NCBI RefSeq assembly: GCF_032884065.1
Contig: NC_088865.1
Location: forward strand, 42,913,152 to 42,977,151
Origin: Artemia franciscana
Taxonomy: Eukaryota > Arthropoda > Branchiopoda > Anostraca > Artemiidae
Direction of reading: 5' to 3'
DNA length: 64,000 nucleotides
The notes under the pieces are model-generated. The model was not told the DNA's origin and did not search any database. It saw only the letters and a program-made list of their open reading frames with translations. A program made the position numbers and the translations under genes. This document shows, one piece after another, positions 1 to 64,000 of the stretch; the stretch's first letter is position 1, and each line of letters starts with the position of its first letter.

Positions 1-1264
1 TGCACCCCCTACCTTTTTTTACCCGGTGAAACCTATAGTTTCCCGATAGATCAAAATTTGGGATAATCATTTCCATCAAAATGGTTGAAAGTCTGAAACA
101 ATATACATACAGCAAAAATTATTGACGCAGTCCTTAGTGAGGTTACAAAACTAAGCAAGTGGTCAGTTTTCCAGATATACATTTTAGTGTCACCCCCGCC
201 CTTACATTTTACGCACTTTGGTTCTATACCGGTTTTATAAAAAGCTTGACAAATCCATCAAAGAGATCAGAAGTTAAAAGAATTTATTTAAAATTCTGTC
301 CAGCTTTAAGATGATCTTGTTAAAAAATCTATCACAAAGCAATTATTGCTATTGAAGTATTTGAAGTAATTCAAATAAGCAATGCTCTTAAAACTAATAT
401 TTATACCTTCTTGGAAGCAAGAACAACTGATCAGATACAAAGTTATTCATATAGGCTGCTAACCTACTTAAGTAAAATATATGCATAAGAAACTTGATTG
501 CTTCAGCATAAATCTGTCATTACCAATGGTTATCCAGAGGCCCTTAGTTTATCGTAAGATACGGTGAATTCTGAATGTATTTTACTTTGCTGGTTCTCTA
601 CTGATTGAGAAAATTGATACGCCACACCTTGGAATAGCTTGAAGGAAGTGGGTCAACAGATCGACTACGAAGATAGATCATCAATAAATGTTTTTCCGAT
701 TTGCATTTTACCAAAGAACCTTTTCATCTTAAGATATCTTGGTGTGGGATTATTTGGCATTTTTTCTAGCACTAATTTGCTACTTATAAGAAAAATTAAA
801 TTGCTGCTCCACGTTTAATATGATAACCATATTGGGAAAGTGGAATGGGTACAAATACCATTAGTTGGTTCAATCGCAGCACCTTTGGTAGACTAGGTAC
901 TTGGTAGACTATGGTAGATTAAATCTTGAAGACTAGGTTCAGTAGATCATTTTGGTCAAAGCAGACAAAGATTTGCTTCCTCCCAAGTAAAAAATGTGAA
1001 ACTGTGATAATGTAACATGGATAGAGTCCGGTCTTCTATACGTTTAAACTCAAAAGAAAAAAACTGATTACATTGAAATAGATTTGTCTTTCTCTTTACA
1101 ATTTTGATTTTTGCTATTTTTTTTTCTCAAAACACTGATAAGGCAACATGAAGGATTAAAAAAAATCAATCAAATTCAAGAGGAGACTCAGTTGTCAAAA
1201 CGGTAGCACGATAAATAAATTTAGATCGAAAAAAAATTTGCAGTGTCAGGCTACTAAGAAACAA
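1..1264. other. AT-rich region without a recognised gene
   Basis: No open frame with coding character and no convincing exon was seen on either strand. The first 250 bases contain C-rich runs of the sort seen in the interspersed repeats further on, so part of it may be an old repeat. Confidence 0.5.
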
Positions 1265-2895
1265 AAAACGGATGCTAAAAGCATCCGGATAGCATCAATA
1301 AATTTGATGCTAAAAGATACATAAAAAAAATCGGATTTTCATGCTGATTTTAAATATATAAGTTTTATCAAATTTAGTTTTTGTCATCAAAAGTTACGAG
1401 CCTGAGAAAATTTGCCTTATTTTGGAAAGTAGGGGGAAACACCCCCTAAAAGTCATAGAAAATTTCATATCTACAAAAATGTGGAGTTTCGTATTTTTTG
1501 CCAGAAGACAGATCACGGGTGCGTGTTTATTTGTTTTTTTGTTTTCTTTGTTTTTTCCCCAGGGGTCATCGTATCGACCAAGTGGTCCTAGAATGTCGCA
1601 AGAGGGCTCATTCTAACGGAAATGAAAAGTGCTAGTGCCCATTTTAAATGAACAAAAAATTGGGCACCTAGGCCCCCTCCCACGGTCATTTTTTCACAAA
1701 GTCAACAGATCAAAATTTTGAGATAGCCATTTTGTTCCGCATAGTCAAAAACCATAATAACTATGTCTTTGGGGATGACTTACTCCCCCACAGTCCTTGG
1801 GGGAGGGGCTGCAAGTTACAAACTTTGACCAGTGTTTACATACAGTAATGGTTATTGGGAAGCGTACAGACGTTTTCAGTGGGATTTTTTTGGTTTGGGG
1901 GTGGGGTTGAGGGGAGGGGGCTATGTGGGAGGATCTTTCCTTGGAGGAATATGTCATGGGGGAAGAGAAATTCAATGAAAGGGGCACGGGATTTTCTAGC
2001 ATTACTATAAAAAAAACAATGAAAAAATAAACATGAAAAGTTTTTTTCAATTGAAAGTAAGGAGTAGCATTAAAACTTAAAACGAACAGAGATTAATACG
2101 CATATAAGGGGTTCTAAAAATACTTTAGCATAAAGAGCGAGGTATTTAGGATAAGATAAATACCTCGCTCTTTATGCTAAAGTATTTTAGTAATTTGAAC
2201 TATTTATTCTACGGCCTTCCTGATTCAGGGGTTATTCTTAAAGAATTGGGACAAAACTTAAGATTTAGTGTAAAGAGCGAGGTATTAACAAGGGGACAGA
2301 CCCCCTCATATACATAGTAAAAATATAAGAATATAAAAGTTTGTTACGTAAGTTAATTCTTAAGTTCCGTATATTTTTTACTAATAGAAAAGTTCGTTAA
2401 AAATTAAAAGTTTTAGTTGCTTTTTTAGTAACCGAAAAATTGGAGGGCAACTGGGGTCCTTCCCCACCCCTTATTTCTCAAAATCGTCTGAACAAAACTA
2501 AGAGAAAGCCATTTAGCCATAAAAAATATAAATATGCAAATTTCATTTTAATAATATATGTGCGGAGAGCCAAAATCAAACATGTATTAATTCAAAAACG
2601 TTCAGAAATTAAATAAAAAAACTAGTTTTTTTAACTGAAAGTAAGGAGCGACATTAAAACTTAAAACGAACAGAAATTACTCCGTATATGAAATGGGTTG
2701 TCTCCTCCGCAATCCCTCGCTCTGTACGCTAAAGTTTAACTCATTGCCACAGTTCTACTTTTTATTTAAAAACTTTAGCGTAAAGAGCGAGGGATTGCGG
2801 AGGGGACAACCCATTTCATATACGGAGTAATTTCCGTTCGTTTTAAGTTTTAAGGTCGCTCCTTACTTTCAGTTAAAAAAAAACTAGTTTTTTTT
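1265..2895 (+). repeat. Long copy of a dispersed repeat family (TIR-like, non-coding)
   Basis: This stretch is colinear with 34960-36410. Shared landmarks in order are 'cgagcctgagaaaatttgc', 'cagatcacgggtgcgtg', a block around 'actttgaccagtgtttac', then the 'ctgaaagtaagg' block and the hairpin module. Partial copies lie at 7505-8395, 10685-11470 and 14425-15000. The left end of the family ('aactgtaagtaaggagcgac', seen best near 14440) and the right end (complement of 'aactgaaagtaaggagcg') resemble an inverted terminal repeat, which suggests a non-autonomous DNA transposon. No transposase was seen. Small open frames inside it are not considered genes. Confidence 0.6.
2117..2188. repeat. Perfect 32-bp inverted repeat (hairpin)
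   Basis: Arms 2117-2148 and 2157-2188 are exact reverse complements separated by an 8-base loop (ggataaga). The arms carry the family motif 'taaagagcgaggtattta'. The match is perfect although the surrounding repeat copies are diverged. Confidence 0.85.
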
Positions 2896-2898
2896 ATT
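2618..2898. repeat. Hairpin MITE
   Basis: Two arms of roughly 110-130 bases (about 2618-2729 and 2767-2898) are near-perfect reverse complements around a loop of about 40 bases. Outer motif 'actgaaagtaaggagcgac', inner motif 'cctcgctctgtacgctaaag'. The same arms recur at 23598-23830 and, more diverged, at 43080-43345. Confidence 0.75.
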
Positions 2899-5079
2899 TA
2901 ATCATAAGATGGACCGCAGATGAAAAACGAATTGCTTAATAGATTTTCTGATGCGTCAATTGTTATGAAATTTCTCCTCAACAAGCCAACTGAATTGCGT
3001 TAGTGGTAAGAATCTAGATTTTCTTTTTCTTTTGAATTAGTAGTTCTTCAGTCCTGGCTCCAGGGCTCCAGTCACAAAAATCCGTTCACAACGCAAAAGT
3101 GTCCATTTCTTTTATTTATTCCTTTTTATTATTTTCAAATAATAAATTTTCTGGAATCTACTATCTTCTGTGGTAGCCTCTGTAGTATTTTTTTTTGTGG
3201 AAGGAAAATTAGAGCCATTGAGTAGTCTCTACGAATTGGTGAATCTAACAAAATTAAATAGCTTTGTTTTGATATAAATTAAATAATAATATCTAATTGT
3301 CTTCCAGGTGATTATTTGCAACTTGTTAATTCAACGAAATACACTCAAAAATCAAACAAGTGACAAGAAAACCAGTTTCATAACCACAAAGACAAGTGAC
3401 GTGTATGTGCGCAGGCATAGCCTAAATTATATTCTTTTGCAAATAAAGGTTATATGAAGGTTATATTTATTTAAGATTACCTTCAATTCTTCGGTGTGTT
3501 TCGCTCAATTAACAAGTACTCTTTATTTTGTCTTTTCTTAAACTTTGATTGGCCTTTTACACCTACGTTTATTAAATGGTATTCTTTTATCAAAATAAAA
3601 AGTTCTAATTTCCAAACAAAATAGAGCAGTATTCGCAAGCTAAACTATAAGTTTGCTTCTTTTATTTCTAAGCTTAAAAAACCTATAACTATTAAAAGGA
3701 GTGTGCCATCCCCTCACTTCCTTCCCTTACTGTACTCACCATTACCGCATGCTTATTGTGAGCCATTTTACTGAAAATAGCAAAATTTTTGGTGGTATTT
3801 TCAAATTTTGGGATTATCCTCCCCCTTCCTCTCTGGCGAAATCAAAATCTCAAGGGTATGTCAAGATGGAAATTTTAAAGCTTCGTTGGGTACAACATAA
3901 CTAATCTCCATAGTTAGAGGAACTAGTAGAACAAGAAGAATTGCCTCAAACACTATGAGAAATTTTCAAACACTATATTTTATATTGATGCGTAATTAAA
4001 TACATCCACTTAAAATTATTTAACGTAATTATTTCAACACTTTTCCTAAAAAAAAACTACTCGATGTTAAACTTTTACAAAGGGTAAAACATTTAAGACA
4101 CTTGTCTTATTGACTAGCAGATGTGCTTGTATAAATTGCACTTTTTTATGTCATAAAACTCAAAAGCGAATTTATCTGAGACAGGCTATAATTTTAGGAC
4201 ACTACACTATAAAAAAGAAAAAAAAATATTATTTCACACCAATGGGAACATTGCATTCGTTAAGTTTCGTTTATCAGAGAAAATAATAATTTTTTTGGAA
4301 ATCTGGAGGCAGAAATAGCTGGACACCCAACTTTCCGCAGCTATTCAAGTGAAGTAAAATGTTTTGTTGCATGCTTTAGATACAGTTTATAATGGTTATA
4401 CAGTATAATGGTTATACAGATAATACAGTTAATAATGTTTTGTTACATGATTGATAAAGTTACAGCTTTATCAATAAAGTTGGAAATTAGTGTCAACAAT
4501 ATTTTTACTTTTATTGATTTATTTTATTTATTGCATTATTTTACTGAGTGCAATGGATAATTTTGACACCAGATATGTATATGATAAAAACGTACACAAA
4601 CTCTAAAAAGGAGGATTTTTAAATAACAAAATTTGAACGGCACTAAAACCAAATATTCATTGGAAATTTGGCCTTCATATAAGAAAAAAATAGTTACAAT
4701 TAAAAACACAAATAGAATATTTAAACACAGAGTAGCTTTTCTCACATTATCAAAAGCAGGTAAACCAAGTGCCATATTTAAAATTCTTTTGAGCCAAAAT
4801 TCCTCTCTCTTTTTACTAAAAGTTTTTTTTTTTTAGAACCATGTGGTAGAACCTAACTTTTCTTTCAATTTACTCATTCAAAATTTCACACAAGTAAAAA
4901 TGAAAAAAAAAGGTTTTAAGAAGATGTGACTAATTGGGATTCCTTACAGGCATTTGTTTATGACAGATCTTACGAGTGGACTCTTCAGTGGTGAACCAAT
5001 GTAATCAAAATAAAATACATTTTTTTTACCGTGGCAGAATAGGAAAGTTTTATTTTTTTCCTTCTTTGACCAAATTTAG
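2899..5079. other. No recognised gene
   Basis: AT-rich sequence with scattered stops in all frames. An open frame at 3701-3904 has no coding character. Nothing else could be assigned. Confidence 0.4.
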
Positions 5080-5203
5080 TCCAACGGCAACATTGACAAC
5101 ACATCGACAAAATGATACCACCATGCTAACCAATATTTACGAATTGGAGCCAACCCTAATGAGAGTGGGACTGCCCGCACCTAAACCCTCAGAACTGTTG
5201 TAA
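5080..5203 (+). CDS. Candidate terminal exon A, unknown protein
   Basis: Not recognised. A pyrimidine-rich tract ending 'gaccaaatttag' gives a plausible 3' splice site at 5078-5079. The following frame reads 40 codons to TAA, starting with PTATLTTHRQND and ending LPAPKPSELL, with a tyrosine in the context NIYELEPTLM. Composition is hydrophilic and not AT-driven, unlike the shadows around it. The exon would begin with the third base of a codon (phase 2), the same phase as exon B at 12232 on the same strand. This allows, but does not prove, that A and B are alternative last exons of one gene whose earlier exons lie left of the window. No polyadenylation site was assigned. It could also be a chance open stretch. 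Confidence 0.35.
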
Positions 5204-6259
5204 TATCAGTTTAATTTCAATATCAAAGATTATTTTCTTAATAGTATGGGTTTTATTTGTTAAAAAATAGACAAAAATAATAACAAAATAAAAATTGGAC
5301 TGATATGACGTATTGAAACCTTAAAAGGGTAGTTTAAAACTTAAATTTACTGTTTGTTTTATTTTCTATTCATCTTAGGACTTTCTTACTTTCTTTGCCC
5401 ATAGAAGAATTTTCTATCTTTATGATTGACTTGCTTTTCGTATTTCAATTTCGTTCGTTTTAGGTTAAATTTATTCATTCATATTAATTCCTGTTCATTT
5501 TAGATTTAATACTTTGTATCATTTTTGGCTGTAATATTGTCTGATCCCCATTCTGTAGACCTCCTTGAGTATTAACACTTCTTAATTCGTCGACAGACAA
5601 TTAAAAAAAGAATAATAAAAAGAAGTTTGAAAGGAAAATCTTGAAAATGAAAGTTTCAAATGACAGAAAAGTTGTGTACTTCCATTCGAGTTATAAAGGG
5701 AAGTAGATTTTTTATTTTTCTAAAAAGTTTGGTTGAAGATATTGCTTGGACTGTTTTTCCTTAGAGATTGTAATGGGTCTAATGACAACATTCAAAAGTT
5801 GATCTGTAAGGGGCCCTTGGGCACTTTCAATGTGAAATGGAAAAAAAGTGGCAAAACTAGATATTATCTATAAAGGTAAGCAGATTTTTTCTTAATTTTC
5901 ACTTATTTGTTCTAATATTAAGTTTAAGTTTTCCTTTGAACTTCAGTGTTCCAATCTAAATAATAAAAAAACTACCTGAAACATGGTAAAGCTATGTTTT
6001 TTTTGCATCCTATTTGGTTTCTGATGTCATTTGGGATTTCTTGTAATGTCCGTTTCAAACATTTTCAAAAACTGCATCCCCAAAATTCGTATGGAAAGTA
6101 AGTAACATTTTCATGATTTACAAATTTAAAGGCCCCCAAACTCAATAGAAAAGTACTGGCGCACCCTTACAGACTACATCCTTAATTGAACCAATAAATA
6201 ATTCTTCCTTTTGTAAGAATTGATTGGTTAATTAGTTCATCTATGTGGAAGCTTAAGCC

Positions 6260-6312
<53 letters not shown>

Positions 6313-7504
6313 TTATGCTCGGCCTGATTGGTTATTCTGCATCGAAATATTAGCCAGTATAAAGACAGAAGAGATTTGGAGTCACCACACTGCTTAAAAG
6401 CAGTCCTCTCTTCTCGTGGACTCTTTACGTGCACATTACAGCAATAACAGTTAAATCATTTACTACAACATTCTGGGTATAAAATAAAACTTAACAGTAC
6501 AAATAAAATTTATGTTTGAATGTCAAACTTTGCACAAGATTTTCAGTCATAATTAGTCTAGACCTTTGTAAAACAAAGATGATAATTCAATTGAAAAAGG
6601 CAAGATATTCTGATATATTTGTAAGAATATTACTGAGGTAAGAGATATTATTTGCATGGTGCAATATTATTTCCGCATTAGGATTCTTTTTTAATATTTG
6701 GCGTTCAAGAGAAAAAGATAATGATAACCGTAAAGGAAAAGAAAAGAAATAGAGGAACAAATAAATGGCCAAAGTTATAGAATGCATCACATACGCAAGT
6801 ACAACCATCCATAAAATACCTTTGTTTGGCAATCTCGTTCCTGAAGTTGAAAACGATAATGCAAGCAATGACAGTCCCTTTAAACTTCACCGACTAATAA
6901 CATATACCCAATACCATAAAATAAAACCCGCACGATGAACTTAACCTAAAGATAAATAGTAGAATTTTCTAGAAAACAGACAAATTTACAAGAAAACAAT
7001 TTATGTTACAAGTCTTACAATCTACTATAGTTACATACGAAATCAAAATTGTGTTGTTTCAAACAGGGCTTTCAATATCTTCAAATTTTGGGGATTTCCC
7101 CAAAAATCTGTGTGTCTCCCCGAAGAAAAATTGGTTTCACTAATCCCCCAATTTTCCCAGAAAATTCTCAAACCACGTTGCCACCCCTAGTGATTTATCA
7201 GCGACTATCCACCCCTAGTGAATGCTACAAGGTTTTCTCATCTTTTTCGGTGGAAAAATTTGTTTCAAATATGGAATGTAATAAGATTTAGTTGGATAAT
7301 GAACATCGACGGATAGAAAAAATTGTTTTGAGAGCTGGATCGAAAGTATAAACTCTGTTTCCTTTGGCTATTTTTAAGTTTCGGACACACTATATTTGTG
7401 TTTAACACATAGTGATTTTGCAGATTTATTTTAAGTTATAGTAAGCCGAAAATCTGATTATTTTATCTTTATTCAGCGTTCAATATTCTATATAAATACG
7501 GCAG
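5204..7504. other. No recognised gene
   Basis: Low-complexity AT-rich sequence, including a long poly-A tract at 6263-6310. Short open frames on both strands (for example 6587-6868 minus) lack coding character. Confidence 0.4.
6263..6310. repeat. Poly-A tract of 48 bases
   Basis: Uninterrupted A run. Left flank 'cttaagccagt'; right flank 'tgttatgctcggcc'. It could be the tail of an old retroposed sequence, but no body or target duplication was identified. Confidence 0.9.
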
Positions 7505-8395
7505 TCGTCAAAAAGTTTATGGTAACAAACTGTAGAGAAGGAGCGAAGCTGCTCAATAGTACACGAAACTCAAAAAAAAAATTATATTAATAGTTTCATC
7601 AAAAGAATTAGCTTATTATTTATGTTGAATCCAAATATATAAGCTTCATTATATTCAGTATCGGATTTTCGCAAAAGGAGATGAATAATCCCCAAAAGTC
7701 AAAGAATCTTGTCAAAAATCACACCATCCGATTCAGTGCATCAGACGTCCTTATTGTAGAGGTTTGAAGCTCTTATCTGTAAAAATATGGAACTCCATAT
7801 TTTGTCAGAAGAAAGATCACGGGTGCTTGTTTATTATTATTTTTTTCTTTCTTTTCTCATGGACTGTCAGGGGCTATCATATACTGCCCTTTTCATGGGA
7901 CAAAAAAGATTGGAGGAGAACTAGACCCGCCTTCTACGCCCCTTTTTCACAAAAAAATTGTCTGATCAAAGTTTTGAGATATACATTTTATCCAGCATAG
8001 TTGAGATATCTAACAACTATCCCTTTGGACACAACGTGACACTCACAGACCCTGGGGTTGGTCTTTAGCATGTAAAATTTGCCCAAGATTTCTGTTTAAT
8101 ATTTGTTATTTGGAAGTATGCGTATATTTTTCGAGTGAGGAGGGTGGAACTTTCTGTTAGAGGGATTTTCCGTCAGGAGAATTTTCCATGGGGAAAGAAT
8201 ATTTGGTGGGAAAAACCTGTCAGGGGGAATTTTACCCGTGGAGATGTTCAGGCTAATTGTTTCTCGCAGGGTTGAGTTTCCTGACATTATTTAAAAAGTA
8301 AACAGACATGCAACCCTCCTCATACATGTAACAATTTATGTTCGTTTTAATTTTTTATGTTGCTCCTTAGTTTCAGTTGAAAACACTTGTTGTTT
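7505..8395 (+). repeat. Partial copy of the dispersed repeat family
   Basis: Begins with 'ggtaacaaactgtagagaagg' type sequence and contains the family landmarks 'aagatcacgggtgcttg' and a run of G-rich 'ggggaattttaccc' segments, ending near 'tgctccttagtttcagttga'. Related to 1265-2895, 10685-11470 and 14425-15000. Confidence 0.55.
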
Positions 8396-9309
8396 ATTTT
8401 TATTGAGTTCCTGGCTTAAGTTCATGTCCGCTTGCAGAGGAATAATCATTTATTCGGTGAAATTATACACAAGTTGCTGCTTTCTGTGCAATTACCGCCT
8501 TTCCGTACTTTATTGCCATCTCTCTAAAATTAAGCGTCATAAAAGCCTCGTCTTCGGGCTAAAACCATAAAGTAACAAAGATAATATAATGTAAAAGCTA
8601 AAGTAATCCAGTGCCAGAGTATATTTAAAACATTTGTCATACTTTGAAAACAATTTTGAAATTTTGACCGCAATATCAGCAATAAGGGTTTTTTCAGCTA
8701 GCAGTCCCTGTCCCGCCATTTGGCTCTAGAACCCACTTTGTCAAATACTTGATTCCCCATGCGATTTCAAGTCCTGCCAGAGCCTAAAAACGAAGCTAAA
8801 ACCAATTTAAGTGTCCGGATTTTTGTAACGAAATTCCGTTTCATGTTTGTCACAGAAAATTCCTCGAATTTTAAAGACTTGTTCTCATATTTTAAGAGTC
8901 GAGAGTGAAAGCGCTGGTTCCAAAGTAGTATAAGACCAAATAAAATAATTATTAAAATAATGTAACGAAAGTGTAACAAATGGCAAATGAAAAAGAATAA
9001 GAAGTTCTGGGGCTTATATATATCCGATATTTTCTTTAAATCTATTTTTCCAGTGTTTCCTTTCATTTTCTGTATAACTCCAAAGGATCAAAATCTCTTA
9101 TTTCTCCACTAGAAGTACCATTGCTCTTAAAAATCAAATCTGATTATATACAACACAAAATCAGAACATACATATAATCTCTGTGCAACCTTGCTTCCTT
9201 TTAAAAGCTATAATCCAAGAAAATACACATTACACCTTAATGGAATAAAAATTTTATAAAGATAAACGAATTCAGTTGTGGGACATGTCTTGCAACAACA
9301 GATTTTCTC
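8396..9309. other. No recognised gene
   Basis: A minus-strand open frame at 8767-9066 contains a hydrophobic stretch, but codon use is AT-driven and no splice context supports it. Confidence 0.4.
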
Positions 9310-9500
9310 CTCACTAATACGACATAGTCTCGATTCTGCCAAAGAATAATGTAGATTTTTCATCATGAGATGAAGAAACCAAAAAACACCAAAAATTCTC
9401 GTCTGGTTTGCAAATAACTATGCTGCAAGTAAAATTTGCTTTTCCCATATGCTTACCGCAATTCATTTGTTGTGCAGTCAAAAAAGATTTTAAGCTGTCA
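9310..9500 (-). pseudogene. Possible third, strongly decayed copy of the KGAGYG exon
   Basis: On the minus strand this stretch keeps pieces that line up with the terminal exon at 9722-10052: 'tgactgcacaacaaatga' against 'tgactgctcagcagatag', and further on 'cttcatctcatg' followed by 'cattattctttggcag' against 'cttcatctcatatttgg' and 'cattattcgcag'. Spacing is roughly kept, but the reading frame is lost and the middle is not alignable by eye. The call rests on these anchors and their order, next to another decayed copy at 9541-9720. Confidence 0.35.
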
Positions 9501-9540
9501 AAACAAAGCTTTTTACTTCACTGTTAGGTTGTAGCATCAC

Positions 9541-9720
9541 CTATTATATAATAAAGCAGAAGCTCCAAACATGAGAAGACAACATTTCATATAAAAAATA
9601 AGTCAAATCTAGCTGCTGTATAATATCACAATTAGAAAAATCACTTTTTTTAAAACCGCAATCAATCGGTCGAGCACTCAGATAAAGAGCTTGAGCAGTA
9701 AATTGACAGCTTCTCACTAA
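9541..9720 (-). pseudogene. Decayed tandem copy of the KGAGYG exon
   Basis: On the minus strand this sequence, directly behind the stop codon of the exon at 9722-10052, aligns to that exon's last ~150 bases. The clearest stretch reads 'tattatacagcagctagat' where the intact exon has 'tattataaaggagctggat', followed by 'gaaatgttgtcttctcat' against 'aaaatgtcttcatctcat'. The frame still translates an FTAQ block, but the KGAGYG core is lost. It is best read as a duplicated 3' exon that has degenerated. An alternative is a diverged functional second last exon, but no good splice acceptor was seen. Confidence 0.5.
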
Positions 9721-9721
9721 A

Positions 9722-10052
9722 CTAGCAAGACACATTACCAAGCAGGGCTGCGAATAATGCAGCTCCTCCAAATATGAGATGAAGACATTTTGTGTAGAAC
9801 ATAAGTCCATATCCAGCTCCTTTATAATACTGCCATAAAGAAAATCGGTTTGTCTGATTTGTACTGTCTATCTGCTGAGCAGTCAAGAAAAGAATAGTTC
9901 CAAAATGTTCCAGATACTCCTGATATTCGAGTATTCTATCGTTCGAAAAGATCTCTACGAACCTTGGTAGATTGAGCTCAGGAATATTAGGAATATTATT
10001 GACTTCAGGAGGTGACTTTTTTTCTGGATTTTGGGTGGTATTGAGACTGTTG
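9722..10052 (-). CDS. Terminal exon of an unrecognised protein (KGAGYG family, member 1)
   Basis: Family not recognised. The exon follows a strong 3' splice site (nine T's then ccag) and encodes 109 residues to a TAG stop. Visible parts: an Asn/Pro/Lys-rich start, LPRFVEIFSNDR, an LTAQQIDSTNQT block, KGAGYG, a hydrophobic stretch LIFGGAALFAALLG, and cysteine as the last residue. The plus-strand exon at 51490-51772 is paralogous: about 24 of 46 residues are identical by hand alignment over EHFGT...KCLH. The exon begins with the third base of a codon, which matches the donor phase of the exon at 22832-22966 on the same strand. The hydrophobic C-terminus suggests membrane association, which is inference. 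Two decayed copies lie directly downstream. Confidence 0.65.
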
Positions 10053-10684
10053 CTGGAAAAAAAAATCAATTTTAATTTACTATTTAATCCGTTTTTAACT
10101 AAAGTTCAGGTTATTTAACAGCTATTATAAAACTAAAAAATTAATATTGTAGTGCTATTGATCTCTCATTAACCATATTCTGAAGTTATGAAAAGTTTAC
10201 CACATATTGAAAATTTTTTTTGCTTTTCTTAGGTTTTTCCAGAAGGTTGATTTTATATAGTTGGTTTTGATTGTTTCGTATTGATGTAAATTAGATACTA
10301 TTTAAATCTATTTTTATTGTTACATATCATACGGACAGATTGGTTTATCTCTTTTACTTTCTTTCTACGTTATGCATAGTTTTCATTTTTTTACACTGTC
10401 TCTTTATTTTTTTTATCTCTTTATATTTGCGCTAGCTAAAACTTATTTTATACTTACCTATTTTAGAAGCTAATTAAATGTTAATTGAAATTTACAAAAA
10501 AAGAGAAATATCTTGTCAGAAAGCTTCTTATAATAAAAAGAAAAAAATAAGCTTGCATGAACAGTAAGTCTAGAGGTGAGGCACGGTAAGCCATCTTCAA
10601 TAAAAAAGTCTATTAACTGTGTAATAGTTATCTATATACAAATTGTACTTTGGATTCGACTGTTATTGTTATTATTAGCTAGTT
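10053..10684. other. Intron-like AT-rich sequence, no gene
   Basis: Sits directly upstream (minus strand) of the exon at 9722-10052. If the three-exon model holds it is the end of a ~12.8-kb intron. Confidence 0.4.
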
Positions 10685-11470
10685 GTCAAAAAGTCCATCG
10701 TAACAAACTGCAAGTAGGGAGGGATGGAGCTCAGTAGAAGCCTGAACACTAAAAAATAGAATTGTGTTATTAGTAGATACATCAAAAAAATTAGCTTATT
10801 ATGTTAGTTCTAAATATATAAGATTCATTAAATTTAGTGTTACCAGTCAAAACCCACGAGCCTAAAAAAATTTGAGTGACTTTCGTAAAAGGGGGAAAAT
10901 AATTCCTAGAAGCTAAAGAATCTTAATGATAATTACACCAACAGATTCAGAGTATCAGAAAATTCTACTGTAGAGGTTTCAAGCTCCCATTGGCAAAATT
11001 ATAGAATTTAGTTTTTTTTTTTTACCAGAAGAAAGATAACAGATGCGCGTTTATTTATTGTTGTCGCGGAAAAAAAATGCACGGAGGATAGGTTTCAGGC
11101 TTGATTTGAAAAACCATCAGATATTAAAATCTTCTTCAGAAGAAATTGTGCTAAGAAAAAATTTCGGCAGGAATCGTCCGCAAAAACTTTTCCAGGTGGA
11201 ATTTTCAGTGTGAATGGAATTGTCTAGGGGAAATTTTCCTGGTGGGGTGTTTTAAACTGAAGTAAGTTTTCCATCCAGGGAATTTATTGAGAGGAGAAGG
11301 GAATATTCATGGAGGGGAGGCAAATATCCTGGCATTATTAAAAAATGGTCAGAAATTAAAAAAAAATAAGTTCTTTCAACTGAAAGTAAGAAACAGCATC
11401 AAAACTTGAAACGAACAGAAATAATTACATATATAAGGAAGTCATCCCTTCTCATTTCCTCGCTCTTTGC
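10685..11470 (+). repeat. Partial copy of the dispersed repeat family
   Basis: Shares the family start ('aacaaactgcaagtagg'), 'acgagcctaaaaaaatttg', 'aagataacagatgcgcg' and the terminal 'caactgaaagtaag ... cgctcttt' block with 1265-2895. Confidence 0.55.
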
Positions 11471-12231
11471 TCTTTTATTGTACCAAAATACAACTTGAGA
11501 TCCATAAAGCACAATATTATATCAAACTCCTTCGATGTATTAATTTTTTTCAAATAAAATCAGATAGTGAATTTAAAACTTTAATGAAATTATTCAGTAT
11601 GCGAGGGGACTACCCCCTTCTACAACGACCAGTTTTAGCACTAAATCTTCTTAGTGTTTTAAAGATACTTTTTGCATCTATTTTGAATTCTTCAAGAGTC
11701 AATTCAAAAGTCTTTGTCTTTGAGCTGGTATTCTAAAAAAAAATATTGGGAAAAAATGGAACTTTAGAGTAAAGAGAGGCTTAGCAACGGGTAGTTCCTC
11801 TCATATAAGGCTGCCACCTACTAGCTTTGTGCGCTGCTATCTCTTTAACGAACAACTTTAAAGGTAACAATTTTGAATATCTAGAAACACCCTGAGTAAT
11901 AAACTTTTATTTATATATCGTAATCAAAACTGTGTTTTTAGAGTTTCCGTTTCCACTGAAAATTTCAGTTCTGAATTTCTAGTTTTTTATTACGAGTTCT
12001 TTGATCTAATGCTCAATTAAATGTAAAGGATGACTACTTCCTACATCAAACCTAAATTTAATTTTAATTTTAATATTTATATAACAATACAACGAGAATT
12101 ATATTCATCCCAGGGAAAGTTCTCCCATACGAAAATGTAATTGGACGGGGCTCTGAAAAATATACCATTAATCATACGATAATTGTACCCACGGTTTTTA
12201 ATGTGAATTCTTCGAAACAATATTTTTATAG
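11471..12231. other. No recognised gene
   Basis: The open frame at 11467-11736 begins inside the repeat and lacks coding character. The last bases before 12232 form the candidate splice acceptor of exon B. Confidence 0.4.
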
Positions 12232-12361
12232 GGATGCTTTTACTGGACCCCAACCGGTTGCAACAACCCGAGAAAACAGGAAGACACTAAATAATGTGGA
12301 TTCCGATTTCAGTCTCAGTGACAACACAGATCCTGGTAGTACTTACAAAACCCCTTTCTAA
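12232..12361 (+). CDS. Candidate terminal exon B, unknown protein
   Basis: Not recognised. A splice acceptor-like 'caatatttttatag' precedes a 42-codon frame to TAA that starts DAFTGPQPVATTREN and ends NTDPGSTYKTPF. Residue mix (Asp, Ser, Thr, Asn, Pro) and balanced codons look like a real hydrophilic C-terminal tail in an AT-rich background. As in exon A, the first exon base is the third base of a codon. A and B are therefore phase-interchangeable, so alternative last exons of one upstream gene are possible. An overlapping frame at 12294-12503 is treated as a shadow. Confidence 0.45.
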
Positions 12362-12575
12362 GAAAATTCTGCTGGGGCTTAAGACACACCCTTCCCTCGT
12401 CATCCCTCTTTCTTTGTGCCCGTACGAATGTGAATGTAATATTATTTATCATATAAGAAAGTTTACCTTGAATAAAAGGGAAGATATCAATTCCCAGCAC
12501 TAGGCATAGTCCAAAAATATTCTCAGAAATCAAAGAGAATTAGAGATAAATTTTATTCCTAATCTCCCAAATGAT

Positions 12576-13815
12576 CTTCTATAATTAGCTGAGCTTCATG
12601 GGTAGCTACGTAACTTGGGTGTAAAAGCGTGCTTTTCAAAGTTTCAAGCAGAATCCCCCACCTACACAAAGATCTAGCGGTCCTTCTGTATCATGGCTGG
12701 TGTGCAATTATACATTACTGTATATAATTCAATGAAGCCTCAAGTGAATAAACTTAATCAAATGAAACTTAGCCTTTTTTCCTTTTTTGTTTAACTACAT
12801 ACACCTTAAAGAAATAATGTGCCATTGTGCGGCATTATTGAACATGTAAAAGCTACATGTAAAAGCTACAATATACAGTTTTATTGAACATTTTTAATTG
12901 ATTGATTATCTTACTAATGTTTCGTCGATTACTTTTTTGCAAACTTTGAGCCAAAATTAACTGTTTGTGCCACGAAATGGGATAAAACACCTCTTTATAA
13001 AAAAAGAAAATGTTTTTTATGATGGACAGTGAATATCGATGAGACTGCTCTCGATATTCTAGGAGCATAAGTACGAATGCCCGTGAGGAAAAAAACACCA
13101 TATAAACGAACATGCATCCAGGTTCCTTCTCTTAATAAGAAAAGTTTATAATAAAAAAAAAACTACTTTTTTAGATGAGAACTCGATCCTTCTAAACTAG
13201 ACTTCTATAATTACCTGAGCTTCATGGGTAGCTGGGTAACTTGGGTGTAAAAGCGCGCTTTTCAAAGTTTCAAGCACAATCCTCGACCTACAAAAAGATC
13301 TAGCGGTCCTTCTGTATCATGGGTGGTGTGCAATTATACAATTACTGTATATAATTCAATGAAGCCTCAAGCGAATAAACTTAATTAAATGAAACTTAGC
13401 CTTTTTTTTTCCTATTTTGTTTGACTACATACACCTTGAAGAAATAATGTGACACTGCGCGACATTATTGTACATGTAAAAGCTCATTATACAGCTTTAT
13501 TGAAAATTTTTAATTAATTGACTATCTTACTAATATTTCGTCGATTACTTTTTCCCAAACTTTGGGCCAAAATTAACTGTTTGTGCCACGAAATGGGATA
13601 AAACACCTCTTTATAAAAAAGAAAAATGTTTTTTATGATGGACAGTGAATATCAATGAGACTGCTCTCGATATTCAAGGAGCAGAAGTACGAATGCCCGT
13701 GAGGGAAAAAACACCATATAAACGAACATGCATCCAGGTTCCTTCTCTTAATAAGAAAAGTTTATAATAAAAAAAAATACTTTTTAGATGAGAACTTGAT
13801 CCTTCTAAACTAGAC
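12576..13815. repeat. Tandem duplication, two ~620-bp copies
   Basis: Copy 1 (about 12576-13200) and copy 2 (about 13201-13815) align along their whole length with an offset of 626 bases at 'gagcttcatgggtagct'. Shared anchors include 'gatctagcggtccttctg', 'tgtgccacgaaatgggat' and 'gatccttctaaactagac'. Only scattered substitutions and small indels separate the copies. A minus-strand open frame in copy 1 (12853-13113) is broken in copy 2 and is not considered a gene. Confidence 0.85.
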
Positions 13816-14000
13816 TTCTCTGATGTGCAACTGGATCAAATTTTCTGAGATTCGTAGCTTTATGTGAGCCCTTTTCAACTCAATAAACCTTGTATATTGG
13901 GAATTGCACAAACTGTCATCATAGTTTTCTTTTTAAGTGAGGGATCTGGTTACTATTAGCACAAGTCACTCTTTACTTACAGTTTGTTGGCAAGAATTAA

Positions 14001-14365
14001 AAATGCATATAAAACCCAATATTTTCTCTTAAATATTAATAAAAATAAGTTCCTGGGAACAAAAGTCTCCTGGGTAACTTCCCTTCTAGGAAGTTTTCCT
14101 TAGGCCCTCATGATGCCTTCCTTCAACCTCTTTGGGCTTGGCAAAGCATTTTTAAAGGATCAGTCAAAGCCCTCCTCCCTCAAATGCATATAAAACCCAA
14201 TAGTTTCTCTTAAATATTAATAAAAAACAAAGTTCCTGGGAACAAAAGTCTCCTGGGTAACTTCCCTTGTAGGGAGTTTTCCTTAGGTCCTCATGATGCC
14301 TTCCTTCAACCTCTTTAGGCTTGGCAAAGCATTTTTAAAGGATCAGTCAAAGCCCTTCTCCCTCA
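14001..14365. repeat. Tandem duplication, two ~181-bp copies
   Basis: Copy 1 about 14001-14181, copy 2 about 14182-14365, both starting 'aaatgcatataaaaccca' and ending 'cagtcaaagccc'. Copies differ by a few substitutions, so the duplication is fairly young. Confidence 0.85.
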
Positions 14366-14424
14366 ACCTACAACAAGGCCTAACGGCCTTCTTCCATATT
14401 AGGTGATACACAATTATACATCAA

Positions 14425-15000
14425 AAATTCGTGGTAACGAACTGTAAGTAAGGAACGACCCGGCTCAATAGTAACTGAATCTATAAAAAACGAAATGTGA
14501 TACCCATAGATATATAAAAAGAATCGGATTATTATGCTGATTTCAAATAACTCACTTTCATTAACTTTAGCTTTACCCATCAAAGGCTACGAGCCTGAGA
14601 AAATTTGCTTGATTTTCGAAAAAAAGGGAAACACCTGCTAAAATTTATAGACTCTAAATAAAAATCCCACCATCAGATTTAACTTATCAGAGAACCCTAA
14701 AATAGAGGTTTCACTATCTAATCTGCAAAAATGTAGAGTTTTGTATTTTTTGCCTGAATAAAGATCACGGATGCGTATTTATTTGCTTCTTCTTCCAGGT
14801 TTGATCGTATCGACCCATTGGTCTTAAAACATCGGGAAAAGTTTGAATGGAAATTAAAAGCTCTAATGCCCTTTTCAAGCGACCAAAAATATTAGAGGAC
14901 AATAAGGCCCCCTCCCCTACTCCTCTCCTCCTTTCAAAAATCGTCGGCTCAAAATTTTGAGATAATTATTTTGTTCATCGTAATTGAAAGGCACAAATAA
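14425..15000 (+). repeat. Partial copy of the dispersed repeat family
   Basis: Has the clearest version of the family's left end ('aactgtaagtaaggaacgac'), then 'ctacgagcctgagaaaattt' and 'aaagatcacggatgcg'. Its right part is cut off by Helitron sequence at about 15001. Confidence 0.6.
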
Positions 15001-15009
15001 CTGTGCCAA

Positions 15010-15052
15010 GGGGTGCTTGGGGGGGGGGGCAGGAAGCACCCCCAACAGCTAG
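15010..15052 (+). mobile_element. Orphan Helitron 3' terminus
   Basis: A GC-rich hairpin (ggggtgctt ... aagcacccc) followed by 'caacagctag' is the same 3' terminus seen at 21961 and 26473. Only the end is present. It abuts directly the 5' end of the next Helitron ('aatatatatatataaaaa'). Confidence 0.6.
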
Positions 15053-16643
15053 AATATATATATATAAAAATATAAGTAGTTTGTGTGTTTTGTGTTGACT
15101 GACGTCATGTTTGTGTATCGAATGACGTCATTATAAGGATTGAGCATTATGCCGTCATGAAATTGTTTGTTGACTCACTTTATGTTTGTCGATTGACAAA
15201 ATTACAGACCGGGGCACCGGGACACAAATGACGATCGGGACACCGGGACGCAGGGAATATAAATGACGACCGGGACACTCAAAGAGAAATTACAGACTGG
15301 GACACCAGGACAAAAATATCGACCGGGACACAGGGAATATAAATGACGACCGGATAACAGGGATACAACTACAACGGGGACGACGGGGGGCACAGGGGAG
15401 GATATATAAATGACGACCGAGACACATGGAATGTTTAATTAGCAATCACCATCAACAAAGCTCAAGGGCAATCATTAGAAAAATGAGGTATAGATCTGAA
15501 TACGCATTGCTTTTCCCATAGACGACCGGGACACAAATGACGACCCGGACACTGGGACACAAATAACGACCGGGACACAGGGAATATAAATGACGAATGG
15601 GAGACAGGGACACAACTACAACGGGGACACCGGGGCACAGGGGGGATATATAATTGAAGACCGGGACACAGGGAATATTCGATTATTAATCACCATCAAC
15701 AAAACTCAAGGGCGATCATTAGAATAATGAGGTATAGATCTGAATACGAATTGTTTTTTTCCATGGGCAACCGGGACACAAACTACGACCGGGACAAAGG
15801 GAATATAAATGACGACCGAGACACTCAAAGAGAAATTACAGACCGGGACATCGGGACACAAATGACGACCGGGGCAATCATTAGAATAATGAGGTATAGA
15901 TCTGAATACGGATTGTTTTTTCCATAGACAACCGGGACACAAATGACGACTGGGACACAAGGAATATAAATGACGACCAGGACACTCAAAAAGAAATTAC
16001 AGACCAGGATACCGGGACACAAATGACGACCGGGACACAGGGAATGTTCGATTAGCAATCACCATCAACAAAGCTCAAGGGCAATCATTAGAATAATGAG
16101 GTACAGATCTGAATACGGATTGTTTTTCCCATGGACAACCGGGACACAAATGACGACCGAGACACTAAAAATAAGTTGTTTGTGTGTTGTGTGTTGACTG
16201 ACGTCATGCATGTTTGTCGACTGACGTCATTATAAGGATACAACGACAACCGGGACACCGGGACACAGGGAATGTAGATGACGACCGGGACAGTCAAAGA
16301 AAAATATAGACTGGGACACCGGGACAAAAATGACGACCGGAACACAGAGACATAACTACAACGGGGACGCCGGGGGATATATAAATGACGACGGGGACAT
16401 AGGGAATGTTCGATTAGCAATCACCATCAACAAGTCTCAAGGGCAATCATTAGAATAATGACGTATAGATCTGAATACGGATTGTTTTTCCCATGGACAA
16501 TTATATGCCAGGTAAACCGAATTGACAGGTAAACCTGACAATCTGAGTGGGGGGGCCCACAAACTAGGTGTTGGGGTGGCGATATACACAGACAATGGGA
16601 CAGCGAAGAATGCTGTATATTCGCAAGTTTTACGTAGTTAAAA

Positions 16644-16653
<10 letters not shown>
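15053..16653 (+). mobile_element. Plus-strand Helitron derivative without Rep, rich in minisatellite
   Basis: Starts with (TA)n-AAAA and a leader containing TGACGTCA twice (about 15104 and 15123), as other Helitron 5' ends here. Instead of Rep and helicase it holds 'gaccgggacac' minisatellite units with five short segments of the helicase C-terminus. The last segment (16405-16640) reads on into 'gaatgctgtatattcgcaag ... ttttacgtagtta', the standard subterminal sequence, and ends in the internal (TA)n. Its 3' hairpin is missing: after the (TA)n the minus-strand Helitron H1 begins. Confidence 0.6.
15205..16400. repeat. 'gaccgggacac' minisatellite with higher-order structure
   Basis: Variable units such as 'gaccgggacacaaatgac' and 'gggaatataaatgacgac' repeat throughout. 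They alternate with a ~90-base block holding 'caccatcaacaaagctcaag' and 'gtatagatctgaatacg', which is the helicase C-terminal coding sequence. These blocks start near 15429, 15680, 15872, 16044 and 16405. Short open frames here are by-products of the repeat. Confidence 0.75.

Positions 16654-16741
<88 letters not shown>
16654..16741. repeat. (TA)n microsatellite, internal Helitron position
   Basis: Preceded by a short CA run. Left side is plus-strand Helitron tail; right side is the truncated end of minus-strand Helitron H1. Confidence 0.9.
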
Positions 16742-16742
<1 letters not shown>

Positions 16743-16755
16743 AACAGCCTCACCC

Positions 16756-17622
16756 TCAAAAGGCCCTGTCAAGATTGTGGCCTCTATTAGGTTTTCCATT
16801 GTTTTTTTTTACGGCAAGTCGAGTGCCATTGCAAAGCTTTGGTGGGTTTATATTTTTTAAAAGTATTATTGGTACGCCTATTTTTAGTTGTAGCACGTGT
16901 GGTGGAAACCCTGAAAGATCTATGGAATTTAAAAATTCAGATGGATAATTAACCGCTTCATTTGGTTCCAAAACTGTGTCGACTGACTTGTAAAGGACTG
17001 CCTGGTCTCGAATCTTGGTCAAAACAATATTGTTGATTTCGTGGACGTCTATATTTTTGGGTGCGAGAATCGCTCTTTCACTTAGCCATTTATTATTTTT
17101 ATAATTTTTTAGAATATTCGGAAATACTTTTTCAATCAATTCATTTTTGGACGTCACTAAATTACAGAAATCAGAAGGTAGTTTTATACGTCCTGAAATT
17201 GAGTCTACTGGGAGCTTTCCGCTTCCCATTGCCAGCAATTGATCTGGAAATGTTTGACCAAAGTCATCGTTTTGCAATCGGACACGCATATTTGTAGTTA
17301 ATTTTAATGTTTTTACGTGTGTCTATAAATTAGAATTTTTCAGGCAAGCATTCATTTCGTCTGCAGGAGTGGATCTAGGTATTATAGGTAATGTTTGCCT
17401 GAAATCTCCCGCAAGCAATATTAATGTGCTGCCAAAGGGTTTCGACTTCCCTCGCAAATCTTTCAAGCATTGATCCAGAGCCTCGAGCGATTTTTTGTGT
17501 GCCATTGTGCACTCATCCCAAATAATAAGTTTGCATTGCTGCAATACTTTACCCATCCCAGATGATTTGGAAATATTGCACGTGGGAGTTTCTGTAGAAT
17601 GCATGTTCAGAGGCAATTTCAA
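16756..17622 (-). pseudogene. Helitron H1 helicase, middle and C-terminal part
   Basis: Two frames. The first (17323-17622) holds the Walker B-like IIWDECTMAHK and the motif LLAGDFRQTLPII; it ends at a TAG where H2 has tryptophan (NLWAH). The second (16756-17289) starts MRVRLQNDD and runs through VLTKIRDQAVLYKS and LKIGVPIILLKNINPPK. Motif order matches Pif1-type helicases. The last ~90 residues, with the INKAQGQS motif, are missing because the element is cut at the (TA)n near 16741. Confidence 0.85.
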
Positions 17623-17652
17623 AGCGGAATGAGCAGTTCTTCCACCAGGCAG

Positions 17653-19785
17653 CTATGTTGCGGCTATTCCGGACGACGAAATTGCCAACGCTATATCATT
17701 TTTTGATCGAATTGATGCCAGAATTAGTTTTATCACAAACGTTTTACCAGTACCTCCTGGCACATCCAAAAAGAAAATTTCTCCAACGTTGTTATCGACA
17801 CAATGCATTATCGTATCATAAATGTCTTTTTGTTCCGACGTTAACTTGGAAATGTTATTTTGTACATACGACAATAGATCACTCGTACTGTAACTTTGTT
17901 CACGATCCAATTCTACACATGTCGAAACATCAGCGATACGGTTAGGTGAAGGCATTCCCAAATCCTGAAGAGGTTTGTTTGCCATACGTACGCACAAATC
18001 TTCTATAACAACTAAAGTGTAGTTATAAATTTCTGATATAAAATCAAAAGTCATATCTGACGTCTCTAACTGTTTTCGATGGAGTATATCTTCGGACATT
18101 TTTGACTTATATTTTTCCCATAACTCTGTAGGTGCTGATGGAGAGCAAGTTGTTAAAATGATGCCAAACAATGCACGAATTTGACTTGGGGTTGACGTTT
18201 CGCACGCGTCATTGATGCAGTTATCCCAGTGTTGGTCATTCTCCAATAAATTCAGAGCTTGGCATGCACTACGGTGAGTGTCATGTATAGTACCATTTAC
18301 AGTCCTCAAATACTCAAAGGATGTCGGACCGGGTACATTCACCAAAAGCAGGCGTAGAAAGAAGCATTCATGTTGATTGGGGTGAACGGTGTAGAGTCTT
18401 CCTATCGTGGTATCTTTGAAGATGGTAGGTTGGCCGTCGACTGACTTACCCTGTTTTCGACGTTCAAATACTTTATTTTTAGTATTCCACGTGTAATACG
18501 AAGGCACTTCAGTATACAGCAGTTTTTTTGCAAAAGAATCATTTTTGCAAAGCGAAAAAAAAGCTGTTAATGTTGTATCCGGTGGATTCAGGACTCTTTG
18601 TTGCACGTTGGTTTCCGTGAAATAAACACGTTGACCATTCTGTAAATGTACCGCTAAGTGAACAACAGCTGGACTACGTTCATGTATCGGAAATGAAAGA
18701 ATTCGCCCAACAGCTTCATTACTGCTTATGTATCTTCCAGCCTGAAATTGTACGATTTCATCGAAATCTTTGATTTCGGGCTGCAAGCCAAAAACTGCCA
18801 TGTCACTGCCTTTGTTGACGTATTTGCATATGTATTTGATTGCCTTTAGGGAGTTACAGTATTCAACGTTTATGTGTGCATTAAACATTTTGGATAATAA
18901 TGGAGAATATGGAACAACCCACTGGTTATCTACTTCGATGGTGGTACCGTTACGCTTCTTTATTATTGCTGTTTTACCGCCAACTTCAGTAGATCTTCTT
19001 CTATATTGTGGGTAACCATCATTGCCAGTAATTGTGGTTGATACTAAAAGTCGAGGATATTGCTTTGTGCACCTTCCTTTGGCCATGCATGGTGAATTTT
19101 CGTTCAGTGCACCGCAAGGTCCATGCATCATATTTTTTACAATAATATCATGTAACCCCTTATCGACATTTTTATCAGGTATTTCAGCGGAAATCACATC
19201 ATAAATTTCGTTCGAAGTAATTTTTTTATGTAGCCAGATTAGTATATGTGCGTGTGGCAAACCTCGTTTTTGCCATTCCACTGAGTACATCCAGCATCGC
19301 ACTGACCCAAACACTTCAAGTTTTACTATGAAGTTTATCAGTGATTTCAACTTTTGCCGGAAGACACGGGCCGTAATGTCATGCCTATGAACCGCCGATT
19401 GTCCTTGAAGTAAAAGCTGCAGTATCTCGTCCCAAGATTGATTACATATAAATGTAATAAATAAATCTGGACGACCATAGAGACGAACATACGCAATAGC
19501 ATCTTGAGCATATTCAACTATATGACGGGGACTGCCAGCATATGACGAAGGTAAAATTGTTAATCTTCCAACGTTTGTGGTATTACCGTCATTTATAACT
19601 GCAACTCGCAAATGAATGTATTGTTCAGAGCGGAGCTTGGTCTGATTCAGGCGGATATATAGCAAACGTTCTGATTCAATTTTAGCATACATATCAACGA
19701 CGAATTGGTGAAACAATTCACGGCATTTTAAAATATAATTTTCTTCATCCTGCCGAATCATTAGTCTATAGGAATAATAATGCAT
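17653..19785 (-). pseudogene. Helitron H1 Rep domain and start of Pif1-like helicase
   Basis: Frame of 710 residues encoding the rolling-circle replication part. The metal-binding HUH motif is visible as GLPHAHILIWL (His 178 and 180), and the two catalytic tyrosines as YICKYVNKGSD (Tyr 318 and 322). This part nicks DNA and joins ends in Helitrons. A helicase domain starts near residue 630 with Walker A PGGTGKTF. The frame ends at SSSGIAAT, where a TAG replaces a leucine codon that H2 keeps (AAILLPGG). Rep motifs are complete here, unlike H2, but the protein is truncated. Confidence 0.9.
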
Positions 19786-19829
19786 TGCACTTCATTTCTT
19801 GTTCATTTCTTTGTTAGTGGCTGGATTCA

Positions 19830-21116
19830 TCAATTTAATATTAAAGTGATAGCCACGGCTCCATCCCAAAAAATGATAGGATATTGTAGGGCATCGTAGC
19901 ATCGATGAGTTTCAGCAATTCTTAACAACTGAGCGTTTCGCTTATGAAGAATAATATCTCGAGGTAAAAACTGATCACCGACCATAACGATTGCCACTTC
20001 GTCGATAGTTAGAGCATTGTATCTACGCACATGTTGGCCAGGAGGCGTTTTGTCAGCGGAAATAACAATTTTATGCGTATCAGTAGGCATCAAATCGATG
20101 GCTGTTTTGTACAGACGCACAAAATTATTATTTTCGTGGAAAAGATGTTGTAATTGGGAAACGATTGTCCTTTCAACGTTGGGAGAAATTTCGCAACGTG
20201 CATTCAATTCAGAATTTCTATCACTGATGAAGTACAATTGTAAAAATTTATGATTCTCGCCTGAGAATGGTAGAAGGGACCCTGCTCTATGATAAATTTG
20301 CCCTTTTACTTTGAAAGTAGACATAAATTGATCTGGATTTTCGATTTGGGCTCCAAACGACGTCATTTGGAAACATGAGTTGTATTTTCTGATTTTTGAC
20401 AAAAAACGCTTAGATTCTGACGTAGTTCCAGTAAGGAAAGTATTCAATGGCTCTGGTGGTGCAGCCAATAGAGGAAGTTTAACTTTTCCTGAGGCGCAAC
20501 ACATTCCCTTTGTTTCACCATTGAATTTCAAGGCCTTGCAATAAGGGCAAATTTTAGACATTGTCCCGATTTGAACACATCTACTCAAGCTATAATCATC
20601 GACTGGGTTGTACCTGAATGCCAGGCGATAACTTTCAGGTTGCTCTGATTCCTCGGCACGCTTTCTTTTCTTACTTTCTCTATCAGCAGCAAGCCTGATT
20701 TCTTGCTGTTCTTGTAATTCCTCGGCACACCTTCTTTTTTCACTTTCTCTTTTAGCAGCAAGTCTGCTTCCGCGTTGCTCTGGTAGTTCCTCCGCACGCT
20801 TTCTGTTCTTTCTTTCTCTATCAGCCTCAAGCCTGTTTCCTTGCTGTTCTTTTGATTCCTCGGCACGCTTTCTGTTCTTTCTTTCTCTATCAGCCTCAAG
20901 CCTGTTTCCTTGCTGTTCTTTTGATTCCTCGGCAAGCCTTCTTTTTTCACTTTCTCTTTTAGCAGCAAGTCTGCTTTCGCGTTGCTCTGGTAGTTCCTCG
21001 GCACGCTTTCTTTTCTTACTTTCTCTATCAGCAGCAAGCTTTTTAGCATAGACTCTTCGAGCATCTTCATCGGCTTTTGCCATTGTAACTTCATCAGTCA
21101 TTGTAAACTTAAACAT
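19830..21116 (-). pseudogene. Helitron H1 N-terminal region (charged repeats plus zinc-binding-like block)
   Basis: Frame of 428 residues. Residues about 20-165 are imperfect ~23-residue repeats of the type RKRAEELPEQRESRLAAK, predicted to be helical and strongly charged. A Cys-rich block follows (ICPYCKALKFNGE, then GMCCASG), then a conserved region up to the Rep domain (RYNALTIDEVAIVMVGDQF). It should continue into the Rep frame at 19785, but a small frameshift near 19855 and a TGA near 19795 (where H2 has TGC) separate them. The start chosen is the Met of MFKFTMTDEVTMAK, shared with H2 and with the duplicate at 21430. Such N-terminal regions are typical of animal Helitron transposases. Confidence 0.8.
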
Positions 21117-21157
21117 TAATAGATTTCCACGTGAACATATGTCTTAAATATCTTGAA

Positions 21158-21219
21158 TGACGTCACCGTCAAAGCAAAACTAATTTCATGACGTCAGTCA
21201 ACACAGAAACATGACGTCA
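21158..21219. promoter_or_regulatory. Three TGACGTCA palindromes in the H1 leader
   Basis: Exact 8-base palindromes at 21158-21165, 21189-21196 and 21212-21219, upstream (minus strand) of the N-terminal ORF start. TGACGTCA is the known CREB/ATF site; promoter use by the Helitron is inference. Similar sites occur in the other Helitron leaders. Confidence 0.4.
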
Positions 21220-21258
21220 CCTGATCCACAGACAGACACACAGACAGACAACTTATTT

Positions 21259-21590
21259 TTTCACTTTCTCTTTTAGCACCAAGTCTGCTTTCGCGTTGCT
21301 CTGGTAGTTCCTCGGCACGCTTTCTTTTCTGACTTTCTCTGTCAGCAGCAAGTTTTTTGGCATAGACTCTTGGAGCATCTTCATCGGCTTTTGCCATTGT
21401 AAGTTCATCAGTCATTGTAAACTTAAACATTAATAGATTTCTACGTGAACATATGTCTTAAATATCTTGAATGACGTCACCGTCAAAGCAAAAATGACGA
21501 CAACTAATTTCATGACGTTAGTTAACACAGAAACATGACGTCACCTGATCAACAGACAGACACACAGACATACAACTTATTTTTATCTAT
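21259..21590 (-). mobile_element. Helitron 5'-end fragment next to H1
   Basis: Repeats the H1 5' end: leader with TGACGTCA, then MFKFTMTDELTMAKADEDA and the first ~60 residues of the N-terminal repeats (21430 down to about 21259), after which the sequence jumps into the H1 leader. The far end is 'caacttatttttatctatct', a normal Helitron 5' terminus on the minus strand. Confidence 0.7.
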
Positions 21591-21607
21591 CTATCTATCT
21601 ATATCTA

Positions 21608-21727
21608 TCTATATATATAAAAATAAGTTGTCTGTCTGTGGATCTGTGGATCAGGTGACATCATGTTTCTGTGTCGGCTGACGTCATGAAATTAGTTGTC
21701 AGGTGTTAATTAGTTGTCAATTAGTTG

Positions 21728-21810
<83 letters not shown>

Positions 21811-21961
21811 TATTCATAGGTGGGACAAAAGGACACAACTACAATGGCCCTGTGTCCCACCTTACTTACGCCTGAGGGGGGGGGGGGGCTTGGAGGGGGG
21901 GGGCTAAGCACCCCCACCAACAAGGTGCTGGGGTGGCGCTTCACGCCACCCCAACAGCTAG
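21608..21961 (+). mobile_element. Complete non-autonomous Helitron, 354 bp
   Basis: 5' end TCTATATATATAAAAATAAG at 21608. It has a leader with a near-TGACGTCA and a full TGACGTCA, then an internal (TA)n (21730-21808), 'aggtgggacaaaaggacaca', a G-rich segment, the hairpin ggggtggcg/cgccacccc and a 3' end 'aacagctag' at 21961. The next base is T, as expected for insertion between A and T. No coding capacity. Confidence 0.8.
21730..21808. repeat. (TA)n microsatellite inside a Helitron
   Basis: About 40 TA units, between the leader and the 'ggtgggaca' subterminal sequence. Confidence 0.9.
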
Positions 21962-22831
21962 TACTGAATATTCTTCTAAGATTAACCTGGTATATGCTAC
22001 GAGTGACGCCATTGGAATCCATAATATGATGTGAATGATAATTAAAATGACGTCATTTCTGGCTGTAGCTTGTATAGTCTTTTATATTGGCTTAGGAAAT
22101 CATTACATTACTGATATATGTGAATGTGATGTTACTCATGTGTTTTTTCTCGAAAAAGCATTTATCTTTACCTAAATAAATAGACTGCATCAAATAATGT
22201 CATGTTTCTGTGTTTTCTGGTGATTCTGAACCTGAAAGGTGTTGCCGTGTTGTCTGGTGAACATGAAAGGTGATTTTTTGATAAAAAGTACTGTTCAGTA
22301 GACAGGAATTAGCGGTTCATAATTTCAATTCGATGGAAATCTTTGACGGAAGAACATTCCAAGTTCAAAAATTTATTTTACTTAAACCCTTGAAGTTGTC
22401 ACGACCCCAAAGCATAAATGGGTATCTCAAGGGTAATCCAGGGAGGAGTAAATCTTTCTGAAGAATGTACATTATGGTTAAGCAGGGAAACAGCCAGACA
22501 AGAAGCCTACAAGGGTACCCGCAGAAAACGGGGTGGGGGTCAAACACCAGAATAGCAATAATGAGTGAAGGTGTACGGAAAGAACTTTAGGATACCTTGT
22601 CTTAAGAATAAGTCTATTTTTGGATTGAGTTATAAAAATTTTAAATTAGTAACTAACTTTTGTATGCAAAATGAAATAAAAGTAACATTTTCCTCAGCAG
22701 TATACTCCTTAACAGTTTGCAATGAAGTGCTGCAGCTTACCTAGTTTCCCAAAAATTCAAATACACTGGGAAGTAGTAAAAATAAATACAAACATATCTA
22801 AGAATAAAAGAAAGAAAAAGTCAAGATATAC
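21962..22831. other. No recognised gene
   Basis: Unique-looking AT-rich sequence between a Helitron end and the candidate exon at 22832. A minus-strand frame at 22365-22547 has no support. Confidence 0.4.
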
Positions 22832-22966
22832 CTTGCATTAACGTAGTTGGTTTCATTGCCAAGTGTTGTTGCGAATTCTGGAAGCTCCGTAACAGCCATT
22901 TCAATATCTTTAGTAACTTCGTTTTCTTCTGAATTTAAGGCTAACATGAGATCTTCAAAAATCTTT
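22832..22966 (-). CDS. Internal exon of an unrecognised protein (candidate exon 2 of the KGAGYG gene)
   Basis: Not recognised. On the minus strand 'ttttttttccag' precedes the exon and 'CAAG|GTATAT' follows it. The 135-base exon starts with the third base of a codon and ends with two bases of the next, so both boundaries are phase 2 and length is a multiple of three. It encodes 44 whole codons beginning KIFEDLMLALNSEEN and ending LGNETNYVNA: acidic, hydrophilic, with an N-glycosylation sequon (NET). The donor phase matches the terminal exon at 9722-10052 and the acceptor phase matches the donor of 34274-34524 on the same strand. Linking all three gives one open frame. Membership in that gene is inference; exon character is well supported by splice sites and codon use. 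Confidence 0.55.
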
Positions 22967-23597
22967 CTGGAAAAAAAATTTTTAAACCGTTTAAAATAAT
23001 GGCTATTTAAAACGGGCATTTATTCTGAAGCTTAATTTAAATAGGTTGAATCAGTTGAGGCTACATAAAAACGTTTAAAGTTACGTATAGTTGTAAATAA
23101 ACCGTTATGGAGGAAGGCTAGTGAATCTTGGTGTAGATAGGGTGGAAAAAGGGGAGAGGGCAGCGTCTTAAGCTTCAAAATGTGTATTTTTGGTGAAAAT
23201 ATTCTAAATCTCCAAGAGCCTTCTTACAGCAGAAAACAAATTCAGAACTAAAGGTAGAGAGGAAGGGGCAAAAGAGGTCGTAAGGGATCTAGAAAACTTT
23301 TCAAGAGTTGGAATACTTCTAGTAAAAACTTTTTTTTTGTTTTTACTGCACTTCGAAAGGAAATATTTATTTTGTTTTCAGCTTATTTTTTTATTTCTTT
23401 TTATTTCCGGTTTGTCATGGTTTTCCTACTGGCGCTTATTGAAATCATCCCTAAGATAAAAGACTCGCTCGAAGAACTTACATTGAAAACTGTAGATATG
23501 ATCACCCCAAAAATCACTTTTAATTTTTCAGACCCTCTCCCTTTACTTTTCGTCAGAAAGAAAACAAATCTCTTTTCACTTGGAAGTACGACGCAAC
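22967..23597. other. Intron-like sequence, no gene
   Basis: AT-rich, no coding signal. An open frame at 23372-23602 runs into the MITE and is not considered real. Confidence 0.4.
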
Positions 23598-23830
23598 TTT
23601 AAAACCGAAGACAAACGGAACTTATTGCGTATATGAAAGGGGCTGTCCCCTCCTCAACGCCCCGCTCTTTACGCTGAAGTTTGACTCTTTCTCCCAAATC
23701 TACTTTTAAAATAATAAAAAACTTAAGTGTAAAGAGCAGGGAGTTTAGGAGGGGACAACCCCTTTCATATACGAAATAATTTATGTTCGTTTTATATTTT
23801 AAAGTTGCTTTTTACTTTCAGTTAAAAAAA
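23598..23830. repeat. Hairpin MITE (second copy)
   Basis: Arms about 23598-23686 and 23725-23830 are imperfect reverse complements. Left arm contains 'tatgaaaggggctgtccc', right arm 'ggacaacccctttcata'. Same family as 2618-2898, more diverged. Confidence 0.7.
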
Positions 23831-23834
23831 TTAT

Positions 23835-24490
23835 TTTCTTTAATTTAATTTTGGAACATTTTAGAATTAATACAGTTTTTGAATTTGACTCACCGTACAT
23901 GAACAATTAAAACAAAATTTGCATATTAATTTTACTCTTTTTTTAAACTAATAATAATCTCATAATAACTCGAGTTCGATTTTTGTTTCAGTTGCTTAAA
24001 AACGACTCCTGAATCATAGAGGCTATTTAATTAGAATAAGAGCCTCTTTTAAAAGTAGAAAAAGAAACTTTAGCGTAAGAGCAAGCTACTGAGGAGAGGC
24101 AACCCATCTCAAATACGTAGTAATTTCTTTTCGTTTTAAGTTTTAATGTCAATCGTTACTTTCAGTTAAAACAACTTTTTTTTTTAATTTAATTTCCGGA
24201 CGTTTTTGAATTAATGCATGTTTTGAATTTGGCTCACCATACAAGAATAATTAAAATCAAATTTGCATATTAATTTTACTCTTTATTTTAAACTAATAAT
24301 AACCTTATAATAACCTAAGTTTGATTTTTATTTCAGAAAGGCTATTTAATTACAATAATGGCCTCTTTTAAAAGTTAAAAAAGAAACTTTATTGTAAGAG
24401 CGAGCTACTAAACCCATCTCATATACGTAATATTTTCTGTTCGTTTAAGTTTTAATATTGCTTCTTACTTTTAGTTGAAAAAAACTTGTA
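23835..24490. repeat. Tandem duplication (~343-bp period) of MITE-flanking sequence
   Basis: Copy 1 about 23835-24180, copy 2 about 24183-24490. Shared segments include 'tttgcatattaattttactc' and the right MITE arm ('actttagcgtaagagc' and 'tctcaaatacgtagtaat'). Confidence 0.65.
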
Positions 24491-24811
24491 TTTTATTTAA
24501 TTACTGATCGTTTTTAAGTAATTTCTGGAAATCCAGCTCCCCCTCCATAGAAAATTTCCTCCCCCCACGAGAAATTTCTCCACGGAAAGATTTTCCCACT
24601 TAACCGAAATAAGCGACATATGCAGAACTAATTTTGCAAGGTATTGTAACAAAACAGCCGAAGAGGTCAAAACTATTTTTATTGAAAATGAGAGTCACAA
24701 GCTGAGCAATTCTCAAAGGAGTGAAAAAAAAGATCTTTAAAAGATATTCGTAACAATTTGTGTTCGTTTTAAGTTTTAATGTTAAACACATAGAATATAT
24801 TCGGTTTATTT

Positions 24812-24815
<4 letters not shown>
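24491..24815. other. No gene; minus-strand fragment of the dispersed repeat
   Basis: Contains 'ccagctccccctccatag' and 'gaaatttctccacggaaag', the reverse of the G-rich part of the dispersed repeat family. Confidence 0.4.

Positions 24816-24904
<89 letters not shown>
24816..24904. repeat. (TA)n microsatellite
   Basis: About 44 TA units, ~110 bases before the 5' end of the plus-strand Helitron at 25016. Not itself flanked by a Helitron terminus. Confidence 0.9.
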
Positions 24905-24906
<2 letters not shown>

Positions 24907-25203
24907 GTACTTTCTGTTGCCTTTTATCTGTTGTCTGTCACAATATGACGTTAATATATAATACACGACTTCATATTCAATATGACGTCTTATTCAATCT
25001 ATATATATAAAAATATCTATTTATATATATAAAAATAAGTTGTCTGTGGGTCTGTCGAGTGACGTCATGTCATTATGTCGTCATGAAGTTAGTTGTCGTC
25101 ATGTTTGTTATGACGATGACGTCATTAAAGGTATTAAGAAAATCGTTCAAAGACAAATTTTTAATTGTAAGAAGATCGTGAACGGAAAAATGTTTAATTG
25201 TAA

Positions 25204-25626
25204 AATGACTGAAGAACCTACAATGGCAACAGCCGAGGAAGCTGCTCAAAGAGTCTATGCCAAAAACTTGCGGCTGATAGAGAAAATAAGAAAAGAAAGC
25301 GTGCCGAGGAATCACAAGAACAGCAAGAAAACAGGCTTGTGGCTGATAGAGAAAGTAAGAAAAGAAAGCGTGCCGAGGAATCACAAGAACAGCAAGAAAA
25401 CAGGCTTGCGGCTAAAGAATGCAAAACCGCGCAGTTAGATGAAAATCCAACTGGACAGCGAGAGTCAAAACATATCAAAACTGAAAATGATAGCGATGAT
25501 GATTGGGTTTGGGATTTTGACTTGGATAAGGTCATCAATGCCTACCAGATTTTAGTTAAAAAACAAAGGTTCGGCGATAGGTATTTCATAGTGACGCTCA
25601 AAAATAAAGAAGAAAAAGAAAACTGA
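25204..25626 (+). pseudogene. Helitron-borne ORF with an unusual C-terminal segment
   Basis: Starts MTEEPTMATAEEAAQRVYAK like the Helitron N-terminal ORFs. One A is missing near 25265, shifting the frame. In the second frame the KRKRAEESQEQQENRLAA repeats continue to 25420. Then comes a segment not seen in the other copies: TENDSDDDWVWDFDLDKV followed by INAYQILVKKQRFGDRYFIV, ending KNKEEKEN and TGA. This ~55-residue piece has a regular protein-like composition. It could be a captured host exon, a known Helitron habit, or a Helitron-specific short protein. I cannot identify it. The full ORF needs the frame correction, so as it stands it is broken. Confidence 0.6.
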
Positions 25627-25683
25627 AAAAAGAAAAAAGGTGAAAAACTAAACAAAACTAAAAAGAAAAAACAAGCAACGAGA

Positions 25684-25900
25684 AATTACAGACCGGGACA
25701 CAAATGAAGACTGGGACAGAGGGAATATAAATGACGACCGGGAAACTCAAAGAGAAATTACAGACTGGGATACCGGGACACAAATGACGACCGGGACACA
25801 GGGAATATAAATGACGACCAGGACACAGGGACACAACTACAATAGGGACGCCGGGGGCACAGGGGATATATAACTGATGACGGGGACACAGGGAATGTTC
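25684..25900. repeat. 'gaccgggacac' minisatellite
   Basis: Units such as 'gaccgggacacagggaat' alternate with 'aaactcaaagagaaattaca'. Same family as at 15205-16400, 48400-48590, 59815-60060 and 60530-60925. Confidence 0.75.
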
Positions 25901-26090
25901 GATTAGCAATCACCATCAACAAAGCTCAAGGGCAATCGTTAGAAAAATGCGGTATAGATCTGAATACGGATTGTTTTCCCATAGACAATTATTATGTTGC
26001 ATGTTGAAGAGTTGGTAAGCCTGACAATCTATTTGTATGGACAGACAATGTGACAGCAAAGAATGTTGTATATTAGAAGTTTTACGTAGT

Positions 26091-26326
<236 letters not shown>

Positions 26327-26439
26327 AGGTGGGACACAGGGACACAACTACAATGGCACGTAACTAATATTGCGCGTAACGACTTACGTGCGTGGGAGGG
26401 GGCTTGGGAGGATGCAAAGCGCCCCCACCAACTAGGTAT

Positions 26440-26605
<166 letters not shown>

Positions 26606-26649
26606 CGGCTCAGAGAAAAATTACCATCATATTTCGGTTCAAAGAGAAA

Positions 26650-27410
26650 GTATCACTAATGTCAAAGAGAAATTATCGTATAATGTCACCAAAAAGGAAA
26701 CACCAGGAGGAAACGCCAGAGCAACGCAAAACCGAGATTGCGGCTGAAAGAGAAAGGGCCAGATTAGGAATGTCCAATTTATGTCAACAAAGGTGTGTCG
26801 AGGAACCACCAGAGAAACGCGAAGCCAGGCTTCCAGCTGACAGAGACAATAAGAAAAGAAGGCGTGTCGAAGAATCACCAGAGAAATTCGAAACCAGGCT
26901 TGCGGCTTTACGTCAACGAAGGCGTGTTGAAAAACCACCAGAGAAACGCAAAACCAGGCTTCCTGCTGACAGAGACAGTAAGAAAAGAAGGCGTGTCGAA
27001 GAATCACCAGAGAAACTGGAAACCAGGCTTGCGGCTTTACGTCAACGAAGGCTAGTCAAGGAACCACCAGAGAAACGCGAAACCAGGCTTGCAGCTGACA
27101 GAGATAGTAAAAAAGAAGGCATTTCGAGGAATCACCAGAGCAACGTGAAATCAGGCTTTAGTCTTTACTTCAACAAAGGCGTGTCGAGGTATCACCAAAG
27201 CGACGCGAAACCAAGCTTCCAGCTGACAGAGATAGTAAAACATGAAGGCGTGTCAATGTATTACAAAAGCAACGCGTGTATAATCGCCTGGCAAGTACTG
27301 CCCTTCCGATGATTATAGCTTGAGTCGAGATGTTCAAATCGAGACTATGTCTGAAATTTGTGCCTATTGCAAGGCATTGAAATTTAATTGCGAAACAATG
27401 GGAATGTGCA
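26650..27410 (+). pseudogene. Hel4 N-terminal charged-repeat region and Cys block
   Basis: Opens after the (TA)n. Encodes repeats of the type KRRRVEESPEKFETRLAA alternating with shorter LRQRRRVEKPPEKR units; a frameshift near 27115 moves the last repeats to another frame. The Cys block EICAYCKALKFNCETMGMC (27350-27408) matches H1/H2. Directly after GMC the sequence jumps to the end of Rep, so about 1.6 kb present in H1 is deleted. Confidence 0.7.
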
Positions 27411-27583
27411 AAGGCAGCGACATGGCAGTTTTTGGATTGCAGTCTGAAACCAGTGATATCGATGAAGTCGTACAATATCAGGCTGGGAGATACATAAGAA
27501 GTAATGAAGCTATGTTGCAAATCCTTTCATTTCCGATACATAAACAAAGTCCAGCTGTTGTTCGCTTAGCGGTACATTTATAG
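27411..27583 (+). pseudogene. Hel4 remnant of the Rep C-terminus
   Basis: Encodes KGSDMAVFGLQSETSDID to AVVRLAVHL, then a stop. It equals the part of H1 that follows the catalytic tyrosines. HUH and Tyr motifs are absent. Confidence 0.75.
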
Positions 27584-27602
27584 ACTTCTCAAGCATTCGG
27601 AA

Positions 27603-27992
27603 ATGCCTTCAACTAACCGTACTGCTGCTATTTCTACATGCGTAAAATTGGATCGTGAACAAAGTTACAACACCATTGACCTATTGTCGTATGTAAAAAC
27701 AAATATTTCTAAGTTAACCTCTGAACAAAATGGCAATTATGATCAGATAATGCATTGTGTCGATAACCAAGCTGGAGAAATCTTCTTCTTGGATGCGCCA
27801 GGAGGTACTGGTAATACGTTTCTAATTAGATTGCTTCTGTCATCAATTCGATCCAAAAATGACGTAGCATTGGCCCTTGTGTCGTCCGGAATATCCGCAA
27901 GGTTGCTGCCAAGTGGGAGAACTGCTCATTCTGCTTTGAAATTGCCTCTGAGTATACAATTTACAGAAACTCCCACGTGCAGCATTTCTTAA
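27603..27992 (+). pseudogene. Hel4 helicase N-terminal part with altered Walker A
   Basis: About 129 residues from PSTNRTAAISTCVKLD through EIFFLDAPGGTGNTF to PTCSIS and a stop. The Walker A lysine of H1/H2 (GGTGKT) is asparagine here, which would abolish ATP binding in a Pif1-type helicase. A second deletion of about 0.6 kb separates it from the Rep remnant. Confidence 0.8.
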
Positions 27993-28039
27993 CCATTTGG
28001 GATGGGTAAAGTACTGCAGCAATGCAAACTTAGTGTTTC

Positions 28040-30515
28040 GGACGAGTGCAGAATGGTGCAAAAAAATCACTCGAGGCTCTCGAGCGATCATCGCAAGATT
28101 TGCGAGAAAATTCAAAATCCTTGGGCAGCACATTAATATTGCTTAAGGGAAATTTCAGGCAAAAACTAACTATTATTCCTAAATCGACACCTGCGGATAA
28201 AATTAATGCCTGCCTGAAAAATTCTTATTTATGAGCACACGTAAAAACATTAAAATTAACTATAAATATGCGTTTGCGATTGCAAAACGATCAACTCTGG
28301 TGAAACATTTTCAGATCAATTGCTGGCAATTGGAAACAGAATGTTCCCAGCGAACTCAATTTAAGGACGTATACAACTGCCTCCTGAATTCTGTAATTTA
28401 GTGACGTCAAAAAATAATTTGATTGAAAAGGTATTTCCAAATATTCTAACCAATTACAAAAATCATAAATGGCTAAGTGAACGAGTGATTCTGGCAGCCA
28501 AGAACAAAGATGTCCACGAAATCAACAATATTATTCTGACCAAGATTCGAGAACAGGCAGTCATTTACAAGTCAATCGACACAGTTCTGGAATCAAATGA
28601 AGTGGTTAACTATCCATCAGAATTTTTAAATTCCCTGGATCTCCCAGGATTTCCACCACACGTGCTACAACTAAAAATAGGCGTACCAATAATACTCTTG
28701 CAAAATATTAACCCACCAAAGCTTTGCACTGGCGCGCGATTTGCCGTAAAAAAAAATTAAAACATAGTAGAGGCAGCAATCTTTACAGGGCCATCCGAAG
28801 GTGAGGCTGTTCTTATTTCTCGCATTCCCATGATTCCAACAGATCTGCCTTTTCAATTTAAAAGATTGCCATTCCCAATTCGATTAGCATTTACAATCAC
28901 CATCAACAAAGCTCAAGGGTAATCATTAGAATTCAAGGCTCTCGAGTGATCATTGCAAAATTTGCGAGGAAATTCTAAGCCCTTTGGCAGCACATTAATA
29001 TTGCTTGCGGGATATTTCCGGCAAACATTACCTATTATTCCTAGATCGACACCTGCGGATGAAATTAATACTTGCCTGAAAAATTCTCATTTATGGCCAC
29101 ACGTAAAACCATTAAAATAACTATAAATGAATTGATTGAATTGAATTGATTGAAAAAGTATTTCCGAACATTCTAATCAATTATAAAAATCATAAACGGC
29201 TAAGTGAACGACCGATTCTGGCAGCCAAGGACAAAGACTTCCACGATTTCAACAATATTATTTTGACCAAGATTCGAGACCAGGCAGTTATTTACAAGTC
29301 AGTCGACACAGTTCTGGAATCAAATGAAACGGTTAACCATCCATCATAATTTTTAAATTCCTTGGATCTCCCAGGATTTCCACCACACGTGCTACAACTA
29401 AAAATAGGCGTACCAATAATGCTCTTGCGAAATATTAACCCTCCAAAGCTTTGCAATGGCACGCGACTTGCCGTAAAAAAAAAAATTGAAAACATAATAG
29501 AGGCAGCAATCTTTAGAGAACCATCTGAGGGTGAGGCTCTTCTTATTTCTTGCATTTCCACGATTCGAAAAGATCTGCTTTTTCAATTTAAAAGATTACA
29601 ATCCCCAATTCAATTAGCATTTGCAATCACCATCAACATAGCTCAAGGGTAATCATTAGAACTCTAGGCTTTTCGAGCGATCATTGCAAGATTTGCGAGG
29701 AAATTTTAAACTCTTTGGCAGCACATTAATATTGCTTTCGGGAGATTTCAGGCAAACATTACCTATTATTCCTAGATCGACACCTGCGGATGAAATTAAT
29801 GCTTGCCTAAGAAATTCTTATTTATGGCCGCACGAAAAACCATTAAAATAACCATAAATATGCGTGTCCGATTGCAAAACGATCACTCTGGTGAAGCATT
29901 TTCAGATCAATTGCTGGTAATTGGTAACGGAATCTCCCCAGTTGACTCAATTTCAGGACGTATACAACTGCCTCCTGAATTCTGTAATTTAATGACGTCA
30001 AAAAAATGATCTGGTTGAAAACGTTTTTCCGAATATTCTAACCAGTTATAAAAATCATAAATGGCTAAGTGAACGAGCGATTCTGGCAGCCAATAACAAA
30101 GACGTCCACGAAATCAACACTATTATTCTGATCAAGATTCGAGAAGTGGCAGTCATTTACAAGTCAGTCGAAACAGTTCTGGAATCAAATGAAGTGGTTA
30201 ACTATCCATCGGAATTTTTAATTTTCCTGGATCTCCCAGGGTTTCCACCAAACGTGCAACGACTAAAAATAGGCGCACCAATAATACTATTGCAAAATTT
30301 TCACCCACCAAAGCTTTGTAATGGCACAAGACTTGCTGTAAAAAAAAAATTGAAAACGTAATAGAGGCAACAATCTTGACAGGGCCTTCCGAGGGTGAGT
30401 CTGTTCATATTCCTCGCATTCCCATGATTCCAACAGATCTGCCTTTTCAATTTAAAAGATTGCAATTCCCAATTCAATTAGCATTTGCAATCACCATTAA
30501 TAAAGCTCAAGGGCA
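28040..30515 (+). pseudogene. Hel4 helicase C-terminal part, three tandem copies
   Basis: Copies about 28040-28925, 28926-29648 and 29649-30515. Each runs from 'cgagcgatcattgcaagat'-like sequence through 'cagcacattaatattgctt', LTKIRDQAVIYKS-like and LKIGVPIILL-like frames to FAITINKAQG. The first two copies end 'aaagctcaagggtaatcatt' and join the next copy at the same place, so this is serial tandem duplication of one segment. Copy 2 has an internal deletion (about 29126) removing the MRVRLQND region. The third copy continues into the only tail ([26 protein letters not shown]), with a one-base slip at 30514. All copies have stops. Confidence 0.8.
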
Positions 30516-30929
30516 TCATTAAAAAATGCGGTATAGATCTTAATACGGATTGTTTTTCCCATGAACAATTATATATTGCATGTTCTAGAGTCGGTAAACC
30601 GGACAAGCTATTTATATGCACAGACAATGGGACTGCAAAGGACGTTGTATATCCACAAGTTTTACGCAGTGAAAAATTAGCACCTTGCCTAAGTTTTGCC
30701 TTAGGGGGGGGGATGTTAGCCTTGCGGCTCAGAGAGAAAGTACAAAATGAAAGCGTATAGATGTATTACAAGAGCAACGTGAAACCAGGCTTGCGGCTGA
30801 AAAAGAAAGTAAAAAAAAAATACGTGTCGAGGAATTAGCAGAGTATATCAGAAGAATTACCAGTTGTATATCCGCAAGTTTTACGGAGTTAAAAATTAGG
30901 ACCTTGCACACGTGTTGCTGGGACACGTT

Positions 30930-31090
30930 CCGGAAAAAACTAAAAAATAAAGAAGAAAAATAAAATAAGAATAAGAAGAAAAAACTAAAAAGAAACGAAA
31001 AAAAGGTAAATACTAAAAAAAAACTAAAAAAGAAAAAAACTAAAAAAGAAAAAAAAGTAAAATTAAAATTGAAAAAACTGCAATAGAACA
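30930..31090. repeat. A/G-rich (purine strand) low-complexity tract
   Basis: About 160 bases of 'aaaaactaaaaaagaaa'-like sequence. The complementary T/C-rich tract at 60927-61093 and the one after 25626 occupy a similar place in other Helitron copies. Confidence 0.7.
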
Positions 31091-31135
31091 CAAGAGACAA
31101 TGAGAATCCATATATAGAAGCCTGCCGCGTGTCAT

Positions 31136-31170
31136 GCTGGGGCCTGGCGGCGAAGCTGCCAGGCCCCAGC
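31136..31170. other. Strong GC-rich hairpin
   Basis: gctggggcctggc (31136-31148) pairs perfectly with gccaggccccagc (31158-31170), and the loop can add three more pairs. It stands at the right end of Hel4. No CTRR follows, so it may be an alternative 3' end or belong to another element. Confidence 0.7.
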
Positions 31171-31279
31171 TTCTTATCAAATACAATCATAGTTATGAAG
31201 TTGTTTAAGCCAAAATAGAATGCTAAGATTGGCCGAAAAATAACGAAAACAAATCACTGTTCATATCGGCCATTATTTT

Positions 31280-31640
31280 ACAAAATTCGAACTTTATCGT
31301 AACGAGCAAGACATTGACGAGGGAATGAATTTCCTCATAAACATAATGTGAGGAGGTTTTGCCCTGTCGTCAGTACCTCACTTTTTACGCAAGAGTTTGA
31401 ATTTCGTCCCAATTCTTCCATAATGACCCCCTGAATCACAAAGGCCGTTTAATTAAAATAAACTGCTCTTTTGAAATTATGTTTGATGGGTAGGCCTAAA
31501 CTTGATGAAATTTATATATTTAAAATTAGCATAAAAATATAGTCCTTTTGGTGTTTCTATTGGTATTAAATTTCTGTTTTTCAGAATTTTATTGAAAAAT
31601 CGACCCGGATCGCTCCTTACTTACAGTTCATTACCAAGAA
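31280..31640. repeat. Fragments of the dispersed repeat family
   Basis: Contains 'gtacctcactttttacgc' and 'ccctgaatcacaaaggccg', then a minus-strand left end ('gatcgctccttacttacag'). Confidence 0.5.
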
Positions 31641-33109
31641 CTGTTTGATGGGTATTTATAGGGAAGCTCTTTATTTTAAGAAGGTCGGACCTTCATATCT
31701 CGAGGCATTGTAATATGAGCATTAACCTTGAATTTAAAACACGGTGGTTAAAGATGGGAGTTGTAGTTTATAGAAACAAGCTCTAAAAGAAGAGTAACAC
31801 TTGCCTAAAGAAACAATTGCAAATCGTTAAAGGAATAGAAAAACTACTTATTGAACTTCCTTGTTCCAGACGCTGTAGTGTCTTACTGCGGTAAATTCAA
31901 TACTAAGGATTTTTGTTTCTCTCCGGGGATTTAAGAAAGTATATTGCTGGACGGAAGGGTTCATTTCTTTTTGAATGTTATGTTTTTTTCGTTTGTTGAG
32001 TTTTAAATGATTTTTCTTTGTTTTGATAATGCTTGTAACTTTGTTTTTATTAATAAAAGTTATATGTTTAATAAAAGCCTTAATTTCTTAGATTATTTGT
32101 TCCAGGGTAAAACTTCAGTATGTAATCATTCCCGCAATAAAACATCTAAAGCTAATGCTATGTAACATCTCATTGATTGAATAGCTAATTTAACCTGTCT
32201 CGATCAAGTTAGAAAATTAATAAAGCTATAATAGGCAGCTGTATCTAAAAGACAAAAAATCAATAGCATTGGGATGCTTGTGCTCTCATATGGAAAGGGT
32301 TGGAAACATGCGAATCATTTAATTGTTCAATTGTGTCGGACAGAGGATTTTCCTTGCGTGCGATAGGTTATGTAGAAAGTATTCCTCAAATCAAAATATT
32401 GTGAATCCTTTACTGGTCCAGATAGTTAAAGCTCTAGTCTGGTCGTTTGAGGAAATCTCTGGTCGTATATTCGAATCCTAATGCAGATAAAAATCGAATA
32501 AAAAAATCTTTAGATTATAAAGGTTTCCTGAAGAAAAACGCCTTAAAAGAAAATGAAATCTCTTAAAGTACTATGTAGCGTACCATGTGTTTGTCCTACA
32601 CAGTTACAGGTGGGGGCTCTACCATGGGCCTTGAAGAAGCAAGTAACGCTTGATTACGTCATCCTTAACATAAGTACCAATCCCCTATTGCATAAGAGTT
32701 AAAGAAATCCTTAAAAACTTCTTGAAGAAAAAAGTCTCAAAAATATATTAAGATGTCTTCATTGATGTCTTGGAGAAAAATGTCTTAAAAACTTCTTGGA
32801 GTGTTATGAGACGTCTTAAACAACATATTGAAAAATTATGTTTTAACAAAACTCCCCCGCCTGAATAACGGACTCTAAAACGTCCTATTACGTAACAGTA
32901 GAAAAACCATGATGTAATAATCAAACCCTATTAGATAACAATCAAAGTGAACCTTCCCTATTACGTAACATGTGCCTGCATTTCTTAGAAGGCATTCCCT
33001 ATTACCTCAGAGAAACTTGCATCTCGAAGATGTTTTTAAAAAAAGTGTCCAGACGGGGATTCGATGGGACAGGGCATCGTCTAAAGTCATTATGCTGTCA
33101 CCACTACCA
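31641..33109. other. No recognised gene; contains a tRNA-like stretch
   Basis: Internally repetitive around 32690-32830 ('ttaaaaacttcttg' and 'tcttggagaaaaa' recur). No coding signal. Confidence 0.4.
32405..32490 (+). mobile_element. Possible tRNA-derived SINE head
   Basis: Box A-like 'tggtccagatagttaaagc' and box B-like 'tattcgaatcc' at tRNA spacing with a long variable-arm-like segment. Too diverged to be a functional tRNA. No tail or target duplication was found. Confidence 0.35.
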
Positions 33110-33970
33110 ACATCGTAGTTACCATTCCTGAACCAGTATCAGATTGTAATTTTTTCTTATTATGCAGTTATCCTTTGAAACGCATTTTTCAAATTTAGAT
33201 TACCGTGGGCAGTGGTTTGCTCTTTACTAGGTTGCAGCTGCTGCTACAATCACGATAGAAGGCACAAGACCATGATTGAAAAAAACCGAAACCGATATGT
33301 GTTATATCGGTATACGTCCGATACCGATACACAAGATACTGATACGCCTGATACCACGTACAGCCTTTTCTCCAGGGACTATGGAAAGTTAAATAATCAC
33401 CAAAACCATAGTTACTGGACAATGTTGTTTGTCCAACAATGTTGAACAAAATGCATATCTCAAAACTTTAATTGGAACATCTTAAAGGGGGCTATCTTTT
33501 AGGTCACTTAAAAGTGGGTTTTAGGAAATTTAATTTTCATTCGAATGAGCCATTAAGCGCCTCTTAATGATGTTCTGGTCACCCGCTAGCCATGGCAGAA
33601 AAAAGAGACACAGCAGTGCGACCCAAGCAAAAAAGTGATTTTACTTGTTGTTCCAAGGAGGAGAAGTGTGATTATCCTATACAAGGTTTAAGCTATGCTG
33701 ATTTCGTGTGTGCACTTTTTATTTCTATCTGATGCCAGCCTCGAGGGATTTTCTGCTCTTTCTCAAGATCAACATAAATTTGTTTTCGCATTAAACTTTT
33801 ACTTTTAAGATTAACCGAAATAATATTTACAGTTCCTGAATCAGCGTCAGATGGTGCTTTTTTCTCAGGTGGCCGTTACTTTTTTTTAAAAAACGCTTTT
33901 TGCAACTTTTGGTTACTATGGTCAGTGGTTCACTCTTTACTAGGGTACAGCTACCGCAGCAACCAAGACA
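33110..33970 (+). repeat. Two dispersed ~140-bp direct copies
   Basis: 33110-33250 and 33828-33970 share 'ttcctgaaccagtatcag', 'gttactatggtcagtggtt' like segments and 'ctctttactagggtacag' in the same order. The 580 bases between hold a short GATACC-type repeat (33297-33365) and no gene. Confidence 0.6.
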
Positions 33971-34273
33971 ACGCTGGAGCGTTGTGTCTCTGATGTGTAT
34001 CAGTGAAGACTTTATGTGACCTCCTCATTTAAATATTTTTTACAAAGGCAATTTACATAATTTAGGGTCCTTACCGCTTATTTTATCTCCCTGGAAATAT
34101 TTTTCGTCTTTTAGCAGCTTAGCTTAAAAAAGCATTTGAAATTTCGATTGTAATAATAATTGTGGCAGTGTTGGTGCCTCGGAGTACCTGGAAAGTCTTG
34201 TTATTTTCTGATCACTTTTACCCTATGCGAATGACCTGAAATTAATAAAAAATGAAAACTTCTTAAAACTTAC
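33971..34273. other. No recognised gene
   Basis: AT-rich. Ends at the donor site of the minus-strand exon (intron side). Confidence 0.4.
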
Positions 34274-34524
34274 CTTGAATTACCATCAACAGATCTCCCA
34301 CGACGTCGTGAAAAAATTGGTTTGAAAAGACGCGAGAAAATTGGTTTGTTCGCCGTGGTATTTCTACTTTGGCGTCCCACTGCGTTATAACATTCAAAAA
34401 GAGGACCTAGAGTACCAAAAGTTATTTTAACTACCTTAATATCTTTATTCATTTCAATGGCATTAACAAAAACTGAAAATAAAGTAACACAACCTAATCT
34501 AATAACTTTATTTTCTTTAGTCAT
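34274..34524 (-). CDS. Candidate first coding exon with signal-like N-terminus (KGAGYG gene)
   Basis: Not recognised. The exon ends at a consensus donor (TTCAAG|GTAAGT). From the chosen Met it encodes 83 whole codons plus two bases (phase 2). Residues 1-22 (MTKENKVIR, LGCVTLFSVFV, NA) look like a secretory signal. The second half is basic with an internal duplication (KPIFSRLFKPIFSRRRGR) and a possible furin-type site before SVDG. Phase fits the acceptor of 22832-22966. Weak point: bases above about 34430 overlap degenerate tandem repeats, so the signal-like part and the start may be accidental. An alternative acceptor 'tttattttcag' lies inside the frame near 34475 but has phase 1 on its own side. 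The 3' half is the reliable portion. Confidence 0.4.
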
Positions 34525-34760
34525 GAGCTATTTTAATCAACTTTGCATCACAAGTTGTTTCAATATTATTAGCAAATATAAGACCTAATGCATAACAAAT
34601 TGCTTAAAGGACTTAAAGCATCACAATCAACTTCAATGACATAATATCGCAAGTTATTTCGTTGGTATTACAAGTTATTTTAATGAAATTAGCAAAAATT
34701 GAACCGACAGAATCACACGTTGATTTAATGATCTTATTATAAAAAATTATTTCAATTACT
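34430..34760. repeat. Degenerate ~100-bp tandem repeats
   Basis: Segments around 34448, 34558 and 34673 share 'attagcaaaaattgaa'-like cores and 'taataactttatt'-like ends. Strongly diverged. Confidence 0.45.
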
Positions 34761-34775
34761 TTTGAAATAAATGTA

Positions 34776-34916
<141 letters not shown>

Positions 34917-34959
34917 AAGATATCAATCTGCAAAATATATGAATTTCATAATGTTTAAG

Positions 34960-36410
34960 TTGTAAGTTTAGACTTAATCTAAATTCAGTTTTAACTTAAA
35001 CGAATTAAGGTAAGACTTAATCTTAGACTTAATCAAGTTTAATTTTACCCATCAAAAGTTAAGAGCCTGAGAAAATTTGCTTAATTTTGGAAAATAGGGG
35101 GACGCCCCTTAAAAGCCATAGAACCTTAACAAAAATCACACCCTCAGATTCAGCGTATCAGACAACCCTATAGTAGAAGTTTCAAGCTCCTATCTACAAA
35201 AATGTGGACTTTAGCATTTTTTTTTGCCACAGGACAGATCACGGATGGGTGTTTATTTGTTTGTTTTTTTTGTTTTTTTTTCTCTCTAGGGATGATCGTA
35301 TCGATTCAGTGGTCCTAGAATTTCGTGAGATCGCTCATTCTAACACAAATTAAAAGTTCTAGGGCCCTTTTTAAGTGACCAAAAAAATTGGAGGGCACCT
35401 AGGCCCCCTCCCACATTCATTTTTTCCCGAAAGTGACCGGATCAAAATTCTGAGATAGCAATTTTATTCAGAAAAGTCGAAAAACCTAATAACTATGTCT
35501 TTGGGGACGACTTACTCCCCCACAGTTCCCGTGGGAGAGGGCTGCAAATTACAAACTTTGACCAGTGTTTACATATAGTAATGGTTATTGGGAAGTGTAC
35601 AGAGGCTTTCAGGGGGATTTTTTGGTTTTTGGGGAGGGGGTTATAAGGGGGAACTTTCCATGGAGAATTTGAAATGGGGGAAGAAAATTCCTATTAAGGG
35701 GTCACAGGATTTTTTAGTATTTATTTTTTGAAAGAACAATGAAAAAGTAAATATGATAAGTTTTTCAACTGAAAGTAAGGAACAGCATTAAAATTAAAAC
35801 GAACAGAAATTATTATGCATATGGGAGGGTTAATCTCCTCCTAATACTTCGCTCTTTACGCTAAATTAATTTTATTAATTTCAACTATTTATTCTACGAC
35901 CTTTGTGATTCAGGGGTCATTTAAGCTTTAGTGTAAAGAGCGAGGTATTGACGAGAGGGTGAACCTCGTCATATTCGTAATAAAAACATGCGAATATAGA
36001 AGTTTGGTACGTAAGTTAATTCGTAAGTTACGTATATTTTTACTACTAAAAACGTTCGTAAAAAATTAAAAGTTCTATTGCCTTTTTAAATAACCAAAAA
36101 ATTGGAGGGTAACTAGGCCTACTCCCCCGCTCCTTTTTTCTCAAAATAGTCCGATCAAAACTATAAGAAAGCCATTTAGCCATAAAAATAAATTAATATG
36201 GAAATTTCATTTTAACTATTCATGTACGGAGAGCCAAAATCAAAACATGTATTAATTCAAATACGTTCAGGAATTAAATTTTAAAAAAACAAGTTTTTTT
36301 GACCGAAAGTAAAGAGCGATATTAAAACTTAAAATGAACAGAAATTACTCCATAAATGAAAGGGGCTGTTCCCTCCTCAACGCTCCGCTCTTTACGCTAT
36401 TAGTAAATTA
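34960..36410 (+). repeat. Second long copy of the dispersed repeat family
   Basis: Colinear with 1265-2895 from 'catcaaaagttaagagcctg' through 'ccagtgtttacatatagtaa' to the MITE left arm 'ctcctcaacgctccgctctt'. The copy breaks off inside the hairpin module, where the RTE-like sequence begins. Confidence 0.65.
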
Positions 36411-36419
36411 CTGTAGTTT

Positions 36420-37745
36420 TTGCAAATTACTTAGTAATATGATACTTTTTAGACTGAGACATGCTGTAGACAAAGTTTTAAGAGAAGAAGAGTGCGGTTT
36501 TAGGAAAGGTAGAGGATGTGTCGACCAATTTTTCACTCTTAGGTTAATAATTGAGAAGTCCCTTCGTTGTCAAACACCTTCGGTCCTCAGTTTTATCGAT
36601 TATAAGCAAGCTTTCGATTCTGTTGATAGAAGAGCGATAGCAAAGGTCTTATCCTTATATGGTATACCAGAAAAATACATTAAAGTGATTTGTGCTATGT
36701 ACGAGAATAATACTACTGCGGTTAAGGTAGGAAATGAGGTTAGCAACTGGTTTTGTACTAAATGAGGAGTTAAGTAGAGTTGTGTTCTATTCCCCTTTAT
36801 ATGGATCATTTTGATGGACTTCGTCTTTAGGAGCACAGGAAAGGCGATTGGAGACCAAGGAATCAAATTGGGAGGAAAGACGCTCCAGGACTTAGATTAT
36901 GCTGATGATTTAAGCATATTAGATAAAAGTGTGAGCGAAAGGAATAAATTTTTTCAGGTTTTGCGAGTTCAGGGTGCTAGAATAGGTTTGAAAACTAATG
37001 TTAAGAAAACTATGGCACTAAGGCTAGGAATAAGTGAAGATGAAAAGGTGACATTGGGTAACAAAAAGCTTGATCAGGTTGGCAGCTTCACTTACCTTGG
37101 TAGTATTATTAGTAAAGACGGTTGGAGCAGTGAAGATGTTAAAAGTAGAATAGCTATGGCTCAGGGTGTTTTTTCACAGTTAAACAAAGTTTGGAAGAAT
37201 AGAAAGATAAGTCTGCAAACCAAGATTAGAATATTGAAAGCTACAGTGATGACAGTGGTCAAATACGGCTCTGAAGGATGGGCGCTCCGAAAAGCAGACG
37301 AAAATTTACTAGATGTTTTCCAGAGAAATTGCCTACGGATTATTCTAGGTACCCGGCTGACTGACCGTATTTCAAACAGTAGGCTGTACGAAAAACGTGA
37401 TTCAATCCCGCTTTCTAGGGCTATAATAAAAGAAAGGTTGAGATGGCTAGGCCACATTCTGCAGATGAAGGATGACAGATTGCCGAAGATTATACTTATT
37501 GGCCAACCTTCTGGGGCTACACGGAAAGCAGGTCACTGTCGTTTGGGAGGATGTTATAAATAAAGATTTAAAGGAATTGGGAACTTCTTGGGAGGGTGTA
37601 AAGAGGGAGGCCTTTAATAGAATAGGTTGGAGGAGGGGCTTGCGTAGCTGTGTTGGCCTCAGGCGGCTTGGTGCTGCAGTGAGTTACTTTCTCTATGCGA
37701 ACTCAATTTTACAGGTAAAGATGCTCAGGGAAATTGTCCGGTGAA
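36420..37745 (+). pseudogene. RTE-like non-LTR retrotransposon reverse transcriptase, 5'-truncated
   Basis: Encodes palm motifs of a LINE reverse transcriptase: EECGFRKGRGCVDQ, motif A FIDYKQAFDSVDR, then after a TGA and TAG near 36764-36776 and a frame change, motif C LDYADDLSIL. Further on come VGSFTYLGSIISKDG, YGSEGWALRKADE, VFQRNCLRIILG and RLRWLGHILQM, typical of the RTE/BovB-like C-terminus. A second frame change near 37530 puts the end (INKDLKELGTSWEGVKREAF) in another frame. No endonuclease is present. The product would copy RNA into DNA at the target; this copy cannot. The left junction lies inside a MITE/dispersed-repeat copy. Confidence 0.85.
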
Positions 37746-40204
37746 GGGAGATATTTGACCAGCTTGGAATTATCTAGAATTTTTCTGCAGGAGGATGGGA
37801 TTCTCATGAAAAAAATTCTCCATGGGGGTGTTTTCCACAGGATGAATTCTCCGGAGAGAATTTTCTGCGGAAGCAACATTCTATTAGGGGGTGAGAGCGG
37901 TGGCAATTTATAGGAAAACTGTTCGACGGAGGAGGGAATTTCTGAGATGATTTTTATAAAAATAAAAAATTTAAGTTTTTTTCAAATAAAAGTGCGCTAA
38001 GAAAAACCGTTCATCCATAATAGTCCGCAGAAAATTTTCTGGGGGGTGGAATTTTACGCTAAAATGGCATTTTCCTAGGTGAATTTCTCTAACGAGGGGG
38101 GAGGCTCTTTTACATAGGAAGGGCTTTCCATGGATTTTCAAGCCCTTAGAAGATTTAGGTGACAGTCAGGGGTGGTTCGAAAGGGGAGGCTAGGGGAAAA
38201 TGCACCCCCTCCCTCCCCCAAAAAAATTTGTTTGCACCCCCAATTGTTTTTTTCTTTTTTTACCCCTTTTTTAAGTGAACTTTTCAATTTGGTCAATTAT
38301 TGGTGTCCTTGTCACATGACTCCTCTCCCAAGATTTTGTTCTAGATCTGCCGTAGGGGATAGTAACCCTACTTCTGTTTGTTTTCTTTTCCGTTTGTTCA
38401 AATTTCCGTTCGTCTAGAGGTAAATTTACGGTATTCATGTACTGATTTGCTGATTTGCAGACCTGAGTTAAGGTCAGAGTAGCATCTTTAAGTACTCGTT
38501 CATTTCTTACAACACTGTCTTTCCAAAATTGTGGGAAATCTTAGGAAAGCCAAACTCTCACAAATTTATCTACCATAATGGATAACCTGGATGGAAATAT
38601 TTGATGGTAACTGGTAAAATTTTATTGCTACCCCCATCCACCCATTTCTGCTATTTCTTTATTTCTAAGACTAGAAAAAGATTCTAGGAAAATCGTTACC
38701 AACTTTGAACATAAACAAAAATCGGGCTGTGGTAGTACATTTCGTGACAAATCACCTTTCCCAAGGCCTAAAGTCAAAGAAAATCAGACTCACAACCAAA
38801 ATTTGCTGGTTTTTCTACTTATGTTTTAGTCTGAGTCAAAGATGCATGCTTTCAAACAATTGCTAACCCCTAACAAGAAGAAGAAATGTAAAGTTAAGAG
38901 CCTGAGAATACTCACTTTGCCTCAACGCCTTAAATTACCTAGCAACCATTCACTTAACGGTCATTCTACCTTTAAAAAATAGGTTTAAAACGTACCACTA
39001 TAGAATCTTTGAAGCCTCAAAAGAAGGAAAATAGAGTAGTAAGAAATAAGTAGCAAGAATAGTAGTAGTAGAATTAACTGAGAAGAATGATTCTCAGGCT
39101 AATAAAGCTCACTATTTAAGAGTTAAACTTACTTGAAAAAATATAAGGTCCTATATAGCTAAAAAGATAGTAGAATAGCAGTCCAATCATGTTTATAAGT
39201 CCAGCTATAACTGACAAAAATCTGGACAAGGTATAGTGAAACAGCAGCTCACTTTTGATTGGATGTCCCAATCCTATACCCTGAATCTAGTTACTCTTAC
39301 GCGATTGCTCAACATTCGCTTGTATGTTAAATCTTATTCATTTACTAAGTTTAATCTCACCCATAATCTATTAACAAAAACCTAAGAGTCTATCGATTGC
39401 TAAGAACAGTAAGTAAAGGGGAGCATTATTTCATATTAAGTTTTCTCCTTCTTCTGCCATGGTGTATTTGAAGAAATATTAAAGTTTACTACAAGCCAAT
39501 CATGTCAATGAATGGGGGATATTTACCTCCCCCCTTAGATTTTGGACGACACATTTTCATTATTCTCATCGAAACATACCTTTTTGGTGTTTGAACTAAC
39601 ACCCCTCCGCCTAGTACACCTTTTATTTTGAAAAATAAATTTTTGTCTCCCTCTTCTACATTTCCATAAATTGACAACACGGTACTTTTCTGTTAAGCGG
39701 AACTCACTCAAGAATTACACTGTCTAAGACCTGACAAAGATCGATTTGCGTCTCTGGAATCGGTTACGATTTACTTATGAGTGAGAAAATTACAATGTTG
39801 TTATATTTTAATTAAATATTTAATATTTAGATGTGGTTAGGAGTTAGGTTAAATTAGGTTAGGTATTTAATATAATACGTTCTGCGTGGAATGCTTTCCA
39901 TAATACTTTGTCGTAGTTTCCATAATTTTATTTTTTAAGTATTATATTACATCATGTTTTGGTATTTTTCATTAGGATTAACCTGTCTTCACCTTTTAGG
40001 TTTGTCAACAGACAATTACCAACACCAGTGATACCAGCTCTCCTCTTTTGTACAAAAAAAAGGTCTTTATAGGTCGAATCCTTTTAAATAGAAAGGATAA
40101 GAGGCTACACACTCATATCCCCTCCCAAAATAGTGTAATATTTAGGATTTGCAAAATCAGGATCTAGTATCATTAGTTCGCTAATTCAGGCCTTTTTGAG
40201 CAAC
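37746..40204. other. No recognised gene; repeat fragments at the left
   Basis: 37746-38170 contains G-rich pieces of the dispersed repeat family ('aattctccatgggggtg'). 38170-38420 holds a C-rich stretch ('gcaccccctccctccccc'). The rest is AT-rich without coding signal. Confidence 0.4.
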
Positions 40205-40920
40205 AATTCTTAGTAGTAATAGTAGTAGTAGTAGTGATATTAGTAGTAATAGTAGTAGTTTTAACAGTAGTAGAAGTAGTAGTAGTGATGGTAATAAATG
40301 TAGTAAGTGGTAGTAGTAGCAGCTACAGTACTAGTATGCGTAGTAGCAGCAGTAGTAGTAATTCTATTAGTAGTAGCGTTGATAGTAGTAGTTTTAGTAA
40401 TATGAACAGTAGTAGTAGCATTGGTAGAAGCATTAGTAGTAGCAGTAGCAACAGTAGTGATTGTGGTAGTATTATTAGTAGAGGTGGTTGATGTAGTAAA
40501 TATAGCTGTTGTAGTATCAGCAGTAGTACTACTACTAGTAGCAGTAGTAGTAGAAGAGGTAGTAGTAGTGGTAGTAGTATTAGTCATAGCAGTATTAATA
40601 ATAGCAGTAGTTGTAGTATTGGGGGTAGTAGTAGCAGTAATAGTAGTAGTAATAGCAGTAGTAGTTGGTGTAGTAGTAGCAGCAGTAGAAGAAGCAAAAG
40701 AGGTTGTAATAGTAGTGATAATTGTAGAAGGAATGGTACTAATAGTAGCAGCAGTAGTGATGGCAGTAATAGTACTAGCAGCTGCGGTTGTGGTAGTAAA
40801 TATAGTAGTAGTAGTAGCAGCAGTAGCAGCAGCAGTAACAGTAGTAGTTGTAGTAGTAGCAGTATTAGTCATAGTACTATTAATAGAAGTAGCTGCTGTA
40901 GTAGTGTGGGGGGGTAGTAG
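40205..40920. repeat. Degenerate (AGT)n trinucleotide repeat, ~0.7 kb
   Basis: Imperfect AGT/TAG units with GCA, GTA and ATT variants. It produces long open frames in several phases, including a 203-residue Thr/Ala/Ile-rich frame on the minus strand (40261-40872) and a Val-rich one on plus. These are expected from the repeat, since stop codons are more than one change away in those phases. A mucin-like protein on the minus strand cannot be excluded. Confidence 0.8.
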
Positions 40921-42880
40921 AAAGAGTTGTAGTAATATCAGTTTCTGTAGCGATGGTAGTAGGAGCTGTAGTGGTTTCTTATCCTTTTCTATGTGTATTG
41001 TCCTAGGTTTTTGGTTTACTATGGTTTATCTTTTAACTGGTTGGTGCTTTTTCTTAGGCGTTTGTGGTTTGCGTTAGATTTGGGATTCCAGATGTTTGCT
41101 TTGCTATTTTGGCATACTCTGAGCCTTTATATCCTTTGTAGGCTTCAACAATTTCTTAGCCTTTGCAGGTGTTTGGTGTGTTGTCTGAAACCTTTGGTTT
41201 TGGAAGTTTAGCTTGCTATGAGCTAAATTTCTTAGCCTTTCGTAGGTGGGTGTTGTTTAAAACTTAAAATTGAGATGCTTAGAAGGTTAGTTGCGACTTT
41301 TCCAACCTAACCTTATTCTAGTTCGAATTTTATAATTTAAAATTTTTTTTTGTATTTCCTGATTTGACTCTTTCTTCGTCTATTTCGAAGGTATGTTTTG
41401 CAAAATCATTTATTTGCTTTGTGTCATGCTTTGATTTGTCATATTGTGTAAGTCTAGGTTGCATAAAGTTAAATTATAATTTTATAGCTTTAAGTTCGGC
41501 TAATTCATATTCAGGTAGTGGCACAAACTTGACCTCAATTACCCTAACTTAAATCTATGGAAATATAATTACGCCTTATGGTGAACACCTAAACACTACC
41601 AAGGAAAACTCCTCTACAGAGAAAATAAGGTAGGTGAGCCCTGTTCGAATATACATTATCCTTAAAGGCACCAATAGCCCTGCAGGAAATGGGCTTGGAG
41701 GAAAGAGACAATTATAATTTGAGCCTGCACTCAGTTCTGTGAGTCTGTCCATAAAAGCAATAATGATAGTACAAGCAACAATAAAAATAATATTAATAAT
41801 AATAGTATTATTAAAGGTAATAACAATAATGATATTAATAGTAATGCTAATAAGGCTCAAATAGCACTGTTTCTATATATGCTAATAATTAAGAAATCTT
41901 TTTCCGAAAAGATATTCTTAGCCTTTTATCGGCAATATAAGGAAATAGGATGGCGGTAGTCAAGGGGTTATTTATTTTCAAGTAAAAAAAATATAGTTTA
42001 AGTAAGGTATCAATATATTTTTTCCCATTTGTTTATTTCTGTCTTTTTTTTATTATTATTTCGGTGCCGGAGCGGATGCTCATAAAATTATGAACTTCTT
42101 GTGAGAATGTACTCAAAATCTATTTCTAGTATGCTTCTGGGGAGGACTCTGAGTAATTTCAAAGAAGCTTTGTCCCCTTATTCCACCCATCTTCAGGAAA
42201 ACTCACTTATCCAAAAATTACAAAACAAGAATACATAATTATATAGAGAACCAAAGTATTCTGGACTTCAACTCCTGATTGGTGATTGGGTCTCTCTAGG
42301 TTGTATCATAGTAGTAAACAATAACCACTATACATAGCAAGGTCAGTTGATACCATACCAGATCAGTTTAAACTTTCGCCCGAGTGTCAAATAATGAACC
42401 TCACGTCCTTTGGAATACCTCCTATTGTCTATTACTATATCATCGTTTTGGCTGGTCCGGAATGGGCATTAGGTAGGTCTTAAACGTGTTTTTCGATCTT
42501 ATTTTCTCTTCTTTTTAAACATATAAAACTCAAGTTGTGACTATTCATTGACATTGTTAACGTTTTACTAACCACTGAAACATCAGAGAAGCATGATACA
42601 CAAAAAATAGTCTAAGAAGGTCATGTCATATTTGTCAAAATGTGAAACGTCAAAAACGTTGACGCTAATGTAATTAAGTTAATCATTTCGTCCTTGGACA
42701 AAAAAGTGACTGATTCACCAATACAGACTAATATTAGAGTTTTTTGAAAAATAAAAAACTAAAAATTCTCATACTGACCCATAGTCTGTGTTATACAGAT
42801 ACAGATCTCCTGATTCATTATCTTTGGCCGGGAGTGTTACGCGTGGCTGGGGGGTAAATCATTCGACACTTCCCTTGTTT
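40921..42880. other. No recognised gene
   Basis: Open frames at 40993-41211 and 41576-41860 lack coding character. The minus strand just right of the AGT repeat (about 41110-41230) gives a Gln/Thr/Lys-rich frame, possibly an extension of low-complexity sequence. Confidence 0.4.
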
Positions 42881-42884
42881 ACCT

Positions 42885-43075
42885 CTTAGATTTTTTCAGG
42901 TTTCCATTTAGAGCTGGGTTGACTCTGGCTTAGCTTACAGAGTCAAAACAGAGCTGAGAGCTCATATGGCACTTGTGACGAGGCTGTAAGAGCCGAGAGC
43001 CAAGAGCTCATACAGCATGAGCACAAGCAAAATTCTAAGAGTCAATGGATTGAATTAAAAGGAAAATCAGAGGTT
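42885..43075 (+). mobile_element. Chimeric SINE-like fragment
   Basis: First part ('agagctgggttgactctgg', 'tagcttacagagtca') matches the body of the SINE at 54877-55227 in the orientation of its complement. The second part ('gagctcatatggcacttgtg', 'caaaattctaagagtcaatg') matches the minus strand of 63380-63510, the segment behind the tRNA-like head of the satellite element. Two otherwise separate elements are joined here. Confidence 0.55.
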
Positions 43076-43079
43076 AATG

Positions 43080-43345
43080 CCGGGTATATGAGGGGGTTTG
43101 CCTCTTCGTCCATACCTCGCTCTTTACACTAAAGTTCAATTTTTTTCCAATTCTTTGAGAATGAACCATGAATCACAAATGCTGTTTAATTAGAAAAAAT
43201 AACTCTTTTTAAATTACTAGGAATACTTTAGCGCAGAGAGCAAAGTATTCAGGAGGGGAGGAACCGACTCATTTACTTAATAAATTCAGTTTGTTTTAAG
43301 TTTTAATGTTACTCCTTGCTTTTAGTTGAAATAACTTGTTTTTTT
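43080..43345. repeat. Diverged hairpin MITE (third copy)
   Basis: Left arm 'tacctcgctctttacact', right arm 'actttagcgcagagagca' and 'gttttaagttttaatgttac'. Same family as 2618-2898. Confidence 0.6.
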
Positions 43346-44250
43346 TATTTAATTTCTCATTATTTTTTATATAACGCTGGAAAATCCAGCTCCCCATCAT
43401 GGTAATTCTATTTTCCCATTATAAATTCCTCCATTTGATTCTTTTGATGTATGTATTAGTATCAAAATTCTGTTTTCTAGAGTTTCGGTTACTATTGAGC
43501 CGGGTCGCTCAATACTATAGTTTGATATCACGAATCACCTGATAAAAAGCCTTTTAAAGTTAAATTTTAATCTAAAGAAAGGGGGTAATGAGGAGGGGAC
43601 AGACTTTTTCTTATAATAACAATAATAATAGTAATTTATTTGTTTCCTTTATGTACACAGAGGAGTATAGGAAATAATCGACAAGAAAACTGGAAAATAT
43701 AAAATTACACTTCTAACGAAAAGGACGACAAAAATTAGCTCATAATACTCATAATGACTATCGTAAACAGCTTTTGATAGCTCATTAGTGCGTAACAATA
43801 AAAGAACTCATAAAACATAACGCATAAACACTCATACATAACGCATAAGTAGCTGTTTTATTAAAGCTATGGCGACAAAACTATTTTTCCGTTAAACAAG
43901 ACAATTAAGGGAAAATTTATTCTGTATTCTCTAGACCATCTGAGAAATCGATCACATTGTTGATCCATTTTAACAGTAATATCAAAAATTGCGAATTTTC
44001 ATATAATATGCCTTTTTTTGAACCATAGTGGAATTCCAAGAAAATATTTACAAAACCAGAAAAATTACACGAGGATACGCTCTTTATCACTTTTTCTTAA
44101 GAACTTCAAAAATAGAAAAATGAAAAATACATGACCTTTCACACAGACTAACGGGCCATATGTTTTCCTAAGTTTTCCCAATACAGAAGATAACACCAAT
44201 TCCTGTGTCGCTTTAATTGACGGATCAATTGGCAACCCAAGGTAATTAAT
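43346..44250. other. No gene; contains a minus-strand end of the dispersed repeat
   Basis: 43385-43530 is the reverse of the family's left part ('ctattgagccgggtcgct'). The remainder is AT-rich. Sequence near 44100-44250 may belong to the LINE RT but could not be read. Confidence 0.4.
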
Positions 44251-44257
44251 GGAATAA

Positions 44258-45106
44258 TTATTTAAAAATATTCAGTGATCCCACCCTGGTTAAATGATGC
44301 TGGAAATCCATATTATTATTTGCCACTGGGAATTCTGTTTTAGTAGGTTCAATCTCTAATCCTGTCTCTCGTAGATGCGAGTGCCATATATTAATTGCGG
44401 TCTGCATTGATATTAAATTGTCCAAAAATAACAAAATATCATTAGCATACGACAAGTCGCTAATGTCGACACCGTCAATCACATTTGTGGGTAGGTACCG
44501 CGTGGCTGTTCTAATTGCATTATTAAATATAAAAGGGCTAAGAACTGTCCCTTGTTTTACTCCACGACGTAAAGAAATTCGGTCTGAAAGTCACCTCACC
44601 TCCCCAAAATAAAAAAATCTGACAGATGAATTACCATACCAACCCTTCAAACACTGGCCTATAAATGGGTTCACTCCACTACGCTAAATTGATAAAAAAA
44701 AAAGAAGCGTGGCTATGCAATATACTATGAAACTTTTATGAAATATCAACTCCGCACACAAATAGGTGTCTTTTAAAACTATGATGGTGTTCCAATATTT
44801 CTAGAAATATTGCTTTTGCAGTTTGAACCCCTACACCGCATCAAAAACCCAATTAATGGTCCCCCACCTCACGTTTTGTTGATAAATATTAGAGTAAAAT
44901 ATTTTTAAATAATCTACTAATAACAGAAAAAGTGTTATAGGTCTATATGATGAACAATGTGAAGGATCCTTGTCCTTCTTGCGTATACAAACTACTTTAC
45001 CTTCTCCTATCAAAGGGACATAATGATGGGTTACTATTACTTGACATAATAACGTAAGATGCTCTAGTAGTTTTGTAGTATCATACAGAAGGTGCCCTGG
45101 TAACAA
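44258..45106 (-). pseudogene. LINE reverse transcriptase remnants
   Basis: 44831-45106 reads IRKKDKDPSHCSSYRPITL, the conserved finger region of LINE RTs. 44258-44482 reads VDISDLSYANDILLFLDN, where the catalytic YADD is YAND. The stretch between (44483-44830) lacks the expected motif A and is partly deleted or diverged. Inactive. Confidence 0.75.
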
Positions 45107-45571
45107 ACATTCTGGACCTGGGGCCTTCCAACATTTTATTCAGCTAGTTTTAATTAAACCGAAGAGGCAGAAAAACAAACTAGGTTTTTATATGGGTTCA
45201 GCCGAGAAAAATGCTTAGATAACAATCCAAAATAACTCAACTCGGTGGATGGTGGGTTGGACGAAAAAACTGAAGTAAAGTGTACATACCATTATTCTAG
45301 CGGGATTTAGTCTGATAAATCAGCTGATGACTGCGTTAATCCATTAACCTCACTATAAAGGAACTTTGGATTATTCCTAATCTTGGTTGATATATCTTTT
45401 ATTTGTTGTTTCTTCCTTGTTGCTAATAACTTATTAAGTTTCTTTTTTTGTTGATTTAATTATCTGGAAAAGGGGCCATTTCTCGGTCGGTCGCATAGAT
45501 CCCAAATATGTTGCCATAGCCAATGTTTCTATTTGCTTCACCCATCTTTGGTATAACAGACCATCCCTTTT

Positions 45572-46565
45572 TTAAGTATTTCTATGCACTCTAATAAGAG
45601 GAACCGCAACGGATGCCGCAACTTTCCTAAAATGAACTATTTCAGCATAATACATATTTAATTCCAACGAACAAAATTTTTGAGAATGGGACAGGAGGTG
45701 AAAAGGAATTCTGATTCTACAGAGAATATCATCTAATACGCAGTGATATAAGTTTACGTCTATCCTATCCCATAGCTGTTTCTGAAACCATTTCGGATTA
45801 CAACGGCTAGGGCAAAAAAAAATTAAAATAACAGTCACTTCCAGGTGAGAATGATCACTAACAAAAATTTCATCCGATACTTTAACAAAAGTCTTTTTTA
45901 ACGATTCAAGATCTGAAATTATAAAGTCCAAATTTGCCACGCTACTTGAACTATGAACATAACCATAATATTTGCTAGTTATAGCCACAGTTAGATCTTT
46001 CGGAAATGATGATAATAAGAGCTTGGACCACGGTAAACTAGGAATAGCAAGGTCAGTGTTAAAATCGCCACAAAGCAAGATGGCTCTACCAGACGCTTGT
46101 ATTTCATGAAAAATTTTTGAGACACTTGCACATGCTATAGCAAAACGTTAGTTAGATTGTTAGTTCCTGTAATTAGTAGGCATATAAACTGCAAGGATAG
46201 CGGTATGGCCTAGATCAATCACAACAAAAGTATCATTGGTATCAAATAAAGCACGTTTAATGCTCTTATTTACTCCAATAATAATGCCGCCAGAGGGACG
46301 ACCTACTTTGATTTTCACAGGACGGATGAAGAACTCGTGTTCAAAAGAAACTTCCAACTGATGACTATTAACGCTACTTAAACTGGGGCTCTACTACAAA
46401 TACTATTTCGAATGATTTGACTATTTTGGCAAAAAGTGTTAACCTATCTCTTCCTCCATTTATGTTCTGAAAATACAAGTTTATGCAGTCAGGTTCGGTG
46501 TGAAGGTTCATACCTGCGGGAGGGGGGTTACCAGCCTCAAGCTTGAGTGCTCGAAGGAGCGACAT
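45572..46565 (-). pseudogene. LINE AP-like endonuclease
   Basis: Three frame pieces. 46374-46565 has the start NLYFQNINGGRDRL. 46160-46357 has FIRPVKIKVGRPSGGIIIGV and TAILAVYMPTNYRN. 45572-46078 has MLCGDFNTDL, ANLDFIISD and SDHSHLEVTV. GDFN and SDH are hallmarks of the catalytic core of LINE endonucleases, which nick the target DNA. The pieces lie in different frames. Confidence 0.8.
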
Positions 46566-47436
46566 GCATACGGCTCTTCAAACTGGTGCAGGAGAAGCTG
46601 TTGTTTCTGTGATTACCACCACAATTTGCATATTTCACAGTGGAGGCTGAACATGCATTATCATGGTTGTTAACATTTGGTCTGGCACATTTACCACATT
46701 GAAGTGCATTCACACATTCACGTGCAAAATTATCAAATCCTTGGAATCTATAGCACTGCTTGGGTCGATTCAGTGGAGTTGACACCCAGAAAAGCGAATA
46801 ATCAATTTTGTTGCCGTACTTCAGAGCCTTATCGAGATCCTTTTGAGATTTAAAGGACAACTGCACGACTAAACTACTTCCAAAGCAATTTTCTTGCACA
46901 AGAGAGTTAACTAGACCTGTAATATTTGATTCGTCAAAGCCCTTGTCAATCCATATAATTTCTAGATATTCCTTCTTTACGATCTTAGCACTGATGTATG
47001 AACAGGGTGGTAGGGAGCTTACCACCGAAGAGGCAGAATCATTATCTTTCATAAACACCAGTAGCCTATCTCTCCGTTCCTCGACATGGTCGATTTTGTC
47101 CAAGCACCCTAAACTCGAAACAAACTCCCTCTGCTAAGCGGAGTTGGAAGACTGCATACTAGCGGGTAAATTACTAAAAATGACAGCGACTGTAGCATTT
47201 TCTGGTTTAGGAAGGAAAGGCCATAAACGGTTTCGTTCACCCGTATCCGTGCAAACTGACTCTTGTTTTTCAGTGAGGAAATTTAACATTCGAACACAGT
47301 CAATTAATCTTGATGCCAAAATAGTATTTGGTTCGCTCGGAAAAACCGGAACATCTGACGGGTCCGATATTCGATGAAAAACCGGGTCGATGAAAAACCG
47401 GAACTCGGAAAATCGCAAATCGTGGAAGAAGATCAT
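46537..47436 (-). pseudogene. LINE ORF1, gag-like with zinc knuckles
   Basis: Two pieces: 47134-47436 (N-terminal, ends NLPASMQSSNSA and a stop) and 46537-47103 (188 residues). The second contains a nucleic-acid-binding pattern of cysteines and histidines: CYRFQGFDNFARECV, LQCGKCARPNVNNHDNAC, YANCGGNHRNNSFSC. This resembles the paired CCHC knuckles of Jockey/I-type gag proteins, with some ligands changed (for example Phe for His/Cys spacing in the first). It would bind element RNA. The reading frames are interrupted, so it is inactive. Confidence 0.7.
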
Positions 47437-47440
47437 CTTT

Positions 47441-47946
47441 CAACAATCTGTCTGAGAGCAATTTGTAAAAGTCAGGCATAAAATCTGCACTCAGATGTGA
47501 TCTCCGGCGCCTCTCAAGAATATCTACTTTAAAAATATCACGACAGATTTCAATAGTCTCCTAACCTAACCTATCTGTCATCCTTCATCCACAGAATGCA
47601 TCCCATTAGTTTCATCCTATCTTTCATCATTACCTCAAATCGCATAGTCCAGCGAAATAAGGATTAAATCCTGTAGAATCGCTGGTTATTTGGAAACCAG
47701 TCCTGGTTAGTAGGTAATTATGGTACTAGGAAATGGTATTGAACCATATTTTTTTACAACTTACAATTTGAGATAAGTTCGGTTTGTCAGGTACCCAAAA
47801 CAATCCGTAGGCAATTTTTCTGGAAAACATCTAGGAAGCTACAAACCATGAAACTGCATTTGAGTATTTCTTCATTTTCTAAAGAGGGAGGAATAACCTA
47901 GCAACTTCATAAGGAGGAAAACTACAGGAGGAAGAACAGGTTTTAC
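47441..47946. other. No recognised gene
   Basis: May include the LINE 5' region (47440-47650). Otherwise AT-rich without coding signal. Confidence 0.35.
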
Positions 47947-48069
47947 CTCGTTTTCAGTAGAATTTATATGCCTTTTACATACTCTGTAAGAAGCCAAACC
48001 GCACACGGTCGTTTCACAAATGACGAATAATGTCAAATCACAATTGTCAATGTTATTTTGCGTTGCCAT
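47947..48069 (-). CDS. Candidate first coding exon, or start of a decayed retroelement ORF
   Basis: Not recognised. From ATG the minus strand reads 41 codons (MATQNNIDNCDLTLF to HINSTENE) to a possible donor ACGAG|GTAAAA in phase 0; the frame otherwise continues another 24 codons to a stop. Four cysteines and balanced codons give mild coding character. Upstream (48090-48220) lies 'aataaagctgtgttaa' and 'gttggcccgttctggacc', which resembles the end of an LTR and a primer-binding site, so it may be a truncated LTR-retroelement leader and ORF start. Neither reading is proven. Confidence 0.25.
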
Positions 48070-48399
48070 TACCTCAATTGTTTTTTAGGTCCAGAACGGG
48101 CCAACAACTGCAAGTTGCTTCAAGAGTATAGACCTCAGAAAGGAGCTCTAGAAAGGAATCGGCGATCGTTATTTAACACAGCTTTATTTAGAGCACAAAG
48201 GCAGAACAATGAGAATGTAACTAGGTAATTATAATAAGTTACGCGCCATATTAGTTATGCGCCATTGTAGTTGTGTCCCTGTATCCCTGCATAAAATTGT
48301 CCATGGGAAAAACAATCCGTATTCAGATCTATACCGCATTTTTCTAATGATTGCCTTTGAGCTTTGTTGACAGTGATTGCTAATCGAATATTCCCTGTG

Positions 48400-48590
48400 T
48401 ACCCATCGTCATTTATATATCCCCCCCTGTGCCCCTCCCCAGCGTCCCCGTTGTCCCGGTCGTCATTTGTGCCCTGGTCTATAATTTCTCTTTGAGTGTC
48501 CCGATCGTCATTTATATTGCCGGTGTCCCGGTCGTCATTTGTGTCCCGGTGTCCCGGTCTGTAATTTCTCTTTGAGTGTCCCGGTTGTGC
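48400..48590. repeat. 'gaccgggacac' minisatellite (reverse orientation)
   Basis: Reads as 'gtgtcccggtcgtcatt' units on plus. Same family as the other Helitron minisatellites. Confidence 0.7.
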
Positions 48591-48613
48591 AAGGAATAAG
48601 AACAACTTCACAC

Positions 48614-48919
48614 TCAAAAGACCCTGTCAAGATTGTTGCCTCTATTACGTTTTCCATTGTTTTTTTTTACAGCAAGTCGCGTGCCATTGCAAAGCTTCGG
48701 TGGGCTACTGTTTCGTAACAGTACTATTGGTACGCCTATTTTTAGTTGTAGCACCCGTGGTGGAAACCCTGGGAGATCCAGGGTTTGTCCAGGAGATCCA
48801 GGAATCATACGTTGTTCTTGGGATTCCTCGGTACGCTTTCTTTTTTTACTTTCTCTTTTAGCCACAAGCCTTTTGGCATTATCTCTTTGAGTCGCTTCCT
48901 CGGCTGTTTCTTTTGCCAT
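48614..48919 (-). pseudogene. Fusion ORF: Helitron N-terminus joined to helicase C-terminus
   Basis: 101 residues. Starts MAKETAEEATQRDNAKRL and one RKRTEESQEQ repeat, then via MIPGSPGQT jumps into [20 protein letters not shown] of the helicase, ending after LAVKKNNGK in an off-frame tail. The internal deletion removed Rep and most of the helicase but left the frame open. No known function; most likely a by-product. Confidence 0.65.
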
Positions 48920-49143
48920 TGTAGAATTTATACTAAATATTCTCTTTGAATCACAAGCCTTATATACTTATAATGACGTCATATAAAAAGCCTTACATAA
49001 AGAAATAATGGCACCAGCTTATAATGACGTCACATACATAACATACAAAATACATACATGACGTCATAATGCTCAATCCTTATAATGACGTCAATCCTCA
49101 AACATACAAAAATACATTCAACTTATTTTTATATATATATAGA

Positions 49144-51489
49144 TTATTATAATTCCGGGAAATGATAGATTTTTCCTTTTCCTTTTGTTAATCTTTTAGT
49201 ACAAAACTTTATCGTCAAAAACGGAAATTGTTAAAAACGGCAGGAATTTTTGCCGAGGATCATTAAACGCAAATGACGCAGCACGATTAAGAGTATTTAT
49301 GGTTAGGGGAGGGGAAAGGGGACAGTAGCCGATCTCCTGCTTGAAATGTTTTTGTTCGTTTATGTTTCACATTTTAAATTCATTTTAATTTTCACTTATT
49401 TTGAGAATTATTTATTCATCTATATCTTTGTGTGTAATCTTTATGGCTAGTATGATCATTTATTTTAATTTATGTTCGTTTTGGGTTTCACGATGTCTCT
49501 AAAAGTATTCTGTGGTCCTCTTGAGTTTGAATTATTGTAGGACTTTATTTCTGCTGATCTTAGGTTTAAAAGGGCTCCGAAAATTCTTTGAAAAATCTCT
49601 TTTTTGGACTTTTTTTGATTATTGTGAGAAATAGACATAACTTTACAATCAGAGTTTCATTCTAAATCCAAATTCTGATGCAATTGAAACACTTCCTTAG
49701 AAAATCATAAATTTTGCTTAGAAAGTGGGAAGATTCTTCTTTTTTAAACAATTATGAGCGTATTTTTCGATCAATTAACGTAAATATTGTGATCTAGTAG
49801 ATAGATAACCCTGAGTCTTAGCTATTGTATGATACAGGAGTTGTCAGTAAAAGTTTTTGATTCACTGATAATTGAGACAGCTGAGATGTAGGATTACCTT
49901 TAGAAGCAGATTTTTATTCTGTTTCCAAATGTAACATTCTTTTCCGTCGCAAAGTTTTAGGTTAAGCTAGTGTGCAAAAAACGTATTTTCCATTCGTGAC
50001 TCTTTCCTTGGAGTTGATTTAACTTCAAAAAGCAAGAAAATGGTAATATGCGCATTCATTACAGATAAACCTTTTGGGTTTAACACCACTAAACAACGTG
50101 GGAGGGGGGACTCTTTTGGTAGAAATGAATGCTATTTTTGGAATCAGAAAGAAATTCTAATTCTAAAATTATGTCTATTTCTTAGTTATGTCAGTAATAA
50201 GTAAATAAAAGAATTACCAAATTGTCACCTTACACCAAAATATAGAAACCGTATGATTGTAAATAAAGTCAATACCAAACACTGGTACTAGGATATGAAC
50301 CTTGATTTTTTGAAATTTCTGGTATGACTGGCAACTCAAATTAGGTGACAAGTTAGCTGTAAGGGTAAAATTCTTCAGGCCCTAAGACTTCTAGAATCTA
50401 TAGAAGCTACTACCAGGGATGAGGAATCTTATGCTCCTTAATATTGAAGGAGCATAACTTGCTTTGAAAATATTTTAACTAATATGGGATAGCTTTTGAG
50501 TAGAATTACATGGACAAATTAAAGGGAAAAATTATTCGCAATTCAGGTCGGGAGCTGCCATATAAAATCGTAATTTACGAAGTACTATCTATTATATTTA
50601 CAAAAATTTGAAGTTAGCATCTGAAGTACAACATAAGGCCCCCTGCGTGTAAGCAATGACAACTGGACTTCGTTTTATATGCACATTGAGCTTCAGTCGT
50701 TCTTTGAGATTATTCAATTAATTAATTTTTCTTTTCAAATAAAATTAAACTGTGCCTTTAAAACTTAAAACAAATATAATTATTCCAGACATAACAGGAC
50801 TATCTACTCAACCCCCCTCCCAATACTAAGGCCTTACAGTGCTTGATTAAATATGTACTTCTTATTTTAGATCAACAGCCTTTGTGTTTGAGCGGTCGCT
50901 CTTAAAGATTTGGGATACAAAATCAAACTTTTATATGTTTCTCCCCATTTTTGACAACTGTTTAATATCTTCTTCTTATAACTTTTGATTGGTAGTGTTA
51001 GATTTAACGAATATTGCATATGTACAATTGATACACTATCTTCTTTTTCTGCTTTTTCTAACGGTAGATAAAAGTTAGCCTACATTCATTTAATTATTCA
51101 TTTTACATTAAACAATTTGATATCTCTATTAAAAAGGCTTCCATTGAAAAATATAAGCACTTTAGATTATATTTGGGATTATAATGACCTTTTTTAAGGA
51201 ACAGTTTTTCGTCTAAAATAAAATTATCTTTATCACTATTAGATTTTTCTTTTAGATAATTGTTGATTCCTTAGCTTTGATTTGGTTTTACTTGCCTCTA
51301 TTCATATCGCAAATAAGGCTCGCGAAAATTCTAAATTGTCAATGGGATCAATTTTCAAATACAATAATATACTCTTTTGTAAAACAAGGAAAAGTTTTGA
51401 AAAATTTGCTATTACTGTAGCAGGACCTATATAAACATCTATTTTTATACTGTTACTTCAAAATTTTATTTTTAAACTTTTATTTTTAG
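49144..51489. other. Mostly unique sequence, no gene assigned
   Basis: AT-rich with many stops. It ends in the acceptor of the exon at 51490, so part of it is probably intron. A short acceptor-like stretch at 50045-50120 (DKPFGFNTTKQRGRGDS) is noted but lacks a phase-compatible donor. Confidence 0.4.
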
Positions 51490-51772
51490 TCAAAATTCAG
51501 AAGCTGGAACCTCAGAGCCACCATATATAATACGACTTCTTGCAGATGATCGTACTTTCGGATTTAGTGAACTTCTTGAATCAATAGGGACTATTATTGT
51601 TTTAACAGCACAAGCTATTGATACAAGCAATCAAACCTACCCTAACCCGTTACCACGCTGGGCACGCTTCAAAGGGGCGGGATATGGTACAATGTTTTTT
51701 GCTAAGATCATCCATGCTTGGCTTGATGGAATTCAGATATTGTTCAGCAAAGTTTCTGCAGAACTATGCTAA
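51490..51772 (+). CDS. Terminal exon of an unrecognised protein (KGAGYG family, member 2)
   Basis: Family not recognised. The acceptor 'tttatttttag' is followed by a frame of 93 residues to TAA, starting with the third base of a codon (phase 2), exactly as in the paralogous minus-strand exon at 9722-10052. Shared features: LLADDR against IFSNDR, ESIGTIIVLTAQAIDTSNQT, RWARFKGAGYGTMFFAK, and a final cysteine (AELC, against NVSC). Member 2 lacks the strongly hydrophobic tail and ends in an amphipathic stretch. Conservation is at protein level while DNA has diverged, which argues for a real gene. Upstream exons were not found in this window with confidence; none of the candidate exons at 5080, 12232 or elsewhere on plus is clearly linked. 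Confidence 0.65.
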
Positions 51773-51883
51773 TCCGACGTAACTACCCGACGTAATTATA
51801 TATGTATTGGAAAGCGAATGTCTTACGTATGAACCTGACTTAACTTGATCAAAATTTTCTTTTTTAATTACTACTTTTTTAAT

Positions 51884-52117
51884 TTAGCCCCCACTCCTTT
51901 CACTGACTGCAATTTCAAAAGCACATTTAACTTTAAACCCTTGACAACACCTACTTTTCTTCATTAAATAGCAGCTGAACCGGACACGCTTCAAACCTCC
52001 AGACACTACAAAAGTTGTTTCAAAAGAAAAAATAATATATGCCTTCCTCTCACTAGAGGAAGCTCTTCTTACAATGGGCTTTGTTGCCATTTCATAGTTG
52101 TTTAACCTTGAGCTCAA
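51884..52117 (-). CDS. Unknown small ORF
   Basis: 77 residues (68 from the second Met, MATKPIVRRASSSERKAY), basic, with three cysteines (FSCYL, SRCCQGFKVKC) and end SERSGG. Codon composition is somewhat better than background. No family recognised, no splice context defined. It lies about 110 bases downstream of the member 2 exon on the opposite strand. It may be a chance frame or an exon. Confidence 0.25.
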   Translation of the reverse strand: MSSRLNNYEMATKPIVRRASSSERKAYIIFSFETTFVVSGGLKRVRFSCYLMKKSRCCQGFKVKCAFEIAVSERSGG

Positions 52118-54500
<2,383 letters not shown>

Positions 54501-54509
54501 CAATACAAA

Positions 54510-54863
54510 TTAACTGCGTAAAACTTGCAAATATACAACATTCTTCGCTGTCCAATTGTCGCTGCATATAAATAGATTGTCAGGTTTACCGACCCTCGAA
54601 CATGCAACGTACAATTGTCCATGGGAAAAACAATCAGTATTAAGATCTATACCACATTTTTCTAATGATTGACCTTGAGCTTTGTTAATGGTGATTGCAA
54701 ATGCTAATCGAATTGGGAATTGCAATCTTTTAAATTGAAAAGGCAGATCCGTTGGAATCATGGGAATGCGAGGAATAAGAACAGCCTCACCCTCAAAAGG
54801 CCCTGTCAAGATTGTGGCCTCTATTAGGTTTTCCTTTGTTTTTTTTACTGCAAGTCGCGTGCC
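54510..54863 (-). pseudogene. Helitron H2 helicase C-terminal tail
   Basis: After the SINE the frame continues: [56 protein letters not shown] and ends VVYLQVLRS. This is the standard Pif1-like C-terminal motif (INKAQGQS ... YVACSR). A one-base frame difference lies in the A-run around 54842. Confidence 0.85.
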
Positions 54864-54876
54864 ATTGCAAATCTTT

Positions 54877-55227
54877 AAAGGTAAAAAAAAGGTAAAGGAT
54901 ACGGCATTAGACTTAACAGACCTTACCGGCGGTGCTGATCTCCGTTTCTTGGCCCTTCAGCCAGGAAGTGCAATGGGGGGTTGGGGGCCAGCCATCCTGT
55001 GCTTTCGCAAACCCTTCCTGTTTACCTTCCCCAGATTTCTCCAGGTACCCAATTAGAGCTGGGTCGACTCTGGCTAAGCTTGCAGGGTCACACCACTGAC
55101 CCCCGTCCCAAACCGAATAATTGGGTACACTGGGATTCGAACCCATGTCCTCTCAGACAAAGGATCCCGAATCCAGCGCACCAACCCACTGGGCCAGGAC
55201 GGCTATAATTATTGCCGCTATAATTAT
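54877..55227 (-). mobile_element. tRNA-derived SINE inserted in Helitron H2
   Basis: 351 bases, minus strand. Near its 5' end lie box A (tggcccagtgggttggtgcgc) split as 'tggcccagtgg' and 'gttggtgcgc', and box B 'ggttcgaatcc'. The long variable arm between them resembles class II (Ser/Leu-type) tRNAs. A body with 'agagtcgacccagctctaat' follows, and the 3' end is a simple tail of 'ccttt'/'acctttt' units. A 13-base direct repeat, attgcaaatcttt, flanks it (54864-54876 and 55228-55240), and the helicase sequence resumes exactly after it. Pol III-type transcription and LINE-driven insertion are known for such elements. Confidence 0.85.
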
Positions 55228-55240
55228 ATTGCAAATCTTT

Positions 55241-55818
55241 GGTGGGTTGATATTTCTTAAAAGTATTATTGGTACGCCTATTTTTAGTTGTAGCACGTGT
55301 GGTGGAAACCCTGAAAGATCTATGGAATTTAAAAATTCAGATGGATAATTAACCGCTTCATTTGGTTCCAAAACTGTGTCGACTGACTTGTAAAGGACTG
55401 CCTGGTCTCGAATCTTGGTCAAAACAATATTGTTGATTTCATGGACGTCTATATTTTTGGGTGCGAGAATCGTTCTTTCGCTTAGCCATTTATTATATTT
55501 ATAATTTTTTAGAATATTCGGAAATACTTTTACAATCAATTCATTTTTGGACGTCACTAAATTACAGAAATCAGCAGGTAGTTGTATACGTCCTGAAATT
55601 GAGTCTACTGGGAGCTTTCCGTTTCCAATTGCCAGCAATTGATCTGAAAATGTTTGACCAGAGTCATCGTTTTGCAATCGGACACGCATATTTGTAGTTA
55701 ATTTTAATATTTTTACGTGTGCCCATAAATTACAATTTTTCAGGCAAGCATTCATTTCGTCTGCAGGAGTTGATCTAGGTATTATAGGTAATGTTTGCCT
55801 GAAATCTCCCGCAAGCAA
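55241..55818 (-). pseudogene. Helitron H2 helicase middle part
   Basis: Reads LAGDFRQTLPIIPRSTPADE, NMRVRLQNDDSGQTF, LTKIRDQAVLYKS and [16 protein letters not shown]. The frame then enters the SINE, which adds foreign residues to a stop at 55153. Confidence 0.85.
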
Positions 55819-55842
55819 TATTAATGTGCTACCGAAGGGTTT

Positions 55843-56949
55843 CTAATTCCCTCTTAAATCTTTCAAGCATTGATCCAGAGCCTCGAGCGATTTTTTGTGT
55901 GCCATTGTGCACTCATCCCAAATAATAAGTTTGCATTGCTGCAATACTTTACCCATCCCAGATGATTTGGAAATATTGCACGTGGGAGTTTCTGTAGAAT
56001 GCAAATTCAGAGGCAATTTCAAAGCGGAATGAGCAGTTCTTCCACCAGGCAGCAATATTGCGGCTATTCCGGACGACGCAATTGCCAACGCTATATCATT
56101 TTTTGATCGAATTGATGCCAGAATCAGTTTTATCACAAACGTTTTACCAGTACCTCCTGGCGCATCCAAAAAGAAAATTTCTCCAACGTTGTTATCGACA
56201 CAATGCATTATCGTATCATAAAGGTCTTTTTGTTCCGACGTTAACTTGGAAATGTTATTATGTACATACGACAATAGATCACTCGTACTGTAACTTTGTT
56301 CACGATCCAATTCTACACATGTCGAAACAGCAGCGATACGGTTAGGTGAAGGCATTCCCAAATCCTGAAGAGGTTTGTTTGCCATACGTACGCACAAATC
56401 TTCTATAATAACTAAAGTGTAGTTATAAATTTCTGATGTAAAATCAAAACTCATATCTGACGTCTCTAATTGTTTTCGATGGAGTATATCTTCGGACATT
56501 TTTGACTTATATTTTTCCCATAGCTCTGTAGGAGCTGATGGAGAACAAGTTGTTAAAATGATGCCAAACAATGCACGAATTTGACTTGGGGTTGACGTTT
56601 CGCACGCGTCATTGATGCAGTTATCCCAGTGTTGGTCATTCTCCAATAAATTCAGAGCTTGGCATGCACTACGGTAAGTGTCATGTATAGTACCGTTTAC
56701 AGTTCTCAAATACTCAAAGGATGTCGGACCGGGTACATTCACAAAAAGCAGGCTTAGAATGAAGCATTCATGTTGATTGGGGTGAACGGTGTAGATTCTT
56801 CCTATCGTTGTATCTTTGAAGATGGTAGGTTGGCCGTCGACTGACTTACCCTGTTTTCGACCTTCAAATACTTTATTTTTAGTATTCCACGTGTAATACG
56901 AAGGCACTTCAGTATACAGCAGTTTTTTTGCAAAAGAATCATTTTGCAA
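55843..56949 (-). pseudogene. Helitron H2 end of Rep region and helicase N-terminal half
   Basis: 368 residues from the frame after MQNDSFAKKLLYTEV. Walker A is intact (LDAPGGTGKTF), followed by IAAILLPGGRTAHSALKL and Walker B-like IIWDECTMAHK. Ends DLRGN and TAG, where H1 continues RGKSKPFGSTL. This is the best-preserved helicase segment in the window. Confidence 0.85.
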
Positions 56950-58001
56950 AGCGAAAAAAAAGCTGTTAATGTTGTATCCGGTGGATTCAGGGCTCTTTGT
57001 TGCACGTTGGTTTCCGTGAAATAAACACGTTGACCATTCTGTAAATGTACCGCTAAGTGAACAACAGCTGGACTACGTTCATGTATCGGAAATGAAAGAA
57101 TTCTCCAAACAGCTTCATTACTGCATATGTATCTTCCAGCCTGATATTGTACGATTTTGTCGAAATCTTTGATTTCGGGCTGCAAGCCAAAAACTGCCAT
57201 GTCACTGCCTTTGTTGACGTATTTACATATGTATTTGATTGCCTTTACGGAGTTACGAGGCAAACCTCGTTTTCGCCATTCCACTGAGTACATCCAGCAT
57301 CGCACTGACCCAAACACTTCAAGTTTTACTATATAGTTTATCAGTGATTTCAACTTTTGCCGGAAGACACGGGCCGTAATGTCATGCCTATGAACCGCCG
57401 ATTGTCCTTGAAGTAAAAGCTGCAGTATCTCGTCCCAAGATTGATTACATGTAAATGTAATAAATAAATCTGGATGACCATAGAGACGAACATACGCAAT
57501 AGCATCTTGAGCATATTCATGCATATGACGGGGACTGCCAGTATATGACGAAGGTAAAATTGTTAATCTTCCAACGTTTGTGGTATTACCGTCATTTATA
57601 ACTGCATCTCGCAAATGAATGTATTGTTCAGAGCGAAGCTTGGTCTGATTCAGGCGGATATATAGCAAACGTTCTGATTCAATTTTAGCATACATATCAA
57701 CGACAAATTGGTGAAACAATTCACGGCATTTTAAAATATAATTTTCTTCATCCTGCCGAATCATTAGTCTATAGGAATAATAATGCATTGCACTGCATTT
57801 CTTATTCATTTCTTTGTTAGTGGCTGGATTCATCAATTTAATATTAAAGTGATAGCCGTCGGCTCCATCCCAAAAAATGATAGGATGTTGTAGGGCTTCG
57901 TAGCATCGATGAGTTTCAGCAATTCTTAACAACTGAGCGTTTCGCTTATGAAGAATAATATCTTGAGGTAAAAACTGATCACCGACCATAACGATTGCCA
58001 C
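56802..58001 (-). pseudogene. Helitron H2 Rep domain with the HUH motif deleted
   Basis: 399 residues. Starts MAIVMVGDQFLPQD, continues through HYYSYRLMIRQDEENY and CWMYSVEWRKRGLP. At that point H1 reads GLPHAHILIWL; H2 jumps to NSVKAIKYICKYVNKGSD. About 0.4 kb is missing, including both HUH histidines and the Cys-rich stretch, yet the frame stays open. The two tyrosines remain. The last ~25 residues are off frame because of a one-base deletion near 56945. Without HUH it cannot nick DNA. Confidence 0.85.
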
Positions 58002-58022
58002 TTCGTCGATAGTTGGAGCATT

Positions 58023-59120
58023 TTATCTACGCACATGTTGGTCAGGAGGCGTTTTGTCAGCGGAAATAACAATTTTATGCGTATCAGTAGGCATCAAATC
58101 GATGGCTGTTTTGAACAGACGCCCTAAATTATTATTTTCGTGGAAAATATGTTGCAATTGGGAAACGATTGTCCTTTCAACGTTGGGAGAAATTTCGCAA
58201 CGTGCTTTCAATTCAGAATTTCTATCACTGATGAAGTACAATTGTAAAAATTTATGATTCTCGCCTGAGAATGGTAGAAGGGACCCTGCTCCATGATAAA
58301 TTTGCCCTTTTACTTTGAAAGTAGACATAAATTGATCTGGATTTTCGATTTGGGCTCCAAACGACGTCATTTGGAAACATGAGTTGTATTTTCTGATTTG
58401 TGACAAAAAACGCTTAGATTCTGACGTAGTTCCAGTAAGGAAAGTCTTCAATGGCTCTGGTGGTGCAGCCAATAGAGGAAGTTTAACTTTTCCTGAGGCG
58501 CAACACATTCCCATTGTTTCACCATTGAATTTCAAGGCCTTGCAATAGGGACAAATTTTAGACATTGTCCCGATTTGAACACATCTATTCAAGCTATAAT
58601 CATCGACTGGGTTGTACCTGAATGCCAGGCGATAACTGTCAGGTTGCTCTGATTCCTCGGCATGCTTTCTTTTCTTACTTTCTCTATCAGCAGCAAGCCT
58701 GATTTCTTGCTGTTCTTGTGATTCCTCGGCAAGCTTTCTTTTCTTACTTTCTCTATCAGAAGCAAGCCTGATTGCTTGCTGTTCTTGTGATTCCTCGGCA
58801 CGCCTTCTTTTTTCACTTTCTCTTTTAGCAGCAAGTCTGCTTTCGCGTTGCTCTGGTAGTTCCTCGGCACGCTTTCTGTTCTTTCTTTCTCTATCAGCCT
58901 CAAGCCTGTTTCCTTGCTGTTCTTTTGATTCCTCGGTACGCTTTCTGTTCTTTCTTTCTCTATCAGCCTCAAGCCTGTTGCCTTGCTGTTCTTTTGATTC
59001 CTCGGCACGCTTTCTTTTCTGACTTTCTCTATCAGCAGCAAGTGCTTTGGCATAGACTCTTTGAGCATCTTCATCGGCTTTTGCCACTGTAAGTTCATCA
59101 GTCATTTTAAAGCTAAACAT
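58023..59120 (-). pseudogene. Helitron H2 N-terminal region
   Basis: 365 residues from MFSFKMTDELTVAK. Six charged repeats (RKRAEESKEQQGNRLEAD type), the Cys block ICPYCKALKFNGETMGMCC, then the region up to TPPDQHVRR. A TAA follows where H1 has a tyrosine codon (RRYNALTIDEV). Next frame begins 20 bases later with MAIVMVGDQFLPQD, so one base change separates the two. Repeat number differs slightly from H1. Confidence 0.8.
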
Positions 59121-59204
59121 TAATAGATTTTTACGTGAACATATATGTCTTAAATATCTTTAATGAAGTCAACGTCATAGCAAAAATGACGACAACTAAC
59201 TTCA

Positions 59205-59235
59205 TGACGTCAGTCGACACAGAAACATGACGTCA
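59205..59235. promoter_or_regulatory. TGACGTCA palindromes in the H2 leader
   Basis: Exact palindromes at 59205-59212 and 59228-59235, separated by a segment containing gtcgac. Same arrangement as in H1. CREB/ATF-type site by sequence; activity is inference. Confidence 0.4.
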
Positions 59236-59264
59236 CCTGACAGACAGACACACAGACAGACAAC

Positions 59265-59450
<186 letters not shown>

Positions 59451-59455
59451 ATATA

Positions 59456-60127
59456 TTAGCTGTTGGGGTGGCACTCGCGCCACTGCAACACCTAGTTGGT
59501 TGGGGCGCTTCGCAACCCCCCAAGCCCCCCCATGCGCGTAAGTCGTTGCGCGCCATATTATTACGCGCCATTTTAGTTGTGTCCCTGTGTCCCACCTGTG
59601 AATATAGATAGATATATATGTTTTTAACTACGTAAAACTTGCGAATATACAACATTCTTTGCTGTCCCATGGTCTGTGCGTACAAATAGATTGTCAGGTT
59701 TACCGACTCTTGAACATGCAATATATAATAGTCCATGAGAAAAACAATCTGTATTCAGATTTGTACCTCATTATTCTAATGATTGCCCTTGAGCTTTGTT
59801 GCTGGTGGTTGCTAATTGAACATTCCCTGTGTCCCCGTCGTCATTTATATATCCCCCTGTGCCTCCGGCGTCCCCGTTGTAGTTGTGTCCCTGTTTCACA
59901 ATCCGTATTCAGATCTATACCTCATTATTATAATGATTGCCCTTGAGCTTTTAATGGTGATTGCTAATATCCCCCCTGCGCCCCCGGCGTCCCCGTTGTA
60001 GTTGTGTCCCTGTGTCCCGGTCGTCATTTATATTCCCTGTGTCCCGGTCTGTAATTTCGTCAGTCGACACACAAACATGACGTCAGTCGACAGACACACA
60101 AACAAACAACTTATTTTTATATATATA
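59456..60127 (-). mobile_element. Short non-autonomous Helitron with minisatellite
   Basis: 3' end CTAA at 59456-59459 with hairpin ggggtggca/tgccacccc-like, then subterminal 'tgtcccacctgtgaata', 'gaatatacaacattctttgc', helicase-tail remnants, 'gaccgggacac' units (59815-60060), a leader with TGACGTCA and 5' end in 'caacttatttttatatatat' at about 60127. Confidence 0.7.
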
Positions 60128-60232
60128 CTAGCTGTTGGGGTGGCACTCCGCGCCCCCCCAAGCTCCCCCGCGCGCGTAAGTCGTTACGCGCCATTGTAGT
60201 TGTGTCCCTGTGTCCCACCTGTGAATATAGAA

Positions 60233-60309
<77 letters not shown>

Positions 60310-60529
60310 ATTATATATGTGTTTTTAACTACGTAAAACTTGCGAATATACAACATTCTTCGATGTCCCATTGTCTGTGCATATAAATAGATTGTCAGGT
60401 TTACCGACTCTTGAACATGCAACATATCATGGTCCACGGGAAAACAACCCGAATTCAGATCTATACCTGATTATTCTAATGATCGCCCTTGAGCTTTGTT
60501 GATGGTGATTGCTAATCGAACATTCCTTG

Positions 60530-60925
60530 TGTCCCCGTTGTCATTTATATATCCCCCCTGTGCTCCAGTATCCCTTTTGTAGTTGTGTCCCTATGTCGCG
60601 GTCGTTATTTATATTCCCAGTATCCCAGTCGTCATTTGTGTCCCAGTGTCCCAGTCTGTAATTTCTCTTTGAGCGTCCCAGCCGTCATTTTTATTCCCTG
60701 TGTCCCGGTGTCCGAACGAACAGTAGTTGTGTCCCTCTGTCCCGGGCGTAATTTATATTCCCAGTATCCCGGTCGTCATTTGTGTCCCGGTGTCCCGGTC
60801 TGTAATTTATCTTTGAGTGTCCCGGTTGTCATTTATATTTCCCGGTCGTTATTTGTGTCCCAGTGTCCCAGTCTGTAATTTCTCATCGAGTGTCTCGGTC
60901 GTCATTTATATTCCCTGCGTCCCGG
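60530..60925. repeat. 'gaccgggacac' minisatellite (reverse orientation)
   Basis: Repeats such as 'tgtcccggtcgtcatttgtg' and 'ctgtaatttctctttgag'. Open frames here are by-products. Confidence 0.75.
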
Positions 60926-60926
60926 T

Positions 60927-61093
60927 TTTTAGTTTTCTTTTTTTTTTCTTTTTAGTTTTTTTTTGTAGTTTTTACCTTTTTTTATTTTTTTTTTATTTTT
61001 TTTATTTTCTAGTTTTTAGTTTTTTACCTTTTTTTAGTTTTTTTTTAGTTTTTTAGCTTTTTTAGTTTTTTTAGTATTTTCTTTTTAGTTTTT
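60927..61093. repeat. T-rich low-complexity tract
   Basis: About 165 bases of 'tttttttagttttttag'-like sequence, reverse counterpart of the A-rich tract behind the ORF of the 25-kb Helitron. Confidence 0.75.
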
Positions 61094-61289
61094 TATGGCA
61101 CTTGGTATTAACCAAGTGACATATAGCAATCGCCCATTCTGTCGGTCTATCTGTCTGTCGGTCTGTCGGTCCCGGGTTTGCTGCTTTAGGCACCTCCAGG
61201 AAAGCTAGGACGCTGAAATTTGGCAAGTGTATCCGGGACCGGACCAGATTAAATTAGAAATAGCATTTTTCCCGATTTGACCATCTGGG

Positions 61290-63360
61290 GAGGGGGGCGG
61301 GTGATAGGATCTTAATGAAATTTGATGTTTGGAATCATATTGTGTCTCTGAGCTCTTAATTTAAACCCCGACCGGATCTGATGACATTGGGGGGATTTGG
61401 AGGGGGGAACCTAAAATCTTGGAAAACACTTAGAGTGGAGGGATCGGGATGAAACTTGATGGAAAAAATAAGCGCAAGTCCCAGATACATGATCGACATT
61501 ATCGGAACTGATTCGCTCTCTTTGGCATAGTTGGGGGTTATTCTTAAAAATTAGAAAAAATGAGGTATTTTCAACTTACGAACGGGTGATCGGAGCTCAA
61601 TGAAATTTGATGTTTCGAAGGATATCGTGTCTTAGAGCTCTAATTTTAAATCCCGACCGGATCTGGTGACGGGGGTGGGGAGTTGGGAGGGGAAAACCTA
61701 AAACTTGGAATACACTTAGAGTGGAGGGATCGGGATGAAACATGGTGGGAAAAATAAACACAAGTCCTAGATAGATGATTGACATAAACAGAATGGATCC
61801 GCTCTCTTTGGGGTAGTTGGGGGGGGGGGGTGGTTATTTCTGAAAAATTAAAAAAATGAGGTATTTTTAACTTACGAACGGGTGATCGGATCTCAATGAA
61901 ATTTGATAATTAGAAGGATATCGTGGCTCAGAGCTCTTATTTTAAACCCGACCAGATCTGGTGACATTGGGGGGGGGGTTGGGAGGGGGAAACCTAAAAC
62001 TTGGAAAACACTTAGAGTGGAGGGATCGGGATGAAACTTGGTGGGAAAAAAACACGAGTCCTAGATAAATGATTGACATAACCAGAACGGATCCGCTCTC
62101 TTTGGGGTAGTTGGGGGGGGAGTATTCTGAAAAAGAGAGGTATTTTTTAACTTACGAACGGGTGATTGGATCTCCATGAAATTTGATATTTAGAAAGATA
62201 TATTGTCTCATAGCTCTTATTTTAAATCTTGAACGGATCTGGTGACATGTGGGGAAGTTTGGGGTGGGGAAACCTAAAATGATGGAAAACGCTTAGATTG
62301 GAGAGATTGGGATGAAACTTGGTTGGAAAAATAAGAAGAAGTCTTGCATACGTGATTTACATAATTGGAACGGATCCGCTCAATTGGGGGTGGGGTAATT
62401 CTGAAAAATAAGAAAAAATGACGTATTTTTAACTTACGAAGGAGTGATCGGATCTTCGTGACACTTCATATTTAGAAGGACCTCGTAACTCAGATATCTT
62501 ATTTTAAATCTCAACCGGATCAAGTGTAATCGGGGGGGGGGGCAGTTGGGGGGACCGGAAATCTTAGAAAATACTTAAAGCGGTGAGATCAGGATGAAAC
62601 TGGATGGGAAGAATAGAAACCTGTCTAAGATACGTGACTGACATAACTGGACCGGATCTGCTCTCTCTGGTGGAATTGGGGGGAAGGGGGGTAATTTTGA
62701 AGATTGAGGTATTTGTAACTTACGAAAGGGTGACCAGATCTTAATGAAATTTGATATTCAGAAGGATCTTGTGCTTTAAAGTTGTAATTTCAAATTCCGA
62801 CCAGATCCTTTGACATTCGGAGGAGTTGGAGGGGCAAACCGGAATTCTTAGAAAACATGAAAATTGGGGTATTTTTATCTTACGAATAGATTATCGGATC
62901 GTAATAAAATTTAATTTTTAGAAGGAATTCGTGTCTCAGAGCTCTTATTTCAAATCCCGACCAGATCTTTTGACATTGGAGGGAGTTGGAGGGGAAAATC
63001 TTGGAAAAACACTTGGAGTGGAAGAATCAGGATGAAGCTTGGTGGATAGAATAAACAAATGTCCTTGATACGTGATTGACAGAATTGTACTGGATTCACT
63101 CTTTTTGGGGGAGTTGGGGGGAGGGGTTCAGTGATTTGGCGAGTTCGGTGCTTCTGGACGTGCTAGGGCGATGAAAATTGGTAGGCGTGTCAGGGAGCTG
63201 AACAATTTGACTTGATGAAGTCGTTTTCCCAGATTCTACCATCTGGGGGGCAAAAGGGAGAGGAAAAATTAGAAAAAATTAGGGATTTATAACTTACGAG
63301 TGGGTGATCAGATCTTAATGAATTTTGATATTTAGAAGGACTTTGTGACTCAGAGCTCTT
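61290..63360. repeat. Degenerate ~280-bp satellite array
   Basis: Units recur at 'cttacgaacgggtgatcgg' near 61574, 61871, 62151, 62433, 62719, 62879 and 63293. Each carries 'cttagagtggagggatcggg' and 'ggatccgctctctttgggg' like blocks. Spacing is 279-297 bases, except a short unit (about 160) and a long one (about 414). The long one contains a second copy of the array's head module: 63133-63255 resembles 61180-61285. Confidence 0.8.
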
Positions 63361-63569
63361 ATTTTAAATCTTGACCTGCATTAAGCCTCTTATTTTCCTT
63401 TTTAAATCAATCTATTGATTCATAGAATTTTGTTAGAGCTCATACCAAACGATCTCTTGACTCTTAGCTCTTCTCGCCACGTCACAAGTGCCATATGAGC
63501 TCTTAGCTCTTGTTTTTGTCGTTTTAACCTTTTTTAATTTTTTTCTTCTTTTGTATTAATGCTAAAGCC

Positions 63570-63645
63570 AAGGTTTGAACCTGGAACCTCTCGGACCTGG
63601 AACCTGGAACACAACGCTTTACCAACTCAGCTACTTCGGCACGCT
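63570..63645 (-). mobile_element. tRNA-like SINE head
   Basis: Minus strand has box A-like 'tagctgagttggtaaagcg' and box B-like 'ggttcaaacc', with 'ggttccagg' repeated between them. Too altered for a functional tRNA. Confidence 0.55.
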
Positions 63646-63649
63646 TACT

Positions 63650-63766
63650 TTTCTTACTTTCTCTATCAGCCGCAAGTTTTGTGGCATAGACTCTTTGAGC
63701 AGCTTCCTCGGCTGTTGCCATTGTAGGTTCTTCAGTCATTTTACGATTAAACATTTTTCCGTCCAC
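63650..63766 (-). pseudogene. Helitron Hel6 N-terminal ORF start
   Basis: MDGKMFNRKMTEEPTMATA, AQRVYATKLAADRESKKSK and RAE, then foreign sequence (VAELVKRCVPGS, from the tRNA-like head). Same start as the ORF at 25204. Truncated by the insertion. Confidence 0.75.
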
Positions 63767-63914
63767 GATCTTCTTACAATTAAACGAATTTCTTAAATAC
63801 CTTTAATGACGTCATCGTCATAACAAACATGACGACAACTAACTTCATGACGACATGACATGATGACATGACATCACTCGACAGACACACAGACAACTTA
63901 TTTTTATATACATA

Positions 63915-63917
<3 letters not shown>

Positions 63918-64000
<83 letters not shown>
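63918..64000. repeat. (TA)n microsatellite running out of the window
   Basis: At least 41 TA units, beginning just outside the 5' end of Hel6. Confidence 0.9.

Follow-up and report, generated by a model that had tools for sequence, protein, structure and literature searches.

The two terminal exons that lie on opposite strands of the window, i.e., the 64,000-nucleotide stretch of the Artemia franciscana genome analyzed here, belong to a real, conserved, clustered protein-coding family, which is ordinary in kind. We think it fairly probable that this family is a tandem array of six genes for small proteins of the secretory pathway, each composed of a signal peptide, a fast-evolving middle, and a two-helix C-terminal module. 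The window would hold two neighboring, divergently transcribed members, G2 on the minus strand and G3 on the plus strand, and all genes of the cluster would encode diversified variants of a single small protein, either secreted or associated with membranes, and partial tandem copies would be in decay next to them. A similarity that had been spotted by hand has become a gene family that can be tested, with coordinates for its exons, in a cultured model crustacean.

The terminal exon (exon C) of G2 (9722..10052, minus strand, acceptor TTTTTTTTCCAG) encodes a conserved C-terminal domain of 109 amino acids and ends with TAG, and that of G3 (51490..51772, plus strand, acceptor TTTTATTTTTAG) encodes the same domain with 93 amino acids and ends with TAA. 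Coordinates, strands, stop codons, and the good quality of the acceptors had been given correctly in the earlier note, and both exons start in phase 2 as described there, i.e., the single first base finishes a codon. The encoded proteins are identical in 32 of 83 aligned columns, and their Smith-Waterman score of 159 compares with a maximum of 51 in 5,000 shuffles of one partner, so that the proposed homology survives the shuffled control named beforehand as a possible refutation. The window contains 1,136 stop-to-stop frames of at least 30 amino acids in all, and apart from the two exons themselves, not one scored above 41 against either exon. The previous estimate of about 24 identical residues in 46 was fair, since a hand count on the alignment from the DR to the MF motif gave 27 of 48 aligned residues. 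The low similarity at the DNA level was likewise borne out: the observed alignment score was reached by 26 of 1,000 shuffles and is not significant. Identities at codon positions 1, 2, and 3 amount to 43, 50, and 28 of 81, respectively, and the four-fold sites of identical residues agree in 4 of 12 cases. The combination of a nonsignificant DNA alignment with a higher agreement at the first two codon positions than at the third is the pattern of an old protein-coding homology.

The search of the complete genome (1,270,528,402 bases in 6468 contigs) with G2, G6, and G5 as queries placed the family at a single locus on C3, where the window occupies C3:42913152-42977151. G2 retrieved at least six matches, all of them on C3 (E values of 1.5e-70 to 0.011), G6 at least four, all inside the cluster, and G5 at least nine, namely, the six members and three sequences elsewhere (E values of 0.40, 0.55, and 4.55); these counts are lower bounds because the search scores the best candidates only. 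The three weak matches of G5 outside the cluster (C1, C4, and C16) are regarded as chance, and the frames on C1 and C4 reached 9.7 and 5.5 bits, respectively, with the family profile. Four terminal exons, the limits of which were read by hand, lie outside the window, i.e., those of G1 (C3 42875743-42876016, minus strand), G5 (C3 43001057-43001399, plus strand), G4 (C3 43019261-43019606, plus strand), and G6 (C3 43042846-43043287, plus strand). Together with those of G2 and G3, they span one cluster of 168 kb with at least six copies, and all six start in phase 2. The cluster is divergent, with G1 and G2 on the minus strand and G3, G5, G4, and G6 on the plus strand, which accounts for the opposite orientation of the two exons in the window. 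Frames of at least 60 amino acids in the 20 kb past each end of the surrounding 200-kb stretch contained no further copy (best E value of 0.23), and many frames in these flanking regions resemble transposons.

Conservation within the family is evident from leave-one-out profiles, in which any five members recovered the sixth among the 4765 frames of the 200-kb stretch with E values of 2.1e-19 to 1.0e-27, compared with 0.69 or worse for the best nonmember and 0.91 for reversed frames. The alignment of the six exons contains nine invariant columns. In the tree, G1 and G3 are grouped (97/95), and G1, G2, and G3 are split from G4, G5, and G6 (94/91), the branching among the latter three being unsettled. 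Exon C of the closest pair, G1 and G3, has a dN/dS ratio of 0.14 (84 codons), which shows purifying selection, and three further pairs have ratios of 0.22 to 0.30 at dS values above 2; synonymous sites are saturated in the remaining 11 of the 15 pairs. The exon boundary shared by six copies and the dN/dS ratio of G1 and G3 corroborate the interpretation that the terminal exons are paralogous and that the family codes for protein.

Upstream of the terminal exon, a candidate exon B that joins it in frame was found in all six genes; the search looked for phase 2 at the 3' end and set no condition on the 5' end, which can be read as phase 1 in all six. Exon B of G3 (48089..48224, plus strand, phase 1 in and 2 out, acceptor TTTTAG/GTCC, donor AACTAG/GTAATT) is homologous to that of G1, with about 40% identity and tblastn E values of 8e-8 and 5e-8 in the 200-kb stretch, and this pair is the only significant one of 15 (its score was reached by 0 of 500 shuffles). 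None of the alignments of the other 14 pairs was significant, the score of the next best, G3 and G6, being reached by 32 of 500 shuffles. Frame and splice sites point to the candidates of G2, G4, G5, and G6. That of G2 (34274..34406, minus strand, phase 1 in and 2 out, acceptor CTCTAG/GTCC, donor TTCAAG/GTAAGT) also has the TAG/GTCC acceptor context in common with exon B of G1 and G3. Long open frames are located upstream of exon C in G5 (1.2 kb), G4 (2.7 kb), and G6 (7.0 kb), and the phase-2 donors of their putative exons B are CAAG/GTAAGA, GAAC/GTAAGT, and TGAG/GTAGGA, respectively, all in frame with exon C. In a scan by coding score, the exons B of G1 and G4 were both absent from the list, and the scan favored an internal phase-2 acceptor for G5 (42999711) and a different donor for G6. 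Exon B of G1 is situated within a masked tandem array; it was missed in the masked upstream comparison and found among the unmasked frames.

For the pair G1 and G3, the dN/dS ratio of exon B is about 0.52 (44 codons; dN of 0.46 and dS of 0.87), compared with 0.14 for exon C, i.e., exon B is the faster-evolving part. In the proposed architecture it would represent a fast-evolving, mostly basic middle, which in G1 and G3 contains the sequence R-N-R-R, presumably a furin-like site. G2 has a probable extra exon (22832..22966, minus strand, phases 2 and 2, 44 codons), the coding-plus-splice score of which is 15.5, compared with 7.3 for the best of 12 Markov shuffles; it can be included or skipped with the reading frame kept either way, and no homologue of it was found.

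The first exon was sought as an ATG with a hydrophobic stretch and a phase-1 donor under stricter and relaxed thresholds. Under the stricter threshold, one plausible signal peptide-like first exon each was detected for G4 and G6, and such candidates were rarer in 60 shuffles than observed (means of 0.05 and 0.03, respectively). None was present for G1, G3, and G5, and the two frames reported at this threshold for G2 correspond to the one now read as its exon B. The relaxed threshold added weak candidates for G1, G3, and G2 (39133..39190, minus strand, a hydrophobic start of 19 codons with a phase-1 donor), but none for G5. Given this outcome, secretion of the family products is probable: the first exon would carry a signal peptide, and the product would hence enter the secretory pathway.

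Structure prediction, recommended in the earlier note, was performed with AlphaFold2 on each of the two window proteins, the other one serving as its alignment. Two long helices were obtained in both models, but the mean pLDDT of about 57 (57.2 and 56.9) is low, and the shape of the domain is tentatively predicted. The fold of exon C would consist of these two helices, which would represent the functional module conserved in the family and probably form an amphipathic hairpin that could pack against itself, a partner, or a membrane. The invariant lysine K70 and histidine H73 are located within the predicted second helix. The final cysteine, originally noticed as a shared feature of the two window exons, is also present in G1, but it is missing in the other members and marks just three of the six. 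Exon B contains one cysteine each in G1 to G4, whereas that of G5 and G6 lacks this residue. Exons B and C of G1 and G3 comprise just two cysteines, one within exon B and the other as the last residue, and one may reasonably suppose that these form a single disulfide in the two proteins; exons B and C of G5 and G6 are devoid of cysteines, and such a bond would therefore not be a family trait.

Comparison with the available libraries confirmed that the family is unrecognized there. Pfam contained no significant match to the six terminal exons or the six joined products (four of them without a first exon), PDB none to the two window exons, the six-exon profile, or one joined product, and NCBIfam and PHROGs no relative of the two window exons. 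Hits to a membrane protein, prolyl isomerases, glutamate mutase, CopD, a viral peptidase, and one PHROG (E values of 0.058 to 2) were rejected as chance. Two scans of viral contigs yielded 57 and 34 pattern matches and a query with the two-sequence alignment yielded 50 in prokaryote genomes, none of which was confirmed by tblastn. Judged by these sequence comparisons, the family is unnamed within Pfam, PDB, NCBIfam, PHROGs, the viral contigs, and the prokaryote genomes. Four family peptide strings had no match in the literature searched, and broader literature searches showed nothing recognized as the family among the papers listed.

The family may nevertheless already be annotated in other crustaceans or arthropods, perhaps as hypothetical proteins, and its orphan appearance would then reflect the content of the libraries searched, which include no eukaryotic proteome. 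We regard this as a serious possibility, if somewhat short of an even chance: the strong divergence of G4, G5, and G6 from G1 to G3 is as expected for an old family, whereas the missing matches of exons and joined products in Pfam, of the profile in PDB, and of the peptide strings in the literature speak against it. This alternative bears on novelty more than on mechanism. Any relatives that exist could be recognized by the nine invariant residues and by the exon phases; if they are missing elsewhere, the cluster would represent a lineage-restricted family, the proteins of which are probably secreted and combine a conserved core with a fast-evolving middle. The more specific scenario of a secreted two-helix domain that was born in this lineage, is confined to brine shrimps, was duplicated into a divergent cluster of six genes, and serves some aspect of hypersaline life or of encystment seems unlikely.

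Lineage-restricted tandem families of small secreted proteins are a kind rather than a family, and no specific function can be predicted from membership. The genes on C3 resemble them in the tandem birth and decay of copies, with at least six within 168 kb, in the probable signal peptide, and in the conserved domain beside a fast-evolving region. A comparable case is the Osiris family of insects (PF07898/DUF1676), for which the published account describes homologues as almost exclusively insect (PMC3284338). It resembles the genes on C3 in being a cluster of paralogues for proteins with a signal peptide and a hydrophobic helix, both of which are probable features of the products encoded on C3. 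PF07898 was, however, unmatched at E values up to 10 by the two window exons, the six exons, and the six joined products, and the AQXLAY motif near the C-terminus of Osiris proteins is absent by eye from the six terminal exons and the exon B candidates. Osiris proteins are further characterized by a two-Cys region, a putative transmembrane domain, and a signal peptide. The corresponding observations on the present family are an exon B with a single cysteine in G1 to G4 and without any in G5 and G6, best 19-residue hydropathy windows of 1.32 to 1.85, and plausible first exons in G4 and G6, a weak one in G2, and none in G1, G3, and G5 under the stricter threshold.

The hydropathy of G2, G4, and G6, which comes near the usual transmembrane level, is compatible with membrane or intracellular products, in which the second helix would be a transmembrane segment and the hydrophobic first exons would be chance frames or not joined to the genes. 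We consider this rather unlikely, even though convincing first-exon candidates are available for two of the six genes only, because a lysine and a histidine are invariant within the second helix and because the candidates of G4 and G6 exceed the expectation from shuffled sequences.

It is highly improbable that the terminal exons are pieces of transposons carried to two places. Internal repeats do make up approximately half of the window and half of the 200-kb stretch. However, six significant or near matches at a single locus of the 1.27-Gb genome, the same intron phase in all six, the purifying selection on G1 and G3, and the location of exon C of G2 and G3 in unmasked sequence all argue against mobile elements, and the three queries revealed no scattered copies apart from the three weak matches of G5. 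Chance similarity between two open frames has next to no probability and is refuted by the shuffles (159 versus 51) and by the leave-one-out recovery of all six members.

The GC content of the window is similar to the 34.71% given for the published female A. franciscana assembly, in which Helitrons account for 8.81% (PMC11492255). Long frames that look like Helitron sequences also occur within the window. Immediately 3' of the stop codon of G2, a portion of its terminal exon is repeated as a partial tandem copy in a decayed state (9549..9625, minus strand), with a DNA alignment score of 62 against exon C compared with a maximum of 29 in 1,000 shuffles.

Upstream of its terminal exon, G1, the minus-strand paralogue of the cluster that lies outside the window, shows five tandem copies of the start of the candidate exon B at a spacing of about 218 bp (positions 42881660-42882680 of the contig carrying the window, minus strand), and only the last of them contains the complete exon.

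Within the window, long frames on the minus strand at 16756-21143 and 54510-59159 and fragments on the plus strand at 25213-30361 resemble copies and fragments of a Helitron replicase-helicase. (AT)n arrays lie close to these frames. A reverse-transcriptase-like frame (36313-37563, plus strand) and an endonuclease/zinc-knuckle-like frame (45572-47133, minus strand) presumably belong to two different non-LTR retrotransposons.

Related versions of a minisatellite with a 26-27 bp period and GACCGGGACACAAATGAC-like units occur at four places in the window (15195-16034, 25702-25896, 48482-48585, and 60594-60926), three of which adjoin Helitron-like frames. An Rfam tRNA match of 38.2 bits at 63560-63640 (minus strand), where ARAGORN called no tRNA, could represent a tRNA-like repeat. 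Further repeats are a tandem array of 5.5 copies of a 286-bp unit with 76% matches (61298-62857) and a direct duplication of about 620 bp in several blocks that are 85-97% identical (12576-13824).
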